A DNA stretch of 64,000 bases from Prevotella sp. (lineage in GTDB: Bacteria; Bacteroidota; Bacteroidia; Bacteroidales; Bacteroidaceae). The translations under genes and the position numbers were made by a program. The notes beneath the pieces were generated by a model. The model had not been told where the DNA came from. It saw only the letters and a list, made by a program, of their open reading frames with translations, and ran no database searches. The DNA lies in the NCBI GenBank assembly GCA_017469955.1, contig JAFUFJ010000009.1, positions 186,001 through 250,000 on the forward strand. Direction: 5' to 3'. Below, piece after piece: positions 1 through 64,000 of the stretch (its first letter is position 1; every line of letters begins with the position of its first letter).

Positions 1-1212
1 CGCATTGACAACGAAAAGAAACTTCTGCAGGTGAAACAGGCCGAGCTTGAGAAGATGCAAAGCCAGGAACGAGCCAAATTAGAGGAGCTTTCTGGGCTCA
101 GCGCCGAGGAGGCAAAAAACCGGCTTGTCGAAAGTCTCAAGGACGAAGCACGCATGGACGCGGCCAGCTATATCAACGAAATCGTAGACGAAGCGAAGCT
201 CAACGCCAATGCACAGGCCAAGAAAATCGTCATTCAGACCATCCAGCGCGTGGCAACTGAAGCAGCCATCGAAAACTCAGTCAGTGTGTTCCACATCGAC
301 AACGACGAGGTAAAAGGGCGCATCATCGGTCGTGAAGGTCGCAACATCCGTGCGCTTGAAGCAGCTGCCGGTGTGGAAATCGTTGTCGACGACACGCCCG
401 AAGCCATCGTCATCTCGGCCTTCGACCCGATACGCCGCGAAGTATGCCGGCTGGCACTCCATCAGCTTGTAGCCGACGGACGTATCCATCCTGCCCGCAT
501 CGAGGAGGTGGTTGCGAAGGTGAAGAAGCAGCTTGACAACGAAATTATAGAAACAGGAAAGCGCACTGCCATCGATCTTGGCATACATGGTCTGCATCCT
601 GAGCTCATCCGAATCGTGGGCAAAATGAAGTATCGTTCAAGCTATGGCCAGAACCTTTTGCAACATGCACGCGAGACAGCCAACCTCTGTGCCGTGATGG
701 CTGCTGAGCTTGGTCTGAATCCAAAGAAAGCAAAGCGGGCCGGACTGCTGCATGATATCGGCAAGGTGCCTGACGAAGAAAGCGAACTGCCACACGCAAT
801 CTACGGTGCGAAGATTGCCGAGAAGTATAAAGAAAAGCCAGATATCTGCAATGCCATCGGCGCCCATCACGACGAAATGGAAATGCAAACATTGCTGGCT
901 CCCATCGTGCAAGTGTGCGACGCCATTAGCGGTGCTCGCCCAGGTGCACGTCGCGAGATTGTCGAAGCCTACATCAAGCGTCTGAACGACCTTGAGGCAA
1001 TTGCCATGAGCTACCCAGGTGTAACGAAGACTTATGCCATCCAGGCAGGTCGCGAACTGCGAGTGATCGTTGGTGCCGACAAGATGACTGACGCCGAGAC
1101 TGAGGCTCTTTCCGGCGAAATTGCCACGAAGATTCAAAACGAGATGACCTATCCCGGACAGGTTAAGATTACCGTTATCAGAGAGACAAGAAGCGTGGCT
1201 TACGCGAAATAA
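1..1212 (+). CDS. rny: Ribonuclease Y, 3' part (5' end outside window)
   Basis: The open frame runs from the first base, so the gene is cut by the window edge; the GTG at 31 is internal. RNase Y is a membrane-anchored endoribonuclease that starts mRNA decay. Visible here are the end of a charged coiled coil (about the first 85 codons), a KH domain with the loop IGREGRN, and an HD domain with the metal-binding motif GLLHDIGK, followed by the conserved C-terminus. Family members are about 510-520 residues, so roughly 110 N-terminal residues including the membrane helix are missing. A strong hairpin follows the stop codon. Confidence 0.95.
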
Positions 1213-1240
1213 AGCAAGCCGGCTGCCGAATATATGACAA

Positions 1241-1277
1241 GAGAGGGTCGCTCAGCAAGAAGCTGGGCGACCCTCTT
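1241..1277 (+). terminator. Intrinsic terminator after rny
   Basis: A 9-bp perfect stem (GAGGGTCGC at 1243-1251 with GCGACCCTC at 1267-1275) is followed by TTT, 30 nt after the rny stop codon. Confidence 0.8.
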
Positions 1278-1317
1278 TCATGGCAGGAGCACACCTACAC
1301 GATGGCCCTTTCCATAC

Positions 1318-1428
1318 AGAAAGATAAGACTTTAGGGTGAGAAGTCTTAGGCTTATCCGGGAGAAAGGATAGACTTCTCGACATGAAAGCTAAGACTTCT
1401 TGACTTGAATCCTTATCTTTCTCGCCGA
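1318..1428. repeat. Intergenic repeat, five 22-bp units (copy 1)
   Basis: About 111 bp made of five degenerate 22-bp units, for example AAGGATAGACTTCTCGACAT followed by GA. The same design is found at 4856-4967 and 56144-56254. The outer units are imperfect inverted copies of each other (AGAAAGATAAG against CTTATCTTTCT). The remainder of the 1278-1673 gap holds no gene I can support; a weak hairpin lies at 1628-1658. Confidence 0.7.
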
Positions 1429-1673
1429 CAAGCAATGTCCATGAGGGCGAGAACGGACTTCCACGTTCCCTTTTCCCGAGAAACATACCTGCGTAAAAGA
1501 CCGGACACGCCATGCTGGCCGAACTCCACTATGAGAGAGCATAAGCCGTATCTTCGAACGACATGATCAGGGTCCATGCAATACCAAAGGGCATCACAGC
1601 ATCTCACTTTTTGTTCGTCACTACATTGCTCCCTGTGGTTCTATATCCAACAGGGAGCCTTCTACATTAGCAA

Positions 1674-3827
1674 TCAATGTGCTCCATAGACTTCAATGTC
1701 GCCGATGCGGACATAACCGTCAGTGCCTCCGTTGGTGACATTCACCCTCACATACCGTGCTTCAATGGGCGTTATGGACGCTTCTGTCACGGGTGCGGTG
1801 TTGGCAACGTAGGTACCAGCCGTAGTCCAGGTCTCTCCATCGAGACTTGTCTCAACTATGAAGTCCCGACTGTTGAGTTCTGAATCCAATCCGGATGCCT
1901 CTGCATGGCGAATCACATAACGGCTAATCTGGTAAGGTTCCTTGAAGTCCAGCTGCACCCAGCCCGTTCCATCGGCAGTATTGGAAATCCAGATATATCC
2001 TTCTGATGGCGATCCGTTGGCTGCATATTCGACTTTTGTCTTGGTTGGCGACGATGTGACCTCCATATCCTGCAACAGAGTGATGTTGAATGGCAAATGG
2101 TGGGCCTCATTATAGTAGCTGAACCAATGGTCGGCACGGACGATATTGACATTGCCTGGCGAGAGAGCATCAAGTCTTTCCTTCAAAGCCACGAGCTTGT
2201 CTGGGCCCGCATCCCACACGGTAGCTTGCCCAGTAACGAACATTGGCTCAGCTCCCGTGAAGTTCTTGATGTCGCGATTAAAGAAGTCGGTGATGACATC
2301 AACGCCATTGGCATAACAAGGATATTGGGGAATGACGGGCAGCCAGTTCGACTGTATGCTGGATGTCAGCCGGCCAGTCTGCCGTTCCCAGTCGTTGATG
2401 GTGAGTCCATAGAGGTAGGAGCAGTTTTCTGCATAGGCTTCACGCTGTGTGGCGCTGACGTTGTCCCATATGGTGATGACACGCAAGCCAGCCTTCTCGA
2501 TATAGCGCTGGGTAAGTTGCGTATAGGGAGTTATCAACTTGCTGGAGTTAGCCGTGGCATAATACCGTGAGTTATGCGCATCATAGGGCATGGCATATCC
2601 AAGACCTGAAGGCCCGCTGACGAAGCAGTCATTGGTCGTTGCCTTGCGATAGTAGTAGTTCAGCATCATGGGCGAGAAGTCAACCAAGGCAGGACTAATG
2701 GTCCAGTTCAATGCCATCTTGCCGCGACCCGACTGCTCAAAGATCTTGGCCATGGCGTGTTGACAGTATTGAATGTTGTCGCCGTCGCTGATATAGACGG
2801 CAGCATACACCTTGTTCTCCAGCTTCGGACGCTTGGGCACAGGAGCTATCTTGATGAGTTTGTTGACAGATGCGTAGACCGTAGTATTCTCAAAAAAGTC
2901 TGCAGGCACAGTTGAAAGACCGTATTTGGTGGCTTCGCCCACGCCAGAACGTTCCTCTGGATACCAACCCAAGACAATATCGCGCCCCGGTGTCATGTCC
3001 TTAAGCATCTTGTCAAGCAACAAGTGTTCTTTTGAAGTACGGGGATCAAGCCACACACATGCCGACCCACAGGCTGCGCCAATGTCGTGAACATAGGGAA
3101 TATTGGGACGAAGACTGATCAGAAGGCGATGGTTACAGCGGTTCCAATAGTTATCATAGAGGTATGTATAGATATCCAGCGCGGTTGACATCTTCAGCGA
3201 AGTGAGGTCTTCCACTACCGGAAAGTCCAAGCCATTGGCCACAAGCTTAGCCTGAATCTCGGCAGTTACGGGAAGCAAGCGTTCCAGTCCTGCAATGGTT
3301 ACGGCGAGATTCGAATAATGATTGCTCAGCTCGTTGCTGTAGAGTACCAAGCCTTTGATTTCATCTTTGAACAGTTTCACCATGGCATAGGGCGTCGAAG
3401 CCGAGACGGGAACTGTCCGAAGACTGTTTGCAGAGGGCCAAGTGCTTTGCGGTTCCTCGTTATGGTTGTAGAGAAGGATGCGAGGTCGGGTGCGGTTGAC
3501 AATGCCTTGCATCGTGCAAAACATAACGCGCTCCTCATCACTGAGCGAGGCTGCGCTCATATCCAGCGACCTGACTGAGGTTGTTGGAGGAAGGAAAAGA
3601 GGCAGCAGGCGGTCTTCTGGCCAGCAGAGTTCGTTGGCTTCAAGGATGCGATAGCCATTACTCGTGAGGTTATAAAGCGTATCGGCGAATGTTATCTTTT
3701 CCACATCGTCCACTTCAGTACGGACAACAGCACCATTGGCAAGTTTCATAATCATTGTGGTTGGTTGCTGAGCCACGAGCTGTACGGTTCCCATGAGGGC
3801 GACAGCCAATAGGAATATCTTTTTCAT
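1674..3827 (-). CDS. Secreted GxGYxYP-family putative glycoside hydrolase with F5/8C domain
   Basis: The 717-residue product begins with a signal peptide (hydrophobic stretch ending near VAQ, residue about 19). The middle carries a GLGYAMPY segment near residue 405, matching the GxGYxYP signature of a family of putative glycoside hydrolases with no firmly known substrate. The last ~120 residues look like a discoidin/F5-8C carbohydrate-binding domain (WVQLDF, YVRVNV, IGDIEVYG). Residues 22-50 share a pattern (G...V.D..KI.F) with the start of the protein encoded just upstream. It lies 31 nt after that gene and probably in its operon. Polysaccharide binding or hydrolysis at the cell surface is an inference. 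Confidence 0.8.
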   Translation of the reverse strand: MKKIFLLAVALMGTVQLVAQQPTTMIMKLANGAVVRTEVDDVEKITFADTLYNLTSNGYRILEANELCWPEDRLLPLFLPPTTSVRSLDMSAASLSDEERVMFCTMQGIVNRTRPRILLYNHNEEPQSTWPSANSLRTVPVSASTPYAMVKLFKDEIKGLVLYSNELSNHYSNLAVTIAGLERLLPVTAEIQAKLVANGLDFPVVEDLTSLKMSTALDIYTYLYDNYWNRCNHRLLISLRPNIPYVHDIGAACGSACVWLDPRTSKEHLLLDKMLKDMTPGRDIVLGWYPEERSGVGEATKYGLSTVPADFFENTTVYASVNKLIKIAPVPKRPKLENKVYAAVYISDGDNIQYCQHAMAKIFEQSGRGKMALNWTISPALVDFSPMMLNYYYRKATTNDCFVSGPSGLGYAMPYDAHNSRYYATANSSKLITPYTQLTQRYIEKAGLRVITIWDNVSATQREAYAENCSYLYGLTINDWERQTGRLTSSIQSNWLPVIPQYPCYANGVDVITDFFNRDIKNFTGAEPMFVTGQATVWDAGPDKLVALKERLDALSPGNVNIVRADHWFSYYNEAHHLPFNITLLQDMEVTSSPTKTKVEYAANGSPSEGYIWISNTADGTGWVQLDFKEPYQISRYVIRHAEASGLDSELNSRDFIVETSLDGETWTTAGTYVANTAPVTEASITPIEARYVRVNVTNGGTDGYVRIGDIEVYGAH

Positions 3828-3858
3828 TGTGTATGCTTGATGTTTGGGGGATTGATGA

Positions 3859-4416
3859 CTAAAGCTTTATCTTGGCAGAGAACGTACCCACCTTCACGAT
3901 GAAGATGCCTGAGCCCAGTGTCGAACGGTTCAGTTGAAGCTCACCGTTGCGCAGGTCAGGGGTCGGCATTCTGCGTCCGTCGATGGCATATATGAGAGGC
4001 TTGACGCCCTCTGGTATGCCGCGAAGCAATGCACCGCCATCCTGTAGTGTATAGGAAAAGCCTTTCACCTGGCTGATGGCATCGACATCGGAAGGCTTTC
4101 CGAACTGTATTTCTGCGATGTCTGCAATCTCAAGTTCCACGGTATCTGCTGAAGTCGACTTGATGATCAGCTTGCCGTTAGAGGCTGTCACGACGGGGTT
4201 TGTCTCAAAGAGTACGCTTACAGTCTCGCCGTTCAATGTCTTCACCAGCAGGCCTTGCCCGCTTTGTTCTACAGTAAGAAAACTGATTTGCTTCAGATCA
4301 TTCACACGAGTCTGTTCGGTTGTCCCGTCTGTTTTCTGAATGTTCATTACTTTTTCCTGAGCTTGTCCTGGCAGGGCACTGAGGAATAGAGCCGTAACAG
4401 CAAGAATTTTTCTCAT
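3859..4416 (-). CDS. Secreted protein with type IX secretion-like C-terminus
   Basis: A 185-residue protein with an N-terminal signal peptide (cleavage near GQAQE). The last ~60 residues (IYAIDGRRM, then GSGIFIVKVGTFSAKIKL) match the shape of a T9SS sorting domain: a short beta-rich region ending in a basic strand. The segment in between is not recognised. It is the first gene of a two-gene unit with the GxGYxYP gene. A Bacteroidetes-type promoter lies about 160 bp upstream. The function is unknown; it may be a small surface or adhesin-like protein. Confidence 0.65.
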   Translation of the reverse strand: MRKILAVTALFLSALPGQAQEKVMNIQKTDGTTEQTRVNDLKQISFLTVEQSGQGLLVKTLNGETVSVLFETNPVVTASNGKLIIKSTSADTVELEIADIAEIQFGKPSDVDAISQVKGFSYTLQDGGALLRGIPEGVKPLIYAIDGRRMPTPDLRNGELQLNRSTLGSGIFIVKVGTFSAKIKL

Positions 4417-4578
4417 TAGCTAATTACACTTATTACTTTTAAAGTCCGCAACACCATAAAATTATTCTTTCCATCAAAAGCCTTGGGCAGCAATGAATTG
4501 CCTAAGATTGGGGCCGGTCTGGGGTCTCACTTGCCTTAGTGTTGGGGATAAGCCAAGCAAAACGCCTGAATGACACGG

Positions 4579-4609
4579 CAAAGATACGAATAAATGAGGA
4601 CAAAACCAA
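4579..4609 (-). promoter_or_regulatory. Bacteroidetes-type promoter for the 4416-1674 unit
   Basis: On the minus strand TATCTTTG (4586-4579) fits the -7 consensus TAnnTTTG, with TTG at 4609-4607, 20 nt away. Transcription would start near 4572, leaving a leader of about 155 nt. A second CAAAGATA at 4667-4674 lacks a well-placed upstream TTG. Confidence 0.6.
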
Positions 4610-4855
4610 GAAAACCGAGAACTTATTTTCGTTTTTATTGGGATTGTCGAGTGAAAGTAACTTATCCAAAGATACGAATAAAATCTGAAAAACTCACTCT
4701 TCAAATGGGAATTATTTCACTCATGGAACCATTTGAGCCTCCACGGGAAACGGGGCCCTCAACAATCCTCATGGCTTCCGAAGTACAGCCGGATGCATTC
4801 TTTCGGAAGTCATGATGAAGGACTGGCGTACCAGGACATGGCAAGCCTTGTCACG

Positions 4856-4967
4856 GAGAAAGCTAAGGGTTTAGGGTGAGAAGTCTTAGGGTTATTGGGA
4901 AGAAAGGATAGACTTCTTGACATGAAAGCTAAGGATTCTCACCCTAAACCCTTAGCTTTCTCGACGG
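4856..4967. repeat. Intergenic repeat, five 22-bp units (copy 2) with 26-bp perfect inverted ends
   Basis: Same 5 x 22 bp design as at 1318-1428. Here the outer arms (4856-4881 and 4937-4962) are perfect 26-bp inverted repeats. The unit at about 4904-4925 (AAGGATAGACTTCTTGACAT) is nearly identical to its counterpart in copy 1. The rest of the 4417-5064 gap holds the promoter above, the operon terminator below, and no supported gene. Confidence 0.75.
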
Positions 4968-5039
4968 CAAGCGTAAAAAGACTCGCCAAGAGGGCTGTCC
5001 TATTTGCTGGACATGCAGCGACACCTCCTGAGAAAACGG

Positions 5040-5086
5040 CATAAAAAAAGTTGAGAACCGAGACTTAGTCTGCGAATCTCAACTTT
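5040..5086 (-). terminator. Intrinsic terminator at the end of the polysaccharide locus
   Basis: On the minus strand a 10-bp stem AAAGTTGAGA/TCTCAACTTT (5086-5077 with 5056-5047) runs into a T-rich tail. It overlaps the last codons of the nucleotidyltransferase gene, whose stop is at 5065-5067, and is the only clear terminator I found for the long operon. Confidence 0.75.
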
Positions 5087-6156
5087 CCTGTAAGCGACGA
5101 TGCGATGTGCTTTGGATAGAGCGCCAATATCTCTTTGGGCGACAACCGGAAGAATTTCAGGCAATGTGAGCCGATGATCCAGCCCGTCTCCAGCGTATGC
5201 CACCACCCCACTCCAGACACTTTTCGGTGATACTTCCCGAAGTTGCCCCGATAGAACATGTCGTCGAGGATGCGCTGTTCATACTTTTTGTGCCACGATT
5301 CAATCTCGAAGGGGAAGTCTTCTGCCGACAACCCGATCTTTCCGACAAGGATATGGCCGACAGCACAGAAAGCATCATACATTCCGATGCCATGCAAATG
5401 GGCCTGCAAGGCTTCTGCATCAATGCGGTCACGATAGGCATGCAGCACCATGCCAACGTCGATCAGCTGGCGCAAGCCACACCCCAGAACCAGCAAATGA
5501 TAGTACATGTGGACGAAGACAAACAGCACTTCAAGCGTCGGAGGCAGCTTCTTCACGGGCGTTCCGCCAATATCGACGGTCTCTGCTATCGAGAAACATG
5601 TGTCATACAGGCCATCCCAATAGCGCTGATGGACCTTCGAAGCGAAGTCGTTCAGCCTGTGATGCACCTCCAGTTCGGTGCCGTTGTATTCGACGGAGAC
5701 ATGCTTCCCGCTACCCTTTGGAGGCAGCTCCAGCCCCCATTCGTCTTTCAATATGCCGGAAAGGCGCTCAAGGCCGGAGGGGGTTACGTAGACATCAATG
5801 TCGCCGGGGATACGCACCCGAGGCTGTGGATACAGAGTTGCCAGCGTCTGTCCTTTCACTATCACATAGCTGACGGCATTTTCATTCAAGAGTCTCGCCA
5901 GCCGTGCCACGCCTTCATCTAAGGATTCATTTTGTTCGGCGACAGCCCGCTGCCTCGTATAGAGATCGATGGCGTCATATTTCGACAACGTCACTCCCCC
6001 GCTCATCATGGCCTCGCCTATCAGTCCCGACACGGTTTGCATGTCGGCCATTGACATCAGTGACCGATAGACGGCTGTGGGCATCTCGACAGGTTTCAGA
6101 CTTTCGCCCCAGAGTGACGCCCGCAGCAACCGGAACAGCACTTCACGCTTTTTCAT
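5065..6156 (-). CDS. Nucleotidyltransferase-fold protein (NTP_transf_5-like)
   Basis: I choose the ATG at 6156 (MKKREVLFRLL), which overlaps the preceding stop codon by 14 nt, over the ATG at 6189. The ~363-residue product contains the pattern KGQTLATLYP...RIPGDIDVYV, matching the G-[DE]-x-D nucleotidyltransferase signature of the uncharacterised NTP_transf_5 family, common in Bacteroidetes polysaccharide loci. The substrate is unknown. It is the last gene of the locus and is translationally coupled to the dehydratase gene. Confidence 0.7.
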   Translation of the reverse strand: MKKREVLFRLLRASLWGESLKPVEMPTAVYRSLMSMADMQTVSGLIGEAMMSGGVTLSKYDAIDLYTRQRAVAEQNESLDEGVARLARLLNENAVSYVIVKGQTLATLYPQPRVRIPGDIDVYVTPSGLERLSGILKDEWGLELPPKGSGKHVSVEYNGTELEVHHRLNDFASKVHQRYWDGLYDTCFSIAETVDIGGTPVKKLPPTLEVLFVFVHMYYHLLVLGCGLRQLIDVGMVLHAYRDRIDAEALQAHLHGIGMYDAFCAVGHILVGKIGLSAEDFPFEIESWHKKYEQRILDDMFYRGNFGKYHRKVSGVGWWHTLETGWIIGSHCLKFFRLSPKEILALYPKHIASSLTGKLRFAD

Positions 6157-8110
6157 CAAGAGTGGAATATACCGAATTGTTGGAAACAAATTCCGGAACC
6201 ATTTCCTTCATCTTCCCTACAATAGCCATGTCGTCATAGCTGTGAGCTATGGCTATAAGCTCGGAGACCGTCTGCCCTACTTCCTCAAAAGGATATTCGC
6301 GCACCTTGGCAATGCGGATCTTCTCGTGGAAGCTCGGCAAGGTGTTCTCGTCGGCAGACAACACTTCCTCGTAGAGTTTCTCACCAGCCCTGAGCCCCGT
6401 ATACTCGATTTTAACGTTACGGGCACCGCTCAACACAATCATTCGCTTGGCCAAGTCGGCAATCTTGACAGGACTTCCCATGTCGAAGACAAAGATTTCG
6501 CCACCATGACCATGAGTGCCGGCCTCAAGAACCAGCTTGCAAGCCTCGGGTATCAGCATGAAATAGCGGATGATGTTCGGGTCGGTCACCGTCACGGGGC
6601 CACCTGATTTGATCTGCTTCTCAAACAAAGGTATCACCGAACCGTTAGAACCCAGCACGTTGCCGAAACGGGTCGTGACAAACTGCGTTGCCGACTTAAG
6701 CCCGCCATGCTCAACCTTCTCCTTGGCATACCTGTCGAGCGACTGCACGTATATTTCACAGATGCGCTTCGAACAGCCCATCACATTGGTCGGGTTCACG
6801 GCCTTGTCTGTAGAAATCATGACAAACTTCTTCACGCCATACTTCACGCTCAAGTCGGCCAGCACTTTCGTCCCGTAGACATTATTCTCAACGCTCTCGC
6901 TCGGATTATCTTCCATCATCGGCACATGTTTGTAGGCAGCAGCATGAAAGACGTACTCAGGGCGATGTTTCTTGAAGATGGATTCCATGCGTGGTTGGTT
7001 GGCAATAGAGGCGACAATGGTCTCGACCTTAATCGCAGGCCAGCGCGAAGACATCATCAAGCGGATGTCATGCTGGGGTGTCTCGGCCTGGTCGATGAGT
7101 ATTAGCTCTGAGGGATTATATTCTGCAATCTGCCTGACCATCTCACTACCGATGCTTCCTGCCGAGCCCGTTATCAATATTTTCTTGTCAGTAAGCATCT
7201 CGCCCACCTTCTGCATGTCGACCTTTATCTCGTCCCGGGGCAGCAAGTCTTCGATATTTACCTCGCGCAAGTCTGACGCACTCAGCGAGTCGCCTTCTTT
7301 CCATTCCTTTGCGTTGGCAAACATATAGACATGGACTCCCGCATCCGTCAGATAGCCCTGCAGGGTCTGGTCGTTGCGAAAATCATCGTTACGCAGCGGA
7401 GAAACCAGCACGACGTCGACCTGGGCTGCCTTCAAGCGTTCTGGCAAGCTGTCGTCAACTGCATAGACTGGCTCACCCATCAGCATCTGACCTTTATAGT
7501 CCGTATTGTGAGAGATGAAGCCTTTCAGCTTGAAACGCCCCGACTGTTGGCTGCGAAGATTCTTTGCCAAGCCTACTCCGCCGGCCTTTACACCATAGAT
7601 AACCGCCCGCTGGGCATTCTTGTCACTATAGCTTATCTCGTACAACGACTTCACTCCCACTCGCATCATCCACATGCCAAAAGCCGAAACAAGATAGATG
7701 GCAAGAATATGGCGAGTCCCAAGAGGCACCAGCAAGTGGTAGTCGCGCAAGCCAAGAATCGGATAATGGATGATGAACACGCAAAGGAATGCCGTTCCCA
7801 TGGCATAGGCTACACGCTTAAGATCTACAAAAGAAGAATAGCGGATGATGCCAGAATAGGTGCGGAATATCTTAAACGCAATAAGATTGAACACCATATA
7901 GAACAGCAATGTCAAAGTGATGGGGACAATGTTGGCAAGTGTTCGCTGCCCGCGGAAGAACAGCCAGAACACCAAAATGCCCGACATGAAGCATATCAGA
8001 CAGTCAACAAACAGCACACACCAATAAGGCAGAGAGTTCTTCTTAAAATACCAATTAAACAATCGCTGGTAAACGTACGATTGTTTTACTTGTTCGAAAG
8101 TGTTAGTCAT
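6143..8110 (-). CDS. Membrane-bound nucleotide-sugar 4,6-dehydratase (WbpM/PglF/CapD type)
   Basis: The 655-residue length and four predicted N-terminal membrane helices (about residues 29-150) fit the large membrane-anchored SDR dehydratases that make UDP-4-keto-6-deoxy-HexNAc for glycan initiation. A CoA-binding-like region precedes the catalytic SDR domain. That domain has the cofactor loop GSAGSIG (315-321) and the active-site segment STDKAVNP with M444/K448, i.e. the MxxxK variant of YxxxK known from WbpM and FlaA1-type enzymes. The neighbouring aminotransferase and PglC-like transferase form the expected pathway to an undecaprenyl-linked amino-sugar. Confidence 0.9.
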   Translation of the reverse strand: MTNTFEQVKQSYVYQRLFNWYFKKNSLPYWCVLFVDCLICFMSGILVFWLFFRGQRTLANIVPITLTLLFYMVFNLIAFKIFRTYSGIIRYSSFVDLKRVAYAMGTAFLCVFIIHYPILGLRDYHLLVPLGTRHILAIYLVSAFGMWMMRVGVKSLYEISYSDKNAQRAVIYGVKAGGVGLAKNLRSQQSGRFKLKGFISHNTDYKGQMLMGEPVYAVDDSLPERLKAAQVDVVLVSPLRNDDFRNDQTLQGYLTDAGVHVYMFANAKEWKEGDSLSASDLREVNIEDLLPRDEIKVDMQKVGEMLTDKKILITGSAGSIGSEMVRQIAEYNPSELILIDQAETPQHDIRLMMSSRWPAIKVETIVASIANQPRMESIFKKHRPEYVFHAAAYKHVPMMEDNPSESVENNVYGTKVLADLSVKYGVKKFVMISTDKAVNPTNVMGCSKRICEIYVQSLDRYAKEKVEHGGLKSATQFVTTRFGNVLGSNGSVIPLFEKQIKSGGPVTVTDPNIIRYFMLIPEACKLVLEAGTHGHGGEIFVFDMGSPVKIADLAKRMIVLSGARNVKIEYTGLRAGEKLYEEVLSADENTLPSFHEKIRIAKVREYPFEEVGQTVSELIAIAHSYDDMAIVGKMKEMVPEFVSNNSVYSTLDEKA

Positions 8111-8158
8111 TCTGCAGTTTTATAGTTCTTGTTGTTATTTTTCATACAGGCTGCAGCA

Positions 8159-9511
8159 TCATTCTCTGACAATACTGTCAAGAATAACATTGACAATGCG
8201 CTTGACATCGTCGTCCTTCACCCACGGACCACTCGGCAGACACATGCCACGACGGAACAGCTCCTCGCTCACGCCATTCACATAGGCGACGCTGACGGCC
8301 GATGCCTGACGGATGACACCGTTACCCATATCTTCTGAAGATACATTCCCTTTTCCGCTCGTCCTGCAGTAGACTGGCTGCCGATGCATGGGCTTCCATA
8401 GCGGACGAGCCTCGATACCCTCTGCGTCTAATATCATGCGCAGGGCTTCCACATTGCGGTTGGGCTCGCAATCGGTATGTACCGTGCCCCCGGCATGAAC
8501 CACTCCTGCGGCACCACCGACAGCTCCTTGCACGGCTTCGGCATATGCACGTTCTTCGCCTTTTATCCTTAATCCTTCATCCAGCAGAATGGTGTTCAGC
8601 CAATAATTACTCTCCATACAAGGCTCTTCTGCATGGAAAGTAATGCCTTCAACATCCTTGAAAGCCTCTTGATACAGGGATGCAATGTGGCGATGATGGG
8701 CTATATGGTCTTCCAATACTGTCATCTGGCCACGACCGATGCCAGCACAGATGTTCGACATGCGATAGTTATATCCGATATGTTCATGTTGATAGTAAGG
8801 ATATGCCTCTCGAGCTTGGGTGGCATAGAACATCACACGCTTCTTTGCCTCTTCATCCGGGCAAACCAGTGCCCCGCCGCCGGAAGTGGTGATCATCTTG
8901 TTGCCATTGAAAGAGAGTACGCCATACCTGCCGAACGTACCGACAGCCTGTCCGTTATAGCGGGAACCGAATCCTTCTGCAGCATCTTCAACCAAAGGAA
9001 TGTCATATCGGCTGGCAATCTCCAATATCTCGTCTATCTTTGCTGGCATGCCATACAAATAGACCAAGACAATGGCTTTAGGCTTCCTGCCCGTCTTCTC
9101 TATCCTGTCTTTAATGGCAGTCTCCAACAAAGCAGGATCCATATTCCAGGTTTCGCGTTCCGAATCGACAAATACAGGGGTTGCCCCTAAATACGCAATA
9201 GGATTGCAACTGGCACAAAACGTAAAGCTCTGACAAAGGACTTCATCACCAGCCTCGACTCCAAGATCAATCAGGGCCAAGTGGACAGCTGCCGTTCCTG
9301 CCGACAAAGCCACAACCGGATGAACGTCAGTCCCCATGGTCTCTGCTTTTTGAGAGGGAGAAGGAGAGATCATAAATGTCTCCAACTCGTTCTCAAAAGC
9401 ATTCACATTCGGCCCGAGAGGCACCACCCAGTTCGTATCAAATGCCTCCTGTATATACCTCATCTCATTGCCCGACATATGTGCCAGGCACAAATAGATT
9501 CTATTTGCCAT
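8159..9511 (-). CDS. DegT/DnrJ/EryC1-family aminotransferase (PglE-like), with in-frame insertions
   Basis: A PLP-dependent sugar aminotransferase, probably acting on the 4-keto product of the adjacent dehydratase. The Schiff-base lysine is K205 in SFNGNKMITTSGGG; LVEDAAEGFGS (173-183) and the C-terminal LCLPSG are also typical. At 450 residues it is longer than the usual 370-400. Three low-complexity stretches with no counterpart in my memory of the family account for this: residues ~47-62, ~313-349 and ~382-407. The frame stays open, so activity may be retained if these are surface loops. Confidence 0.85.
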   Translation of the reverse strand: MANRIYLCLAHMSGNEMRYIQEAFDTNWVVPLGPNVNAFENELETFMISPSPSQKAETMGTDVHPVVALSAGTAAVHLALIDLGVEAGDEVLCQSFTFCASCNPIAYLGATPVFVDSERETWNMDPALLETAIKDRIEKTGRKPKAIVLVYLYGMPAKIDEILEIASRYDIPLVEDAAEGFGSRYNGQAVGTFGRYGVLSFNGNKMITTSGGGALVCPDEEAKKRVMFYATQAREAYPYYQHEHIGYNYRMSNICAGIGRGQMTVLEDHIAHHRHIASLYQEAFKDVEGITFHAEEPCMESNYWLNTILLDEGLRIKGEERAYAEAVQGAVGGAAGVVHAGGTVHTDCEPNRNVEALRMILDAEGIEARPLWKPMHRQPVYCRTSGKGNVSSEDMGNGVIRQASAVSVAYVNGVSEELFRRGMCLPSGPWVKDDDVKRIVNVILDSIVRE

Positions 9512-9522
9512 ATTATATCAAA

Positions 9523-10134
9523 TTATATTGTTTCACCTGCATAGTTCATTCTCTTTCCCAATACCGTGCATATAATCATTTGGATATCTTTCACAAAAGA
9601 GTAATTCTCAAGATAATATTTGTTGAGTCTGACCTTGTCTGGATAAATCACTTCATCATTATACAACTGCGGATCGTCCACATGAGCAAGGATTTCCTCT
9701 TCATTACGGTACTTTAGGCTTGCAGGACCAGTAATACCTGGTTTCAGTTTCAATATCATACGATCGGTTCCTTGGAGCTTATCCGCATATCCAGGCACGT
9801 CTGGCCGCGGTCCGACAAAACTCATGTCACCTATAAACACGTTCCAAAGTTCAGGAAGTTCGTCAATCTTATATCTTCGAAGCTGTGCCCCAAACGGAGT
9901 AATGCGACTCTCACCTGCAACAGACACACTGCTTCCACCATGGTTTACCATCATCGTCCGGAACTTATACACTGTGAATAGCCGTCCATCTTGTCCCACC
10001 CTTTTTTGCCGAAATATCACAGGTCCTCCTGACATCTTTATCTTAATCATAATAGCAACAATTAGTAGAATTGGCCAGAGTACAGCCAATCCTATAAATG
10101 CCACTATTCTGTCAAACAACCATTTCAATATCAT
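9523..10134 (-). CDS. Initiating sugar phosphotransferase (PglC/WcaJ-type bacterial sugar transferase)
   Basis: A 203-residue monotopic phosphoglycosyltransferase that moves a sugar-phosphate from a UDP-sugar to undecaprenyl phosphate, the first membrane step of repeat-unit assembly. Seen: one N-terminal re-entrant hydrophobic segment (9-30), the basic FRQKRVGQDG and YKFRTM motifs, and DELPELWNVFIGDMSFVGPRP, the family hallmark. The short length fits PglC rather than the longer WcaJ or WbaP. It sits 11 nt upstream of the aminotransferase and 21 nt after the HEPN gene. Confidence 0.92.
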   Translation of the reverse strand: MILKWLFDRIVAFIGLAVLWPILLIVAIMIKIKMSGGPVIFRQKRVGQDGRLFTVYKFRTMMVNHGGSSVSVAGESRITPFGAQLRRYKIDELPELWNVFIGDMSFVGPRPDVPGYADKLQGTDRMILKLKPGITGPASLKYRNEEEILAHVDDPQLYNDEVIYPDKVRLNKYYLENYSFVKDIQMIICTVLGKRMNYAGETI

Positions 10135-10155
10135 ACGTCACCTTTATTTGTAATG

Positions 10156-11661
10156 TTATGATTTAGGGCTCGTTCCTATATGTTCTTTCAACCAGCCGTA
10201 CGCAGCAAATGCTTTCTCCACATCCACCACCGTAATATCTGTCTCTCGCCCATGAAACAGCGCATTCCGTTTGGCATTCACCTGTGAATACTTCTTTGTT
10301 ACATCCTTCACGCTGACAGTCAATCCACTTAGTGCAATGGCACGTTTCAGTTTCGTAAACACACTCGTATGTATCCCTATGTCCGGCCACTTTACTTTAC
10401 CTTTCATTTCTGGGAACTGTTCTGCCAGAATAGTTTCTGCCGTGTCGAACTTATTTTCTTCGCCTTCTATTTCTTGTAGCATTTCTGGTGTCTTAGCTAC
10501 ACGTTGTATAAATTCCTCCACTAATGCTTCCACCGATACGTTCAGCCAAAAGATAGCCTCTTTCAGTTGCCCTGACTCTGCAAAAACCTTTGCAAACATA
10601 AAAGTATAGACAGACCATAAAGGCTTCTCACTATCACCTATATCGATAACCGCCGTTGGCTTGTTCAACGACGTAAAATGATACACCAGTGCCGGATTCG
10701 ATGCAAATACATGGTCATACTCCTTATCGCCAGCATACACCCGGCAATCCATATATTGAATGTCATTAGGCAACGGAGGCCATGCTCCCGTCACTTCGTC
10801 TTGCTGATGAATGTATGTCCAAATGGCACAAATCACCTTAAATGTGAAGTCAAGCACCGCAGTCCAATAGCCCCCGTTATCCGCACCACCTCGGAAGATT
10901 ACCTTCGGACGCTCTTCCAGAATATCTATCAGGCAATGGGCCTCTATCTCTATTTCGCAGGTTGTAGTAGTCCACTTCGATGGCCCTGTTGTAGCCATTG
11001 TCGTTCCTTCTGCCACTTGCGCTATCGGTATTGTACAGCCTTGCGAGTGGTGCTTTACCCTCACATCCACATCGACTCCATCTATCACAAGATGTACCTC
11101 TGCATCGGTATTAGTCATTTTATAAGGAAGTGTAGTGCGAATAGAAGTGCGTATCTGTCCACCTCTGATATTCTCAATGAGTTCCAGCAAATCACGTTCC
11201 TGCTGTTCCAGATGTACTGCCACGTTTGCATCGTCTTGAGGTATATCCATCTTCCGTATGTTTTCCTCGCATTGGGCAAGAAACGCCTCCTGCTCCTCAT
11301 CGTAAGGCTTTAGACTGCACTCCCTGTAGATGTCCCATTGTATTTTATGCAGGTGAAAGAATGCCGTTCTCCCCATAAATCTGCCATCCATCTTTTGCAA
11401 AGTATTAAGAAAGCGACAGTACATTTCATATTGTTCGTCGTCTGCTACTTTAGGTCGCAGCCCAACAAAACGATCATATGACATGGCTCCATGAATCATA
11501 AAATAACCAACAGCTCTCTGCCATTCCTGGTTCCTGTCCTTTAGATGAGGTAGCACGGCGTAATACATCTGCTTGTATTCCTCTTGCCTCACCTTCTTAT
11601 AGGCCGTCCTCCCTTCTTTCCAGAGAGCCATTATCTTATTCTTCGCCTGTACGTAGTCCAT
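10156..11661 (-). CDS. Uncharacterised protein with Apea-like HEPN C-terminus
   Basis: 501 residues with no signal peptide or membrane segments. The first ~380 residues are not recognised. The C-terminal ~100 residues look like an Apea-type HEPN domain, with the RxxxxH motif RNALFH (465-470) inside a helical region. HEPN domains are often RNases in toxin-antitoxin or phage-defence proteins. It sits between capsule biosynthesis genes on the same strand but shows no link to sugar chemistry, so it may be defence cargo. The RNase role is inference. Confidence 0.55.
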   Translation of the reverse strand: MDYVQAKNKIMALWKEGRTAYKKVRQEEYKQMYYAVLPHLKDRNQEWQRAVGYFMIHGAMSYDRFVGLRPKVADDEQYEMYCRFLNTLQKMDGRFMGRTAFFHLHKIQWDIYRECSLKPYDEEQEAFLAQCEENIRKMDIPQDDANVAVHLEQQERDLLELIENIRGGQIRTSIRTTLPYKMTNTDAEVHLVIDGVDVDVRVKHHSQGCTIPIAQVAEGTTMATTGPSKWTTTTCEIEIEAHCLIDILEERPKVIFRGGADNGGYWTAVLDFTFKVICAIWTYIHQQDEVTGAWPPLPNDIQYMDCRVYAGDKEYDHVFASNPALVYHFTSLNKPTAVIDIGDSEKPLWSVYTFMFAKVFAESGQLKEAIFWLNVSVEALVEEFIQRVAKTPEMLQEIEGEENKFDTAETILAEQFPEMKGKVKWPDIGIHTSVFTKLKRAIALSGLTVSVKDVTKKYSQVNAKRNALFHGRETDITVVDVEKAFAAYGWLKEHIGTSPKS

Positions 11662-11701
11662 CCTTTCTACTATTACAATTATAGTAGTAATAGCGTATCA
11701 C

Positions 11702-11872
11702 TTATCCAAACAACTCCGGCATCCTACTCTCATTCCTGAAGAACGGGAAATTGAAATAGCACCGCTGCCTGATATGACTCGTGCCGAGGTAGTCCGTGTG
11801 CATCAGGTTTAAGGATACCCTTTCTCCCTTCAACACCAATACCACAGTTTCCAGAAGGGTGACCACAAGGTC
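11702..11872 (-). pseudogene. Short unrecognised open frame, probably a gene remnant
   Basis: A 56-codon frame open from the stop at 11873-11875 to TAA at 11702-11704 (ending ESRMPELFG). A GTG at 11866 is the only plausible start near its 5' end. The peptide (TLLETVVLVLKGERVSLN, then HTDYLGTSHIRQRCYFNF) looks protein-like but I do not recognise it. It may be the tail of a lost gene or a small real gene. Confidence 0.3.
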
Positions 11873-11882
11873 TTAGCGAGAT

Positions 11883-12358
11883 TTACTCCCCATTATTCAA
11901 CCGTTTCTTAATCACTGCGGGTACACCGGCTACCATCACATGTGCTGGAACATCTCTGTTGACTACTGCACCTGCAGCCACCACAACGCCGTCGCCTATC
12001 GTCACTCCCGGAAGGATGATGGCACCAGCACCTATCCAGCAGTTGCTGCCTATGTGTATCTCCTTATGCATAGGAGGATAAGCCGTAGCCAGGCTATTGT
12101 GTGGCGCATTAGGATTGGCTGAGGTGGTGAGCAATGCCCTGTACGCTAAGGTACTGTTCCGCCCTATCGTGATGTCCTTTGATGCAATGAACATGGTCTC
12201 TGCATTGATGTTCACATTGTCAAAGCAGATAATTTTACCCCCCCTATTTTGCGCACGCCTTTCCGCGACACGACGACGTTCTTGCCCAGCACATATCCCT
12301 TTCTCCTTAGACAGACATGCTGGATGCCTGTAAATGCCTTGAATAGTATCTTTCGCAT
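11883..12358 (-). pseudogene. Hexapeptide-repeat O-acetyltransferase, out of frame at a G tract
   Basis: ATG at 12358 lies 7 nt after the stop of the ATP-grasp gene and starts [11 protein letters not shown]. The frame reads to ..GVRKIGG and is then lost at a run of seven G (12238-12244 on the plus strand as C), ending at a TGA about 11 codons on. With eight G it would continue as [16 protein letters not shown] through left-handed beta-helix repeats ([20 protein letters not shown]) to a 158-residue protein, a normal size for short acetyltransferases. It is therefore an intact gene apart from one base in a homopolymer: probably phase-variable OFF, or a sequencing error. Its likely role is O-acetylation of the polysaccharide or a sugar precursor. 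Confidence 0.8.
12238..12244 (-). repeat. G7 tract in acetyltransferase gene (frame OFF)
   Basis: Seven G on the coding strand, followed by TAAAAT. The downstream homologous frame needs eight (or five) G. Confidence 0.8.
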
Positions 12359-12364
12359 ACGCCC

Positions 12365-13495
12365 TTACGGATTTAGTTTGTCATTCTTGATCAACTTGCC
12401 CAGGTAATACGACATCTCGCCCCAGATGGCGCGTCTGTCATCCTTCCTGTAGTCATCAAATGCATCAAAGCCCCGGAACGTCAGCGCCTGCTTCCATTCC
12501 TGCCTATTGAACTTCAGGGAAAACACACGGCCTACCAGCGTGATGACATCGCCCAGTATCCATTTCGTCTTTGTCCCCAGTACTGGGGCAATCTCTTGCC
12601 TATACGTCCCTTCTGTCGCAAGACTATACAGCACCCACGGAATGTCAAAGCCTGCAGTGACTGGGGTGGCAAGACCTCCTGTAAAGCGGGCATTCACCTC
12701 GATAAACGCTATCTTCCCACTCTCAGGGTCATACCTGAAGTCGATACCGCATACACCTTTGTAGCCCACATGGTCAAGCAGCATCTCGGCATATTTCTCC
12801 AGTTCTGGTGCAGACACTATCTCACGCTGCGTCGTCGTGCCTCCGCCGTCGGTCTTGGTCACCAAGGCATGATAGGTGGAGCAGTGGAAGAAGCCATCCC
12901 ATCTGATACAGTCCACGCTATAGTCCGTCCCGCCAATCTTCTCTTCTATGAGTGTTTTCTGGCCCTTATACTGCTGTGCCAAGTCTGCCAGTTCCTTTGC
13001 ACTATTGGGAAAGAACACCGTCTTGGCAGAGTTTCCTATCACCGTCTTGAATACACAAGGAAAGCCGCTTACTTCAGCTACCTCCCGATACACCCTTGGT
13101 GTAGGCACGCCACATTCCTGCGCTTTTTCCGTAGCCCATGCTTTGTCAGCTATGTTCACCAACATCTCTGCGTCCATATAGGGGATGATGAGATCTTTGG
13201 GGAACCGTTCCCTATGCCGCATGATGATCACCGACTCATCGTGTGTTGGCAGCAGCATCTTTGGCTTCAACTCCTGTATCTTCGCCAACAGCACCGCTAT
13301 GAACCCTTCTTCCTGGGCAAACGGGTCTGGATAGGTGAAGGCTCCTGCACAGAATTTTGATTCCGAGCAGATATTTGTTTTCGACGTGTCAGCAACCCAC
13401 ACGCTCAACCCATGTGCTGCCAGACTTCTCAAAATGTTGTAGCCCACTCTGTTCCAGCAATAGGTCACAATCACGTCACATCGTTTAGGCTGCAT
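12365..13495 (-). CDS. ATP-grasp domain protein (carboxylate-amine ligase-like)
   Basis: About 376 residues from the ATG at 13495 ([18 protein letters not shown]). An N-terminal Rossmann-like pre-ATP-grasp region is followed by an ATP-grasp fold with [18 protein letters not shown] (nucleotide lysine), [14 protein letters not shown] and the metal-binding [11 protein letters not shown]. Such proteins ligate an amine to a carboxylate through an acyl-phosphate; the substrate here is unknown. Lying between the GNAT and hexapeptide acetyltransferase genes, it may modify a sugar or aglycone. Its start overlaps the end of the longer GNAT frame. Confidence 0.75.
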
Positions 13496-14165
13496 AGGCA
13501 TAGCCCCTCCTGCAGCCCAGTTCTATTATTGGTTCTCTACCATCAATTATTATTAGGCATAAAACTACCCCCCCCAGAGACTTCCGTCTCACATCTTCTA
13601 TATACAAATAGTTGTTCGGTAGCTCTTTTATTACCTTTGTATCGAGCACTTTCTGTGTTGCATACAGTGAGGACAGGTTTTCTTTCGAAATGGTTTCATA
13701 CATATGCATCCCAAGTGCGGTGGCAACATCCATTAGGTGAAGGCACATCTGTTTTCCTATGCCTTTGCCCCAATAGTTCACGTCAACCAACTTGCCGAGG
13801 TATGCTTTCCCAATGAAATACGATCGTAGGAAATAATATCCCACCATCTTCTCATTATCCCAAACTCCGTATGCCAAATAAGACTTGTTCTTCAACAATC
13901 TTTTTATCGTTAATGCATCAAACGCGTGAGGCTTAAAATATTCAAATGATTCTTTTGGTTGACAGTTTAATAATTGTAAAAGCTCCATCGCGTTTTCATC
14001 TGTCAGCCTTTTGTAGACATACAACCCAAATTGTTCTTCTTCCAGAATGTTCTTCAACTTCCTACCATAACGTATTAGGAACAGTTCTTCGTTCACGTTC
14101 TCTATAGCTGCCCACAGCCACGGCACATGTTTCTGCATCTTGTGAGCAATACTGTACAAACTCAT
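13485..14165 (-). CDS. GNAT-family acetyltransferase with G-tract-dependent C-terminus
   Basis: A 226-residue frame. The central part (AYGVWDNEKMVGYYFLRS, VNYWGKGIGKQMCLHLMD) matches the GNAT acetyl-CoA site (G-x-G-[IK]-x). The run GGGGGGG at 13568-13574 (C on the plus strand) lies near the C-terminus. With seven G the protein ends ~25 residues further, overlapping the next gene. With eight it ends SFMPNNN with TGA at 13543, without overlap. With nine a TAG follows the tract at once. All three forms keep the GNAT core, so the tract would change only the tail. It overlaps the upstream glycosyltransferase by 4 nt. Confidence 0.7.
   Translation of the reverse strand: MSLYSIAHKMQKHVPWLWAAIENVNEELFLIRYGRKLKNILEEEQFGLYVYKRLTDENAMELLQLLNCQPKESFEYFKPHAFDALTIKRLLKNKSYLAYGVWDNEKMVGYYFLRSYFIGKAYLGKLVDVNYWGKGIGKQMCLHLMDVATALGMHMYETISKENLSSLYATQKVLDTKVIKELPNNYLYIEDVRRKSLGGVVLCLIIIDGREPIIELGCRRGYAYAA
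13568..13574 (-). repeat. G7 tract near the GNAT C-terminus
   Basis: Seven G on the coding strand followed by TAGTTTTA. The three possible frames give three different C-termini for the GNAT protein. Confidence 0.7.
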
Positions 14166-15334
14166 TGCCTCTGTTTTTCTAAAATTGTTTCGTAATATTC
14201 ATAGAGACATTTTCTCACATATCCCTGTTCAAACCTGTCTGCAATCATCTGTCTGGCATTCCCAGCCATCCTGCCCCTGTCTATGTTTGACTGAATCATC
14301 AACCTCATCGCATCATACAAGCGGTTCTCGTCTTTCGGAGGCACTATCATTCCATTCTTCCCTTCTTCTACAATCTCCCTCGAGCCATTGATGTCAGTAA
14401 CGATAGAAGGCAGCCCCATTGCTCCCGCCTCAAGCACGGTATTTGGGAATCCCTCACGATAACTAGGTATCACAAAGCAGTCGGCAGCAGCATAGTAGGC
14501 GAGTAGTTCCTCACCACATTTGCGGCCTACAGCTACTATTCCGTTCTGAGGATTCTCAATCAATGCCTTCGTCTCAGATTTTACGGGGTCAAGATTCTCT
14601 TCGTAGGCTCCTACGAGCCATAGTCTTGTTTTGGGGTATTCCTGATGGAGCCGACCAAAAGCTTGACACAATTCATTGATGCCCTTGTCACCTACGATAC
14701 GTCCAACAAACAGGAATGTAAAATAATCTTGTGCTCTTAAAGAATTCCTTGTAGCAATATCCATCACTTCCTCTCTACGTGAATAGTAAGTCATGTCTAC
14801 GCCACAAACATTGCCATACCCCAACACCTTCATCGGCTTCTTAGTAATCTTTCCTGTGACGAGGTCGTTCTTCACACCCTCACCCTCTGGTATCACATGC
14901 GTAGCACAAGCACATGTCAACCAGTCCGTAAACATCAGGATTCTGCGCTTCAATCCTGTTGCCGTGGGCCATACCAACCCCGTGAAAGTATGCACCCGTA
15001 CTGGCACATGGGCAAACCACGCTGCTACCATGCAGATCATTCCCGCCTTGGGAGTCATCGAGTGTACCATTGTCGGCTTCTCTTTGCGGAACACCCGCCA
15101 CATCTTATAGAGAGATTTACAGTCCCGAGTCAGAGAGATATGCCGTTCCATAGGCACTGCTATCACCCTCACACCCTCGCGCTCGGCCACGTCATCCAAT
15201 TCAGGACCTTTCGAAGACAGTCCTATGACTTCGTATCCTTTCTCCGACAACTCCCGCAGCATCCCTTCGCAGAAAGAGTCAAGCGACTGTGGTACGGTAG
15301 TAGCCCGAATAATCTTGACTTTATTTGTATTCAT
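14162..15334 (-). CDS. Glycosyltransferase, GT4-like
   Basis: 390 residues with a GT-B fold. The N-terminal half has KIIRATTVPQSLDSFCEGML and VHSMTPKAGMICMVAAW, resembling family-4 enzymes that add a HexNAc or deoxysugar early in repeat-unit assembly (PglA/WbpX-like, inference). The C-terminal half has FVGRIVGDKGINEL and the retaining-GT signature E-x7-E (EGFPNTVLE). It overlaps both neighbours by 4 nt. It probably acts on the undecaprenyl-linked sugar at the cytoplasmic face. Confidence 0.85.
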   Translation of the reverse strand: MNTNKVKIIRATTVPQSLDSFCEGMLRELSEKGYEVIGLSSKGPELDDVAEREGVRVIAVPMERHISLTRDCKSLYKMWRVFRKEKPTMVHSMTPKAGMICMVAAWFAHVPVRVHTFTGLVWPTATGLKRRILMFTDWLTCACATHVIPEGEGVKNDLVTGKITKKPMKVLGYGNVCGVDMTYYSRREEVMDIATRNSLRAQDYFTFLFVGRIVGDKGINELCQAFGRLHQEYPKTRLWLVGAYEENLDPVKSETKALIENPQNGIVAVGRKCGEELLAYYAAADCFVIPSYREGFPNTVLEAGAMGLPSIVTDINGSREIVEEGKNGMIVPPKDENRLYDAMRLMIQSNIDRGRMAGNARQMIADRFEQGYVRKCLYEYYETILEKQRQ

Positions 15335-16509
15335 GTCAATATAGCTTCATGGATAATATCTATCGACTGTTGGGCAGCATCACCGTATGCTGTGACATAT
15401 CGCCTTTGAAACTGTCGGGTTATACCACTTTCTGTGCTGACGTCTGTTTGTTCTATCAGCTTCAGCAAGTCTTCCTCACTTTCAGCACTCGGCAACTGCT
15501 GACGTATGTCGAAATACATTCCCCGTTTCTCTGCATACTTGTCGTAATCGTAGACATAGCAGAGCATGGGCTTACCTTGTATGGCGTAGTCGAAGAAGAT
15601 GCTGCTGTAGTCGCTAATGAGCAGGTCGCTGGCCAATATCAGGTCGTTCAAACTGGGATAGGCCGACACGTCCTTCACGAAATCGGTGTCCTCCACTCCC
15701 ATCACACGGGCCACTTCATAATGTGCTCGGAACAACAATACGTAATTCATGCCCAACCTTTCTTGCCATAATCGAAAGTTGATGGGTGGGGTCAGCACCA
15801 CATTCTTTCCACCGTCCTTATCGTACTCTCGGAAGGTGGGGGCATACAGAATAACCTTTTTCTCTGTCGATAGCACCAACTTTTGCTTTATAGCTGCTTG
15901 CCGTTCTTTTGTGGCGTGGGCCAACTCGTCATTACGAGGCAGACCTATCACACGGAAATTCTCCACAGGTGTATGGAATGCACGCGAAAAAACCTCAACA
16001 TCATATTGCCCTTGTGCCAACATAACCCCTTTAATTTTTGATTTTCCCTTGATGCCAAACGAAGTATTTCCGCTGTTGATGTCATCGCCCATACGCTTGA
16101 TTGCCGAGCCATGCCAGGTATTCAGCTGAAAGGTGTGCTTACCCGTGAAGTAAAGGCCACGCAGCATACTGCTGTTGGTCACCCACACGCGAGCTTGTAG
16201 CAAGGTCTTGTAATATGCCAGCGTGTCAATCTTCACCTTTTCGCCTTGCGGTAGTTGGTAGCCGTCCGGATGCATAAACGCCCAAACTAAGCGGCAGCCA
16301 GCAAAGCGGGCATCTTGCAGCATGGCTTCGTAGATAGCCTTGGGGCTGTCATCATACTTACGACCGCCAAAACAAGAGAATACTATCAACTTGTCGTCAG
16401 CCTTGACAAACAGCTTCAGCAGCCCGACGGCCCAACTCCCTATATAATAATATAAGGTGTAGAACGTCCTACTGTATTTTACACGGTTGATGAGTGAGAG
16501 TTTGCTCAT
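15331..16509 (-). CDS. CDP-glycerol glycerophosphotransferase family protein (TagF-like)
   Basis: 392 residues. The Glyphos_transf signatures are present: NTWHGSAIKRMG (catalytic His), LYAPTFREY, and SDYSSIFFDYAIQGKP. The family transfers an alditol phosphate (glycerol- or ribitol-phosphate) from CDP-alditol onto a glycan. It is immediately downstream of an SDR reductase and near the cytidylyltransferase-oxidoreductase fusion (18518-19864), which could supply the CDP-alditol. The polysaccharide thus probably carries a phosphodiester-linked alditol. Confidence 0.85.
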   Translation of the reverse strand: MSKLSLINRVKYSRTFYTLYYYIGSWAVGLLKLFVKADDKLIVFSCFGGRKYDDSPKAIYEAMLQDARFAGCRLVWAFMHPDGYQLPQGEKVKIDTLAYYKTLLQARVWVTNSSMLRGLYFTGKHTFQLNTWHGSAIKRMGDDINSGNTSFGIKGKSKIKGVMLAQGQYDVEVFSRAFHTPVENFRVIGLPRNDELAHATKERQAAIKQKLVLSTEKKVILYAPTFREYDKDGGKNVVLTPPINFRLWQERLGMNYVLLFRAHYEVARVMGVEDTDFVKDVSAYPSLNDLILASDLLISDYSSIFFDYAIQGKPMLCYVYDYDKYAEKRGMYFDIRQQLPSAESEEDLLKLIEQTDVSTESGITRQFQRRYVTAYGDAAQQSIDIIHEAILT

Positions 16510-17246
16510 ACGACTACACGTCCACTTTGCACTTTGTATTCATAACTATGTCGCCCTTCTGCGCGGAAATCTGCATGGTAACGCTCCAGCACCTCATGGA
16601 ACACCTCGTCGTACTGGGGGATGAAGAGGTCATCCTTGGCCTCGATGTGGGCAATAATGTCCTGTGCCAATGCCTGCGTCTGACTGAGATCGGTCTTGCC
16701 TGCATTGAAGCTGGTGCCTTTAATGCTGCCTGGGCTGACGTTGAGGATGCGATTGGCTGTGCCAGCCTTCTCTAACTCCACATTGACACTCTCAATGAAA
16801 ATTTTCAATGCTGCTTTTGTTGCCCCATAGAGGGAGAAGAACGGTGATGACATGAAACCAGCAATGCTGACCATCACGCCACAATAGAAATCGTCCTTGG
16901 CAAGCAGCCTTCCGTAGAAGTGCTTGATGACCCTGATGCCAGCAATGGTGTTCACATTGAAATAGGTCGCAATCATCTCTTCGGGAATATCCTCGAACAA
17001 GGCCAGACGGCCAAAGCCTGCTGTTATAATCAACCCATCTATGTCATCGTAACGTTCGAACAGCGAGTAGCACTCTGTGGTGAGGTCAAACTCCGTACTC
17101 TCTATTTTCTCATGATGGTACTCTTCGGCCAATGGGGCTTTGTCAACGATGTATATCTTCTCCGTTTCTGGACGTGAAGCCAATACCGTAGCCATCGACA
17201 ATCCGATGCCATTGGCACCACCAACAATCAATATTCGCTTCATCAC
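16506..17246 (-). CDS. Short-chain dehydrogenase/reductase
   Basis: 246 residues with a classical SDR fold: cofactor loop GGANGIG (9-15), ITAG (74-77), and catalytic S127, Y140 and K144 (YxxxK). It overlaps the TagF-like gene by 4 nt. From its position between the TagF-like gene and the cytidylyltransferase fusion, I infer that it reduces a keto-sugar or sugar phosphate on the way to a CDP-alditol. General SDR identity is secure; the substrate is not. Confidence 0.8.
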   Translation of the reverse strand: MMKRILIVGGANGIGLSMATVLASRPETEKIYIVDKAPLAEEYHHEKIESTEFDLTTECYSLFERYDDIDGLIITAGFGRLALFEDIPEEMIATYFNVNTIAGIRVIKHFYGRLLAKDDFYCGVMVSIAGFMSSPFFSLYGATKAALKIFIESVNVELEKAGTANRILNVSPGSIKGTSFNAGKTDLSQTQALAQDIIAHIEAKDDLFIPQYDEVFHEVLERYHADFRAEGRHSYEYKVQSGRVVV

Positions 17247-17266
17247 ATTTATTTCCTTGATTTTCT

Positions 17267-17297
17267 TTGGAGTTATAGAATTAATTCACTATCTTTG
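17267..17297 (+). promoter_or_regulatory. Bacteroidetes-type promoter for the inserted ATPase gene
   Basis: TTG at 17267-17269, 20 nt spacer, and TATCTTTG at 17290-17297 match the -33/-7 consensus. Transcription would begin near 17303, 70 nt before the ATG at 17373. Confidence 0.75.
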
Positions 17298-17372
17298 CAC
17301 TCGATTTTAAAGGAAAATCGTGTGCGACACGCAATATTTTAAAGTAAATGCAAGTGCAATTATTGATTTAGT

Positions 17373-18509
17373 ATGTTAAACAGAATCTACCAACTAAGTA
17401 ACGAGTCTGACAGCAGCATCTTTCTTTTTGGGGCTCGTCAGACGGGGAAAACCACCATCTTGCATCAGCAATTTCCCCATGCCATCTTTTTCGACCTCCT
17501 TGACACCAGCATCAAGGAAAGGCTTCGCCGTCGTCCTGTCGTACTCTATGAGACACTGAAGGACAAGCCCGAAGGCACACTGGTCATCATCGACGAGATT
17601 CCCGAGGTTCCGGAATTGCTCAACGAAGTTCACCGCCTTATCGTTGAACGTCAGCTCGTTTTCATTCTCTGTGGCTCCAGTGCACGCAAACTGAAACGAA
17701 AGGGGCACAACACCTTGGGTGGCCGTGCTCTCCCCGTTTATCTCTATCCGCTGGTGAGTGTCGAAATTCCCAATTTTGACATAGACCGCGCCGTCACCTA
17801 CGGCATGATTCCTTCACACTATTTGGCCAAACGTCCAGAACGACTGCTGGCTGGCTATATCGACATCTACCTGAAGGAGGAAATCAAGGAAGAGGCGCTC
17901 GTGCGCAACCTCGATGCCTTCCACCGCTTTCTGGAGGTGGCAGCCCTCACGGATGGTGAGATTATCAACAACAACAATATAGCCCAAGAGTGTGGCGTAC
18001 ATGCCACGACTGTCAGTTCTTACTTCGACATTCTCGAAGACACTCTCATTGGCTATCGCATACCTGCCTACACCAAGGTGATGCAACGCAGACTGGTGCA
18101 AGCCCCTCGGTTCTATTACTTCGACGTCGGCATTGCCAATTATCTTCTTCACCGCAAAGAACTTGTAAGGGGCACACCCGATTATGGCCATGCCTTCGAG
18201 CATCTGGTGGTGCAGGAACTGGTAGCCTGGCAACACTATACACACAGCGAAGAGCACCTCTCCTACTGGCGCACCTACACTGGTATTGAGGTCGATGCCA
18301 TCATCGGCGATGCCCGTGTGGCCATCGAGATCAAGTCGACTGAAGAAATACAGAACAAGCATCTAAAGAACCTTAAAATCTTTGCCGAGGAGCACCCTCA
18401 GAGTCGCCGCATCGTGGTTTCCAACGACGTGTTTACCCGGCGCATAGGCAATATTGAGTGTATATATGTCAAAGATTTCTTCCATTTGCTATGGAATGAG
18501 GGAATATGA
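17373..18509 (+). CDS. AAA-family ATPase, DUF4143 type
   Basis: 378 residues; the only complete plus-strand gene between 5 and 46 kb. Walker A GARQTGKTT (20-28) and Walker B LVIIDE (69-74) form an AAA_14-like domain. The C-terminal half fits DUF4143, with a nuclease-like strand EVDAIIGD..VAIEIKST reminiscent of PD-(D/E)xK folds. The cellular role of this family is not established. It has its own promoter and faces the SDR gene divergently and the CDP-alditol fusion convergently (8 nt apart), so it looks like a later insertion into the locus. Confidence 0.85.
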   Translation: MLNRIYQLSNESDSSIFLFGARQTGKTTILHQQFPHAIFFDLLDTSIKERLRRRPVVLYETLKDKPEGTLVIIDEIPEVPELLNEVHRLIVERQLVFILCGSSARKLKRKGHNTLGGRALPVYLYPLVSVEIPNFDIDRAVTYGMIPSHYLAKRPERLLAGYIDIYLKEEIKEEALVRNLDAFHRFLEVAALTDGEIINNNNIAQECGVHATTVSSYFDILEDTLIGYRIPAYTKVMQRRLVQAPRFYYFDVGIANYLLHRKELVRGTPDYGHAFEHLVVQELVAWQHYTHSEEHLSYWRTYTGIEVDAIIGDARVAIEIKSTEEIQNKHLKNLKIFAEEHPQSRRIVVSNDVFTRRIGNIECIYVKDFFHLLWNEGI

Positions 18510-18517
18510 CCTGACTG

Positions 18518-19864
18518 TCATATCTCCATAAAATTCTTTCGTTCACTGTACATTTGCATAATCTCGGCCATGGCGATGCTCTCGCGACGACGCAAACGGG
18601 CAGTGCTGAAGCGGTTGTTGAAGATGCAGGAGATGAACTCTTGTATCTCGTAGCGCAGGCCTGCACCGTCCCACTTGTAGAAGAACTTCTTGTTCTGGTT
18701 CTGGTCCTCGAAGCGGAACTCGTAGTAATCTGTCAGCCACCAGGGCGAGGGCACGTAGGCATAGCCCTTGGTGCCCGCAATCACCAGATTGCCCTCGGTC
18801 TTCACGCCCATGCCCAACTGGAACGAGCAGACACCATGGGGATAGCGCATCACGCCACGGGTATAGACATCAATGCCGTCCTTCATCTTCGAGTAGAAAT
18901 TGATGTTGGTATAACCGATACCCATCAACTTCAGAATAGGCAGCAGCGGGTAAGACCCCATCTCATACATCGAGCCTCCTGCCTGTACTGGGTCTAATTC
19001 TCGGGTAAACCTGTCGCCCCACAGCTTGGACTCTGATGCACTCACATCCACCACATCGCCGATAGCACCACTTTTAATCATCGTTATCATGTGGTTGAAG
19101 GCGGGTGAGTGGGCTGTCTTGTTCGCCTCCATCAGCACCACACCATTCTCCTCTGCCAGTCGGTACAGTTCCTTGGCCTGTTCGCCATTGAGCACAAGGG
19201 GCGTTTCGCAGAGCACATGCTTCTGCCGCTGCAACGCCTGCTTGGTCAACTCATAATGGGAGAGGTGTGGCGTAGCCACATATACCGCACTGACATGTTC
19301 CAACAGTTCGTCGTAGGACGGATAAACATTCACGATGCCGTGTCTATCGGCGAAGTCACAAGCCTTTGGCTGGCTGATGTCGTACACGCCAGTGGCTTTA
19401 ACGTAGCTGACAAACTCGGACTCGGGCACAAAACGCTCGGCAATGCGACCAACACCCACAATTCCTACACGAATTTCTTCTTGCAAGTCCTCACGCAACA
19501 TGGTAGAGCTGATGCCTTCCGTGCGGGGCAGATACACCACTTTGCAATATTCGTTAAGGTAGTCGAACTTGCCCTCCCAGTCGCTGCCGATGGCAAAGAA
19601 GTCAACATCATACTTCTGTATGTCATCTATCTTCTGACCTACATAGTCCTCGATGATGATCTGATCTGCCAGCCCTGTGGCCTTCACTGCCTCCACGCGC
19701 TCCAGCACATTGTTGCGCACGTTCAGTTTGCCTCGCTCACGGTCAAAGCTATCATTGGTGACACCTACGATCAAATAGTCGCCCAATTCTTTTGCCCTCC
19801 GAAGCAGGTTTATATGTCCCTGATGCAGCAGGTCATATGTTCCATATGTTATTACCTTTTTCAC
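18518..19864 (-). CDS. Cytidylyltransferase-Gfo/Idh/MocA oxidoreductase fusion
   Basis: 448 residues. Residues 1-130 are a TagD-like cytidylyltransferase with HQGH (14-17), RVEAV and the C-terminal GISST motif (117-121). Residues 131-448 form a Gfo/Idh/MocA oxidoreductase with GVGRIAERF and VYVATPHLSHYEL. The usual catalytic EKP reads ETP here (220-222), so the lysine is missing. Known CDP-alditol routes pair a nucleotidyltransferase with a reductase, sometimes fused; by analogy this enzyme may make a CDP-alditol for a TagF-like transferase, but the missing lysine leaves the second activity uncertain. Confidence 0.8.
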   Translation of the reverse strand: MKKVITYGTYDLLHQGHINLLRRAKELGDYLIVGVTNDSFDRERGKLNVRNNVLERVEAVKATGLADQIIIEDYVGQKIDDIQKYDVDFFAIGSDWEGKFDYLNEYCKVVYLPRTEGISSTMLREDLQEEIRVGIVGVGRIAERFVPESEFVSYVKATGVYDISQPKACDFADRHGIVNVYPSYDELLEHVSAVYVATPHLSHYELTKQALQRQKHVLCETPLVLNGEQAKELYRLAEENGVVLMEANKTAHSPAFNHMITMIKSGAIGDVVDVSASESKLWGDRFTRELDPVQAGGSMYEMGSYPLLPILKLMGIGYTNINFYSKMKDGIDVYTRGVMRYPHGVCSFQLGMGVKTEGNLVIAGTKGYAYVPSPWWLTDYYEFRFEDQNQNKKFFYKWDGAGLRYEIQEFISCIFNNRFSTARLRRRESIAMAEIMQMYSERKNFMEI

Positions 19865-19876
19865 GATTAACCAAAC

Positions 19877-21019
19877 TTATTTAATAAGCGCAGACTCATT
19901 TCCTATCATATATATTTCTTGCAACCGTATTGCAGACTCTAAGATATCATACCCCGCCTTACGAATCTCATCCTTAGGACTTTGTCTGTCAATTTGTCCT
20001 TTCCTGCATTGTCCCAAACAGCAACTTGCCCATTTGCCAACAGACTCGTGAAGGTCGTGCCACTCCACAAGTGAGGAAACCGCCACTTCGGGAGAAATGG
20101 TATTTGCTATAACACATGGCAAGCCTGTAGCCTGCGCCTCTATCACACTGACTGGCAATCCTTCCCAAAGCGAAGGGAAAAGAAGGCTATCAGCCGCCAT
20201 GAGTAAGGAAGGAATGTCGATGCGTACCCCCATCATGCGGATACGCTCTTGCAACCCCTCTTCTGCAATGGCCTTACGATAGGAATCTTCCTGCTCACCA
20301 GTACCCACCCAAAGACAAACGGCATTGTGGTTTTGCTTCACAATTTCTTTGAATGTGCGATATATCATAGGTGGGTTCTTTTGGAGGGTTACTCTGCCTA
20401 CATGTATTATAACTGGCTGATGTTCAGAAACTCCGAGTTCATGTCTTTTTTGCTGACGTACATTTCTATCGAATGCAAATGTATCAAGGTCAATAGCATT
20501 TGGAAAGTTACTGTATTGGCTACTATGCACTTTCTTCCTACCATAGCGACTGATCCCTGCCTCCGTAGAGCAACCAAAGAACTGGCGTGCTACATAACGT
20601 GTGGGGTAAGCACAGAACTTATATATCACATCTGCAAATGATCTGTATCCGTTGCCGGCCGAATGAGAATGGGCGATGGTATATCTACCTGCTCTGTTGC
20701 CCTCATGCAAGTATATGGCAGCAGAGAATCCCATGTGTCCATGCACAACTGTATGTTCCGAGTGGTTCTTGAAAAAATTTCGCCATGCTTTTCTATAAGC
20801 CAATATGTTGTACACCTTGAATCTGGGAACGCGATAAATATGACCTCCCAACGACCTTATCTCATCATCGAACAGACAATGTTCCTCTGTATGCACCATG
20901 AAGTCAAGTTGCACACGGCTACGATCCATCTTACGATATAGGTTCATAATCATAACCTCGGCACCACCTCTGTTCATACGTCCGAATACTTCTAAAATGC
21001 GAATAGGCTCATTGCTCAT
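19877..21019 (-). CDS. Glycosyltransferase, GT4 (EpsF-like)
   Basis: 380 residues with a GT-B fold. The N-terminus RILEVFGRMNRGGAEVMIMN and the middle VHGHMGFSAAIYLHEG are typical of EpsF-type polymer glycosyltransferases. The nucleotide-sugar domain has VIIHVGRVTLQKNP and E-x7-E (EGLPVSVIE). The last ~60 residues (cysteine-containing, GKWASCCLGQCRKG) are less typical. It overlaps the upstream GT2 gene by 4 nt. Confidence 0.85.
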   Translation of the reverse strand: MSNEPIRILEVFGRMNRGGAEVMIMNLYRKMDRSRVQLDFMVHTEEHCLFDDEIRSLGGHIYRVPRFKVYNILAYRKAWRNFFKNHSEHTVVHGHMGFSAAIYLHEGNRAGRYTIAHSHSAGNGYRSFADVIYKFCAYPTRYVARQFFGCSTEAGISRYGRKKVHSSQYSNFPNAIDLDTFAFDRNVRQQKRHELGVSEHQPVIIHVGRVTLQKNPPMIYRTFKEIVKQNHNAVCLWVGTGEQEDSYRKAIAEEGLQERIRMMGVRIDIPSLLMAADSLLFPSLWEGLPVSVIEAQATGLPCVIANTISPEVAVSSLVEWHDLHESVGKWASCCLGQCRKGQIDRQSPKDEIRKAGYDILESAIRLQEIYMIGNESALIK

Positions 21020-21918
21020 TTTATTGACATTTTGATATTATGGTTTACCTTATATCGGGTGAAAAAGAATAAGCAGACACCAAATGGCAGAGCACACAAA
21101 GCCATTAGCGGTCGCGATGTACTTAACAGATGCCTGTATGCCTTGGCACGAAGGCAATGGGAAATGTAGTGGATGCTTGAACGGAACCTTAATCTAAAAG
21201 ATTTATAGATGCGGATGTGTTCTTGACGAAGATACATAAATCCCCGAGGATTGTTCCAATATTGGCGATACATGCTGTGACTGGATCCATCAGGTTGATA
21301 ATCAACAACAACTAACGGCTCGTTAAGGCACAGGCATTTGTAGTCTTGGTCTATCAATAAGTATAAATAGCCTAAGCTGAAGTATCGTTCTTTGTCAAAT
21401 CGAGGATAAGGGGGGTAAAGCTTCACAATGTCTGTTCGCAGCACCAGTTTCTTGTCTCCCGCCCCCCCATCTTGGTAGAATTCGGAAAGATTCATAGCAT
21501 ACAAATCATTTGGAAGTGGTGTACCAATCAATTCGCCAGACTCTTTTACGTCCAACCCTATGATGCCCGCATACTTCCCCGACCCATGCTCCCGCCAGAA
21601 CATGATGATTTTCTCCACGGCATCATCGGGCATCCAGTCGTCGGAGTCGATACAGGTATTCAACTCTGTCGTTATATTATCATAGGCAGTATTATGAGCA
21701 CCATGCATGCCTTGATTAGCCTGATATATATAGCGAATGGGGAATTCTGGCTTTTCGTCAATCCATCCTTGCACCAGTTCGCGGGTGTTATCCGTTGAAC
21801 CATCATCAATAATAAGCCATTCAAAATCTTTGCACGTCTGCCGACAAAGGCTTTCATACGTTCGTCCTATGGTGTGAGCCCGGTTGTAGGCAGGAGTAAA
21901 TACCGTTAATGTTTTCAT
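21016..21918 (-). CDS. Glycosyltransferase, GT2
   Basis: 300 residues. GT-A signatures: TVFTPAYNRAHTIGRTYESL at the N-terminus, IIDDGSTDNT, and the metal-binding NTCIDSDDW. A hydrophobic helix near residues 270-290 suggests membrane association. Two homopolymers lie inside: G7 at 21462-21468 (coding DGGAG, in frame) and C6 at 21411-21416 (coding YPPYP). The frame is intact. It abuts the Wzy-like gene with no gap. Confidence 0.88.
   Translation of the reverse strand: MKTLTVFTPAYNRAHTIGRTYESLCRQTCKDFEWLIIDDGSTDNTRELVQGWIDEKPEFPIRYIYQANQGMHGAHNTAYDNITTELNTCIDSDDWMPDDAVEKIIMFWREHGSGKYAGIIGLDVKESGELIGTPLPNDLYAMNLSEFYQDGGAGDKKLVLRTDIVKLYPPYPRFDKERYFSLGYLYLLIDQDYKCLCLNEPLVVVDYQPDGSSHSMYRQYWNNPRGFMYLRQEHIRIYKSFRLRFRSSIHYISHCLRAKAYRHLLSTSRPLMALCALPFGVCLFFFTRYKVNHNIKMSIK
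21462..21468 (-). repeat. G7 tract in GT2 gene (frame ON)
   Basis: Seven G on the coding strand at the DGGAG codons, about residue 151. A single-base change would truncate the enzyme. Confidence 0.6.
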
Positions 21919-23034
21919 TTATTTTCCTATACTCCACATGAATATTGTAAAAGCCAAATGCCCTCCTATGATGTATGCCGTGTAGCGCCCCTGCTTTTTC
22001 TCCCACAACGGGAATCTCAGCAGCGGATAAGTTAGCACCAACGGATATAAGAACCAAGACAGATAGGCAAAACGATTTGAGAATGAACTTCGTATGACCA
22101 TTACCCAAAATGCATTTGAATAGATGTATGTTCCAAGCAAAATCATATAGTTCATGTCAATAATCTTTCTTTTGAATACCACAAACCAACCCATTATTAC
22201 CGGCATTGCACTGTATAGGAGGAAATCCCATCGGAAACCTGTCTGTGAGAATTGGCTCATCTCGTCTTCATCGCCTTGGGCTGAAATGTAGTCATTCAGA
22301 CGGTCATCAAATCCCATACCGGCAAAAAAAGACTCCACCATTCCTCCAGCTGTCAAACTTATTAAAATAGATGCTATCCAGAAATAGAACATCATTCGTG
22401 GCTTACGGTAGAAATATACAAACACCATCGCTACAACTGGCAGCATGGCAGAATGGTGGATGTTAACTGCAGCAAGGCACAAAGCCGCACAAATCAGTTT
22501 GTCTTTAGTATTCCCAAGAATATATGTCATTGCAAGAATTATCATATTACAGGCCATGCCATTGCGCAGTCCGTTCACTCCATAAGAGAAGAAAGAGTAT
22601 GCCGACATACAGACTATCAGCAGTATCGGGAAATTTCTTCTATCCAGCCGCCAGCATGCCAAGGCCATCGTTCCTATATACACAATCTCTATTATGAGAA
22701 AAAAATAATAAATTGGCATGTGGTGGGCACAAAAGAACATAAATCGGTAGAAGAAAACATCTTTCCCCATGAATTCAGAAAAGTCCAACACTTCTGACAT
22801 GTTATAATAAGTTCTCGCATAATTCACCGTATCACCAAATGCAATACTTACTGGCCGCATTCCAACAACATAGATGAACAACAATGCGTAGAATAAAGCC
22901 ACCGTAGGAGGTTTTTGCATATACAAAATCCTCTTTACGGGCATTGTCTGCAGCCAATTATAGTAATATAACGTAAACAACGATATTATCACCAAATGGG
23001 TTGGGAAATATAAAGATGGCGATAGTCCGAACAT
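21919..23034 (-). CDS. wzy: EpsG-family polysaccharide polymerase (Wzy-like)
   Basis: 371 residues, mostly hydrophobic, with about ten predicted membrane spans. The region MRPVSIAFGDTVNYARTY and the FSYGVNGLRNGMACNMI segment (conserved R-N/G pattern) match the EpsG family of O-antigen/exopolysaccharide polymerases. It would polymerise repeat units at the periplasmic face after Wzx flipping. It is the only polymerase candidate in the window. Confidence 0.8.
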   Translation of the reverse strand: MFGLSPSLYFPTHLVIISLFTLYYYNWLQTMPVKRILYMQKPPTVALFYALLFIYVVGMRPVSIAFGDTVNYARTYYNMSEVLDFSEFMGKDVFFYRFMFFCAHHMPIYYFFLIIEIVYIGTMALACWRLDRRNFPILLIVCMSAYSFFSYGVNGLRNGMACNMIILAMTYILGNTKDKLICAALCLAAVNIHHSAMLPVVAMVFVYFYRKPRMMFYFWIASILISLTAGGMVESFFAGMGFDDRLNDYISAQGDEDEMSQFSQTGFRWDFLLYSAMPVIMGWFVVFKRKIIDMNYMILLGTYIYSNAFWVMVIRSSFSNRFAYLSWFLYPLVLTYPLLRFPLWEKKQGRYTAYIIGGHLAFTIFMWSIGK

Positions 23035-23042
23035 GGGTTACT

Positions 23043-23801
23043 CTAATGTATAATTCTATTTAATATATTTGCAAAGCGGCTCCCAAGCAACCGGTTGATG
23101 CGGTTCTTAAGCAGATGGAGTCTCCACGAAAAAGTATCATGATCCATCCATGAACAGTCATAGTGATGGATGGAAACTGTACGAGGAGTGACCACAGTTA
23201 TTCCTGTAGTAGAATCCATTGGACAAAAATAATCAGAAGGATATATCCACACACCCGCAACCTCTACGGGCTCTGACACCTCGTTTGGCAGTCCGTAGCG
23301 ATGAAGCACGCGCGTGGTATGTGTCACGATAGTCCCTCCTATCTGACGGCCACTCCCGTCAACAAAGTTCAAATCGTCATAATAGTCCAGAAGTTCTTTA
23401 TACAGGCCGAGGCCTGGGTTTACCCCAAGGCCGAGGCCTGGGGCAACGGCAAGCGTCTGTTCGTCGTCATGTCTGACGACGGCGCCTGCCTCTACACCCA
23501 TAAATGCCCCTTTCGCCAGGATGTCGTCGAAGGGTTTGATCACCTCGACATCCGTGTCAAAATAGAGTCCTCCATAATGATACAGAATCCAGAAACGGGC
23601 ATAGTCGCTCACGAAGGCATATTTCTTGGCCTCATAGGCCTGCCGGGTATAGGGAATGATGTTCACGTCGAAATTGTCCTCATTCCACTCTTTTATCTCA
23701 TAGTCGGGGAAAAACTTCCTCCAAGAGGCTATGCATCGCTCCGCACTCCGAGGCAACGGATTGCGTCCGAACCAACAATAATGTATCGTCTTAGGTATCA
23801 T
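23043..23801 (-). CDS. Glycosyltransferase, GT32 (capsular sugar transferase)
   Basis: About 252 residues from the second Met (MIPKTIHYCWFGRNPLP). The GT32 hallmarks are present: IPKTIHYCWFG, KYAFVSDYARFWILYHYGG and the DxD motif YFDTDVEV. Family members transfer galactose, mannose or other sugars from nucleotide donors in capsule and teichoic-acid pathways. It lies 8 nt upstream of the polymerase gene. A GC-rich direct repeat at about 23405-23443 simply encodes PGLGLGVNPGLGL. Confidence 0.88.
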   Translation of the reverse strand: MIPKTIHYCWFGRNPLPRSAERCIASWRKFFPDYEIKEWNEDNFDVNIIPYTRQAYEAKKYAFVSDYARFWILYHYGGLYFDTDVEVIKPFDDILAKGAFMGVEAGAVVRHDDEQTLAVAPGLGLGVNPGLGLYKELLDYYDDLNFVDGSGRQIGGTIVTHTTRVLHRYGLPNEVSEPVEVAGVWIYPSDYFCPMDSTTGITVVTPRTVSIHHYDCSWMDHDTFSWRLHLLKNRINRLLGSRFANILNRIIH

Positions 23802-24654
23802 CATCTATGTCGTTGTAACTGAAGTCACTGCGCGTTTCTTTTCCATGAACGCCGTACCAAGCAGATGTATTGTCCATATTCCACACATGTATTCCTCATA
23901 CACGTATGATGTACAGGCCATGTTTCTCTTGTGTATTCGAAGGTACGAATTCGCTTGCCATAGGATAAGTGCCAGACTGTGCCTGAAAGCGCTTTTGCTT
24001 TCCTTTGTCTGAAATATGCCGTGCCGGCTATGACGCTACCCTATCAGCCGGTAGAGTTTCTCCACCTCGGCAACGTTGCCATAGTCGTGCGACCGCAGAT
24101 ATTCGGTTATTCGCGCCTGCAAATCTGTATTAAGGATAAAGTCGGCTATGCCATGTGCACACCCTTCGTTGTCCATCGGTACGATAACGCCATCTACCCC
24201 ATCCTGCACCTGGCTGCGAGCCGTGGCATAATCGGTGATCACCACGGGCTTGCACAGCATCTGGGCTTCTCGCACGGTAACCGATTTCCCTTCATATCGC
24301 GAGGGCTGCACGTAGATGTCGCATGCCTTTATATATGGATAGGGATTCGTGCGTTTGCCAAGAATAATGACATGCTGTTCCATTCCTGCCTCAGCTATCC
24401 GCCTCCGAATGAGAGCTTCGTCACCACCATAGCCGATGATATACCATTTGACGGGGAGATGGGAGCCTGAAGATGAGGATAGCAATGCGGTTATGCGCCG
24501 GCAGACATCCGGCACATTATCATAGTTTTTCGCATGAGAAAAACGACCGACTGACAACAACTTCACCATCTCTACGATGATCAACCTGAATATCTCAGGC
24601 ACACTTTCCAGGTTCTTCTGGTAGCAGAATCTCCCGATTGACAAGAGTTTTATA

Positions 24655-24662
24655 CCCCCCCC
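24655..24662 (-). repeat. G8 tract splitting a GT4 gene (frame OFF)
   Basis: Eight G on the coding strand followed by TATAAAAC. Nine (or six) would restore the frame between the two halves. Confidence 0.8.
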
Positions 24663-25302
24663 ACCTCGGCAAGTTCGGAGGATACGTCAACTTCTTCCGA
24701 CCTGCGTCTCACGAATTCCGGCGACAGGATATTCTCAATCTCCACTATTTTCTTCTCCAATGCAGGAAACACGCCCACGAAAGCCCTTGTGACCTCCTCT
24801 GAAATCGATACGATATGGTCATATCCATTCCATACAGGATGTTCCAAGCCGGCATTTATCGCCACATGACTATAATCGGTGTGAATCCAGCATATTTTCT
24901 TTCGTGCTCTTACATTCCGCAACACGATGTCATGAGGAGCAAGGAAGCTGATGGCAGCATCATATTCCACAGCGGGATTGATCCGCGGAAGCACCCGTGC
25001 AACATACTTGCCTATGTACCCGAACACGCTCCCGCTCTCCGTTCCTTCTTTCCGGTTCCGCTTCAAATACCTACTGTTTGCCCATCTCGCCACTAACCTT
25101 GCAGCCACCAGCCTCACACATCCGGCCTTCAAAGCATCCCTCATCGGTCGCTCAATCATCGAATATTCCTTCACCTCAGGCAACAGGTTCACCTCCTCCG
25201 GGATACACGCCATCAGCTCTCCTTGATGCGAATAGACAAACAAATCAACGTCATACTGGCTGTAATCCATAGCCTGCAGCAGCCCGATGAGACTGATCTC
25301 CG

Positions 25303-25309
25303 CCCCCCC
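25303..25309 (-). repeat. G7 tract near the start of the split GT4 gene
   Basis: Seven G on the coding strand encode the conserved glycine pair of EIGGAEIS (about residue 15). The frame is continuous here. Confidence 0.55.
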
Positions 25310-25347
25310 GATCTCCATGTAGTGCATCGCTATGAATACCCGACGTT

Positions 25348-26532
25348 TCATTTTTCAATAAGTTGATAGAATTTCTCAATTTCCTCGGTATTGCCCTTTT
25401 TCTCCTGTCTTTGATATGCTACTATATGATTGTAAAGATCTTTATCACCAAGCAATTGCTCAATCGCATCAGCTACGGCCACTGGATCTTGTGGAACCAC
25501 TATGCCGTTCTCGCCTTGAACCATCTGATTCCATACGGCATCAAACTCCGTGGTCACCACAGGCTTATTCAGTATGCGAGCTTCAGCTATGCTAAGTCCA
25601 AAGCCCTCATGCCGTGAGGTCTGCACATATAGCGTGCAGGCCTTCATGTAAGGATATGGATTAGGCGTGGTGCCCAGCAGTATGAACGTGTCCTCAAGAT
25701 GGTGCTCGCGGATGTATTGCTCCATCTCGGAGCGATAATCACCACGTCCCAGAGCATACCAACGGAATTTCACACCACGTTCATGTAGTATCTTACAGGC
25801 TTGCAAAGAAATGTCATAGCCCTTTTGAGGTTTATTCAAGCGAGCAACCGTCAAAAGGGACGGCATGTCGCATTCCATGTTAAATCTCGGTTTCTCTTCT
25901 GACATCCGTTCTATTATACGCGCATCAAGAATATCGCGGATAATAGAAATTTTGCCTGTAAATTGCGGATAAGCCGAAGCAAACTCCGTATAAGCCGAAT
26001 CAGAGACAGTAACAATATGGTTAATTTTGCTGTAATATCTCTCCATGAAAGCATAGTTAATACCTTCAGGAACATATTTGACATTTACCCAAGCGAACTT
26101 TTTCGATGCCTCTATTTTGTCGACTACGTAGAGTGTTGGAACTCCTTGAGCGTATGCGACGGCAACATCATAATATTCCTTTTGTTTAGAGATACAAGGC
26201 GAAACATATCGCCAATATAGACGGGCCTTGTCTATATGAAGCAAATGACCTCGCCTTATTGCCCATGAATACCGCCACCGAGCTACAATCTTTTGGAAAT
26301 CAAAAGTCAGCAGCTGCGAAGAAACACTTTTTCCTACAAATTGTGTATATGCAAGAGGTGGAAGCAAATTGACAGTTTCCGGCAAATACCGTTCAAACTC
26401 GCCCCCATAACCAAAGAGCTGCAAATCGACCTCAAATCGGCTGTAGTCTAAAAGCGATAGGAATGTCACCAGACTTTTCTCTGCGCCAGCAGCTGTCAGA
26501 GAGTCTATGACAAAAAGTATTTTCTTTTTCAC
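25348..26532 (-). CDS. Glycosyltransferase, GT4
   Basis: 394 residues; paralogous to the genes at 24036-25351 and 30167-31345, with the same N-terminal plan (KILFVIDSLTAAGAEKSLV). The donor-binding half has LLTVARLNKPQKGYD and E-x7-E (EGFGLSIAE). It overlaps the split GT4 gene by 4 nt, so the three were probably copied within the locus or recruited together. The frame is intact. Confidence 0.87.
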   Translation of the reverse strand: MKKKILFVIDSLTAAGAEKSLVTFLSLLDYSRFEVDLQLFGYGGEFERYLPETVNLLPPLAYTQFVGKSVSSQLLTFDFQKIVARWRYSWAIRRGHLLHIDKARLYWRYVSPCISKQKEYYDVAVAYAQGVPTLYVVDKIEASKKFAWVNVKYVPEGINYAFMERYYSKINHIVTVSDSAYTEFASAYPQFTGKISIIRDILDARIIERMSEEKPRFNMECDMPSLLTVARLNKPQKGYDISLQACKILHERGVKFRWYALGRGDYRSEMEQYIREHHLEDTFILLGTTPNPYPYMKACTLYVQTSRHEGFGLSIAEARILNKPVVTTEFDAVWNQMVQGENGIVVPQDPVAVADAIEQLLGDKDLYNHIVAYQRQEKKGNTEEIEKFYQLIEK

Positions 26533-26580
26533 AATAGAAGTATGCTATAGTAACATAAATAAAGCCATCCAATACAATAG

Positions 26581-27006
26581 CTATTTCACCCCATCAAGTT
26601 TTTCCCGTAATATAGTTGATGAAGTGCCTTTTGTATATGGAAAATAGATGACGGTTACTCCAACATCCCGAAAACGCCGTTCAACCTCAGAAAAGAGAGA
26701 AGAACCTTTCCAGTCATCTCCCACAAACATGCGGTCAAAATGTAATTGCTCCCATGCCAAAAACTTGTCCCGATTTACCTGTGGAACAACTTGATCCACA
26801 TATCTAATAGCCTCAACTATGGCTTTGCGCTCTTCATAAGGAACGATAGGAGCCTTATGCTTGTAATTTACACACAAATCATCTGTTGTTACTCCAACGA
26901 TCAAATAGTCACATTGTTCCTTGGCTTGACGTAATATGTTCAAATGTCCAACATGGAACATATCAAATACTCCTGTGGTATACCCAATAATTCTTTTTTT
27001 ATCCAT
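26581..27006 (-). CDS. Glycerol-3-phosphate cytidylyltransferase-like protein (TagD-like)
   Basis: 141 residues, standard length for TagD/GCT. Motifs: GYTTGVFDMFHVGHLNIL (HxGH), RYVDQVV, FVGDDWKGS and the C-terminal GTSSTILRE. It joins CTP and an alditol phosphate to make CDP-alditol, most simply CDP-glycerol. It overlaps the following TagF-like gene by 8 nt, a direct donor-transferase pair. The domain is a relative of the N-terminal half of the fusion at 18518-19864. Confidence 0.88.
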   Translation of the reverse strand: MDKKRIIGYTTGVFDMFHVGHLNILRQAKEQCDYLIVGVTTDDLCVNYKHKAPIVPYEERKAIVEAIRYVDQVVPQVNRDKFLAWEQLHFDRMFVGDDWKGSSLFSEVERRFRDVGVTVIYFPYTKGTSSTILREKLDGVK

Positions 27007-28132
27007 TTGCCAATGTCGTTTCTATATATTTCATTACATTCTCACACGCATGTCCAGTTTCATAACTCCCAATACTATCATTGAACTTCTTAATTCCCTT
27101 AGTATAATAAATCTCATCAAACGTCATTATCTTCTTTTCTAATTCATCGTTATCACGACAGACAGGAAAGGGAAGACCCTCTATGTCGAAATATAAATTA
27201 CGGTCACTTTTAGTGTATTGTTCAAGGTCTGGAACGTACAACAGACAAGGGCGTCCTGTTAAGACAAAATCGAAAATAAGGCTAGAGTAATCAGAGATAA
27301 CGACATCGGCTACGAAAAGAAGCTCCTGGATGTCATCGTATTTTGTTGCATCAGTAACAAGGTCGGTGTTTTGCAAGAGTTGCTGTGAGTAGTCATGCAG
27401 ATGAGGGTGCAATCTTAACAGTACAATCCATTCTCCACCGAATTTAGCAGAAAGCACATGAGTGAATCGGTCAAAGTTGATATTATAGCACTTTAACGAA
27501 TTGTCTTTTCGGAATGTTGGGGCGTAAAGTGCCACATATTTATGTTCTGAGATACCAAGTTTGCGCAGTATTTGACCGCGCAATGTTGGATTATCAGCAA
27601 ACATTATGTCTTCTCGGGGTGTACCTGTTGGTACAATTGGACCTGTATACCAAAAAGAATGTTTGAAGATTTCAGTGCTGTACCTGCTGCCAGACAATAG
27701 TGCATCGGTCTGCAACGAATCCCTCTTTGCCATTGTTACATAATGTGCAGGCAAAGTTGATTCTGCATCACCCTCTATCATCTTCAGGCGGAGGGAACTA
27801 TGCCATGTCTGTAGATAGAGCTGGCCTTTGCGTTTCCGATAATACGAATTCATGCGATAATTCGTAACAAACACCTGACTGGTACATTGCTCATAAAAAT
27901 AGCGAAGAGAGAGATACCTCACTTTCCTTATTCCATCAATATGATGCCTGTCTGGTTCTGTAAAGCCCCACACAATATCCCAGTCCTTGCAGTGCTCCAC
28001 CATATACATGCTAAGGTACTTGGGATTGCATCCGTACTGGCTACCATAGTAGCTCAAGAAAAAAATCTTGCGTTTTTGAATGGGGAATAGCTGAAATATG
28101 GCTGTAGCTATACAATATAGTTTTGTTTTCAT
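26999..28132 (-). CDS. CDP-glycerol glycerophosphotransferase family protein (second TagF-like)
   Basis: 377 residues. Seen: LQTWHSSLRLK (the family TWHG region, here with Ser in place of Gly), ALYAPTFRKD, and SDYSSLIFDFVLTGRP. It is coupled to the TagD-like cytidylyltransferase. It has the same architecture as the 15331-16509 protein but is clearly divergent. The two suggest either two alditol phosphates or two positions in the polymer. The donor is inferred. Confidence 0.85.
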   Translation of the reverse strand: MKTKLYCIATAIFQLFPIQKRKIFFLSYYGSQYGCNPKYLSMYMVEHCKDWDIVWGFTEPDRHHIDGIRKVRYLSLRYFYEQCTSQVFVTNYRMNSYYRKRKGQLYLQTWHSSLRLKMIEGDAESTLPAHYVTMAKRDSLQTDALLSGSRYSTEIFKHSFWYTGPIVPTGTPREDIMFADNPTLRGQILRKLGISEHKYVALYAPTFRKDNSLKCYNINFDRFTHVLSAKFGGEWIVLLRLHPHLHDYSQQLLQNTDLVTDATKYDDIQELLFVADVVISDYSSLIFDFVLTGRPCLLYVPDLEQYTKSDRNLYFDIEGLPFPVCRDNDELEKKIMTFDEIYYTKGIKKFNDSIGSYETGHACENVMKYIETTLANG

Positions 28133-28169
28133 TTTTTATAGCAACTACACCTAAAATGAGGTATAAGAT

Positions 28170-29162
28170 TCATGACATATATACATGTCCTTTTCTGTAG
28201 GCAGATGGCAGCAGCCGGCTGGCAATTCGCTTGACCATGTTGTAAACTTGTGGCATCGTCTGAGACAGGCGAAAAGCTATTGACTTGCGACAAGCTGCTG
28301 AAAAGAGGTGAGCATAGTGCCGCTCTACGCTCATTCGATATTCCAAGAAGCCCTTCCGTACAACTTCATTGCCCGTCTGTTGAGCTGCGACACAGTACTG
28401 GTCAAGAACGTGTTTGTAGGTAATGGCCATATCGAAGACATACTCGGGATAGTGCATCTGCACGAACTTCAGCCGTTCCTCATACCCTCGAAGCAAGTCA
28501 AGATTCTTCAGTGAGAACGCGCCGGAGATGCCCGACGCGCGCTGGCGATAGTAGTAGAGTGGCGCGGGCACGATGCCGTAGCAGCTGATATCGTGCATTA
28601 CGAGGTGTTGCCAGTACGCATCCTCATAGTATTTCCCCTTGGGGAACTTGTGCCTTTTCACAATGTCTGCCCGATAGAGTTTTCCCCATGCAAAGTTCTT
28701 CACGTAGTCGTTTTGGATTAGCTGAAGCATCGCATCATGCTGGTCAAGCACGAATGGTTTCTTGTGGCGACGGTCATAGAGCAGGTGGTCATCGTAGGCA
28801 TAATAGAAGCCTCCCTGCACCACCTCACAGTCATTGACAGTGGCAAAATCATAAAGAGGTTTGATGCCATCAGACACAAGCCAGTCATCGCTATCCAAAT
28901 AGTAGATATATTTGCCCTTGGCTGCTTCCGTACCTACATTGCGGGCATCAGAGAGCCCTCCATTCGCTTTGTTGATGATTCGAGTGTTGGGATGTTTCTC
29001 TGCATATTCTTCGCATATACGCGGTGATTTGTCTGTTGATCCATCATTTACAAGAATCACCTCCATATCTTCAATGGCAGCTTGGGCATACACCGTGTCA
29101 AGGCATTGTCGCAAAAATTCCTCGACATTGTAGACGGGAATGATAATAGAAACAGTTAACAT
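28170..29162 (-). CDS. Glycosyltransferase, GT2
   Basis: 330 residues. The N-terminus is SIIIPVYNVEEFLRQCLDTV, with VNDGSTDKSPRICEEY, NGGLSDARNVG and the metal-binding YYLDSDDW, i.e. a complete GT-A core. The C-terminal third is helical and typical of Bacteroidetes capsule GT2 enzymes. It overlaps the end of the interrupted acyltransferase by 7 nt, as expected if that gene is normally translated. Confidence 0.88.
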   Translation of the reverse strand: MLTVSIIIPVYNVEEFLRQCLDTVYAQAAIEDMEVILVNDGSTDKSPRICEEYAEKHPNTRIINKANGGLSDARNVGTEAAKGKYIYYLDSDDWLVSDGIKPLYDFATVNDCEVVQGGFYYAYDDHLLYDRRHKKPFVLDQHDAMLQLIQNDYVKNFAWGKLYRADIVKRHKFPKGKYYEDAYWQHLVMHDISCYGIVPAPLYYYRQRASGISGAFSLKNLDLLRGYEERLKFVQMHYPEYVFDMAITYKHVLDQYCVAAQQTGNEVVRKGFLEYRMSVERHYAHLFSAACRKSIAFRLSQTMPQVYNMVKRIASRLLPSAYRKGHVYMS

Positions 29163-30162
29163 GGTGCAGCAAGCAAGTTAAGACCTTTGTTTACCAATTT
29201 TGAATGTAAGGTTGCTATCAGATAGGAAAGGGTTATCCCCACCAGCATCTGCAAGAACAGCGGTATTGGCGTATCTATAAGGAAACGATAAGTATATCTA
29301 TATATAAACTCGTGCCAGAGATAGAGTTCCAAGGAGTGACGGCCTGTGTAGTTGCCTATGTCCATGCACCCCTCCTTGATTTTCAGCAATGGTGACCGTG
29401 TGAGGGGGGTAAAACTCTTGCAATTGCTACACATAGGTATGCAATGCCCACAGACAGTATGATGTAGGTGAAGGCATCGTTGAACCTGTGCAGTCCAAGA
29501 CTGCCAGCCATTCTGTAAACGGCCGCTATAATGATGGCAAGGAGGCTTGCTACCTGCATCCGTTTGCTCGTTGATAATGCGCCAGTCGCAACAAAGATGC
29601 CCATGCAGAAAGCTGGAAAACGCGATGTGTATGAAACCATCTATCCCGTCTTTGCCAGCAGAGTGGCTGCTATGGCCAGCAGGTATACGAGACACAGCGT
29701 TAGATAGCCAAACCGGTCAAACGCCCAGCGCAGCAACGGCATGACGAGATAATAGGCCAAGATGACAGCAATAAACCACTTGTCGAGACTCAGGATGGTA
29801 GTCCAGTCAGATGTCACCTCATGCACCCCCGTAGGATAGCCTCCACGCCCCACAGGCAACACATGGTCGATGGCATAGCGCACAAGGCCACAAGTGATGC
29901 ACAATGGCAGCAGGCGAAGCAGGCGGCGCTTGTAGAATGCCAGGGCGGAACCATTCTTATTCAGCGAATAGTAAAGGCCAAATCCAGAAACAAAGAAGAA
30001 GATATCAACACCCCAATGGCCATACACATGAAAGAGGAAGAACAGCACGTGCACCTTTCCCCATATCCAACTTTGGTGAAACAGCATGATGCACAGCATG
30101 GCTATGCCCATGATGCCGGTGCGGTGCTGACGGATGGTGTCGGTAAGTTTTGTTGTCTTCAT
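29156..30162 (-). pseudogene. Acyltransferase-3 family membrane protein, interrupted twice
   Basis: From the ATG at 30162 (MKTTKLTDTIRQHRTG) the frame runs through HWGVDIFFFVSGFGLYYSL, typical of membrane O-acyltransferases, to TAG at 29641-29643. The same frame then continues from the adjacent ATG (29638-29640) as MVSYTSRFPAFCMGIFVATG. It is lost again at a run of six C on the coding strand (29404-29409 as G); one more C would continue it as PLTRSPLLKIKEGC..TGRHSLELYLWHEF to TAA at 29156. Intact, it would be ~335 residues, the normal size. The in-frame stop cannot be fixed by tract slippage, so this copy may be truly dead or read in two parts. Role: O-acylation of the glycan (inference). Confidence 0.75.
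29404..29409 (+). repeat. G6 tract (antisense) in acyltransferase pseudogene
   Basis: Six G on the plus strand, six C in the coding strand, flanked by TAAAACTCTTG. The acyltransferase frame shifts exactly here; seven would restore it. Confidence 0.6.
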
Positions 30163-30166
30163 TAAT

Positions 30167-31345
30167 TTAGTCGAGTAGTGAGAGTAATTGACGGGCAGAA
30201 GCTGTGTTTCTAATTGCGGAGGTGTTAACATCAGCTCGCGGAGCATTTAATGCGCGTATTATACCTTGAGCGATATCTGAGGCTTCCATTCCTACTACAA
30301 ATCCGTTCTCCCTGCTTCTCAGTTGCTCACGAGCACCAGTAAAATCTGTGGCAACAACAGGACTACCAAAACATAAGGCCTCAGCCAACGTTATGCAGAA
30401 TCCTTCATGGCGCGAGGGCTGAACATAGATATCGCAGTCGCGCATATAGCTGTAAGGATTGGTCTGTGTGCCCAAGAACACAACACAGTCCTCAAGTCCA
30501 AGCGCTTTAATATCAGCTTTGCAGTTCTCCATATCCTTGCCATCGCCTACGAAATACCACCTTACGTTATGGCCATTTTCCCTGACACTCTTCAATGCTT
30601 TGATAGCCACGCGCTGCCCTTTCTCAGGGGATATACGCCCCACGGTCAGAATCCGTTTACCCTCAAAGCTGTCTGTGAATGCATCGCCCTCTTCCGCCAG
30701 CTGTCTTACTTGCAAAGGGGATACGATATTGTGAAACACCTCTGTCTTCTGCTTAAATTGAGGAAATGTCTTGTCAAAAATTTCTTTGCCAGCCTCAGAC
30801 ACGATGAAAATACGCTTATAACCCTTGTATAATTGCGCCGTCATACCCTTGTCTATGCCAAACTTGGAAATATCGAAATGTATCCAACCCACTTTATTGG
30901 TGGCTTTCACTTTATTGCATGTCACAAAATCAATATCGAATGTTGGCCCTGCATAAGCTACTGCCAAGTCGAAAGTACCTTCAATGTCGGACTCGTGTTC
31001 CATTAGTGCTTCCATCCAAAAGTAGCTGTTTTTGTTCAATTTGCTATAAATATAGGCAAGTGCAAGTTTTATCAATGTCCAAGTTACTCCTTCTGCGAAC
31101 AGCTTTCTCCTTAATGTTTCCAGTGGTGGGCGCTGAAGGGCCTGCCAATTGTTGGCTATGCAGTCAATTTGGTGGATGGTCACTTCTTTGGGTAGCATAG
31201 CAAAAAAGCCTCCCTGCTTGTGTGCTAAAGCCACATGCACATCATATTGCGTTAGGTCAATTGCTGAAAGCAATCCCAAAAGCGATTTCTCTACTCCACC
31301 GACATTCATTGAGTAGAGCAAAAAAAGTATTTTCTTGCGATGCAT
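30167..31345 (-). CDS. Glycosyltransferase, GT4
   Basis: 392 residues. The N-terminus KKILFLLYSMNVGGVEKSLL resembles the 25348-26532 and 24036-25351 proteins. The C-terminal half has ILTVGRISPEKGQRVAIKAL, WYFVGDGKDMENC and the E-x7-E motif (EGFCITLAE). The three GT4 genes probably share an origin. Intact, with no G tract. It ends 4 nt before the acyltransferase start. Confidence 0.87.
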   Translation of the reverse strand: MHRKKILFLLYSMNVGGVEKSLLGLLSAIDLTQYDVHVALAHKQGGFFAMLPKEVTIHQIDCIANNWQALQRPPLETLRRKLFAEGVTWTLIKLALAYIYSKLNKNSYFWMEALMEHESDIEGTFDLAVAYAGPTFDIDFVTCNKVKATNKVGWIHFDISKFGIDKGMTAQLYKGYKRIFIVSEAGKEIFDKTFPQFKQKTEVFHNIVSPLQVRQLAEEGDAFTDSFEGKRILTVGRISPEKGQRVAIKALKSVRENGHNVRWYFVGDGKDMENCKADIKALGLEDCVVFLGTQTNPYSYMRDCDIYVQPSRHEGFCITLAEALCFGSPVVATDFTGAREQLRSRENGFVVGMEASDIAQGIIRALNAPRADVNTSAIRNTASARQLLSLLD

Positions 31346-31495
31346 GGCTGTAAGCTATATTATCATCTATGTCCCTCCATCTTCCTTTTTCCCCAGCTCC
31401 ACAGGAACAAGCGACCGACCGAAAACCTGCACAAAACAGATATAAATAGTAATTTAGGATCCATTACCTTATATTTACAAAGCAACCCTACAATA

Positions 31496-32055
31496 TTATA
31501 AGGAACATCTACTTGATTCTATTGCGACTCCAATAAGTTGTTCTGCTACACGTTTCGCAATGATAGATTTCAACTCATTTCCACCAAATAGCTGTATAAA
31601 GACCAAATCAATATCAAGCGACGAAGCGATGAACTTGATTTTCTTGTCTGGACTTTTAAAATGACCAGCACTTTCTGGCAAAACCCGATAAACGCCTGTC
31701 GTATCTTGAAGAAAATAAATATCGAATTTAGCTGAGAGAAAAAGCCATAGAGGCCAATCTTCCATAGGCCATGATGCTCTTTGAAACTTGGTATTCTTGA
31801 TACAGATTTTTTCTAAAACATGTGGTAAGCGTTATCACCCGATTATCGACCAAGAGATGCTTATAATCTGACTGTGTCGACCATCCCTTTCTGAAAGCCC
31901 CATCTTCTTGCATGAAGATGTCAGCTTGGGTGTAAACCAGCCTACTCAATCTGATGCCTCTAAAATATTTACCTGTTTTTGCAATTTGAGAGCATCTGTC
32001 CTATAATCGTCGCCTTCACAGAGTGCAATATACTTTGCCATCGCATTATCTTTGT
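31496..32055 (-). pseudogene. Glycosyltransferase GT2 remnant with frameshifts
   Basis: Three overlapping frames together give a GT2 C-terminal part: KYIALCEGDDYRTDALKLQK (frame ending TGA near 31950), then VYTQADIFMQEDGAFRKGW..VITLTTCFRKNLYQEYQ (to ~31770), then MEDWPLWLFLSAKFDIYFLQ..GVYRVLPESAGHF to the stop at 31496. The first ~80 residues are missing and at least two frameshifts occur, neither at a G tract. The piece resembles the intact GT2 at 34319-35365 in its CEGDDY and PLWL segments. A decayed gene; 31346-31495 otherwise holds nothing I can identify. Confidence 0.75.
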
Positions 32056-33338
32056 CAATGATATTTGAGAGATTTTATTGCATTGCTGGTTTCCATGGCT
32101 GCCTTAATTGCCACATCCATGTTGTAATATTCCCAATCAGCAAAACGGCCAGTAGTATAGAAACCGTAAGTTGAAAGAAATTTCTTCAACTCGGTTATCA
32201 TCTGACGTGTCCGCCCATTTTGAATTGGATAGGTGTACGGATTGAAGAGATGGGTAATGTAGCGGGGTGACAATGGCATCTGCCGAAGGTTTTGCCTGAT
32301 GACATCCTCTGAGATGGCATCAGTAAACTCAATCGTTCCTGTCATTGTGTGGCTCTCCCCATTGTTGGTCGGAGAGAAATTGCCTGTGCAAATAATGCGG
32401 TGAGCCTCGTACTGATTGCTGGGCAAATAAACCCAACTATATGGATTTGGGGAAATTTCGCAAAAGACAGTAGTTGTTCCGTGATATTCGAGGACTTCTA
32501 TCTCTTGCGAGAATCCGCACAACTCCAGATTCTTCAGCAACGTTGGGAGTTGCTTGATATTTCCGCAAAACACGACATAATCGAACGACTCACATCCGGC
32601 ACCTGCGCAGACCTGCCACGTTCCATCTGGCATTCTCTCTATCTCGCATACATCAGCATTACATTTGATAGAGAGGCCATGGGAGAGGCGGTCTATGATA
32701 AACTGTGAGCCATTGTTCTTCTCATACCAAAAAGAGCTATGCACAAATGATTTCTCTTCAACTTGCTTGAAATTGTTGTATATGATTTCCTCAACCGTGG
32801 GCATCGGCAATTTGCCTTCTAACCAGGTAATGGGTACGTCGTTGAGTCGTCTGCGCCATATCTTTTCATTGTATGGCTTGAAATATATGTCATAGAGTGT
32901 CTGTCCGAAACGTTGTACTAAGAATTCCTCAAAATTGTCAATCCCCGCAATGTTGTTTCCTGCCTTGCTCATCAATACCAAGTCATGCGCTATCTTTCTG
33001 ACGATTTCGTCTGGCAGCATATATGCGTGGTTTTCTATAGGATAGGGAATGATTTGCTGATTGCCCATCCACACCACCGAATTCCGCTCTGCCTTGACAA
33101 ACTCCGCATCCTTATCGAAGAAGCCCCAAAACCATTGCAGCACATCCTCATACTTGGAATTGAACACATGGCCTCCACAGGTGTGAAATAAGCCTCCATG
33201 CACACGCTGGCATCTCAGCAAACCGCCAGGGACTGATTCTTTCTCGAAAACTGTAACAAAGAACTGTTCTCTCAACAAATGGGCTAACGAAAGCCCTGAG
33301 ATCCCCCCCCCAATTATGGCTATTCTCCGTTTCATCAT
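32055..33338 (-). CDS. FAD-dependent oxidoreductase, UDP-galactopyranose mutase-like
   Basis: About 427 residues from ATG 33338, whose ATGA overlaps the previous stop. The N-terminal FAD motif IIGGGISGLSLAHLL is followed by FEKESVPGGLL, then HTCGGHVFNSKYEDV and FKPYNEKIWRRRLNDVPITW, patterns seen in UDP-Galp mutase-like flavoproteins of polysaccharide loci. It may produce a furanose sugar donor. Sequence identity to genuine mutases cannot be judged here. The glycines of the FAD motif are encoded by nine consecutive G, so the gene is in frame but sits on the longest G tract in the window. Confidence 0.75.
   Translation of the reverse strand: MMKRRIAIIGGGISGLSLAHLLREQFFVTVFEKESVPGGLLRCQRVHGGLFHTCGGHVFNSKYEDVLQWFWGFFDKDAEFVKAERNSVVWMGNQQIIPYPIENHAYMLPDEIVRKIAHDLVLMSKAGNNIAGIDNFEEFLVQRFGQTLYDIYFKPYNEKIWRRRLNDVPITWLEGKLPMPTVEEIIYNNFKQVEEKSFVHSSFWYEKNNGSQFIIDRLSHGLSIKCNADVCEIERMPDGTWQVCAGAGCESFDYVVFCGNIKQLPTLLKNLELCGFSQEIEVLEYHGTTTVFCEISPNPYSWVYLPSNQYEAHRIICTGNFSPTNNGESHTMTGTIEFTDAISEDVIRQNLRQMPLSPRYITHLFNPYTYPIQNGRTRQMITELKKFLSTYGFYTTGRFADWEYYNMDVAIKAAMETSNAIKSLKYH
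33303..33311 (-). repeat. G9 tract in the FAD-binding motif (frame ON)
   Basis: Nine G on the coding strand form the three glycine codons of GGGISG, about ten codons after the start. A gain or loss of one base would truncate the protein early. Confidence 0.85.
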
Positions 33339-34303
33339 GATATTTTGTTTAAGATGTCTTTCAACATGGCCACACGGTTTGAGGAATAGTGACATGAAAG
33401 GTACTCGCTGTATTTCTCCATGTCTGCGCTCTCGTTGCGGGCTTTATCTAACTTTAACTCGAAATCGCAATAACTGTCACACGAAGAAGCAATATGTTCC
33501 ATGTTGTAGTATTTCGTGTCAACATTCTCTGGGTAGCGTGCTATCACGTGACACCCTGATGCTATTAGCTCCAGCCATCGGGGAGTAACCTGGTTGTATC
33601 CATTACGCCACTCATGTTCGCCATCTATGCCCTGGGTCGCATATAATGCACATCTGGCCTGCTGGGTAAGATGCATATAGTCTTCTCTCGTAATGATATT
33701 TCCGACCAACTCTCCCGTTGATGTGTAATATGAAAAACTCTTCGTGTCTTTTCTGAGAACATACACAAAATCGGGGTGCTTTTTCGCATATTCCTTAAGG
33801 AACCCCATGAGAACAGAATTCTGACGGCCCATCAACACTAAATCGAATTTCTTCTCGAAGCGTGTTTCTCCCGTAATCTTATATTTGTCTGATATGGACA
33901 GAGGCAAGTGAGCAATAGGCAAGCGGGTGTTGTTTTCCTTTAAGAACACATACGCTTCCAAACTGGATATAAGCACTTGTTTATGCTTGCTGTATGCCCG
34001 CTCAAAGCCAGCAATCTTTTTTTTTGTCAGATTAAAATCTATAATGCAGGGTAACACCTTGTGGTTGTTCCAGAAATTATAGTTACCTGCACTTAGATCA
34101 TAACGAAACAGGTTGCCTTTGCCTAACAATACAATGTCGTCAAGTATAGGGAGTCTGAACGCGTGTGGATTGACTGATACTTTGGGTTCTTCCCATATAG
34201 GAATACCCATCTCCCTTGAGAAAATGTCTTCCCACTCAAAAACTATCTGCCAAAAGAAACGTTTGTCTATGGCACGACATGAAGAGATTCTTTCAATTTT
34301 CAC
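33335..34303 (-). CDS. Putative glycosyltransferase, GT-B (CgeB/GT1-like)
   Basis: 322 residues, no signal peptide. The middle (FDLVLMGRQNSVLMGFLKEY, YVLRKDTKSFSYYTS) and C-terminal parts (RNGYNQVTPRWLELIASGCHVIA, ARYPENVDTKYYN) match the donor domain of CgeB-like GT-B proteins, in which the [NT]xR..E..ASG segment binds the nucleotide. The N-terminal half is poorly conserved. Assigned from fold-level resemblance and from its place between GT2 and flavoprotein genes. Confidence 0.65.
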   Translation of the reverse strand: MKIERISSCRAIDKRFFWQIVFEWEDIFSREMGIPIWEEPKVSVNPHAFRLPILDDIVLLGKGNLFRYDLSAGNYNFWNNHKVLPCIIDFNLTKKKIAGFERAYSKHKQVLISSLEAYVFLKENNTRLPIAHLPLSISDKYKITGETRFEKKFDLVLMGRQNSVLMGFLKEYAKKHPDFVYVLRKDTKSFSYYTSTGELVGNIITREDYMHLTQQARCALYATQGIDGEHEWRNGYNQVTPRWLELIASGCHVIARYPENVDTKYYNMEHIASSCDSYCDFELKLDKARNESADMEKYSEYLSCHYSSNRVAMLKDILNKIS

Positions 34304-34318
34304 AATTATAGAATTTTA

Positions 34319-35365
34319 TCAAAATCTAAGATAACCAGTATGTATTCTTACACCAAGCTTTGCGAGCAGTATAGATAAAATCAGTTGAGGATATTTAATG
34401 AAAAAGAGTTTAACATTATATATACCAAGGTAAGACAAGCAATCCTTAACAAAAGACATTTTTCTTCTCAATAGTTCCGAGATGGCATAAGGAGCTATAA
34501 AATTGTAAACGAATTTTTGAGCGGCCCGTGTTCTCTCAATCCTACACAAACTGAAAATATTGGAGAAAAAACGATTTTGCAATGGTTGTCTATTTGAGCC
34601 AGAGTAAACGCCTCCATCATGGATACGATAACATCCCATGTTATCTTTCATTAGGTAACAACAACCTTGAGTAAAGAGTGCAAAGTAAAGCATCATATCA
34701 ATTTTTACATCATATTCCGTATATTTGGATTTGTTTAAGGCATCGGCCTTATACATTGTAGTCAAGATTTTTGTAAAGAAATGTTCTCGCAAATAGGAAT
34801 CCATACTAAGAATGATACCGTCACCCTCAAATTTTATGTTCAGTTCATGTGGTCTATAAGAAGACTTGTTTTGTATCCATTCAGTATAGTCATGAACACA
34901 AAATGCGACATTTTCATTGTTTTCCAAAACACCTACTTGTCTTTCCAGCTTCTCCGCTGCCGTCCAATAGTCATCTCCCTCGCATAGGGCAATGTACTTT
35001 ACATCTATGTCCCATTCCGCCCACAAGTGGGCTTTATCCTTGCGCTGCGAATAGTAGTTCTCCTTGAGGAAGATGACGAGGAAATAGCAATTGGGGTTGG
35101 TGCGGTGGTGGGCGTAGACGAAATGGGCCTCGTCGGTGGTCCATTCGCTTCGTCCTTCTTCAACCTCTACCTGGAAATGCTGGTCAAGATATTGACGGAT
35201 GACATCTTGCTCTCCGTCGGTGCTGGCATCGTCGCAGATGATAGCGAGGAAAGGGAAAGTGGTCTGTTGCATACAGAAGCCGTTCATGGCATCGGTGATG
35301 TAGGCAGACTGGTTGTAGGTCATGCAATGGATGCTGACCAGGAAATCAGGGTGCTGGGGTATCAT
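34319..35365 (-). CDS. Glycosyltransferase, GT2
   Basis: 348 residues. The N-terminus VSIHCMTYNQSAYITDAMNG is followed by IICDDASTDGEQDVIRQYL and the metal-binding LCEGDDYWTAAEKLERQV, a subgroup of GT2 frequent in Prevotella and Bacteroides capsule loci. It overlaps the flippase gene by 4 nt. The frame is intact. Confidence 0.88.
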   Translation of the reverse strand: MIPQHPDFLVSIHCMTYNQSAYITDAMNGFCMQQTTFPFLAIICDDASTDGEQDVIRQYLDQHFQVEVEEGRSEWTTDEAHFVYAHHRTNPNCYFLVIFLKENYYSQRKDKAHLWAEWDIDVKYIALCEGDDYWTAAEKLERQVGVLENNENVAFCVHDYTEWIQNKSSYRPHELNIKFEGDGIILSMDSYLREHFFTKILTTMYKADALNKSKYTEYDVKIDMMLYFALFTQGCCYLMKDNMGCYRIHDGGVYSGSNRQPLQNRFFSNIFSLCRIERTRAAQKFVYNFIAPYAISELLRRKMSFVKDCLSYLGIYNVKLFFIKYPQLILSILLAKLGVRIHTGYLRF

Positions 35366-36810
35366 TTCTTAAGAATGTTTTCTTTAAATATACTCAACGA
35401 ATAAGACATGTCTCTATTATTAAACACATATGACAATCCTATATATATAAGTATCCCAAGGATAGTTCCACTTACCAATTGCAACAGATAGGAAGAAAAA
35501 TGAATGGACAGCAAGAACACAATGCTGCCCATGAAAATTGAAGACAGCAGACTGGGCGTCAGATCCTTCATCTGTGTAAGATATCCGACACCTATCAATT
35601 TTCCTGTATAAAAAGTGTTCACAATAAGGCATATCAAAGAACCTGCAATATTTCCTATACACAACCAGAATACGCCGTAACGTATTGCTGTAAAAAGGAT
35701 TGACAGACCGATAATTTTCTTGATGATTTCCAGTCGCAAGAACAAGTCTGAACGTCCACGAACCATCAGCAAGTTGAGGTTTAACGCGTGGATAGGATAC
35801 CACATCATGGAGAAGCATATCACCTGCAACAAAGGAATTGCCGGTGCCCATTTTTCAGTAATCAACAACAACACGAAAGGCTTGGCTAAAGCTGCAAGAA
35901 GCATCATAATAGGGAAAACCACAAATCCTGACAAACGGATCATTTTTCTATAAACCGACGCCAAAAGATATTTGTCATCCTGAACCTTTGCCAACACGGG
36001 AAATGTCACTTTTGAGAGCATATTTGAAGCCGTGGTCGAAGGTATTGAAGCGTAGCTTCGAGCCTTGTCATAGTAGCCCAAATCAGATGAAGAGAACTTT
36101 TTACCTATTATCAGTGGAGCCAGATTATTATAGGCAGTATCAAGCAAGCCAGAAAGCATGATTTTCGAGCCATAGGCAAAGAATTCCTTAAATGATTTCC
36201 ATGAAAAATTTAGTCCAGGAAACCAATGTTGAAATCGCCAATACATCAAACCGCGGACAAGGAGGCCCAAGAAGTTAGGATATATCAACGACCAAACACC
36301 AAATCCCATAAATGCAAGTATTATCGACACGACACCTATTACAATCGTTGAGGTGACATGAATAATACTCTTAAGCTTAAAATTAAGTTCTATTGACAAT
36401 TTCGTACCCTGAACTGCTATGAAAGACTGTAGAAACATGTAAACGGCATTCACACAGACAATGTCTCTCAGCAATGGTTGATCGTAGAAGCGAGCTATCC
36501 ACGTAGAACTGAAAGCCAGCAATATACTAAAGAACAGAGATAAGGTGACGTTTGTTACATAAACAGTACTGTAATCAATTGGCTCTCTACTATTTTTACG
36601 CACTAATGCATTAGTGAATCCAGAGTCAATAAGTGTATAAGATATTGCAAAGAATATACCAGTCATCGCTATCAGCCCATAATCTGAAGGCATCAACAAA
36701 CGGGCAAGGATGACCCCCTGCACAAAGCCAAAAATCTGCAAAGAAAAGGATTCGGCAAAAGTCCAAAGAAGACCGTTTACCGTTTTTTGACGTATTTCGG
36801 ACATCTTCAA
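35362..36810 (-). CDS. wzx: Polysaccharide flippase, Wzx-type
   Basis: 482 residues with about 12-14 hydrophobic segments. The N-terminus EIRQKTVNGLLWTFAESF and RLLMPSDYGLIAMTGIFFAI are typical of the WzxC-like PST subgroup. It flips lipid-linked repeat units across the inner membrane for the Wzy polymerase. It overlaps the HEPN-like gene upstream and the GT2 gene downstream by 4 nt each, so the unit is tightly coupled. No Wza or Wzc homolog is visible in the window. Confidence 0.88.
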   Translation of the reverse strand: MKMSEIRQKTVNGLLWTFAESFSLQIFGFVQGVILARLLMPSDYGLIAMTGIFFAISYTLIDSGFTNALVRKNSREPIDYSTVYVTNVTLSLFFSILLAFSSTWIARFYDQPLLRDIVCVNAVYMFLQSFIAVQGTKLSIELNFKLKSIIHVTSTIVIGVVSIILAFMGFGVWSLIYPNFLGLLVRGLMYWRFQHWFPGLNFSWKSFKEFFAYGSKIMLSGLLDTAYNNLAPLIIGKKFSSSDLGYYDKARSYASIPSTTASNMLSKVTFPVLAKVQDDKYLLASVYRKMIRLSGFVVFPIMMLLAALAKPFVLLLITEKWAPAIPLLQVICFSMMWYPIHALNLNLLMVRGRSDLFLRLEIIKKIIGLSILFTAIRYGVFWLCIGNIAGSLICLIVNTFYTGKLIGVGYLTQMKDLTPSLLSSIFMGSIVFLLSIHFSSYLLQLVSGTILGILIYIGLSYVFNNRDMSYSLSIFKENILKK

Positions 36811-37736
36811 TATTGCTGTTTGTTTAACAAAGCCTCAAACTTGAGTCCCTGAAGAGCATTTGCTATCTCTCTTCCCTGCTGGCGACCTACTCGTTGAAAA
36901 GCATTTTTCTGTTGCTCCTCAGCAATGGCTTTCACCTCATCCTGAAATACAGGTGAAGCGACGTTCAGTTCCCCAGATTTAAGTTTAGCCTCTACGCTTT
37001 GCTGAGTACCGTTAACAACTTCATCATTAACTTGTTTTTGGAATTTGGAAAACAAATCAAGCACGGCTTTTCCTGTCTTGTCCGTATGTTTTACAAAATA
37101 AATACACTCATCATAGTCTGCTTTCTTCTCATAGATAGCATGAGCAGAAGCTCCATCATGTTCAGCACATACCTTTACCGCAAACAGTTCAGACCCCAAA
37201 CTCCAGTCAATATTGCTAGCATCTTTGTCTGCTACTGGCGTATAGTTTGCATCACGATAATATATATTGAGGATATAAAGAGCACCCATAGCCTGCAAAA
37301 GGTTATCAATGGTGCCTTTCTTCAAATTGTTGGCTCTGTCATGCTTTACTGCTTGATAAGCGATTTGCCATTTTGATGAGCTTGTGCCGCGTTTAAAAGA
37401 CTTATGCAAAGGTGTCAGTACCCTGTCTTCTTCTTTTTCAAGATAAAGGAACGGGGAGGTAACGAAAATTTTCTTCTGGTCAATCTTCCATTTGTCGTGA
37501 AGAAGACCCAAACAATCTGTATCGAAATATAGATCTTTGCCGCTCGGTTTCGTGCCGCCATTTGCGTGATAAAGTTCTTTCGACAACGCTTCACATTCTA
37601 TGGCTGTTCTTACCAGAAGATCGCTAATTTTTGAAGAATACACTTTAAGTTGATCATCATCGATGTGTACAACTTCTGCTAATGCAAGAAATTCTTTTTC
37701 TATCCGCTTATATGCGTTCCAAAATAATTGCGTCAT
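36807..37736 (-). CDS. Uncharacterised HEPN-like protein
   Basis: 309 residues, soluble and helix-rich. Residues 127-134 (AYQAVKHDR) followed by an amphipathic helix (NLLQAMGALYILNIYY) resemble HEPN-domain variants carrying a K/R-H-x-R motif. The rest is not recognised. It overlaps the flippase start by 4 nt and lies 46 nt after a PIN-domain gene. The two may act together, for example as an RNA-targeting toxin or defence pair (inference). It has no visible connection to sugar chemistry. Confidence 0.5.
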   Translation of the reverse strand: MTQLFWNAYKRIEKEFLALAEVVHIDDDQLKVYSSKISDLLVRTAIECEALSKELYHANGGTKPSGKDLYFDTDCLGLLHDKWKIDQKKIFVTSPFLYLEKEEDRVLTPLHKSFKRGTSSSKWQIAYQAVKHDRANNLKKGTIDNLLQAMGALYILNIYYRDANYTPVADKDASNIDWSLGSELFAVKVCAEHDGASAHAIYEKKADYDECIYFVKHTDKTGKAVLDLFSKFQKQVNDEVVNGTQQSVEAKLKSGELNVASPVFQDEVKAIAEEQQKNAFQRVGRQQGREIANALQGLKFEALLNKQQY

Positions 37737-37782
37737 TATCCCAAATATCTATTTCCTTAGATCTATAGTTCCTTTTAAAGGT

Positions 37783-39171
37783 TTAGTCATCTTTATCCAT
37801 AAACTCGCGATACTCTCTGTAGCAGTCTATGCACAAACCCATTTCATTCGCATACCCGTGCGCTCCGCATCTAATGCATATGTCATCTTCCTTCGGCTCG
37901 TCAAACTCAAGGGTATCGCTAAAATCAAATTCTTTTACTATTTCTCCACCTTCGCATTCTATCTCGGAATAGTTTACAATCCTTGCAGGATATTCCCATA
38001 GACGGAAGGTTAACGTTATCTCATGTCCATTATCACATTCTATATATTCGTGATGAGTATATACCATCTCGTCCCCCATCTCCCGTTCATCGGAGTATTC
38101 TCCATCCCAATCCCAGTCGATTTCATCCTTTCTGATTACAATAATCCCATCCTTTTCATCTTCATCACTACAGCAGGCCTCGCAGTTTACAACCAATACA
38201 TCATCCCCATTTTTATAATGTTTGAGCCGTTGTTCATATTCATTCCTTATCAGCACCCTCTTCACCGCCTCCAATTTGGAGAACAAAGGCAGTTCTGAAC
38301 TATCTTTGTATCTCTGCTCCAGCTCACTAATAAAGCCTTTCAAGCTGTACATCCATATCAGTTGACCTGTCTCGTCTTGAAACTCCTTCAGCAGTTCATG
38401 CCTCGGGACATCAGTCGGCTTATTTCCGTCAAAGTGATACCAGTCGTTCTTCAAGTCGTTGCACACGAAGATTATGGGTACATTCTTGTCTTTAGCATAT
38501 GCTATAATCTCTTTCCAAATCAAGAGGTCGCCATACCGTTGCAAGCCTTTCTTCTTTTGGTTAAAGGGTGGAGCATCTTCATAGCCTGGTGGAATCAGAT
38601 TACGATAACGAAACTCTCCCTCCTTAACGATGCTCATCTGCTGTTGAAAAGAAAAGGGCGTGCCTTGCATCAAGTTGTCTACTAACTTGTTGACAATATC
38701 GTCTGCTATCTCTTGCTGTAATGAAGCTTTCCGCTTTGCGTACTGTTCTTTGATTTCTTTTCTAATCAGCTGCAATTTTTCTCTAACCACCTTATCAGCG
38801 ACTTTAATCTTATCAAGCGACGATGGTTCAAGGTATGGATGATAGGTGTCATTGTCATTATCCTTCAAGAACGCATCCATCTCTGCCTCATAGCGGTTGA
38901 CATATACGCCTTGCTTGGGTAAACCATAGGGAGCAAAAGAATTTTCAATCAGTGCCTCCCTATTCTTCTTATACTCGTAAACTACATGAGCGGGAAGCCA
39001 CAGTCGGCTTTTCACAATGCCAAAAATCTCCAAGAGCGTTTTCTTTGGTTCCTCGGCCATGCAGTAGAGGTTGCCTAAAGTGGAGGTATCGAACACGATG
39101 GTCGCCTTAGACCACAGCGCATTCTTTTCATCCTTGCTTAGTTTGTAGTATTCAATCTTGTTCATTAACAT
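37783..39171 (-). CDS. PIN-like domain protein (PIN_8/DUF4935 type) with C-terminal Cys pairs
   Basis: 462 residues. The N-terminal half fits a PIN-like nuclease: D28 in IVFDTSTLGNLY, E66 in HVVYEYKKNR, D215 in GDLLIWKEII and D239 in IIFVCNDLKNDW give the acidic set. The C-terminal region has Cys pairs at 330/333 and 432/435/447/450 (CIRCGAHG..GLCIDC), plausibly a zinc ribbon. PIN domains are metal-dependent RNases; PIN_8 proteins occur in defence and in uncharacterised contexts. It lies upstream of the HEPN-like gene. Substrate unknown. Confidence 0.7.
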   Translation of the reverse strand: MLMNKIEYYKLSKDEKNALWSKATIVFDTSTLGNLYCMAEEPKKTLLEIFGIVKSRLWLPAHVVYEYKKNREALIENSFAPYGLPKQGVYVNRYEAEMDAFLKDNDNDTYHPYLEPSSLDKIKVADKVVREKLQLIRKEIKEQYAKRKASLQQEIADDIVNKLVDNLMQGTPFSFQQQMSIVKEGEFRYRNLIPPGYEDAPPFNQKKKGLQRYGDLLIWKEIIAYAKDKNVPIIFVCNDLKNDWYHFDGNKPTDVPRHELLKEFQDETGQLIWMYSLKGFISELEQRYKDSSELPLFSKLEAVKRVLIRNEYEQRLKHYKNGDDVLVVNCEACCSDEDEKDGIIVIRKDEIDWDWDGEYSDEREMGDEMVYTHHEYIECDNGHEITLTFRLWEYPARIVNYSEIECEGGEIVKEFDFSDTLEFDEPKEDDICIRCGAHGYANEMGLCIDCYREYREFMDKDD

Positions 39172-39203
39172 TTTATTTGAGCGAGCATCTCGATATTCTA
39201 ATC

Positions 39204-40250
39204 CTATGTGCCACTTTTTATCAGCGAGGCATAATCAACGAGATTGTTCTCGGCAAGAGCAACGTCCTTACCTAATCCCCTGCGTTTAGCTTCTTCGTAG
39301 ATATAGTTAGCAAAATTGATGTCGATGTAAGAAAGTCCAACGGAATTGAAATATATAAATTCATCATCATTCTCTCGACCTACCTTTGTTCCGGCAATAA
39401 GCTCGGAGAGATTGGCGTGGATGTCTTCATCATGCAACAGGTCTTCTTTATACATGCGGCAGAGAGTCTGAGAGCGGTGCTTCACAACCTCCCATTCGTC
39501 ACATACAATCTTGTCCGCTTTCTGGGCAACACCATATTCATCTTCCCAACCACCGACATGAATGTAAAGACCACCCTTGGTGATGTCAGTAGCTTTGAGA
39601 ACAGGGCTTTGGGCGCTGATGGCAGTAACGATGATGTCCGCTCCGCTTGCACAGAGATGGGAGTTGTTGTCGCAAGTGACAAACTTAACATCAGGAACGA
39701 TGTCTTTAAACTTATCAATAAAGCCTTGCTCAATCTCAGTATTGAGAGAACACACTCTGCACTCTTTTATGGAGGGGAACAAGTGCTTCAAAAGAGTAAA
39801 GTGCATACGAGCCTCTTCTCCGGCACCAATAATCCCGATTTTCTCAACTTTAGAAGGTGCCAGATACTTAGCCGCAGTACATCCGACAGCTGCAGTGCGC
39901 ATCTTCGTAGAAAGGGTTCCATCAATCACAGCTACAGGGAAACCTGTCTCCAACTCGGAGATGAGCATGATTCCCGTTACATTCTGGACTCCTTTGGGAG
40001 CATTTGAAGGGAACACCGACACCCACTTCATGCCGTAAATCTTCTCATTAATAAGAGATGCGGGCATACAATTGATGCGATTCTGGGTCGCTTCATCAAA
40101 TATCTGGGAGATCTTGTCCGGCATGATAATGTCGCCATCAAGATACTTGCGAAAGGAATCTTCAATGATTCCACAAATAGCATCTGCATTGCCTTTGAAC
40201 ATCTCAGCAACTTCTTCCTGGCTGATGATCTTAATAGAAATATTGCTCAT
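39204..40250 (-). CDS. Ornithine cyclodeaminase/mu-crystallin family enzyme
   Basis: 348 residues. The N-terminal half (MPDKISQIFD..YGMKWVSVFPSN..GIMLISELETGFPVAV) carries the family's substrate-binding positions. The Rossmann part has IGIIGAGEEARMHF and ADIIVTAISAQSPVL. Members include ornithine cyclodeaminase, SbnB and alanine dehydrogenase-like enzymes using NAD. With three ATP-grasp ligases and an aminotransferase beside it, I infer that it makes or releases an unusual amino acid that is then coupled to a sugar or another amino acid. Confidence 0.8.
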   Translation of the reverse strand: MSNISIKIISQEEVAEMFKGNADAICGIIEDSFRKYLDGDIIMPDKISQIFDEATQNRINCMPASLINEKIYGMKWVSVFPSNAPKGVQNVTGIMLISELETGFPVAVIDGTLSTKMRTAAVGCTAAKYLAPSKVEKIGIIGAGEEARMHFTLLKHLFPSIKECRVCSLNTEIEQGFIDKFKDIVPDVKFVTCDNNSHLCASGADIIVTAISAQSPVLKATDITKGGLYIHVGGWEDEYGVAQKADKIVCDEWEVVKHRSQTLCRMYKEDLLHDEDIHANLSELIAGTKVGRENDDEFIYFNSVGLSYIDINFANYIYEEAKRRGLGKDVALAENNLVDYASLIKSGT

Positions 40251-40274
40251 AATATCTTGTGTTTTACTTTATTC

Positions 40275-41546
40275 TTAATTACCATACTTTTCATCATTCA
40301 GTTCATCTACCTCAAATAGTGTGAACAATAAATTATTACCTGCCACATCCTCTACCTTTAGCTGCTCTAGCACCTCATGAATGGAGTACTGTAGTGCTTG
40401 CAAGTCATCATAGAGGATATGCAAGTAGCAGAACACCTGCTGTGCGGAGCCCCATTCCTGAATATCATCACCGGCAAAATGGACAGGGACAAAGGCATAA
40501 ACATCATCCCTTTGCAGTACATCGTCGATTCCAATCACCTTATCAATCCTCCCAGCATGTATGTGAACGGGAAGTATGCAGTATTTCTTGCCTGGTTTAA
40601 TATCTTTCGGCATAACCGGAAATGACTCACCAAGAGCTACATGAATCAACTGATCGAGTTGGTCAATACCATAAAAATACTGAACAGGATAGTTGGTCAT
40701 TGAGCCTCCAAAGCGATATCCCATTTCATTAAAAATAAACTTATCTGTGCCGTCGTAAAAAGCTTCTATCCAGATAGGCCCATCAGTGAATCCAGCTGAT
40801 TCAAACATGTTCCGAACCTTGGCGTCAAGGAGTTCCAAATACTTTTGTATTCCACGGGAGGGGAAAAGTTGAAGTCCCATCACTGATGCACCAGTCGACG
40901 GGAATTTGACAGAATACTTATCTGAAATACCAGAAAAAAGACATTTACCATTAACCATTGTGTAATGAACAATCACGGCATCGTAGGGAATGTAATCTTC
41001 AACAAGTACACTGCCTGTGGGAGAAAACTCTTTAGCATGGTTATACCCGTTACGGAGCTGCTCAGCATCGTGGCACACGGAAAAGCCACGACTGCCACTA
41101 CCGTCCACTGGCTTGGTTATCACAGGGAAATCAACTCCCTGGAGAGAATCATCGGACAAATCATTCAAGTCATACTTTTTGGCGACTGGAACGTCATTGG
41201 CCATGCATAATGACTTGAACGACACCTTGCTGTCGCAATAGAGCCACGTAGAACGTTTGCAATAGCAAGGTAGATGTAACCGTTCACAAAGGTCGAGCAT
41301 ACGATTGATGTTGAACTCATGAACACCCGTAGTGATGCCATCAACATGGTTGGTGATGCAAAGCCGCTCCAATTTATCTATGTCGGCAGTACTGACATCC
41401 CATGATTCGTCGGCGAAGAGTTTTGCCTGTGATAATTCTTTAGGCAAGTAGTCGGCAACAATCACATAATGTCCCAAATCCTTGGCACGACGGACTATTT
41501 CCACCGAGCCAATAGGCTTGCCTCCCAAAACCAGTAATTTCTGCAT
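40275..41546 (-). CDS. ATP-grasp ligase (tandem set, third)
   Basis: 423 residues. A pre-ATP-grasp Rossmann domain (KLLVLGGKPIGSVEIVRRAK) is followed by the ATP-grasp domain with VITKPVDGSGSRGFSV (nucleotide loop) and FIFNEMGYRFGGS (metal and ATP residues). About 100 extra residues follow. The same N-terminal plan is found in the next two upstream genes, so these are paralogs. Substrate unknown; such enzymes make peptide or amide bonds from free carboxylates. It lies 24 nt before the cyclodeaminase-like gene. Confidence 0.8.
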   Translation of the reverse strand: MQKLLVLGGKPIGSVEIVRRAKDLGHYVIVADYLPKELSQAKLFADESWDVSTADIDKLERLCITNHVDGITTGVHEFNINRMLDLCERLHLPCYCKRSTWLYCDSKVSFKSLCMANDVPVAKKYDLNDLSDDSLQGVDFPVITKPVDGSGSRGFSVCHDAEQLRNGYNHAKEFSPTGSVLVEDYIPYDAVIVHYTMVNGKCLFSGISDKYSVKFPSTGASVMGLQLFPSRGIQKYLELLDAKVRNMFESAGFTDGPIWIEAFYDGTDKFIFNEMGYRFGGSMTNYPVQYFYGIDQLDQLIHVALGESFPVMPKDIKPGKKYCILPVHIHAGRIDKVIGIDDVLQRDDVYAFVPVHFAGDDIQEWGSAQQVFCYLHILYDDLQALQYSIHEVLEQLKVEDVAGNNLLFTLFEVDELNDEKYGN

Positions 41547-41568
41547 ATATTCTTTTTGTTTATCTATT

Positions 41569-42834
41569 TTACGAATATTTGTCTAACAACTGAGCAGGCA
41601 TGAATGAGTCAATCAGCATCTCCTCCCCTGACCTGCTGCGAACAGAAACCGCTTGCTGGAACTTACTGATGGCCGCTATAATATCCTTGATACTGCTGCC
41701 GAGCAAATCAACTTCAGCAAAACGTTGGCTGACCGTGGCCGTCCACTGCACCTCTTCACCCTCAACATAGCGTGAGAACAAGGCCTTTACCCTCTCATCC
41801 TGCCGATACTTCTCAAGTCCGCTTATCTTATCTATGACACTATTTTTCAGTACCGGAAACAGAATGGCCGCTTTATGCCCGTTGAGCAAATAGGCATTTT
41901 CTGGGAAAATACCTTCGGAAGGGAAATGTCCCGTCAAGGCATACTCCACCATCCACTCACAGATGTCGAATCCGAATGTTTCATTCAGCATCCGCTCATA
42001 TTCCACCCCAGGGAAACGAAGACCCGGGTCGAAGAAGAAGAACTGGCCATCGCGCACAAAGCCCTGCATGAAGACAGGACCATTGGTGATTCCGGCCTCT
42101 GCAATCATCTTCTCTACCTGAGAGTGAGCATTCCGAAGATACTCTTCGGTATGACGTGAGGGCGATATAGAACAGTTGACAAGTTTCTGCAAGCCCAATG
42201 ACTCGCTGCCCCTGTAGCTGTCGCAGGTGCGCTCCAAATGGGGTTCTCCATTGACCACGAAGTATGTCACCTGAAATTCATCGCAATCGCCCAAGTATTG
42301 TTCAATGAGTATCTCTCCATTGGATGACTCGGACTTTGCAAATGCCATAGCCTCATCGAGAGAGCAATAGTCGTAGCAGACCGACTGTCCACGTGAGCCT
42401 CGACTATCCACTGGTTTCACGAACACGGGGAAGCTTATTTTCTGCTCACGGACATCATCTTCCGTATAGTCAGGTATCACGTCCACTCCATTCTCCCTAC
42501 AAAGCTTCTTGAAGGCATTTTTGTTGGTGAAGCGGTAGAACTGCCCGGGGGTACCAAGACAAGGTTTGTTCAGTCTTGTGCAAAGCTCGGAATAGGGTAT
42601 CTGACAGGGGTCGATGAAACCGGCAATCACACCGTCAACAAGGTTTTCGTTGCAGTACGCTTCCAGACCATCAACATCCCTGACATTGACGTCCCATGCC
42701 TCATCGCAGATGGCTTTGCATGGTGAGTTGGCAAGATAATCTGTGACTATGGTGTAATGTCCCATTCGCTTTGCTGCTTCTACGAGTTTCAGATGCTGGG
42801 CTGCTCCACCCAGTATTAATATTTTCTTTTTCAT
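41569..42834 (-). CDS. ATP-grasp ligase (tandem set, second)
   Basis: About 421 residues from ATG 42834 (MKKKILILGGAAQHLKLVE), whose ATGA overlaps the stop of the upstream paralog. The ATP-grasp domain has FPVFVKPVDSRGSRGQSV, ILIEQYLGDCDEFQVTYFV and FFFDPGLRFPG. The metal-binding ENxR position reads DPGLR, so activity could be altered. Same overall plan as its neighbours. Role in amide-bond formation inferred from the family. Confidence 0.78.
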   Translation of the reverse strand: MKKKILILGGAAQHLKLVEAAKRMGHYTIVTDYLANSPCKAICDEAWDVNVRDVDGLEAYCNENLVDGVIAGFIDPCQIPYSELCTRLNKPCLGTPGQFYRFTNKNAFKKLCRENGVDVIPDYTEDDVREQKISFPVFVKPVDSRGSRGQSVCYDYCSLDEAMAFAKSESSNGEILIEQYLGDCDEFQVTYFVVNGEPHLERTCDSYRGSESLGLQKLVNCSISPSRHTEEYLRNAHSQVEKMIAEAGITNGPVFMQGFVRDGQFFFFDPGLRFPGVEYERMLNETFGFDICEWMVEYALTGHFPSEGIFPENAYLLNGHKAAILFPVLKNSVIDKISGLEKYRQDERVKALFSRYVEGEEVQWTATVSQRFAEVDLLGSSIKDIIAAISKFQQAVSVRSRSGEEMLIDSFMPAQLLDKYS

Positions 42835-44153
42835 GCTGCAGCCCTCCATTCTTTGGCGGTGCGCAGCACACTTGTTTCTACTCTATCAGTTAATGTCTCG
42901 TCATTTTGTCTGTAACCAATGATTATCAGCCAAGTTTTACCCCCCCCTAAAATTCTGACATCCACATACTTACGGACATCAGTAAGAACTTTCTCCATTT
43001 CTCTTTCTTCTTCAAAACGAAGCACTAGTGTTCCGATGGCATTGTTGGCCCCCTCAAAGGAGTCCACATGATCGCCAGCCTTGACCCAGAGGTCTTCTTC
43101 CACGACTTCGGCTTTCAGGTCTTTGCTGAGTTCCAGGCTGTCGAAAACACCAGCTTTATCGGCATGAAGAATAATCTCTGCCCAATGGCAGTTATAAGGT
43201 TTCTGCTCGATAGGTTCAAGGATAGGGTCGCCCACCATAGCACGGGTAATGGCAGTAATCATATCCACACCCGTAGCATAGCGCAACATCTCGCACAAAC
43301 GGTTTCCACCACCACGTGGGGTCAATTCCATGATGTATGGTTTCCCATTGGGAGCTACTCGAACTTCAATGTTATAGACCACTGTCTTCAGATTAAGCAG
43401 CGTTATTAGACGCTGTATCTCAGATGTCAGATACGCTTCCTGTTCCTTGGTGAATGTGGAAGGCCAACTATACGCTGCCGGAGTATATGGGTTGGTGGCA
43501 TTGAGGTCGAATCGCTGAGCACAGAAACTGGTGAACACAAGTTTTCCATCCACCGACATGCTGTCAGTATCAGAAGAGCAGCCCTGCTTGTCAATAAACT
43601 CCTCAACGAGGATATGGCCAGAGATAGAATGTTCCATCGCATACTCCAAAGCCGGTTTCAAGTTCTCTTTTCTGTCAACACGGGTCACGCCTTTACTTCC
43701 AGCCGCATCCGTGGGCTTTACAATCACAGGCCAAGGACACCAATCGGAATCCTCCATTGCAGCCTCAATACTGTCAAAGCCCTTTGCCTGAGGCACATTA
43801 AAACCATTCTTGGCGAGAAAAGCACGGAACTTATCTTTGTTCTGCAAGATCTCCACACTCTCAAATGGGCCAAAGCTGGGCAATCCCATCTTGTTCTGCA
43901 CATAGCTTGCAGCAACCACACCGGGGTCACAAGCAAATGACATGATACCATCGATCTGGAGCCGCTGTGCTTCTTTCAAAACGGCCTCCTTGTCAATGAT
44001 ACTGACGTTGCAATACTCATCGCTCCAAGTATGAGCGATGTTGTTGGGCAGGTAGTCTGCCGTTATCACATAGTATCCCTGTTTGTGGGCTGCATCAATC
44101 ACCGGTTTAAGGTATCGCAAGCCGCCAAGGAGCATCAGTTTCTTTTGCTTCAT
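42831..44153 (-). CDS. ATP-grasp ligase (tandem set, first) with C-terminal G tract
   Basis: 440 residues: KLMLLGGLRYLKPVIDAA, then VIVKPTDAAGSKGVTRV, ILVEEFIDKQG and IMELTPRGGGN, a complete ATP-grasp set. Near the C-terminus eight G (42940-42947) encode LGGGKTW. In this frame the gene ends exactly in an ATGA overlap with the next ligase, which argues that eight G is the working length. Seven G would give a stop four codons later and probably uncouple the next gene. It may therefore be phase-variable. Confidence 0.8.
   Translation of the reverse strand: MKQKKLMLLGGLRYLKPVIDAAHKQGYYVITADYLPNNIAHTWSDEYCNVSIIDKEAVLKEAQRLQIDGIMSFACDPGVVAASYVQNKMGLPSFGPFESVEILQNKDKFRAFLAKNGFNVPQAKGFDSIEAAMEDSDWCPWPVIVKPTDAAGSKGVTRVDRKENLKPALEYAMEHSISGHILVEEFIDKQGCSSDTDSMSVDGKLVFTSFCAQRFDLNATNPYTPAAYSWPSTFTKEQEAYLTSEIQRLITLLNLKTVVYNIEVRVAPNGKPYIMELTPRGGGNRLCEMLRYATGVDMITAITRAMVGDPILEPIEQKPYNCHWAEIILHADKAGVFDSLELSKDLKAEVVEEDLWVKAGDHVDSFEGANNAIGTLVLRFEEEREMEKVLTDVRKYVDVRILGGGKTWLIIIGYRQNDETLTDRVETSVLRTAKEWRAAA
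42940..42947 (-). repeat. G8 tract at the C-terminus of an ATP-grasp ligase (frame ON)
   Basis: Eight G on the coding strand followed by TAAAACTTGG. Seven would stop soon after the tract (..LGGVKLG, then TGA). Confidence 0.75.
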
Positions 44154-44155
44154 TC

Positions 44156-45265
44156 TTATTTTACCACTAATTCAAGTACTCTGTTTATATCTTCCTCACT
44201 CAGCTCATGGTGCATCGGCAGGCAGATAACTTCGTTGGCTATCTTTGTCGCCACAGGCAGGTTCTCAGGTGCTGCACTCGGAAGGCCACGATAGGTGCTG
44301 AAGGTACTGATGAGGGGATAGAAATAGCGACGGCCGAGGACGTTCTTCTCCTTCATTTCAAAGTAGAGCTGGTCGCGCGTCTTGCCATATTCCTCCGCAT
44401 TGATGAAGATGGGGAAGTACGAGTAGTTATGACGAACACCTGGCATATCGTCAAAGAAACGGATGCCAGGAACGTTTCTAAGAGCCTCACGATACCGCTG
44501 TGCCACTTTCTGACGGGCAGCAATGGCGGAATCCACCTGCTTGAGGTTGAGAAGTCCGTAGGCAGCACGCACCTCATCGACCTTGCTGTTGATGCCTGGG
44601 GCCACCACCTCAGTCTCTCCAGCAAATCCGAAGTTCTTCAGGTAGTCTATGCGCTTCTTTGTGACTTCATCGTGCATCACGAGCGCACCGCCCTCTAAAG
44701 TGTTGTACACCTTGGTGGCATGGAAACTCAGCGTGCTCATGTCGCCAGCATTCAGCACGCTCTCGCCATCCACCTCCACGCCAAAGGCATGGGCGGCATC
44801 GTAGATGACCTTCAGGCCGTACTTGTCAGCAATCTCCTGAATAGCCTTCATATTCACCGGCTTGCCATAGCAATGCACAGGCATGATGGCCGTGGTCTTG
44901 GGCGTGATGGCCGCCTCAATCTTGTTGGGGTCTATGCCGCAAGTGCTTTCCTCAATATCCACGAACACAGGTTTGCAGCCGTTCCACCAGATGCTGTGCG
45001 TGGTGGCCACAAAACTATAAGGCGTAGTAATAACTTCGCCTGTTATTCTTAAAGCCTGCAAAGCCGTGAGCAACGGCAGTGTGCCGTTAGTAAACAGGCT
45101 GATGTACGGCACTTTCAGGTACTCTGCCAAAGCCGTCTCCAACTGCTTATGAAACGAGCCGTTGTTGGTAACCCACTTGCTGTCCCAAATCTCTTGAAGC
45201 ATCTTGTGGAATTCTTCCAAATCAGGCAAGAGGGGAGATGTGACTGTAATTATGTCTTTATTCAT
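44156..45265 (-). CDS. DegT/DnrJ/EryC1-family aminotransferase
   Basis: About 369 residues from ATG 45265 (MNKDIITVTSPLLPDLEEF), 1 nt after the acyltransferase stop codon; a longer frame extends to 45355 but has no support. The PLP lysine is in SFHATKVYNTLEGGAL, with TTPYSFVATTHSIWWNGC and VIYDAAHAFGV also present. It aminates a keto-sugar, giving an amine that a downstream ATP-grasp ligase could acylate. This is a second DegT enzyme, distinct from the one at 8159-9511. Intact. Confidence 0.87.
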   Translation of the reverse strand: MNKDIITVTSPLLPDLEEFHKMLQEIWDSKWVTNNGSFHKQLETALAEYLKVPYISLFTNGTLPLLTALQALRITGEVITTPYSFVATTHSIWWNGCKPVFVDIEESTCGIDPNKIEAAITPKTTAIMPVHCYGKPVNMKAIQEIADKYGLKVIYDAAHAFGVEVDGESVLNAGDMSTLSFHATKVYNTLEGGALVMHDEVTKKRIDYLKNFGFAGETEVVAPGINSKVDEVRAAYGLLNLKQVDSAIAARQKVAQRYREALRNVPGIRFFDDMPGVRHNYSYFPIFINAEEYGKTRDQLYFEMKEKNVLGRRYFYPLISTFSTYRGLPSAAPENLPVATKIANEVICLPMHHELSEEDINRVLELVVK

Positions 45266-45266
45266 A

Positions 45267-46320
45267 TCAAAAATGGAGTCTTCTTGAACTTTGAAATGTC
45301 CTGTCATACCATTGAAAGAACCATTTTTCAACCGTATGTATACGAATTTGATCAATTGTCACACAGACAAGGAATATCATTATCACTGCACCCACTGCAT
45401 AAAGGGGATAAAAGGCCGTATCATAATGTCCCACACAATCTACGACATCCCGCCAAATCCAACGTCTCATCCTGTCACTATTTGCATGAATCAGCAAAAC
45501 TCCAAATGTTGATGATGCAATTATATTAATCCAACGCGAATAAGGCATACGGATTCTTCTGAAGTAATTAAATAAAACCGTCGATACAAAAACAGCCAAT
45601 ATCTTATTTGAATCTGAGACAAAGAAATAGTAGTTATGCCTATGAAACAACAATAGCACCACGACACTTCCTATTGCAACCAGCAAAGCCAGAATTACCC
45701 CCCCCTAAATTACTTATTTGACTCAACCATTTTGGTTCATAAAGACGGATGTAGGAACCTAACAAATAGAGCACAGAAAACCAAGATACATAGTTCATTT
45801 TGACTTCTATCAACCCTGTTGATCCCATGAGCGTATATATTGAGAGTGTCAAGAGGAGTAAATTTCTGTGTAGCATTTCCCCCATCCCCCGTATGAGAAC
45901 ATTGAGAAACGGTATCAACAAGAAAAACAGTAAGTAGCATGAGGTAAAACCATCAGACACAGACCAAATGGGGCATATCATGTGTTTTATCAATTTCAAG
46001 GACAAAGTCGAATACCCAAAGAGCAGGAAAACGCAGTCGATGACAAAGTTATAGAACATCACTTCCAAAAGCAGCTTAAGAAACTTTCTAAGTGTAATTT
46101 CGGACTTGCACATGAAATATCCTGTAATCAGCACAAAACAGTTAATGCCCGTCTTGCCCCACATCCCGAAAATATAGTAAAACCATGAAGCTTTTGTAAG
46201 AGGATGCTCATCCATGTACTGAGTCAAGCCAGAATTTACCACATAGTGATGGGCGACTATCATCAGCATTACGAGAATGCGATACAATTCAATGTTGCTA
46301 TTACGTGCCTTTCGTTCCAT
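45267..46320 (-). pseudogene. Acyltransferase-3 family membrane protein, OFF at a G8 tract
   Basis: The first gene of the locus. From ATG 46320 (MERKARNSNIELYRILVML) it has the family features: an early HHYVVNSGL, FYYIFGMWGKTGINCFVLITG, and many membrane helices. The frame is lost at eight G (45698-45705): as read it becomes polar and ends after ~27 residues. With seven G the sequence continues as another hydrophobic helix (VILALLVAIGSVVVLLLF) and on to TGA at 45267, 1 nt before the aminotransferase ATG, for ~350 residues. Strong candidate for phase-variable O-acylation. Confidence 0.82.
45698..45705 (-). repeat. G8 tract in first acyltransferase gene (frame OFF)
   Basis: Eight G on the coding strand followed by TAATTCTGG. 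Seven restores a membrane-helix reading frame. Confidence 0.8.
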
Positions 46321-46588
46321 TCCACTATTCTCGAGTCAATCATTCCAACTCAGAAACGTGTAAAACAATGAAGATTAAGAAAAATTCTTTTCTTTTTGTG
46401 CCGGTTCGCTTTTCAGTGGTTCTTCGGGGGCTGTTCGGGGCATTATACAGTCTGGTTTCCCACGCAGACGGAAAGACGTATGGTGGTGAAACGCAGTTGA
46501 TAATGTTCCGAAAGATGCCTCCGCTTAGGAATATGCTCACATATTCGCAGACCACAACTTATCGTATGCTGTTTTTGTTATAACCGTG

Positions 46589-46596
46589 CAAAGATA
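46589..46596 (-). promoter_or_regulatory. Putative promoter -7 element of the polysaccharide locus
   Basis: TATCTTTG on the minus strand matches the Bacteroidetes -7 box, but no TTG lies at the expected distance. Transcription from here would give a ~260-nt leader before the first gene (46320). No NusG-like (UpxY) regulator gene is visible. The rest of 46321-47050 contains no gene I can support; 46965-47005 carries words (GAAAGGTC, AGCTTTCTCG) resembling the 22-bp intergenic repeat. Confidence 0.45.
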
Positions 46597-47070
46597 AGAA
46601 ATTCTTCGGGAAAACCGCACTTTAGTGACTAAAAAATCGACGACCGGTTTCGTTTTTTTGATTTATGCCTGCCCTGTTGCCAGTGGAGGCATTGTCACAA
46701 AACTCATCCATAATATTTACAAATGGTTTCAAATTTTTTCTTTTTCCGCCGATATTTTCCGCTTCTTTGAAAACTTCCGGGAAGAACGACAAGGTGAACG
46801 GATTTTCAAGCCACACGTCTACCTTTCTGATTGTCAAAAGAATACCGATTTCTTATGACTTATATTGATGTTTTTCACTTTAACAAAACTATCCTTTCTA
46901 ACTAAGAATGACATGGTTTATCCGTATGAACGACACCTCTTCAGGTGCAGTTTCACGACATTTGTACATGAGAAAGGTCAGCTTTCTCGGCGAGGAGGGT
47001 CTGGGACGATGACCATAAGCTGTTGTCTTCTTCGGATGAACCCATATCATCCTCTTTGAAAATGGATATT

Positions 47071-47126
47071 AAAAAGGCTGTCTTGTAAAACATTTTCAAG
47101 ATAAAAATTTTACAAAACAGCTTTTT
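47071..47126 (-). terminator. Intrinsic terminator of the trp operon
   Basis: A long stem, AAAAAGCTGTTTTGTAAAA (47126-47108 on the minus strand) pairing with 47090-47071, ends in T-rich sequence 33 nt after the trpG stop. Confidence 0.8.
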
Positions 47127-47158
47127 ATGTATGCTTGACGACCAAGAAACTGTTGCCA

Positions 47159-47722
47159 CTACATGCGAAGCCAATTAGCCAATATCTGCCGTCCGTCGGG
47201 CGTAAGCACGCTTTCGGGATGAAACTGTATGCCGTGAATGTCATATTCTCTGTGGCGCAGGGCCATGATCTCACCGTCGTCACTCTCAGCCGTCACCTCC
47301 AGACAGTCGGGGAAATGCTCGCGCGAGACTACCCATGAGTGGTAGCGTCCCATCGGTATGCGACGCGGAAGTCCCGAGAAGACAGGGTCATTTCCGAGGT
47401 TGGTGCCCTCGGTCTGCACGCCGTGGAAGACGTCGTTCAGGTTGGTAAGCCGTCCGCCAAACACCTCGCCTATGGCCTGATGGCCCAGACATACGCCGAA
47501 GATAGGCCGACGGCCTGCATAGGTTCTGATGACATCGAGCAGCAGTCCTGCCTCTGAAGGTATGCCAGGACCGGGGCTTAAGACAATCTTTTCAAAGGCA
47601 CATAACGAGGACAGTTCAAACTGGTCGTTGCGCACAACGGTCACCTTTGCTCCGAGCTCTTTTATCAGATGAGCAAGGTTATAGGTGAAAGAGTCGTAGT
47701 TGTCGATGATGACGATGTTCAT
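47159..47722 (-). CDS. trpG: Anthranilate synthase component II (glutamine amidotransferase)
   Basis: 187 residues from ATG 47722 (MNIVIIDNYDSFTYNLAHL), whose ATGA overlaps the trpE stop. The longer frame to 47836 is an overhang within trpE. The class-I amidotransferase triad is visible: Cys in GVCLGHQAIG, His and Glu in FHPESV. It supplies ammonia to TrpE for chorismate-to-anthranilate conversion. It is the last gene of the operon. Confidence 0.95.
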   Translation of the reverse strand: MNIVIIDNYDSFTYNLAHLIKELGAKVTVVRNDQFELSSLCAFEKIVLSPGPGIPSEAGLLLDVIRTYAGRRPIFGVCLGHQAIGEVFGGRLTNLNDVFHGVQTEGTNLGNDPVFSGLPRRIPMGRYHSWVVSREHFPDCLEVTAESDDGEIMALRHREYDIHGIQFHPESVLTPDGRQILANWLRM

Positions 47723-49242
47723 AGTTGCTCTGCCATTTTGATGGCGCGACGTAGTGCACCGAGTTTGTTGTTTACTTCTTGCAGTTCGTATTCCTCGTTG
47801 CTCTTGGCCACGATGCCTCCGCCTGCCTGGAACCACAGTTCGCCATTACGCGATACAAACGTACGGATGGTGATGGCCTGGTTGAGGTCTCCGTTCAGCC
47901 CTATGTAGCCAATACATCCGCCATAGGCTCCCCTGTTGTGGGGTTCATAGTCGGAGATGAGCTGCATAGCTCTCACTTTCGGGGCTCCCGAGAGTGTTCC
48001 GGCGGGGAAAGTATCGATGAATGCTTTTATTTTACATCGAACGTTGAGCATTGAACATTGAACTTCATTCTCCTCGGAATGGCCAATGGTCAATGGCAAG
48101 CGGTCAATGTCCAACGGTGAATGGTCAATGTCCAACGTTCCGCTTACGCGCGAAACAAGGTGGATGACATGGCTGTAGAACTGCATGTCCTTGAAGAATT
48201 CCACGTGCACGTCATGGCAGTTTCGGGAAAGATCGTTACGAGCCAGGTCGACCAACATCACGTGTTCGGCGTTCTCTTTGGGATCATTGCGCAGGTATTC
48301 GGCATTCTGGCGGTCCTGTTGGGCGTCCCCCGTGCGCTTCGTAGTGCCTGCTATCGGGTCGATATAGGCACGGTCGTCCTCTATGCGGCAGTGGGTTTCG
48401 GGCGACGACCCGAAGATTCTGAATCCGCCAAAGTCAAAATAGAAGAGGTAAGGCGACGGATTGATCGACCGCAAGGCACGATAGAGTTTGAAGTCATCAC
48501 CCTCATATCGCTGCACGAAACGGCGCGAAAGTACGATTTGAAACACGTCTCCGCGCAGACAATGGCTGATGCCTCGCCGGATGTTGACTTTATGTTCTTC
48601 GTCTGAAATCGGCGAAGCATACTCGCCTATGGGACGGAAAGCATAGGGCTGCACGTTCGACCGTACGACAGATTTCTCAAGCTCGGCCAGCTGAGAGGCA
48701 GCCCGTTCGTCGGCAGAAGCGGTGCCCTCGTCGGCCACGAGCGTGACGAAAGTCAGGCGGTTGTTGAAGTGGTCGAAGACGATAATGTCGCGATAGAGAA
48801 TGTAAAGCATGTCGGGCGCGTCGTTCTTCTCCATGGTTTCATCCTTTACGGCGATGTTTTCAAAATAGCGAACGGCATTAAACGATGTGTATCCATAGAG
48901 CCCGCAATAGCTGCAACCCTCGCCCGCCACACGGAAATCTGACAGGAAACTTCCCATCGACGCTGCAATCTCATGCCCGCATCGGGGCTCTCCCGTCGGC
49001 AGTTCATGCTCTTCTGTCGTGCCGTCTGGGTAGCTCTTGCGCACAACATCATGGCCGATGGAATAGGAAGCAATGGGATGAATGCCGATGAACGAGCGCG
49101 AGTTGTCCTTGTCATGATAGTCGGAACTCTCCATGAGGGCACTCTGCGGATAGAGGTCTCTTACCCTCATATACACTCCTACCGGCGTAAAGAGGTCGGC
49201 AAGAATGGTCTTTGTGTACGACTTGTAATTAAAAATTGCCAT
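47719..49242 (-). CDS. trpE: Anthranilate synthase component I with in-frame repeat insertion
   Basis: 507 residues. The catalytic part has VLSRRFVQRYEGDDFKLYRAL, the chorismate-binding segment FGSSPETHCRI, DPIAGTTKR and FPAGTLSGAPKVRAM. Between VSGTLD and AFIDTFPAG lies an insertion of ~36 residues, encoded by short repeats at about 48028-48137; typical TrpE reads straight across this loop. ATG 49242 overlaps trpB by 14 nt. N-terminal residues for tryptophan feedback could not be assigned with certainty. Confidence 0.95.
   Translation of the reverse strand: MAIFNYKSYTKTILADLFTPVGVYMRVRDLYPQSALMESSDYHDKDNSRSFIGIHPIASYSIGHDVVRKSYPDGTTEEHELPTGEPRCGHEIAASMGSFLSDFRVAGEGCSYCGLYGYTSFNAVRYFENIAVKDETMEKNDAPDMLYILYRDIIVFDHFNNRLTFVTLVADEGTASADERAASQLAELEKSVVRSNVQPYAFRPIGEYASPISDEEHKVNIRRGISHCLRGDVFQIVLSRRFVQRYEGDDFKLYRALRSINPSPYLFYFDFGGFRIFGSSPETHCRIEDDRAYIDPIAGTTKRTGDAQQDRQNAEYLRNDPKENAEHVMLVDLARNDLSRNCHDVHVEFFKDMQFYSHVIHLVSRVSGTLDIDHSPLDIDRLPLTIGHSEENEVQCSMLNVRCKIKAFIDTFPAGTLSGAPKVRAMQLISDYEPHNRGAYGGCIGYIGLNGDLNQAITIRTFVSRNGELWFQAGGGIVAKSNEEYELQEVNNKLGALRRAIKMAEQL
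48028..48137 (-). repeat. In-frame simple-repeat insertion inside trpE
   Basis: On the coding strand, repeats around CATTGAC/GTTGGACATTGACC are followed by GTTCAATGTTCAATGCTC. They encode LDIDHSPLDIDRLPLTIGHS then EVQCSMLNVRCK. Similar 'NVQCSMFNVQ' repeats are known to me from Bacteroidetes intergenic DNA; here one sits inside a housekeeping enzyme. Confidence 0.75.
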
Positions 49243-50434
49243 ATTCCTTTGCTGATTCTTTGTTGTTCAAATAGGTCTTGACGTCCTTGTCGCCACGCCC
49301 GCTGACCGTCAGCACTACCACATCGTCGGCACTGAACGACAGCTTCTTCAGCGCAGCAATGGCATGTGCGCTCTCAATGGCTGGGATAATACCCTCCATT
49401 CGCGTAAGCTCATAGCCGGCATAGATGGCCTCATCGTCGTTGATGGCCAAGATTTTCGTGCGTCCGCTCTGAGCCAGATGGGCATGCATGGGGCCTATTC
49501 CGGGATAGTCGAGTCCGGCCGAAATGGTGAATGCCTCCTTGATCTGCCCGTCAGGCGTCTGCATCACCAGCGTTCTTGAGCCGTGAATGATGCCTTCCGT
49601 ACCGCAATGCATCGTCGCAGCCGTGTGGTCTGTGTCGATGCCATGCCCGCCGGCTTCGGCAAGATAGATTTTCACGCGGTCGTCATCCATGTAGTGATAG
49701 ATGGTGCCGGCTGCGTTTGATCCTCCGCCTACACAAGCAATCAGGTAGTCAGGATAGTCCCTTCCCTCCTTCTCTTCCAGCTGCCATCTGATTTCTTCGG
49801 AAATGATGCTCTGCATACGTGCCACGATATCGGGATAGGGATGTGGCCCCATTGTCGAACCTACGATATAAAACGTCTCCTGAGGATGGCAGCACCAGTC
49901 ACGGATAGCTTCCGAACATGCATCGCTGAGAGTCATGTTTCCCGTCGTGACTGGATACACTTCTGCCCCCAGCATCTTCATCCTTTCGACGTTGGTATGC
50001 TGGCGTTCTACGTCAGTTTTGCCCATGAATATCTCGCACTTCATGTCCATCAAGGCACACACTGTTGCCGTAGCCACGCCGTGTTGGCCTGCTCCAGTCT
50101 CGGCAATGATGCGGGTCTTGCCCATCTTCTTGGCCATAAGAATCTGGCCTATCGTGTTGTTGATCTTATGAGCACCCGTGTGGTTGAGGTCTTCCCGCTT
50201 GAGATATAGCCGGCAACCATATCGCTGGCTCATACGACGGGCATAATAAAGCGGCGAAGGACGGCCCACATAATCCTTCAACAGCTCACGGTATTCACGC
50301 CGAAAGTCCTCGCTTTCGATGATAGGCAGATAGGCTTCTTGCAGATCAGTCACACACTTATACAGTATTTCGGGTACGTATGCACCGCCGAAACGTCCGA
50401 AGAATCCCTGTTGGTCTACTTGGTATTTCGTCAT
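49229..50434 (-). CDS. trpB: Tryptophan synthase beta chain
   Basis: About 401 residues from ATG 50434 (MTKYQVDQQGFFGRFGG), five nt after the trpA stop. The PLP lysine lies in HTGAHKINN, the phosphate-binding loop is VGGGSNAAGTIYHY, and GAGQHGVATATV is also typical. It condenses indole with serine in complex with TrpA. It lies between trpA and trpE, which is unusual compared with the B-first order I know from other Bacteroidetes. Confidence 0.96.
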   Translation of the reverse strand: MTKYQVDQQGFFGRFGGAYVPEILYKCVTDLQEAYLPIIESEDFRREYRELLKDYVGRPSPLYYARRMSQRYGCRLYLKREDLNHTGAHKINNTIGQILMAKKMGKTRIIAETGAGQHGVATATVCALMDMKCEIFMGKTDVERQHTNVERMKMLGAEVYPVTTGNMTLSDACSEAIRDWCCHPQETFYIVGSTMGPHPYPDIVARMQSIISEEIRWQLEEKEGRDYPDYLIACVGGGSNAAGTIYHYMDDDRVKIYLAEAGGHGIDTDHTAATMHCGTEGIIHGSRTLVMQTPDGQIKEAFTISAGLDYPGIGPMHAHLAQSGRTKILAINDDEAIYAGYELTRMEGIIPAIESAHAIAALKKLSFSADDVVVLTVSGRGDKDVKTYLNNKESAKEYGNF

Positions 50435-50439
50435 AATCC

Positions 50440-51216
50440 TCAATTCTTTAATGCGTCAAACAACTGGTTCAGCGCCTCGTCGGCATCACCTGTCTGGCGA
50501 AGCAGGGTCACAAATTTCGAACCAATGATAGCTCCTGCAGCATTTTTCTGTGCACTTTCCAGCGTCTGTCGGTTGCTGATTCCGAAACCTATCATACGTG
50601 GGTTGTGAAGATGCATGCCATTGATCCGGCGGAAATATTCGAGTTTTGCATCACCAAACTGGCTTTGCGCACCCGTAATCGATGCCGACGACACCATATA
50701 AATAAAACCGTCTGTGTGCTCATCGATAAATCTGATGCGCTTTTCCGAGGTCTCTGGAGTGATCATCATGATAACACGCAGGTCATAACGGTCAGCAATC
50801 GGCTTGACTTCACTCAAGTAGTCTCTGAAAGGAAGGTCAGGAATAATGACACCAGAGATGCCCACTTCTGCACACCTGCGGAAGAATCGTTCATATCCAT
50901 AGTGAAGGACAATGTTCAGATAGCCCATCCATACCAGAGGAATGGTCACTTCTTCTTTCACTGCTTCCAACTGTTGAAACAGCAAATCGGTGGTCATTCC
51001 GTTTTTCAAGGCTACCGTTCCTGCACTTTGAATGACCGGACCGTCGGCCAAAGGGTCGCTGAAAGGCATGCCGACTTCTACCATATCAATGCCGCGTCGC
51101 TGCATGGTCCTGAGCACTTCTGCCGTGCCTTCTATGGTAGGACAGCCAGCACAGAAGTAGAGAGAGAGCAGCTTTCTCCCCTTGTTCTCTGAGAATAGTC
51201 GGTTAATTTTGTTCAT
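50440..51216 (-). CDS. trpA: Tryptophan synthase alpha chain
   Basis: 258 residues. VEVGMPFSDPLADGPVIQSA carries the catalytic Glu and the loop aspartate; PDLPFRDY and IGFGISNRQTL are also typical. It cleaves indole-glycerol phosphate to indole. It overlaps trpF by 14 nt and ends 5 nt before trpB. Frame intact and standard length. Confidence 0.95.
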   Translation of the reverse strand: MNKINRLFSENKGRKLLSLYFCAGCPTIEGTAEVLRTMQRRGIDMVEVGMPFSDPLADGPVIQSAGTVALKNGMTTDLLFQQLEAVKEEVTIPLVWMGYLNIVLHYGYERFFRRCAEVGISGVIIPDLPFRDYLSEVKPIADRYDLRVIMMITPETSEKRIRFIDEHTDGFIYMVSSASITGAQSQFGDAKLEYFRRINGMHLHNPRMIGFGISNRQTLESAQKNAAGAIIGSKFVTLLRQTGDADEALNQLFDALKN

Positions 51217-51919
51217 GTTGCTCGTCTGTTAGTTGTCGGACGAAGGTATCAAGAAGTCCGATGTCCTTCCTTCCAGGTTCGGTTTCAAATCGCGAATTGA
51301 GGTCGATCCCTGCAAAATACGGATGACGGAAGGCCTTGATGCGTTCCACATCTTCCGGTCCAATGCCCCCGCTTAGCAGGAAAGGCATCGGTCCTTCATA
51401 GGCATCAAGGATGCTCCAGTCGAACTGTTTTCCGCTTCCTCCCTTCGTCATGCATTTCGTATCAAAAAGTAACATATCGACCAATCCTTCGTACATCTGT
51501 GCCTTTTGAAGGTCTTCTTCCGAAGATATGCTCAAGGCTTTCATGATCTTAATCCCTGGATGTATATCGGGATCAAGGGTTCGGCGCAGGTTTTCAATCA
51601 TTACAGGGCTTTCCTCTCCATGCAGCTGTACATAGTCAAGATCGTAGTTATAGACACGAGTTACTATGTTCTGGGGCATGTCATCGACAAAGACGCCTAC
51701 CTTGGCAGGCCTTTTCTCCATGCGCTTATCCCCTTGATGATATAGACTTGACGGACTGGAAAGATTGGAATAGTCGGGAATAATGCCAGCCTTCGAACTG
51801 ATCATCGGCACATAACGCGGGCTGTCGGGGTAGAATATAAAACCCAACATGTCAACTCCCAATGCCTCAACTGCACGAATATTATCGGCATCGCGCATGC
51901 CGCAAACCTTGATTATCAT
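51203..51919 (-). CDS. trpF: Phosphoribosylanthranilate isomerase with short insertion
   Basis: 238 residues, against ~205-215 for most TrpF. VKCGMRD-like N-terminus (IIKVCGMRDADNIRAVE), VQLHGEESP, LLFDTKCMTKGGSGKQFDW and LSGGIGPEDV identify it. Residues ~41-69 (SSKAGIIPDYSNLSSPSSLY and following) form an extra loop between SPRYV and KVGVFVDD, encoded by 51713-51799. The ATGA overlaps trpC. Confidence 0.93.
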   Translation of the reverse strand: MIIKVCGMRDADNIRAVEALGVDMLGFIFYPDSPRYVPMISSKAGIIPDYSNLSSPSSLYHQGDKRMEKRPAKVGVFVDDMPQNIVTRVYNYDLDYVQLHGEESPVMIENLRRTLDPDIHPGIKIMKALSISSEEDLQKAQMYEGLVDMLLFDTKCMTKGGSGKQFDWSILDAYEGPMPFLLSGGIGPEDVERIKAFRHPYFAGIDLNSRFETEPGRKDIGLLDTFVRQLTDEQHEQN

Positions 51920-52719
51920 GTCATTTGCGATTTAATATCCTGTATAAATGCCCGTAAGGCATGCCCCGGATGCTCCATCTTCATGAGGTATTCACCGATA
52001 AGAAAGCCTTGGTATCCCGCACGGCGCAGCTCCTTCACCGTAAGAACACTCGATATTCCACTCTCACTGACCTTCACGATGTCTCGAGGAAGTCGATCGG
52101 CCATGCGGTAGGAATTGTCGACATCTGTGACGAAAGTACCGAGATTGCGGTTATTGATGCCACACATGTCGGGCTCCAATGCTGCATAGTCAAGCTCGCC
52201 TTCTCCATGCATCTCGAGCAGAACCTCAAGCCTCAGCTCATGTGCAGTATGCAACAATGTGCGACATTCGGCCAGAGTCAGGTCGGCAGCGATAAGCAAC
52301 ACGGCCGACGCTCCGCAGAGGCGTGCCTGAAAAAGCTGGTATTCATCAACGACGAAGTTCTTGTAAAGAACTGGTATTGTCACGCCTGTGCGACGCGCAT
52401 CCATGACAAATCCGTCGCATCCGCCGAAGTATTTTGCATCGGTAAGGATACTGATCGCGCTGGCACCATTCGACTGGTATGCCAGAGGAATCTCCTCGGC
52501 CTTGCCGTCTTCCCTGATCCATCCCTTCGACGGAGAGCGGCGTTTAAATTCGGCTATGATGCCCGTGTCCGAGGCTTTCAGCGCTTCTTTCATCGATGCC
52601 ACAGGGCTTTCAAGCACAGCCTCCACCTGCTTATAAAGCATCCGGGGAGGCAATTCGCGCTTGAACTGCTCCACTTCTACACGCTTCCACGCAACTATCT
52701 CGTCAAGAACGTCCTTCAT
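51916..52719 (-). CDS. trpC: Indole-3-glycerol phosphate synthase
   Basis: 267 residues. Active-site segments: AEFKRRSPSKGWI (catalytic Lys), LYKNFVVDEYQLFQAR, GINNRNLGTF and VSESGIS. It forms indole-glycerol phosphate. It starts 4 nt after trpD and overlaps trpF by 4 nt. Intact. Confidence 0.95.
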   Translation of the reverse strand: MKDVLDEIVAWKRVEVEQFKRELPPRMLYKQVEAVLESPVASMKEALKASDTGIIAEFKRRSPSKGWIREDGKAEEIPLAYQSNGASAISILTDAKYFGGCDGFVMDARRTGVTIPVLYKNFVVDEYQLFQARLCGASAVLLIAADLTLAECRTLLHTAHELRLEVLLEMHGEGELDYAALEPDMCGINNRNLGTFVTDVDNSYRMADRLPRDIVKVSESGISSVLTVKELRRAGYQGFLIGEYLMKMEHPGHALRAFIQDIKSQMT

Positions 52720-52723
52720 CGGC

Positions 52724-53731
52724 TTACGAATTGAATTCTACAAACTTCTTGAATGTTGCCAGAGCCCTTCCGCTATCGATTGACTCGCGGGCGATTTCTA
52801 TACATTCTTCTATTGGCTTCTGCCCCCTTTCAAGCACTTGAATGCCGAAGGCTGCATTGGCCAGCACAATGTTTTTCTGGGCAGGAAGACAAGTGTTTGC
52901 CAGCACAGCATCGAAAATTCTCGCTGCCTCATCTTCCGTTGCACCGGCAACAAGCTCCTCGGGCTTGGCCAGATCGAAGCCCAAATCGGCCGGCTTGAAT
53001 ATGCGCTCATAGTCATTGGTGGTCACTTTGAAGTCACCCGTGAGCGAGATTTCGTCGTAACCATCGATAGAGTTCACGATGGCATAGTCAATGCCTATCT
53101 TCTGGTATACATTGCTATATAGGCGCATCTGGTCGAGATTTGCCACGCCAAGCAGCTGGCATTGCGGTTGCGAAGGATTGACGATCGGGCCGAGAAGGTT
53201 AAAGCATGTGGGGAACTGAAGGGCTTTGCGTATGGGGCCTACAAACTTCATTGCCTTGGCAAAGAGCTGGGCGTGCAGGTAGACGATACCGCATTCGTTG
53301 ATGGAACGGTTCAGCTTGTCGATGTCATCCGTGAACCTCACGCCATGCTGTGCTATCACATTGGAGGCTCCACTGGTAGATGTCGCTGCGAAATTGCCAT
53401 GCTTGGCCACCTTGTATCCTGCTCCTGCAATGACGAAGCACGATGTTGTCGAGATGTTGAACGTATTCTTCCTGTCACCGCCTGTTCCCACAACATCGAT
53501 ATACCGGTCGCAGTCAAGGGGCACAGGGACGCCGGTTTCCAGTATTCCGTCACGAAAACCAAGCAGTTCGTCAACCGTGATTCCACGCATCTGCAAGGCT
53601 GTCAACAGGGCAGTAATCTGCTCGTTGGGATATTCACTTCTGGTGATTCCCACCAGGATCTGCTTCATTTCTTCCCGAGAAAGCTCTTCGTGGTTGAGCA
53701 TTCTGTTCAGGATGTCCTTCATTGTTGTCAT
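52724..53731 (-). CDS. trpD: Anthranilate phosphoribosyltransferase
   Basis: 335 residues. PRPP site: GTGGDRKNTFNIST and KHGNFAATSTSGASN. Also ARELL-type C-terminus. It transfers phosphoribosyl to anthranilate. It is the first structural gene, 35 nt downstream of the attenuator-like hairpin. Starts at 53731 (MTTMKDIL) or 53722 are both possible. It is not fused to trpG, unlike in enterobacteria. Confidence 0.95.
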   Translation of the reverse strand: MTTMKDILNRMLNHEELSREEMKQILVGITRSEYPNEQITALLTALQMRGITVDELLGFRDGILETGVPVPLDCDRYIDVVGTGGDRKNTFNISTTSCFVIAGAGYKVAKHGNFAATSTSGASNVIAQHGVRFTDDIDKLNRSINECGIVYLHAQLFAKAMKFVGPIRKALQFPTCFNLLGPIVNPSQPQCQLLGVANLDQMRLYSNVYQKIGIDYAIVNSIDGYDEISLTGDFKVTTNDYERIFKPADLGFDLAKPEELVAGATEDEAARIFDAVLANTCLPAQKNIVLANAAFGIQVLERGQKPIEECIEIARESIDSGRALATFKKFVEFNS

Positions 53732-53766
53732 GCTATATTTCTTTTACTGTTGTTGCTATATCTTAA

Positions 53767-53797
53767 GAGGCCTGTCGTAAGTCTTACGGCAGGCCTC
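53767..53797 (-). terminator. trp attenuator hairpin
   Basis: A stem of ~13-15 bp: GAGGCCTGCCGTAAG (53797-53783) pairs with CTTACGACAGGCCTC (53781-53767), one mismatch. It sits between the leader peptide and trpD. The tail has only two Ts before AAG, weak for a classical terminator, so it could also work on translation or with a competing structure not worked out here. Confidence 0.7.
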
Positions 53798-53836
53798 TCA
53801 TTGGAATATTGTTTCGTATCCACACGGCATTGCGAC

Positions 53837-53896
53837 TCACGACTTTTTCAATCTTGAGCAGCGCCACCACCATGCATTTGATACGTTTATTATCAT
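53837..53896 (-). CDS. trpL: trp operon leader peptide (Trp-Trp-Trp)
   Basis: A 19-codon ORF, MIINVSNAWWWRCSRLKKS, with three consecutive TGG codons at 53872-53864 and a TGA stop at 53839-53837. It lies between the trp promoter and the hairpin, as a transcription-attenuation leader peptide should. Ribosome stalling at the Trp codons during Trp starvation would alter downstream folding. Runs of Trp this dense are extremely rare by chance. No conservation check was possible. Confidence 0.8.
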   Translation of the reverse strand: MIINVSNAWWWRCSRLKKS

Positions 53897-53925
53897 CGTT
53901 GTTCCTTTTGTTGACAATTCGAATG

Positions 53926-53955
53926 CAAAAGTAACAATTTTCTTTGAAACTGCAA
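53926..53955 (-). promoter_or_regulatory. trp operon promoter
   Basis: On the minus strand TTG (53955-53953), 19 nt, then TACTTTTG (53933-53926) matches the Bacteroidetes consensus. Transcription would start near 53919, giving a ~190-nt leader containing trpL and the hairpin. The region 53956-54131 shows no gene. Confidence 0.7.
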
Positions 53956-54131
53956 ACTTTTTCGAAAGAAAATTGAACATATTCTTACATCCCGAGGGTT
54001 TTCTCTCTTTCACACCTTATTATATATAGAGAAGGGGGCGTGACTTTTTTTGAAAAATATTTCATCGTCGATGTAATAAATTGCATATCAGATGCGTTAT
54101 AAGAGTAAACGAACCGATAAATAGTTTGCCT

Positions 54132-54257
54132 ATGGAATATTTTACCCCAGAAGATTTAACACCATCAGCCGTTACTTTGAACATCATTCGCCAAGTGGCC
54201 TATGCATATAATGCAGCCCGGCAGGGCGGAAAGGTAGCGATGTGCTACATGAATTAG
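54132..54257 (+). CDS. Small unrecognised protein (41 residues)
   Basis: ATG 54132 to TAG 54257, sequence MEYFTPEDLTPSAVTLNIIR then QVAYAYNAARQGGKVAMCYM N. It is well-formed: hydrophilic N-terminus, central helix, and codon use like a gene. It lies directly before rpe, 21 nt from its start. No clear ribosome site precedes it. It may be a conserved small protein with rpe, but this cannot be tested here. Confidence 0.5.
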   Translation: MEYFTPEDLTPSAVTLNIIRQVAYAYNAARQGGKVAMCYMN

Positions 54258-54278
54258 CCCATGAAAGGAGAAAGACAC

Positions 54279-54938
54279 ATGGATGTGATTGTTTCGCCGT
54301 CGCTCTTATCGGCCGACTTCTGCAACCTGCAACGCGAGGTTGAGATGATCAACCGGAGCGCAGCCGACTGGCTTCACATGGACGTCATGGACGGAGTCTT
54401 CGTGCCGAACATATCATTTGGCTTTCCTGTCATCGAGTCTGTAGGGAAGAAGTGCCAGAAACCTCTCGACGTTCACTTGATGATCGTACAGCCGGAGCGT
54501 TACATTTCCGAGACAGCACGGTGCGGAGCCATGATGATGACCGTGCACCAAGAAGCCTGCACCCATCTGCACCGCACCCTGCAAGAGATACATTCGGCAG
54601 GCATGAAGGCGGGGGTTGCGCTCAATCCCGCCACCCCACTCTGCACGATTGAGGAAGTGTTGTGCGACGCCGACATGGTGCTGATCATGAGCGTCAACCC
54701 CGGTTTTGGGGGACAACGCTTCATCGAGAACAGCCTGAACAAGGTGAGTCGGCTGCGCGAAATGATTGAGAAGTCGGGCTCGAAGGCGCTCATCGAGGTC
54801 GACGGAGGTGTCGGGGCCGACACAGCCCCGCGCCTGATCGCAGCGGGAGCCGACGTGTTGGTGTCGGGCAGCTATGTCTTCAAAGCCGCTGATCCCGAAG
54901 CCACCATCGCCAGCCTGAAGCGCATTCAGGCCGGATAG
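54279..54938 (+). CDS. rpe: Ribulose-phosphate 3-epimerase
   Basis: 219 residues from ATG 54279 (MDVIVSPSLLSADFCNL); the ribosome site AGGAG at 54265-54269 lies 9 nt upstream, so the in-frame ATG at 54261 is not the start. Motifs: SPSLLSADF, LHMDVMDGVFVPNISFG (metal His/Asp), DVHLMI, MSVNPGFGGQ and EVDGGV. It interconverts ribulose-5-P and xylulose-5-P in the pentose phosphate pathway. Terminator follows. Confidence 0.96.
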   Translation: MDVIVSPSLLSADFCNLQREVEMINRSAADWLHMDVMDGVFVPNISFGFPVIESVGKKCQKPLDVHLMIVQPERYISETARCGAMMMTVHQEACTHLHRTLQEIHSAGMKAGVALNPATPLCTIEEVLCDADMVLIMSVNPGFGGQRFIENSLNKVSRLREMIEKSGSKALIEVDGGVGADTAPRLIAAGADVLVSGSYVFKAADPEATIASLKRIQAG

Positions 54939-54956
54939 TCAAACGAAAGCATAGAA

Positions 54957-55015
54957 GAAGGGCATAAAGTGACGCTGCCGTCTGCCGTTGAGAGGCTCGT
55001 CGCTTTATGCCCTTC
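54957..55015. terminator. Bidirectional terminator between rpe and fabD
   Basis: An 18-bp stem (54957-54974 GAAGGGCATAAAGTGACG with 54998-55015, one G-T mismatch) lies between the two convergent genes. Confidence 0.75.
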
Positions 55016-55041
55016 ATTGTGTCTATAGGCAGCGGCCGCGG

Positions 55042-55926
55042 CTATTCTATTCCGTGGGCTGCCACGTTTCTGTCAATGCGGCCGATCATTCCCTGCAGGG
55101 CTTTGCCGGGGCCGCATTCCGTAAATTCGTCGGCACCGCCAGCAATCATGTTCTGAACGGTCTCGGTCCAGCGCACCGAACTGGTCAGTTGAGCAATGAG
55201 GTTGGCCTTGATCTCAGCTGCATCGGTATGCGGACGTGCGTCGACATTCTGATATACCGGGCATGAGGGAGCCTTGATCTCTGTGGCTTCGATGGCTGCT
55301 GCGAGCTCGTCTTTTGCCGGTTGCATCAATGGAGAGTGGAAGGCACCGCCCACTTTCAGGGGCAAGGCGCGCTTTGCTCCGGCTTCTTTCAGCTTCTCGC
55401 AGGCAGAATTGACACCCTCGACGCTGCCCGAGATGACCAGCTGGCCTGGGCAATTGAAGTTGGCTGCCACCACAACATGACCCTGATCGCTCACCTCTTT
55501 GCAGATGCTGACGATGGTTTCGTCGGGCAAACCGATGACGGCTGCCATCGTGCCCGGAGCCTGTTCGCAGGCTTTCTGCATGGCCATCGCACGGGCATAG
55601 ACCAGCTTCAGGCCGTCTTCAAACGACAATGCACCGGCTGCTACCAATGCCGAGAACTCGCCTAACGAATGGCCTGCCACCATCTCGGGCGAGAACTCGT
55701 CAAGGCAAAGGGCCGAAATGACGCTATGAAGGAACACCGCTGGCTGGGTGACCTTGGTCTCTTTCAGCTCGTCGTCGGTGCCGTTGAACATGATGTCGGT
55801 GATGCGATAGCCCAGAATGTCATTGGCCTTGTCAAACAATTCCTTGGCCTTGGCATTCTGCTCGTACAGGTCTTTGCCCATACCTACATACTGAGCCCCT
55901 TGTCCGGGGAATACAAATGCTTTCAT
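55042..55926 (-). CDS. fabD: Malonyl-CoA:ACP transacylase
   Basis: 294 residues. The N-terminal FVFPGQGAQYVGMGKDLY, nucleophile motif AGHSLGEFSAL, GAFHSPLM (catalytic His) and the ECGPGKAL C-terminal motif identify it. It loads malonyl onto acyl carrier protein for fatty-acid synthesis. Standard length. A good Bacteroidetes promoter lies upstream. Confidence 0.96.
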   Translation of the reverse strand: MKAFVFPGQGAQYVGMGKDLYEQNAKAKELFDKANDILGYRITDIMFNGTDDELKETKVTQPAVFLHSVISALCLDEFSPEMVAGHSLGEFSALVAAGALSFEDGLKLVYARAMAMQKACEQAPGTMAAVIGLPDETIVSICKEVSDQGHVVVAANFNCPGQLVISGSVEGVNSACEKLKEAGAKRALPLKVGGAFHSPLMQPAKDELAAAIEATEIKAPSCPVYQNVDARPHTDAAEIKANLIAQLTSSVRWTETVQNMIAGGADEFTECGPGKALQGMIGRIDRNVAAHGIE

Positions 55927-55978
55927 ACTTCCTGTTGTTTTGATGTTGTTTTCAACACGTTATTCTCGAAATCGGCTG

Positions 55979-56008
55979 CAAAGGTACGGCAAAATTACGG
56001 AATATCAA
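55979..56008 (-). promoter_or_regulatory. fabD promoter
   Basis: On the minus strand TTG (56008-56006), 19 nt, TACCTTTG (55986-55979); start near 55972, leader ~46 nt. A second -7-like TAATTTTG lies at 55997-55990. Confidence 0.65.
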
Positions 56009-56143
56009 AATTACGGGGACATAAAAAGCCGCGGAAAGGCATTTGCGGAACGGAGAAAAGGCAGCACGACAAAGCGGAGCCTCTTTGCCGTTCATTATCA
56101 ACAATTTGCAGCATCGCCAAGAAGAAGTCTCGGAAACGATGCC

Positions 56144-56254
56144 GAGAAAGCTATCCTTTCTGCCCGAGAAGTCATAGGATTCTGGGCAAGAAATCTATCC
56201 TTTCTCAGCCAGAACCAATAGCTTTCTCAGGCAGAACCCTTACCTTTCTCAACC
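56144..56254. repeat. Intergenic repeat, five 22-bp units (copy 3)
   Basis: Same 5 x 22 bp layout as at 1318-1428 and 4856-4967, starting GAGAAAGCTATCCTTTCTGC and ending near ACCTTTCTCAACC. The units are more diverged. It lies between fabD and the GH92 gene. Confidence 0.65.
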
Positions 56255-56352
56255 ATTTCGTTATCAATCACTTGCAAGAACAGAAACGGGAAACGTCAAG
56301 AACAAATTGTTAATAATCACAAAACAACGAAGGGTGTTCGGCGGAAAGTTCT

Positions 56353-56360
56353 TAACTTTG
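56353..56360 (+). promoter_or_regulatory. Putative promoter -7 element of the GH92 gene
   Basis: TAACTTTG fits TAnnTTTG, but no TTG at the expected distance. Its position before the ATG at 56385 leaves room for a short leader of ~18 nt. Confidence 0.5.
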
Positions 56361-56384
56361 CAGAATACTAACAAAACTGAAACG

Positions 56385-58652
56385 ATGAAAACGTCAAGAA
56401 AACTCTTTGCAACATGCCTCCTTGCTACCTTCTGGAGCACCTTTGCCTGTGCACAGGAGAAAGCTCTCACCAGCTACGTGAACCCCTTTCTCGGCACGGC
56501 AACGCTGTGGGACGAGGAAGACTTGCAGTATGTGCTCAACAGAAAGACTCGCACTTGGGGCGGAGAAACGTTCCCCGGAGCGTCACTACCCAATGCAATG
56601 GTGCAGTGTTCGCCCGTGACCATGTGGCGCAGCGGGGCCGGATACCAGTATGAGGACACGGTCATTCAGGCCTTCGCCCACACCAATAAAGGCCATTGGA
56701 ACTTACTGCACGTGCCCATAATGCCCGTCTGTGGCAACCGCTGGAGTGCCGATGATTTCTCATCACCCTATAGCCATGACAGCGAGGAAGCTCATCCTGG
56801 CTACTATAAAGTGCACGTCGACCGCTACGCAATCGACGTCGAACTGACCACGACCCTTCGCTGTGCCGTGCATCGATACTCCTACAACAGGCGTGGAACA
56901 AAGGCCATCGTGCTCGACCTCGGAAAGACCAACAACCAAGTACGCGACTGGAACATCCGGCAAACTGGCTTCTGCGAGTTCACGGGAAACCAGAATGCTG
57001 AGGGCAACATGTACTTCTACGGCATGAGCAGCGCCCCCATCAAAGACATCAAAATCGTGCCCGGACGGCGCAACACCATAGCTGTCGTCGAGTTTATCGA
57101 CAGCAACGAGACCAATGCCATTGAGCTCCGGATAGGATTTTCGTTTGTCAACGTAGAAAATGCCGTCGACAATTTCAACAAGGAACTGTCGTCCGACAAC
57201 CAGAAAACCTTCGAACAAGTGAGGAAAGAAGCCGACCAGACATGGCAGCAACTGCTCGCAAAAATCGAAATAGAAGGGGGCACCGAACGCGAGAAAGGAC
57301 TGTTCTACTCCTGTCTCTACCGCTCCATGCTGTGGCCAGTGCTGAGGAGCGATTGCAACGGAGACTACCGGGATGCCCACGGAACCATCATACATCAGAC
57401 CGAGAACAGCGAGCCGGAAGACCGTAGTTGCATGGAAGGAATGGACATGATCTATGGAGCTCACCACCCACATGCTTGGAAAACCGGTGGAGTGAACCAC
57501 TACTACACCGACCCTTCGTTCTGGGATGACCACCGCAACAAGCTCGTTCTGCTCGAACTATTACGGCCCGACGTGGCAAGCGACGTCATCTGGTCGTGCA
57601 TTGACCGAGGCGAGAAAAGAGGCGGATACATGCCCACTTTCTTCCACGGCGACCATGCTTCTACCTTCATTTCGGGCGCATGGCTGAGGGGCATCAAGGA
57701 CTTTCCGCTCGACAGAGCCTACAAACTCTTGCTCAAAAACGCCACCGTTCCCGGACACGGAGGACGCCCCTATCTGGACGAATACTTGCAACAGGGATGG
57801 ATTGCTGAGAAAGATACGACCGACGTGCCTTTCTATAACGAGTATAAAGCGGCCGTGACGAAAACCATCGAGTATGCCTACGACGACTACGCTACGGCAC
57901 TTGTCGCACGCGAACTGGGCGACAAGGCCAACGAGAAACTGCTGCTCGAACACTCAAAGAACTACAAAAACGTGTTTGACCCATCGACCGGTTTCTACCG
58001 CGGACGTATCGCCGACGGGTCATTTATCAAACAGTTCGACCCCTACTACCCTTACTTTGCCTACCAATACAGGGAAGCCAATGCATGGAACAACCTGTTC
58101 TATGCGCCCCACGACCCAAAGGGTGTGCTGGCACTTTATCCGTCGAAACGGGCAGTAGAGCAAAAACTCGACTCGCTGTTCACGGAGCCCTGGCGAGGAT
58201 ATGAGGTGGAAAACCTGACAGGATTCATCGGCAACTACTGCCACGGAAACCAACCCGGACACTCGATCCCGTATATGTATTACTTCGTCGACCGGCAGGA
58301 AAAAGCCCAGGAAGTGATCGACTCCATCATGTCGCATTACTATGATATGGGGCAAGAACACTTAGCCTTGGCGGGCATGGACGATGCAGGAGAAATGTCG
58401 TCATGGTACGTTTTCAATGCAATAGGACTCTATACCTACTCGCCTGCCGACCCGGAATACATCGTGACCGTGCCACTTTTCGACCGAGTCAGGTTCCACT
58501 TCTCCAACGGAAAGACACTGACCATCCGCCACGAAGGTAAGGGACGAAGGATTAAGTCGATTCAATACGACGGAAGAAAGCTGAAAGGCTGGTTTGTCAA
58601 AGACGCCTTGCTAAAACAAGGAAAGGCACTGACAATACGAACAAACGAATAA
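56385..58652 (+). CDS. Secreted GH92 alpha-mannosidase
   Basis: 755 residues from ATG 56385 (MKTSRKLFATCLLATFWS, signal peptide to FACAQ); the in-frame ATG at 56307 precedes the -7 box and is not used. GH92 features: LTSYVNPFLGTA at the N-terminus, GGETFPGASLPNAMVQCSP, FAHTNKGHW, HGNQPGHSIPYMY and MDDAGEMSSWYVFNAIGLY. These calcium-dependent enzymes trim alpha-mannose from glycans. Family members have E-D in the 'GDED' catalytic region; here MDDAGEM is the equivalent, slightly unusual. Likely periplasmic or surface lipoprotein-independent export. Confidence 0.88.
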   Translation: MKTSRKLFATCLLATFWSTFACAQEKALTSYVNPFLGTATLWDEEDLQYVLNRKTRTWGGETFPGASLPNAMVQCSPVTMWRSGAGYQYEDTVIQAFAHTNKGHWNLLHVPIMPVCGNRWSADDFSSPYSHDSEEAHPGYYKVHVDRYAIDVELTTTLRCAVHRYSYNRRGTKAIVLDLGKTNNQVRDWNIRQTGFCEFTGNQNAEGNMYFYGMSSAPIKDIKIVPGRRNTIAVVEFIDSNETNAIELRIGFSFVNVENAVDNFNKELSSDNQKTFEQVRKEADQTWQQLLAKIEIEGGTEREKGLFYSCLYRSMLWPVLRSDCNGDYRDAHGTIIHQTENSEPEDRSCMEGMDMIYGAHHPHAWKTGGVNHYYTDPSFWDDHRNKLVLLELLRPDVASDVIWSCIDRGEKRGGYMPTFFHGDHASTFISGAWLRGIKDFPLDRAYKLLLKNATVPGHGGRPYLDEYLQQGWIAEKDTTDVPFYNEYKAAVTKTIEYAYDDYATALVARELGDKANEKLLLEHSKNYKNVFDPSTGFYRGRIADGSFIKQFDPYYPYFAYQYREANAWNNLFYAPHDPKGVLALYPSKRAVEQKLDSLFTEPWRGYEVENLTGFIGNYCHGNQPGHSIPYMYYFVDRQEKAQEVIDSIMSHYYDMGQEHLALAGMDDAGEMSSWYVFNAIGLYTYSPADPEYIVTVPLFDRVRFHFSNGKTLTIRHEGKGRRIKSIQYDGRKLKGWFVKDALLKQGKALTIRTNE

Positions 58653-58655
58653 AGA

Positions 58656-58683
58656 AAGGGGCGAAGATCAATCTTCGCCCCTT
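58656..58683. terminator. Bidirectional terminator between GH92 and PurF-like genes
   Basis: A 13-bp perfect stem (58656-58668 AAGGGGCGAAGAT with 58671-58683) between convergent genes, overlapping the end of the PurF-like frame. Confidence 0.8.
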
Positions 58684-60092
58684 GTTTTCATACAGCCCGT
58701 ACCGTCAAAACAATGGGTACAGACTTTGCACTTCGGAAGGCCTATCGACTGGATCAGCGTCTCAAGCTTGGCAAAGCGAAGCGACGTGATGCCCAGACGG
58801 TGGGCAATCTCGTTAACCATACGCTGATATTCCGGACTGCCGGTCTTGACATATTTCTCCAAGTTTCGGGTGTCATCTCCCTCCAGATCCCTGATGATTC
58901 TGCGGGTGATCAGTTCGAGATCACTCTTTGAATTGGTGAAACCGATGAACGGACAACCATAGATAAGCGGCGGACAAGAGATGCGGGCATGCACCTCGCG
59001 GGCACCATAATCGAAGAACATATTGATGTTGTCACGCAGTTGAGTGCCACGGACAATGCTGTCATCACAAAACACTACGCGCTGATCTTTCAATATGGCA
59101 CGGTTGGGAATGAGCTTCATCTTGGCCACAAGATCGCGCCTTTTCTGATTGCCAGGGGTGAAAGAACGGGGCCAAGTCGGGGTGTATTTCAGCACGGCAC
59201 GCTTGTATGGTATGCCATGCCCCTCAGCATATCCAAGCGCCATGCCTACACCTGAGTCGGGGATTCCACAGACAAGATCGGCATCGATATCGTCTTCCTC
59301 ACCCATCATGCGACCGTTCTTCTCACGCACATCTTCGGTATTGATGCCTTCATAGTCGCTGGCAGGGAAGCCATAGTATACCCATAAGAAGGAGCATATT
59401 TGCATTTCCTTGGCAGGTTCCTGCAACACCTCAATACCGTCAGCCCTCAGTCTGATGATTTCTCCCGGACCTACATCGCGCACAAGGGAATAGCCTAAGT
59501 TCGGGAAGGCTGTGCTTTCACTCGAAGCAGCATAACCCTCCTCCTTCTTGCCTATCACGATTGGCGTGCGCCCAAGATAGTCTCGCGCACATAAGATGCC
59601 GTCTTCTGTCAGCACCAACATGGAGCAGGAACCCTTGATTTTGCTGTAAACAAGGTTAATCCCGTCGACAAAAGACGTGCCCATATTGATCAATAGCGCA
59701 ACGAGCTCGGTCTGGTTGATATTGTTGGCCGACATCTCACTGAAATGCATTCGTTCGGACAATAGCTCTTCGGCAATCTCCCTCAAGTTGTTAATCTTGG
59801 CAACCGTAACCACGGCATAGCGTCCAAGATGTGAATTGACGATAATAGGCTGAGGGTCAGTGTCACTGATAACGCCCAGTCCCTGACATCCTTTAAACTT
59901 ATCCAACTCATCTTCAAAACGCGAACGAAAATAGTTTCTTTCCAGGGAATGGATGGAACGATTGAAGCCTAAGTCAGGGTCGTAGGTGACTAATCCTGCA
60001 CGTCTGGTACCCAAGTGAGAGTTGTAATCGGTTCCATAGAACAAATCGTTAACACAATCTTTCTGCTGTATTGTTCCGAAAAAGCCGCCCAT
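58668..60092 (-). CDS. Amidophosphoribosyltransferase-like protein lacking the N-terminal Cys
   Basis: 474 residues. PurF-type amidotransferase layout with a phosphoribosyltransferase half: GVGMALGYAEGHGIP and the PRPP loop VVFCDDSIVRGTQL. In true PurF the mature N-terminus is a catalytic Cys (M-C-G), but here the protein starts MGGFFGTIQQKDCV, so glutaminase activity by the usual mechanism is not expected. The C-terminus carries four Cys (CKVCTHCFDGTGC). Bacteroidetes often have this paralog besides a normal PurF (recollection). It could use free ammonia or have another role. Confidence 0.8.
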   Translation of the reverse strand: MGGFFGTIQQKDCVNDLFYGTDYNSHLGTRRAGLVTYDPDLGFNRSIHSLERNYFRSRFEDELDKFKGCQGLGVISDTDPQPIIVNSHLGRYAVVTVAKINNLREIAEELLSERMHFSEMSANNINQTELVALLINMGTSFVDGINLVYSKIKGSCSMLVLTEDGILCARDYLGRTPIVIGKKEEGYAASSESTAFPNLGYSLVRDVGPGEIIRLRADGIEVLQEPAKEMQICSFLWVYYGFPASDYEGINTEDVREKNGRMMGEEDDIDADLVCGIPDSGVGMALGYAEGHGIPYKRAVLKYTPTWPRSFTPGNQKRRDLVAKMKLIPNRAILKDQRVVFCDDSIVRGTQLRDNINMFFDYGAREVHARISCPPLIYGCPFIGFTNSKSDLELITRRIIRDLEGDDTRNLEKYVKTGSPEYQRMVNEIAHRLGITSLRFAKLETLIQSIGLPKCKVCTHCFDGTGCMKTRGED

Positions 60093-60137
60093 AGCTCAAT
60101 GATTGAATGTAATGCGATTGGTAAATTGATGACTAAT

Positions 60138-60173
60138 ATAAAAAAGAATTGGCGGACACGCAGTTCCGCCAAT
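60138..60173 (-). terminator. Terminator after the MaoC-like gene
   Basis: On the minus strand stem ATTGGCGGA/TCCGCCAAT (60173-60165 with 60156-60148) then TTCTTTTTT, 11 nt past the stop. Confidence 0.8.
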
Positions 60174-60183
60174 ACATATTCCA

Positions 60184-60651
60184 TTAATTGTTAAAGTAAT
60201 AGAGGAAAGAAGCGATGCCCTCAACTGCTGGCTTACGCTGGCCTTCTATCTCCATCTTGAAATGAATCTCCGTCTTACAGATGCCACGCAAGTTCTGGAT
60301 ATTGTGCAGTTTGCAGACAGTACGGAGCCTGCTTCCCGTCAAAACAGGCTGACCAAAGCGCATGTCTGTCATGCCATAATTGACCAACATCTTGATATTG
60401 CGCACATCAACGACCTGACTCCACATGTAGGGAAGCAGCGAAAGCGTAAGATATCCGTGGGCTATCGTACTCTGATAGGGGCTTTCTTTGCGCGCCTTTT
60501 CTGCGTCAACGTGTATCCATTGATGGTCATTCGTTGCATCAGCAAACTGGTTGATGCGCTTCTGGTCTATCAAAAGCCATTCAGATGTGCCCAGTTCTTT
60601 GCCCAAATAAGATGCAAATTCATCGTAAGAATTGATAACTAATTTCGCCAT
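60184..60651 (-). CDS. MaoC-family dehydratase
   Basis: 155 residues. The hotdog-fold hydratase motif FADATNDHQWIHVD is followed by STIAHGYLTLSLLP. Such proteins hydrate enoyl-CoA/ACP or related thioesters. The catalytic D-x4-H pattern is present. Substrate unknown. A -7-like TAATTTTG (60869-60862) lies upstream without a good -33. The 60652-60959 gap otherwise has no supported gene. Confidence 0.85.
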   Translation of the reverse strand: MAKLVINSYDEFASYLGKELGTSEWLLIDQKRINQFADATNDHQWIHVDAEKARKESPYQSTIAHGYLTLSLLPYMWSQVVDVRNIKMLVNYGMTDMRFGQPVLTGSRLRTVCKLHNIQNLRGICKTEIHFKMEIEGQRKPAVEGIASFLYYFNN

Positions 60652-60975
60652 TTAATAAGAGTTTATCCTTGTTGTCCAATGCCTTTAGAAGTATTCTACA
60701 AGCCTTTCCCAACCATTATACAATGGCAAGCAGATCTAATACCGTATCCTGAAGCGGCACAAAGCTCTTGCATAAAGCCTGTCTTATTCATCTTTCTCAA
60801 CAATGACGTACAACAAACTGGTCGTGTAACATCATCCTGCTGCGAATTACTTTTAAGACTGCAAAATTACAAACTATTTTCGAAAAAGGAGACTTTTGTA
60901 TGCACATATTTTTCAAATTCCAATAATATTCGTTAAAAAACAAGGGGATGTAAACCACCATGTCTCACTTTTTGC

Positions 60976-60983
60976 TAATTTTG
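60976..60983 (+). promoter_or_regulatory. Putative promoter -7 element of the M3 peptidase gene
   Basis: TAATTTTG fits TAnnTTTG and lies inside the longest ORF, so the real start is the downstream ATG at 61011. No good -33 box was seen. Confidence 0.45.
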
Positions 60984-61010
60984 CATATTATATTAAAGGT
61001 ACACACGTAT

Positions 61011-63092
61011 ATGAACGATATAGAGTCAGGCAAACAGAACCATCAGAATCCTTTCTTCCTTTCTTACGGAACACCTCACGAAACGGTTCCTTTCGACCGT
61101 ATTCAACTCGCAGACTATGAGGAAGCGTTCATGGAAGGCATAAGAAGAGACAACGAAGAAATCGAGAAAATCATCAACAATCCCGACGAACCTACCTTTG
61201 ACAACACACTCATTAGGACAGACGACAGCAAGGGAGAACACTATTATGATTTGCTTGATCGGGTTTCAAACGTATTTTCGTGCATGTTAAGTGCCGAGTC
61301 AAATGACGGTCTTGAAGCACTGGCGCAGAAGATGTCTCCCATCCTTACCCAGCACGCCAACGACGTAAGTCTCAATCCAAGATTGTTTGAACGGGTCAAA
61401 TATGTCTATGAACATCACCGGGAACTCACACCTGAAGAACAGACTTTGCTCAACAACAGCTACGACGGATTTGTGCGTAGTGGTGCATTACTCAATGATG
61501 AGGGGAAGGGAAGGCTTAGGAAACTCACTGAAGAAGCAAGCCTTCTCTCCCTGCAATTCTCGCAGAACCTGCTAAAGGAGAATAAGGCTTATACGCTTCA
61601 TCTCTCGGACAAAAAGCAGCTGGAAGGGCTGCCTGATACGGCAGTAGAAGCAGCTTCGTTGTGTGCAAAGGAGAACAACAAGGAAGGCTGGGTTTTCACT
61701 CTTGACGCACCAAGCTATACTCCGTTCATGACATATAGCACACAGCGCGACTTAAGAGAGCTGATGTACATGGCACGAAACACCGTATGCTGTCACGAAA
61801 ATGCCGAGAACAACCTCAGCATCTGTAAGCGACTTATCAATATCCGACGGGAAGTTGCCCAGTTGTTAGGCTTCGAAAGCTATGCTGACTATGTGCTAAA
61901 GCACCGTATGGCATCAACCACTTCCAATGTATACAAGCTCCTCAACGACCTTATTGAAGCATACAAGCCGACAGCAGAACAAGAATATGCCGAGCTGAAA
62001 AGATGCGCTACCGACCATGAACTGCGCCCTTGGGACACGGCTTTCTATTCACATCAGCTGAAAATGCAGAAGTTCAATCTCGATGCAGAGATGCTAAGGC
62101 CCTATTTCCAGTTAAGCAATGTGGTCGACGGAGTGTTTGGTCTTGCCAACCGGCTCTATGGCATCACATTCAAAGAGAATAAGGAAATCCCGGTGTACCA
62201 TCCCGATGTCAAGGCTTATGAAGTGTTCGACAAGGACGGATCTTACCTTGCTGTGTTCTATGCCGACTTCCATCCTCGCAAAGGAAAGCAAGGGGGGGCA
62301 TGGATGACTGGGTTCCAAGGTCAGTGGATTGACAAGAAAGGCAACAATGTACGACCGCATGTTAGTGTCGTGATGAACCTTACAAAACCGACAGAAGACA
62401 AACCGGCCTTGCTCACTTTGGGCGAAGTCGAGACCTTCCTTCATGAGTTTGGACATTCACTTCACGGAATGTTCGCCAACACTCGCTTCGAGAGTCTTAG
62501 CGGAACTAACGTATGGTGGGACTTCGTAGAACTGCCTTCTCAGTTCATGGAGAACTACGCCGTAGAGCGAGATTTCTTAAGAACGTTCGCCTTCCACTTC
62601 GAGACGGGCGATCCTCTACCCGACGAACTCATCGAGAGAATCGTCAAGAGCCGCAACTTCATGGCAGCCACGTCATGCCTGCGACAGGTAAGCTTCGGCC
62701 TGCTCGACATGGCCTACTACACCATGAAAGAGCCTTTCGACGAGGATGTACGCACGTTTGAGAAGCAGGCATGGAAGCCCGCTGTCATCGGCGAACAGCT
62801 GGAAAACACCTGTATGACCGTACAGTTCTCACACATTATGGCCGGCGGATACGCTGCCGGGTACTACAGTTATAAATGGGCAGAGGTGCTTGATGCCGAC
62901 GCTTTTGCCGTGTTCAAGCGTGAGGGCATCTTCAATTCTGCCACAGCCCAGCGGTTCCGCAACTGCATTTTATCCAAAGGCGGAACCCTTCACCCTATGA
63001 CTTTATATAAGAATTTCAAAGGAAGCGAGCCAACAATTGACGCATTACTCGAAAGAAATGGAATCAAAAGACAAACAGAAAAAGTTGGATGA
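61011..63092 (+). CDS. dcp: M3-family metallopeptidase (peptidyl-dipeptidase Dcp/oligopeptidase)
   Basis: 693 residues from ATG 61011 (MNDIESGKQNHQNPFF); the longer frame from 60960 starts before the -7 element. The zinc site is FLHEFGHSLHGMF (HExxH, with the distal Glu in LPSQFMEN). PHVSVVMNL and GGYAAGYYSYKWAEVLDADAF are typical of Dcp/PrlC. It degrades small peptides in the cytoplasm. A G7 tract at 62293-62299 encodes the conserved GGAW and is unrelated to the capsule tracts. Confidence 0.9.
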   Translation: MNDIESGKQNHQNPFFLSYGTPHETVPFDRIQLADYEEAFMEGIRRDNEEIEKIINNPDEPTFDNTLIRTDDSKGEHYYDLLDRVSNVFSCMLSAESNDGLEALAQKMSPILTQHANDVSLNPRLFERVKYVYEHHRELTPEEQTLLNNSYDGFVRSGALLNDEGKGRLRKLTEEASLLSLQFSQNLLKENKAYTLHLSDKKQLEGLPDTAVEAASLCAKENNKEGWVFTLDAPSYTPFMTYSTQRDLRELMYMARNTVCCHENAENNLSICKRLINIRREVAQLLGFESYADYVLKHRMASTTSNVYKLLNDLIEAYKPTAEQEYAELKRCATDHELRPWDTAFYSHQLKMQKFNLDAEMLRPYFQLSNVVDGVFGLANRLYGITFKENKEIPVYHPDVKAYEVFDKDGSYLAVFYADFHPRKGKQGGAWMTGFQGQWIDKKGNNVRPHVSVVMNLTKPTEDKPALLTLGEVETFLHEFGHSLHGMFANTRFESLSGTNVWWDFVELPSQFMENYAVERDFLRTFAFHFETGDPLPDELIERIVKSRNFMAATSCLRQVSFGLLDMAYYTMKEPFDEDVRTFEKQAWKPAVIGEQLENTCMTVQFSHIMAGGYAAGYYSYKWAEVLDADAFAVFKREGIFNSATAQRFRNCILSKGGTLHPMTLYKNFKGSEPTIDALLERNGIKRQTEKVG

Positions 63093-63483
63093 GCGCTATT
63101 TGCGCATGGCCCGCATATGGGCTGAAAACTCCTATTGCGAGCGACGAAAGGTCGGTGCGCTGGTGGTAAAGGACAAGATGATCATCAGCGACGGATACAA
63201 TGGCACGCCAAGCGGTTTTGAGAACATCTGCGAAGACGATGCAGGCGTCACCAAGCCCTATGTGCTTCATGCCGAAGCCAATGCAATAACCAAGCTCGCC
63301 CGCTCGTCGAACAACAGCGACGGCTCAACCATCTACATCACGGCATCGCCATGCATCGAGTGTGCAAAGCTCATCATTCAGAGCGGCATCAAGCGCGTTG
63401 TCTATGGAGAACACTACCGGCTTTCCGACGGTATCGACCTGCTCAGGCGGGCAGGCATTGAAGTTGTCTATTTGGAAGCATAG
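63058..63483 (+). CDS. Deoxycytidylate (dCMP) deaminase
   Basis: 141 residues from ATG 63058 (MESKDKQKKLDERYLRMAR), overlapping the M3 gene end by 35 nt; the earlier ATG 63037 is also possible. Zinc motifs HAEANAI and PCIEC identify the family. It makes dUMP for thymidylate synthesis. The overlap suggests transcriptional coupling with the peptidase and S41 genes. Confidence 0.9.
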   Translation: MESKDKQKKLDERYLRMARIWAENSYCERRKVGALVVKDKMIISDGYNGTPSGFENICEDDAGVTKPYVLHAEANAITKLARSSNNSDGSTIYITASPCIECAKLIIQSGIKRVVYGEHYRLSDGIDLLRRAGIEVVYLEA

Positions 63484-63499
63484 CATTTAAGGGAAGATT

Positions 63500-64000
63500 A
63501 TGAACAACAAAAACCGGTATATGCCCCTTTTGATGGCCATCTGTGTGGTGGTCGGCGTGGTGATCGGCAGTTTCTATGCCAATCATTTCTCGGGCAATCG
63601 TCTCAACATCATTAACTCTGGCAGCAATCGTCTCAGCAATTTGTTGCACATTATCGACGATCAGTATGTTGACAAAGTCGACATAGACTCGTTGGTAGAG
63701 AAGGTCATTCCGCAGATACTTTCTGGGCTTGATCCGCATTCCGTCTATATCAGTGCGGCCGAGGTAATGGCTGCAAACGACGACCTGAAGGGCTCGTTCT
63801 CGGGCATCGGCATCGAGTTTACCATCCGCGAAGACACCATCCATGTGCAGAATGTCATTGCCAACGGGCCGTCGGAGCGGGCCGGACTGCTGGCCGGAGA
63901 CAAGATTGTCAGTGTTGACGACGAACCCTTCACGGGCAAAGAGGTCACCAATATGGCTGCCATGAGCAAGCTGAAAGGACCGAAAAACACGAAGGTGAAG
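63500..64000 (+). CDS. S41-family C-terminal processing peptidase, 5' part (3' end outside window)
   Basis: 167 codons are visible from ATG 63500 (MNNKNRYMPLLMAICVVVGV). An N-terminal signal anchor (7-26) is followed by LLHIIDDQYVDKVDIDSL and a PDZ domain (GSFSGIGIEF..NGPSERAGLLAGDKIVSVDD), typical of CtpA-like enzymes. The Ser-Lys catalytic site lies beyond the window. It acts in the periplasm on proteins with C-terminal tags. Confidence 0.88.
   Translation, partial: MNNKNRYMPLLMAICVVVGVVIGSFYANHFSGNRLNIINSGSNRLSNLLHIIDDQYVDKVDIDSLVEKVIPQILSGLDPHSVYISAAEVMAANDDLKGSFSGIGIEFTIREDTIHVQNVIANGPSERAGLLAGDKIVSVDDEPFTGKEVTNMAAMSKLKGPKNTKVK

Follow-up and report, generated by a model that had tools for sequence, protein, structure and literature searches.

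Do the long G tracts in a polysaccharide locus of Prevotella sp. switch single genes on and off, or are they ordinary homopolymers at which genes decay and sequences are misread? Capsule switching in Bacteroidales is described as proceeding via DNA inversion (PMC12632263). If true, a multi-gene system of G tracts in this gut or rumen-type group bears on that inversion-based view. For pathogens and phase variation at multiple loci, another report states a question that is still open (PMC11868660). The literature searched, mostly outside subscription journals, gave no account of homopolymer phase variation affecting several genes in Prevotella or related organisms. Ornithobacterium hominis is another member of the Bacteroidota. 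For this species a putative phase-variation mechanism, its kind unspecified, is mentioned (PMC13183296), and a further source contained nothing on Bacteroidetes or Prevotella (PMC2831843). The most likely standing of the present case is that of a known mechanism, slipped-strand contingency, in a multi-gene system that we did not find reported in this group.

The polysaccharide locus and its G tracts

The analysed window is a stretch of 64,000 bp (G000:C15:186001-250000) from a genome of 2.26 Mb that is assembled in 22 contigs and is 75.6% complete. For one protein of this genome, the nearest relatives on named contigs belong to Bacteroidales, mostly from rumen and gut. According to Pfam, it contains a polysaccharide locus (about 5 to 46 kb) with nearly all genes on the minus strand (Table 1). 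Judged by this Pfam content, the tracts lie in a locus for a surface structure, which is the type of function expected of contingency loci.

Table 1. Features of the polysaccharide locus, with tracts and the genes that carry them (positions in the window)
Feature	Position	Strand	Basis or content
Polysaccharide locus	5065..46320	-	sugar transferase, family 2 and 4 glycosyltransferases, EpsG-type protein, flippase, glycerophosphotransferases, DegT aminotransferases, ATP-grasp enzymes, acyltransferases
Hexapeptide (LbH) acetyltransferase split by tract	11883..12358	-	Pfam Hexapep on downstream half; orthologues in G006, G390
G7 in hexapeptide acetyltransferase gene	12238..12244	-	halves in different frames
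ATP-grasp gene, start overlapped by end of GNAT ORF	12365..13501	-	76% identical to G006
GNAT acetyltransferase ORF with tract 13568, short extension at end	13485..14165	-	ORF and Pfam
G8 near 3' end of GNAT gene	13568..13575	-	frame read continues into next start
G7 in frame, family-2 glycosyltransferase (21016-21918)	21462..21468	-	frame and homology
Family-4 glycosyltransferase with tracts 24655 and 25303	24036..25351	-	Pfam
G8 in family-4 glycosyltransferase	24655..24662	-	frame change and adjoining diverged partial duplication
G7 in frame, N-terminal Gly-Gly of family-4 glycosyltransferase 24036..25351	25303..25309	-	frame
Broken Acyl_transf_3 gene, two lesions	29156..30246	-	frames and Pfam
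G6 on plus strand (C6 in gene), frame change in acyltransferase	29404..29409	+	in-frame stop too; decayed gene
NAD_binding_8 / amine-oxidoreductase-like flavoprotein ORF	32055..33395	-	Pfam
G9 in frame, dinucleotide-binding motif of flavoprotein	33303..33311	-	homologue comparison
ATP-grasp ligase ORF with tract 42940 and extension at end	42831..44153	-	Pfam, homologues
G8 where homologous ATP-grasp proteins end	42940..42947	-	homologue ends
Membrane acyltransferase split by tract 45698	45267..46320	-	Pfam; homologue comparison
G8 mid-gene in Acyl_transf_3 gene	45698..45705	-	halves in different frames

A preliminary description of the window had listed nine tracts of 6-9 G, and all of them are found at the places given there. 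Eight are C runs on the plus strand, that is, G on the coding strand (8/8), with lengths of 7, 8, 7, 8, 7, 9, 8 and 8 at 12238, 13568, 21462, 24655, 25303, 33303, 42940 and 45698, respectively. The ninth, at 29404, does not qualify as coding-strand G: it is G6 on the plus strand and therefore C6 in its gene. Five of the nine leave their gene unbroken; those at 21462, 25303 and 33303 encode glycines in frame, and those at 13568 and 42940 are located at 3' ends.

Under a first-order Markov model, 0.54 C runs of at least 8 nucleotides are expected in the window and 5 were observed, while the same count for A and T runs in the window gave no excess. The whole genome contains 21 tracts of at least seven G (G7+), 8 of them inside a 33,468-bp stretch of the locus. 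Their density there is about 41-fold that of the rest of the genome (Poisson P ~4e-11, for a stretch picked after the tracts had been seen).

The 13 G7+ tracts outside the locus served as a control. Five of them are read in frame, as concluded from a Pfam domain spanning the tract in four cases (MreB, SusD, a TonB receptor and an M3 peptidase) and from homology in one (L079); five lie in long frames and are unsettled, and three are outside any long frame. This control, with an in-frame reading established for only 5/13 tracts, is weak, and the locus shows no significant enrichment in off-frame tracts. A Fisher contrast between the inside and the outside of the locus (3/8 vs 0/10) was dropped, being based on frame length alone, which the capsule tracts pass too. 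Loss of mismatch repair as the cause of the tracts is unsupported: among the 12 genomes examined, mutS1 scored above the cut-off in 11 and mutL in all 12, and the genome studied here (G000) has both.

Tracts at which genes change frame

At 12238 the break is clear: the N-terminal 38 residues are encoded in one frame and the LbH domain in another, and each half is otherwise open from start to stop. On contig C107 of genome G006, which has one of the two orthologues, the window's sugar transferase, acetyltransferase, ATP-grasp and GNAT genes all have counterparts. In all three orthologues (window, G006 and G390) the tract is found at the same codon, with lengths of G7, G9 and G7, and in all three it leaves the gene out of frame. 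The pN/pS ratio among them is 0.30-0.38 upstream of the tract and 0.14-0.19 downstream, with synonymous sites near saturation. Two sister proteins, encoded in G103 and by a second copy in G006, contain G9 and G8, respectively, slightly closer to the N-terminus. In total, this family was found at five places at E <= 1e-30 in 398 genomes of the genus, and all five copies are out of register. With one register in three taken as ON, such an outcome has a probability of 0.13; the observation is compatible with chance and also fits recoding or transcriptional slippage.

The membrane acyltransferase with the tract at 45698 is broken clearly as well. Its Pfam match stops at profile position 209 and restarts at 225 in another frame, and here too each half is otherwise open from start to stop. 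The search for homologues covered 200 genomes and gave a match in 46; 30 loci were fetched and 29 could be aligned, four of which contain runs of at least 8. Among the best 15 places, 13 are open over 355-405 codons, and the frames of the window (231 codons) and of G028 (243 codons) are short. Each short frame ends in a G tract, and the codon concerned is about the same in both; these are the sole mid-gene tracts among the best 15. The tract of G028 is G9, as compared with G8 in the window, and likewise puts the gene out of frame, with Pfam halves at 3-203 and 211-324. Two of the 13 open genes carry a tract near the N-terminus that keeps the frame (G11 in G079 and G8 in G163), each preceded by an ATG. 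When the window and G028 are compared, the pN/pS ratio is 0.37 for the part before the tract and 0.46 for the part after it, so that constraint is slightly weaker in the downstream part.

Tract length decides the reading register at 12238 and 45698 and in their relatives. A comparison of tract lengths in related genomes had been proposed as a check, and it revealed the same codons with differing lengths (7/9/7 and 8/9), the differences being between species only. Since the tracts occupy the same codon in other species, with different lengths and with conserved halves, the comparative evidence favours putative switchable tracts at these two places over random homopolymers or sequencing error.

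Two further tracts had been described as breaking their genes. At 24655 the downstream part of the glycosyltransferase opens with a second, diverged copy (about 29 codons) of the beginning of the GT-B C-domain, and because of this extra copy beside the tract the site was not scored as a clean switch. In the gene at 29404, a separate stop accompanies the frame change; this gene reads as decayed and belongs off the list of switches. Thus, the earlier proposal of four genes broken at a tract holds for 12238 and 45698, where the lengths in relatives and the conserved halves also favour phase variation. It is doubtful for 24655, with its partial duplication, and fails for 29404, with its second lesion.

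In-frame and gene-end tracts

The tract at 33303 consists of three GGG codons, and GGG makes up 13% of the glycine codons in long ORFs. At this motif the window has G9, as against runs of 2-4 in 20 homologues, where only the 20 sequences matched by motif search among 71 loci were counted.

Two tracts are positioned where one gene ends and the next begins. In the ORF at 42831-44153, the frame as read appends about 37 residues beyond the end of the homologues and finishes inside the next start; the overlap with the next ORF is 19 bases, or ATGA when that ORF begins at its second ATG. Between the GNAT ORF with the tract at 13568 and the start of the ATP-grasp gene the overlap is 17 bases, and the GNAT gene of G006 ends with G10, as opposed to G8 at the corresponding position of the window. 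In the other registers of both tracts, a stop codon would come soon after the tract. A change in length would here alter the distance between the stop and the following start, which may tune translational coupling.

G tracts in other genomes of the genus

Clusters of G8-G12 tracts were found repeatedly in glycan genes across the genus. G7+ runs are absent from one contig of G006, which contains ten C7+ runs; five of these split genes between frames (8172, 19201, 28701, 34015 and 37551, the last judged by Pfam halves). From the window, other stretches of its own genome and the genus loci, 114 distinct G7+ tracts were collected. Homology, in the form of two homologous halves elsewhere, allowed 21 of them to be scored, with 93 unscorable: nine are in frame and 12 out of frame. 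Within these 21, the scores of several pairs are reciprocal, L115 is a tandem repeat, and for L134 the match is a weak one to a paralogue.

Possible explanations and known systems

Taking the sequence comparisons together, we consider it probable that the G tracts are simple-sequence (slipped-strand) contingency loci for the decoration of a surface polysaccharide. Replication slippage would alter the length of a tract and shift a single decorating enzyme in or out of frame, both the reversibility of the shift and its rate being presumed. In this assembly, the acetyltransferase and the membrane acyltransferase would both be OFF and the flavoprotein, with its G9, would be ON; the family-4 glycosyltransferase is doubtful. 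The tracts may act as a combinatorial ON/OFF switch of the polymer, and switching would presumably affect the glycan itself. Given tract lengths of only 7-9 and a genome that encodes mutS1 and mutL, switching may be slow. A wider hypothesis, which we put forward tentatively and with some doubt, is that of a lineage-wide contingency network in commensal Bacteroidales, repair-proficient and hence slow. Intragenic tracts would switch decorating enzymes and gene-end tracts would switch translational coupling, so that the level of a gene would be set by a change at the end of its upstream neighbour.

Three other explanations were weighed against contingency. Homopolymers may be misread or misassembled, so that the true genes are in frame, and the data come from a single, incomplete assembly with a weak in-genome control. 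Nevertheless, none of the five settled control tracts is off frame, off-frame tracts recur at the same codons in other genomes, and a one-base mistake does not account for the excess of long tracts; sequencing or assembly error is therefore improbable. Ordinary decay, in which the loss of decorating enzymes is under way and indels hit homopolymers first, agrees with the two lesions at 29404 and with the rearrangement at 24655. It agrees poorly with the otherwise open halves at 12238 and 45698, with a downstream constraint that in the acetyltransferase at least equals the upstream one (and falls slightly below it in the acyltransferase), and with the occurrence of a long G run at one and the same codon across several species, which decay would not lead one to expect. 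We regard decay as quite unlikely.

Recoding would not require a change of tract length at all: RNA polymerase or the ribosome would slip on the G run, an off-frame gene would still give some full-length enzyme, and an off-frame length would be tolerated or selected. The five acetyltransferase-family tracts, all off frame, and the conservation of both halves in three orthologues are in line with this. So are the off-frame homopolymers in otherwise intact genes of the insect endosymbiont Blochmannia, where transcriptional slippage is described (PMC3017870). Those runs, however, are poly-A/T; moreover, tract length is not constant among the orthologues and other families include in-frame members, which makes recoding an unlikely account.

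Contingency through tract length has parallels in several systems. In Campylobacter jejuni, repeat tracts are likewise present in several capsule and LOS genes of one surface-glycan system, modifying enzymes included, and give ON/OFF combinations (PMC13317227). Switching is established there, while the present case concerns Bacteroidales, with mutS and mutL present and two tracts at gene ends. The invertible capsule promoters of Bacteroides also serve stochastic expression of a surface polysaccharide in Bacteroidales, but they are whole-locus promoters that are inverted, whereas here single genes would be switched by tract length (PMC12632263). The PSI/9 acetyltransferase of B. fragilis is likewise encoded in a capsule locus and subject to a frameshift at a homopolymer, for which the authors suggest slippage; that case comprises a run of four C in one gene of one strain (PMC3090145). 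The pneumococcal capsule acetyltransferase wciG is likewise altered by frameshift, in a different phylum (PMC11934437).

Sequences flanking the tracts

In the window, TA directly follows 7 of 11 G6+ runs. In the genus this flank was present at 27 of 75 G9+ sites among the matches listed and read, as against 162 of 2201 after runs of G3-G4. The flank motif outnumbered its reversed control both in 150 genus genomes (209 vs 66) and in 295 order genomes (172 vs 69). It is not specific to coding sequences: of 21 order-level sites, taken from 20 stretches chosen out of motif-rich genomes, 15 have no adjoining sense frame of at least 50 codons and five are opposite an antisense frame of at least 100 codons. 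The sequence [CT]TGAT occurs 2-16 nt past 13 of 106 TA-flanked G7+ tracts, compared with 1-5 in intervals starting at least 10 nt downstream, and may be a mere source of out-of-frame stops. An apparent tie of Acyl_transf_3 to the TA flank (16/63 vs 0/43 fragments) was rejected as biased, the loci having been chosen for clusters and the comparison set being incomplete. In a fuller set the tie was gone (2 of 27 TA-flanked vs 1 of 48 other sites).

The common Gn-TA flank, together with the inverted pair 24642-24664 / 29398-29420, prompted a reading of the tracts as sites of site-specific recombination. It was set aside because homologues align across the tracts with near-constant spacing. Considered as possible flanks of an invertible promoter upstream of the locus, the inverted repeats in the region 45500-48500 are weak pairs (e.g., 18 nt with 78% identity, 122 nt apart, at 46821-46978), and a 21-nt inverted pair at 48039-48140 is located inside another ORF.

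Further Homopolymeric Runs, Apparent Frame Changes and Other Features

On a 44.7-kb contig of one of the compared genomes (G006:C107, covering stretches L132, L142 and L133), runs of seven or more C were found 10 times and runs of seven or more G were absent; at five of the 10 C runs, genes were split between frames.

Within the source genome, the protein encoded in stretch L076 has Fn3_assoc/CHB_HEX domains and a signal-like N-terminus and seems to shift frame near an (AG)4 repeat. A G8-TAAAA tract, in frame, lies about 60 bases after the site of this apparent shift. The (AG)4 site is a possible second switch, located outside the polysaccharide locus.

Coordinates of additional features
Feature	Location	Strand	Remark
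AAA_14/DUF4143 gene	window 17373-18509	+	inside polysaccharide locus, strand opposite to locus
PIN_8-domain protein	window 37783-39171	-	within polysaccharide locus
Imperfect direct and inverted repeats	window 48039-48140		within anthranilate-synthase-like ORF
Site in Fn3_assoc/CHB_HEX protein gene	L076:1500-1580 = G000:C4:98800-98880		apparent frame change near (AG)4 repeat
G10-TAAA tract and open Acyl_transf_3 frame	L311 = G536:C25:142270-144680		genome outside genus

In the family-4 glycosyltransferase gene of the locus, the start of the GT-B C-domain is partly duplicated (window 24560-24655), and the diverged copy adjoins the G8 tract, directly after it.

AT-rich, often non-coding tracts of G8-G13 followed by TAAA occur in several genera of the order (L306-L325, L138:4105, L139:5626), and coding switches do not account for them. 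In L311, the G10-TAAA tract immediately precedes the Acyl_transf_3 frame.
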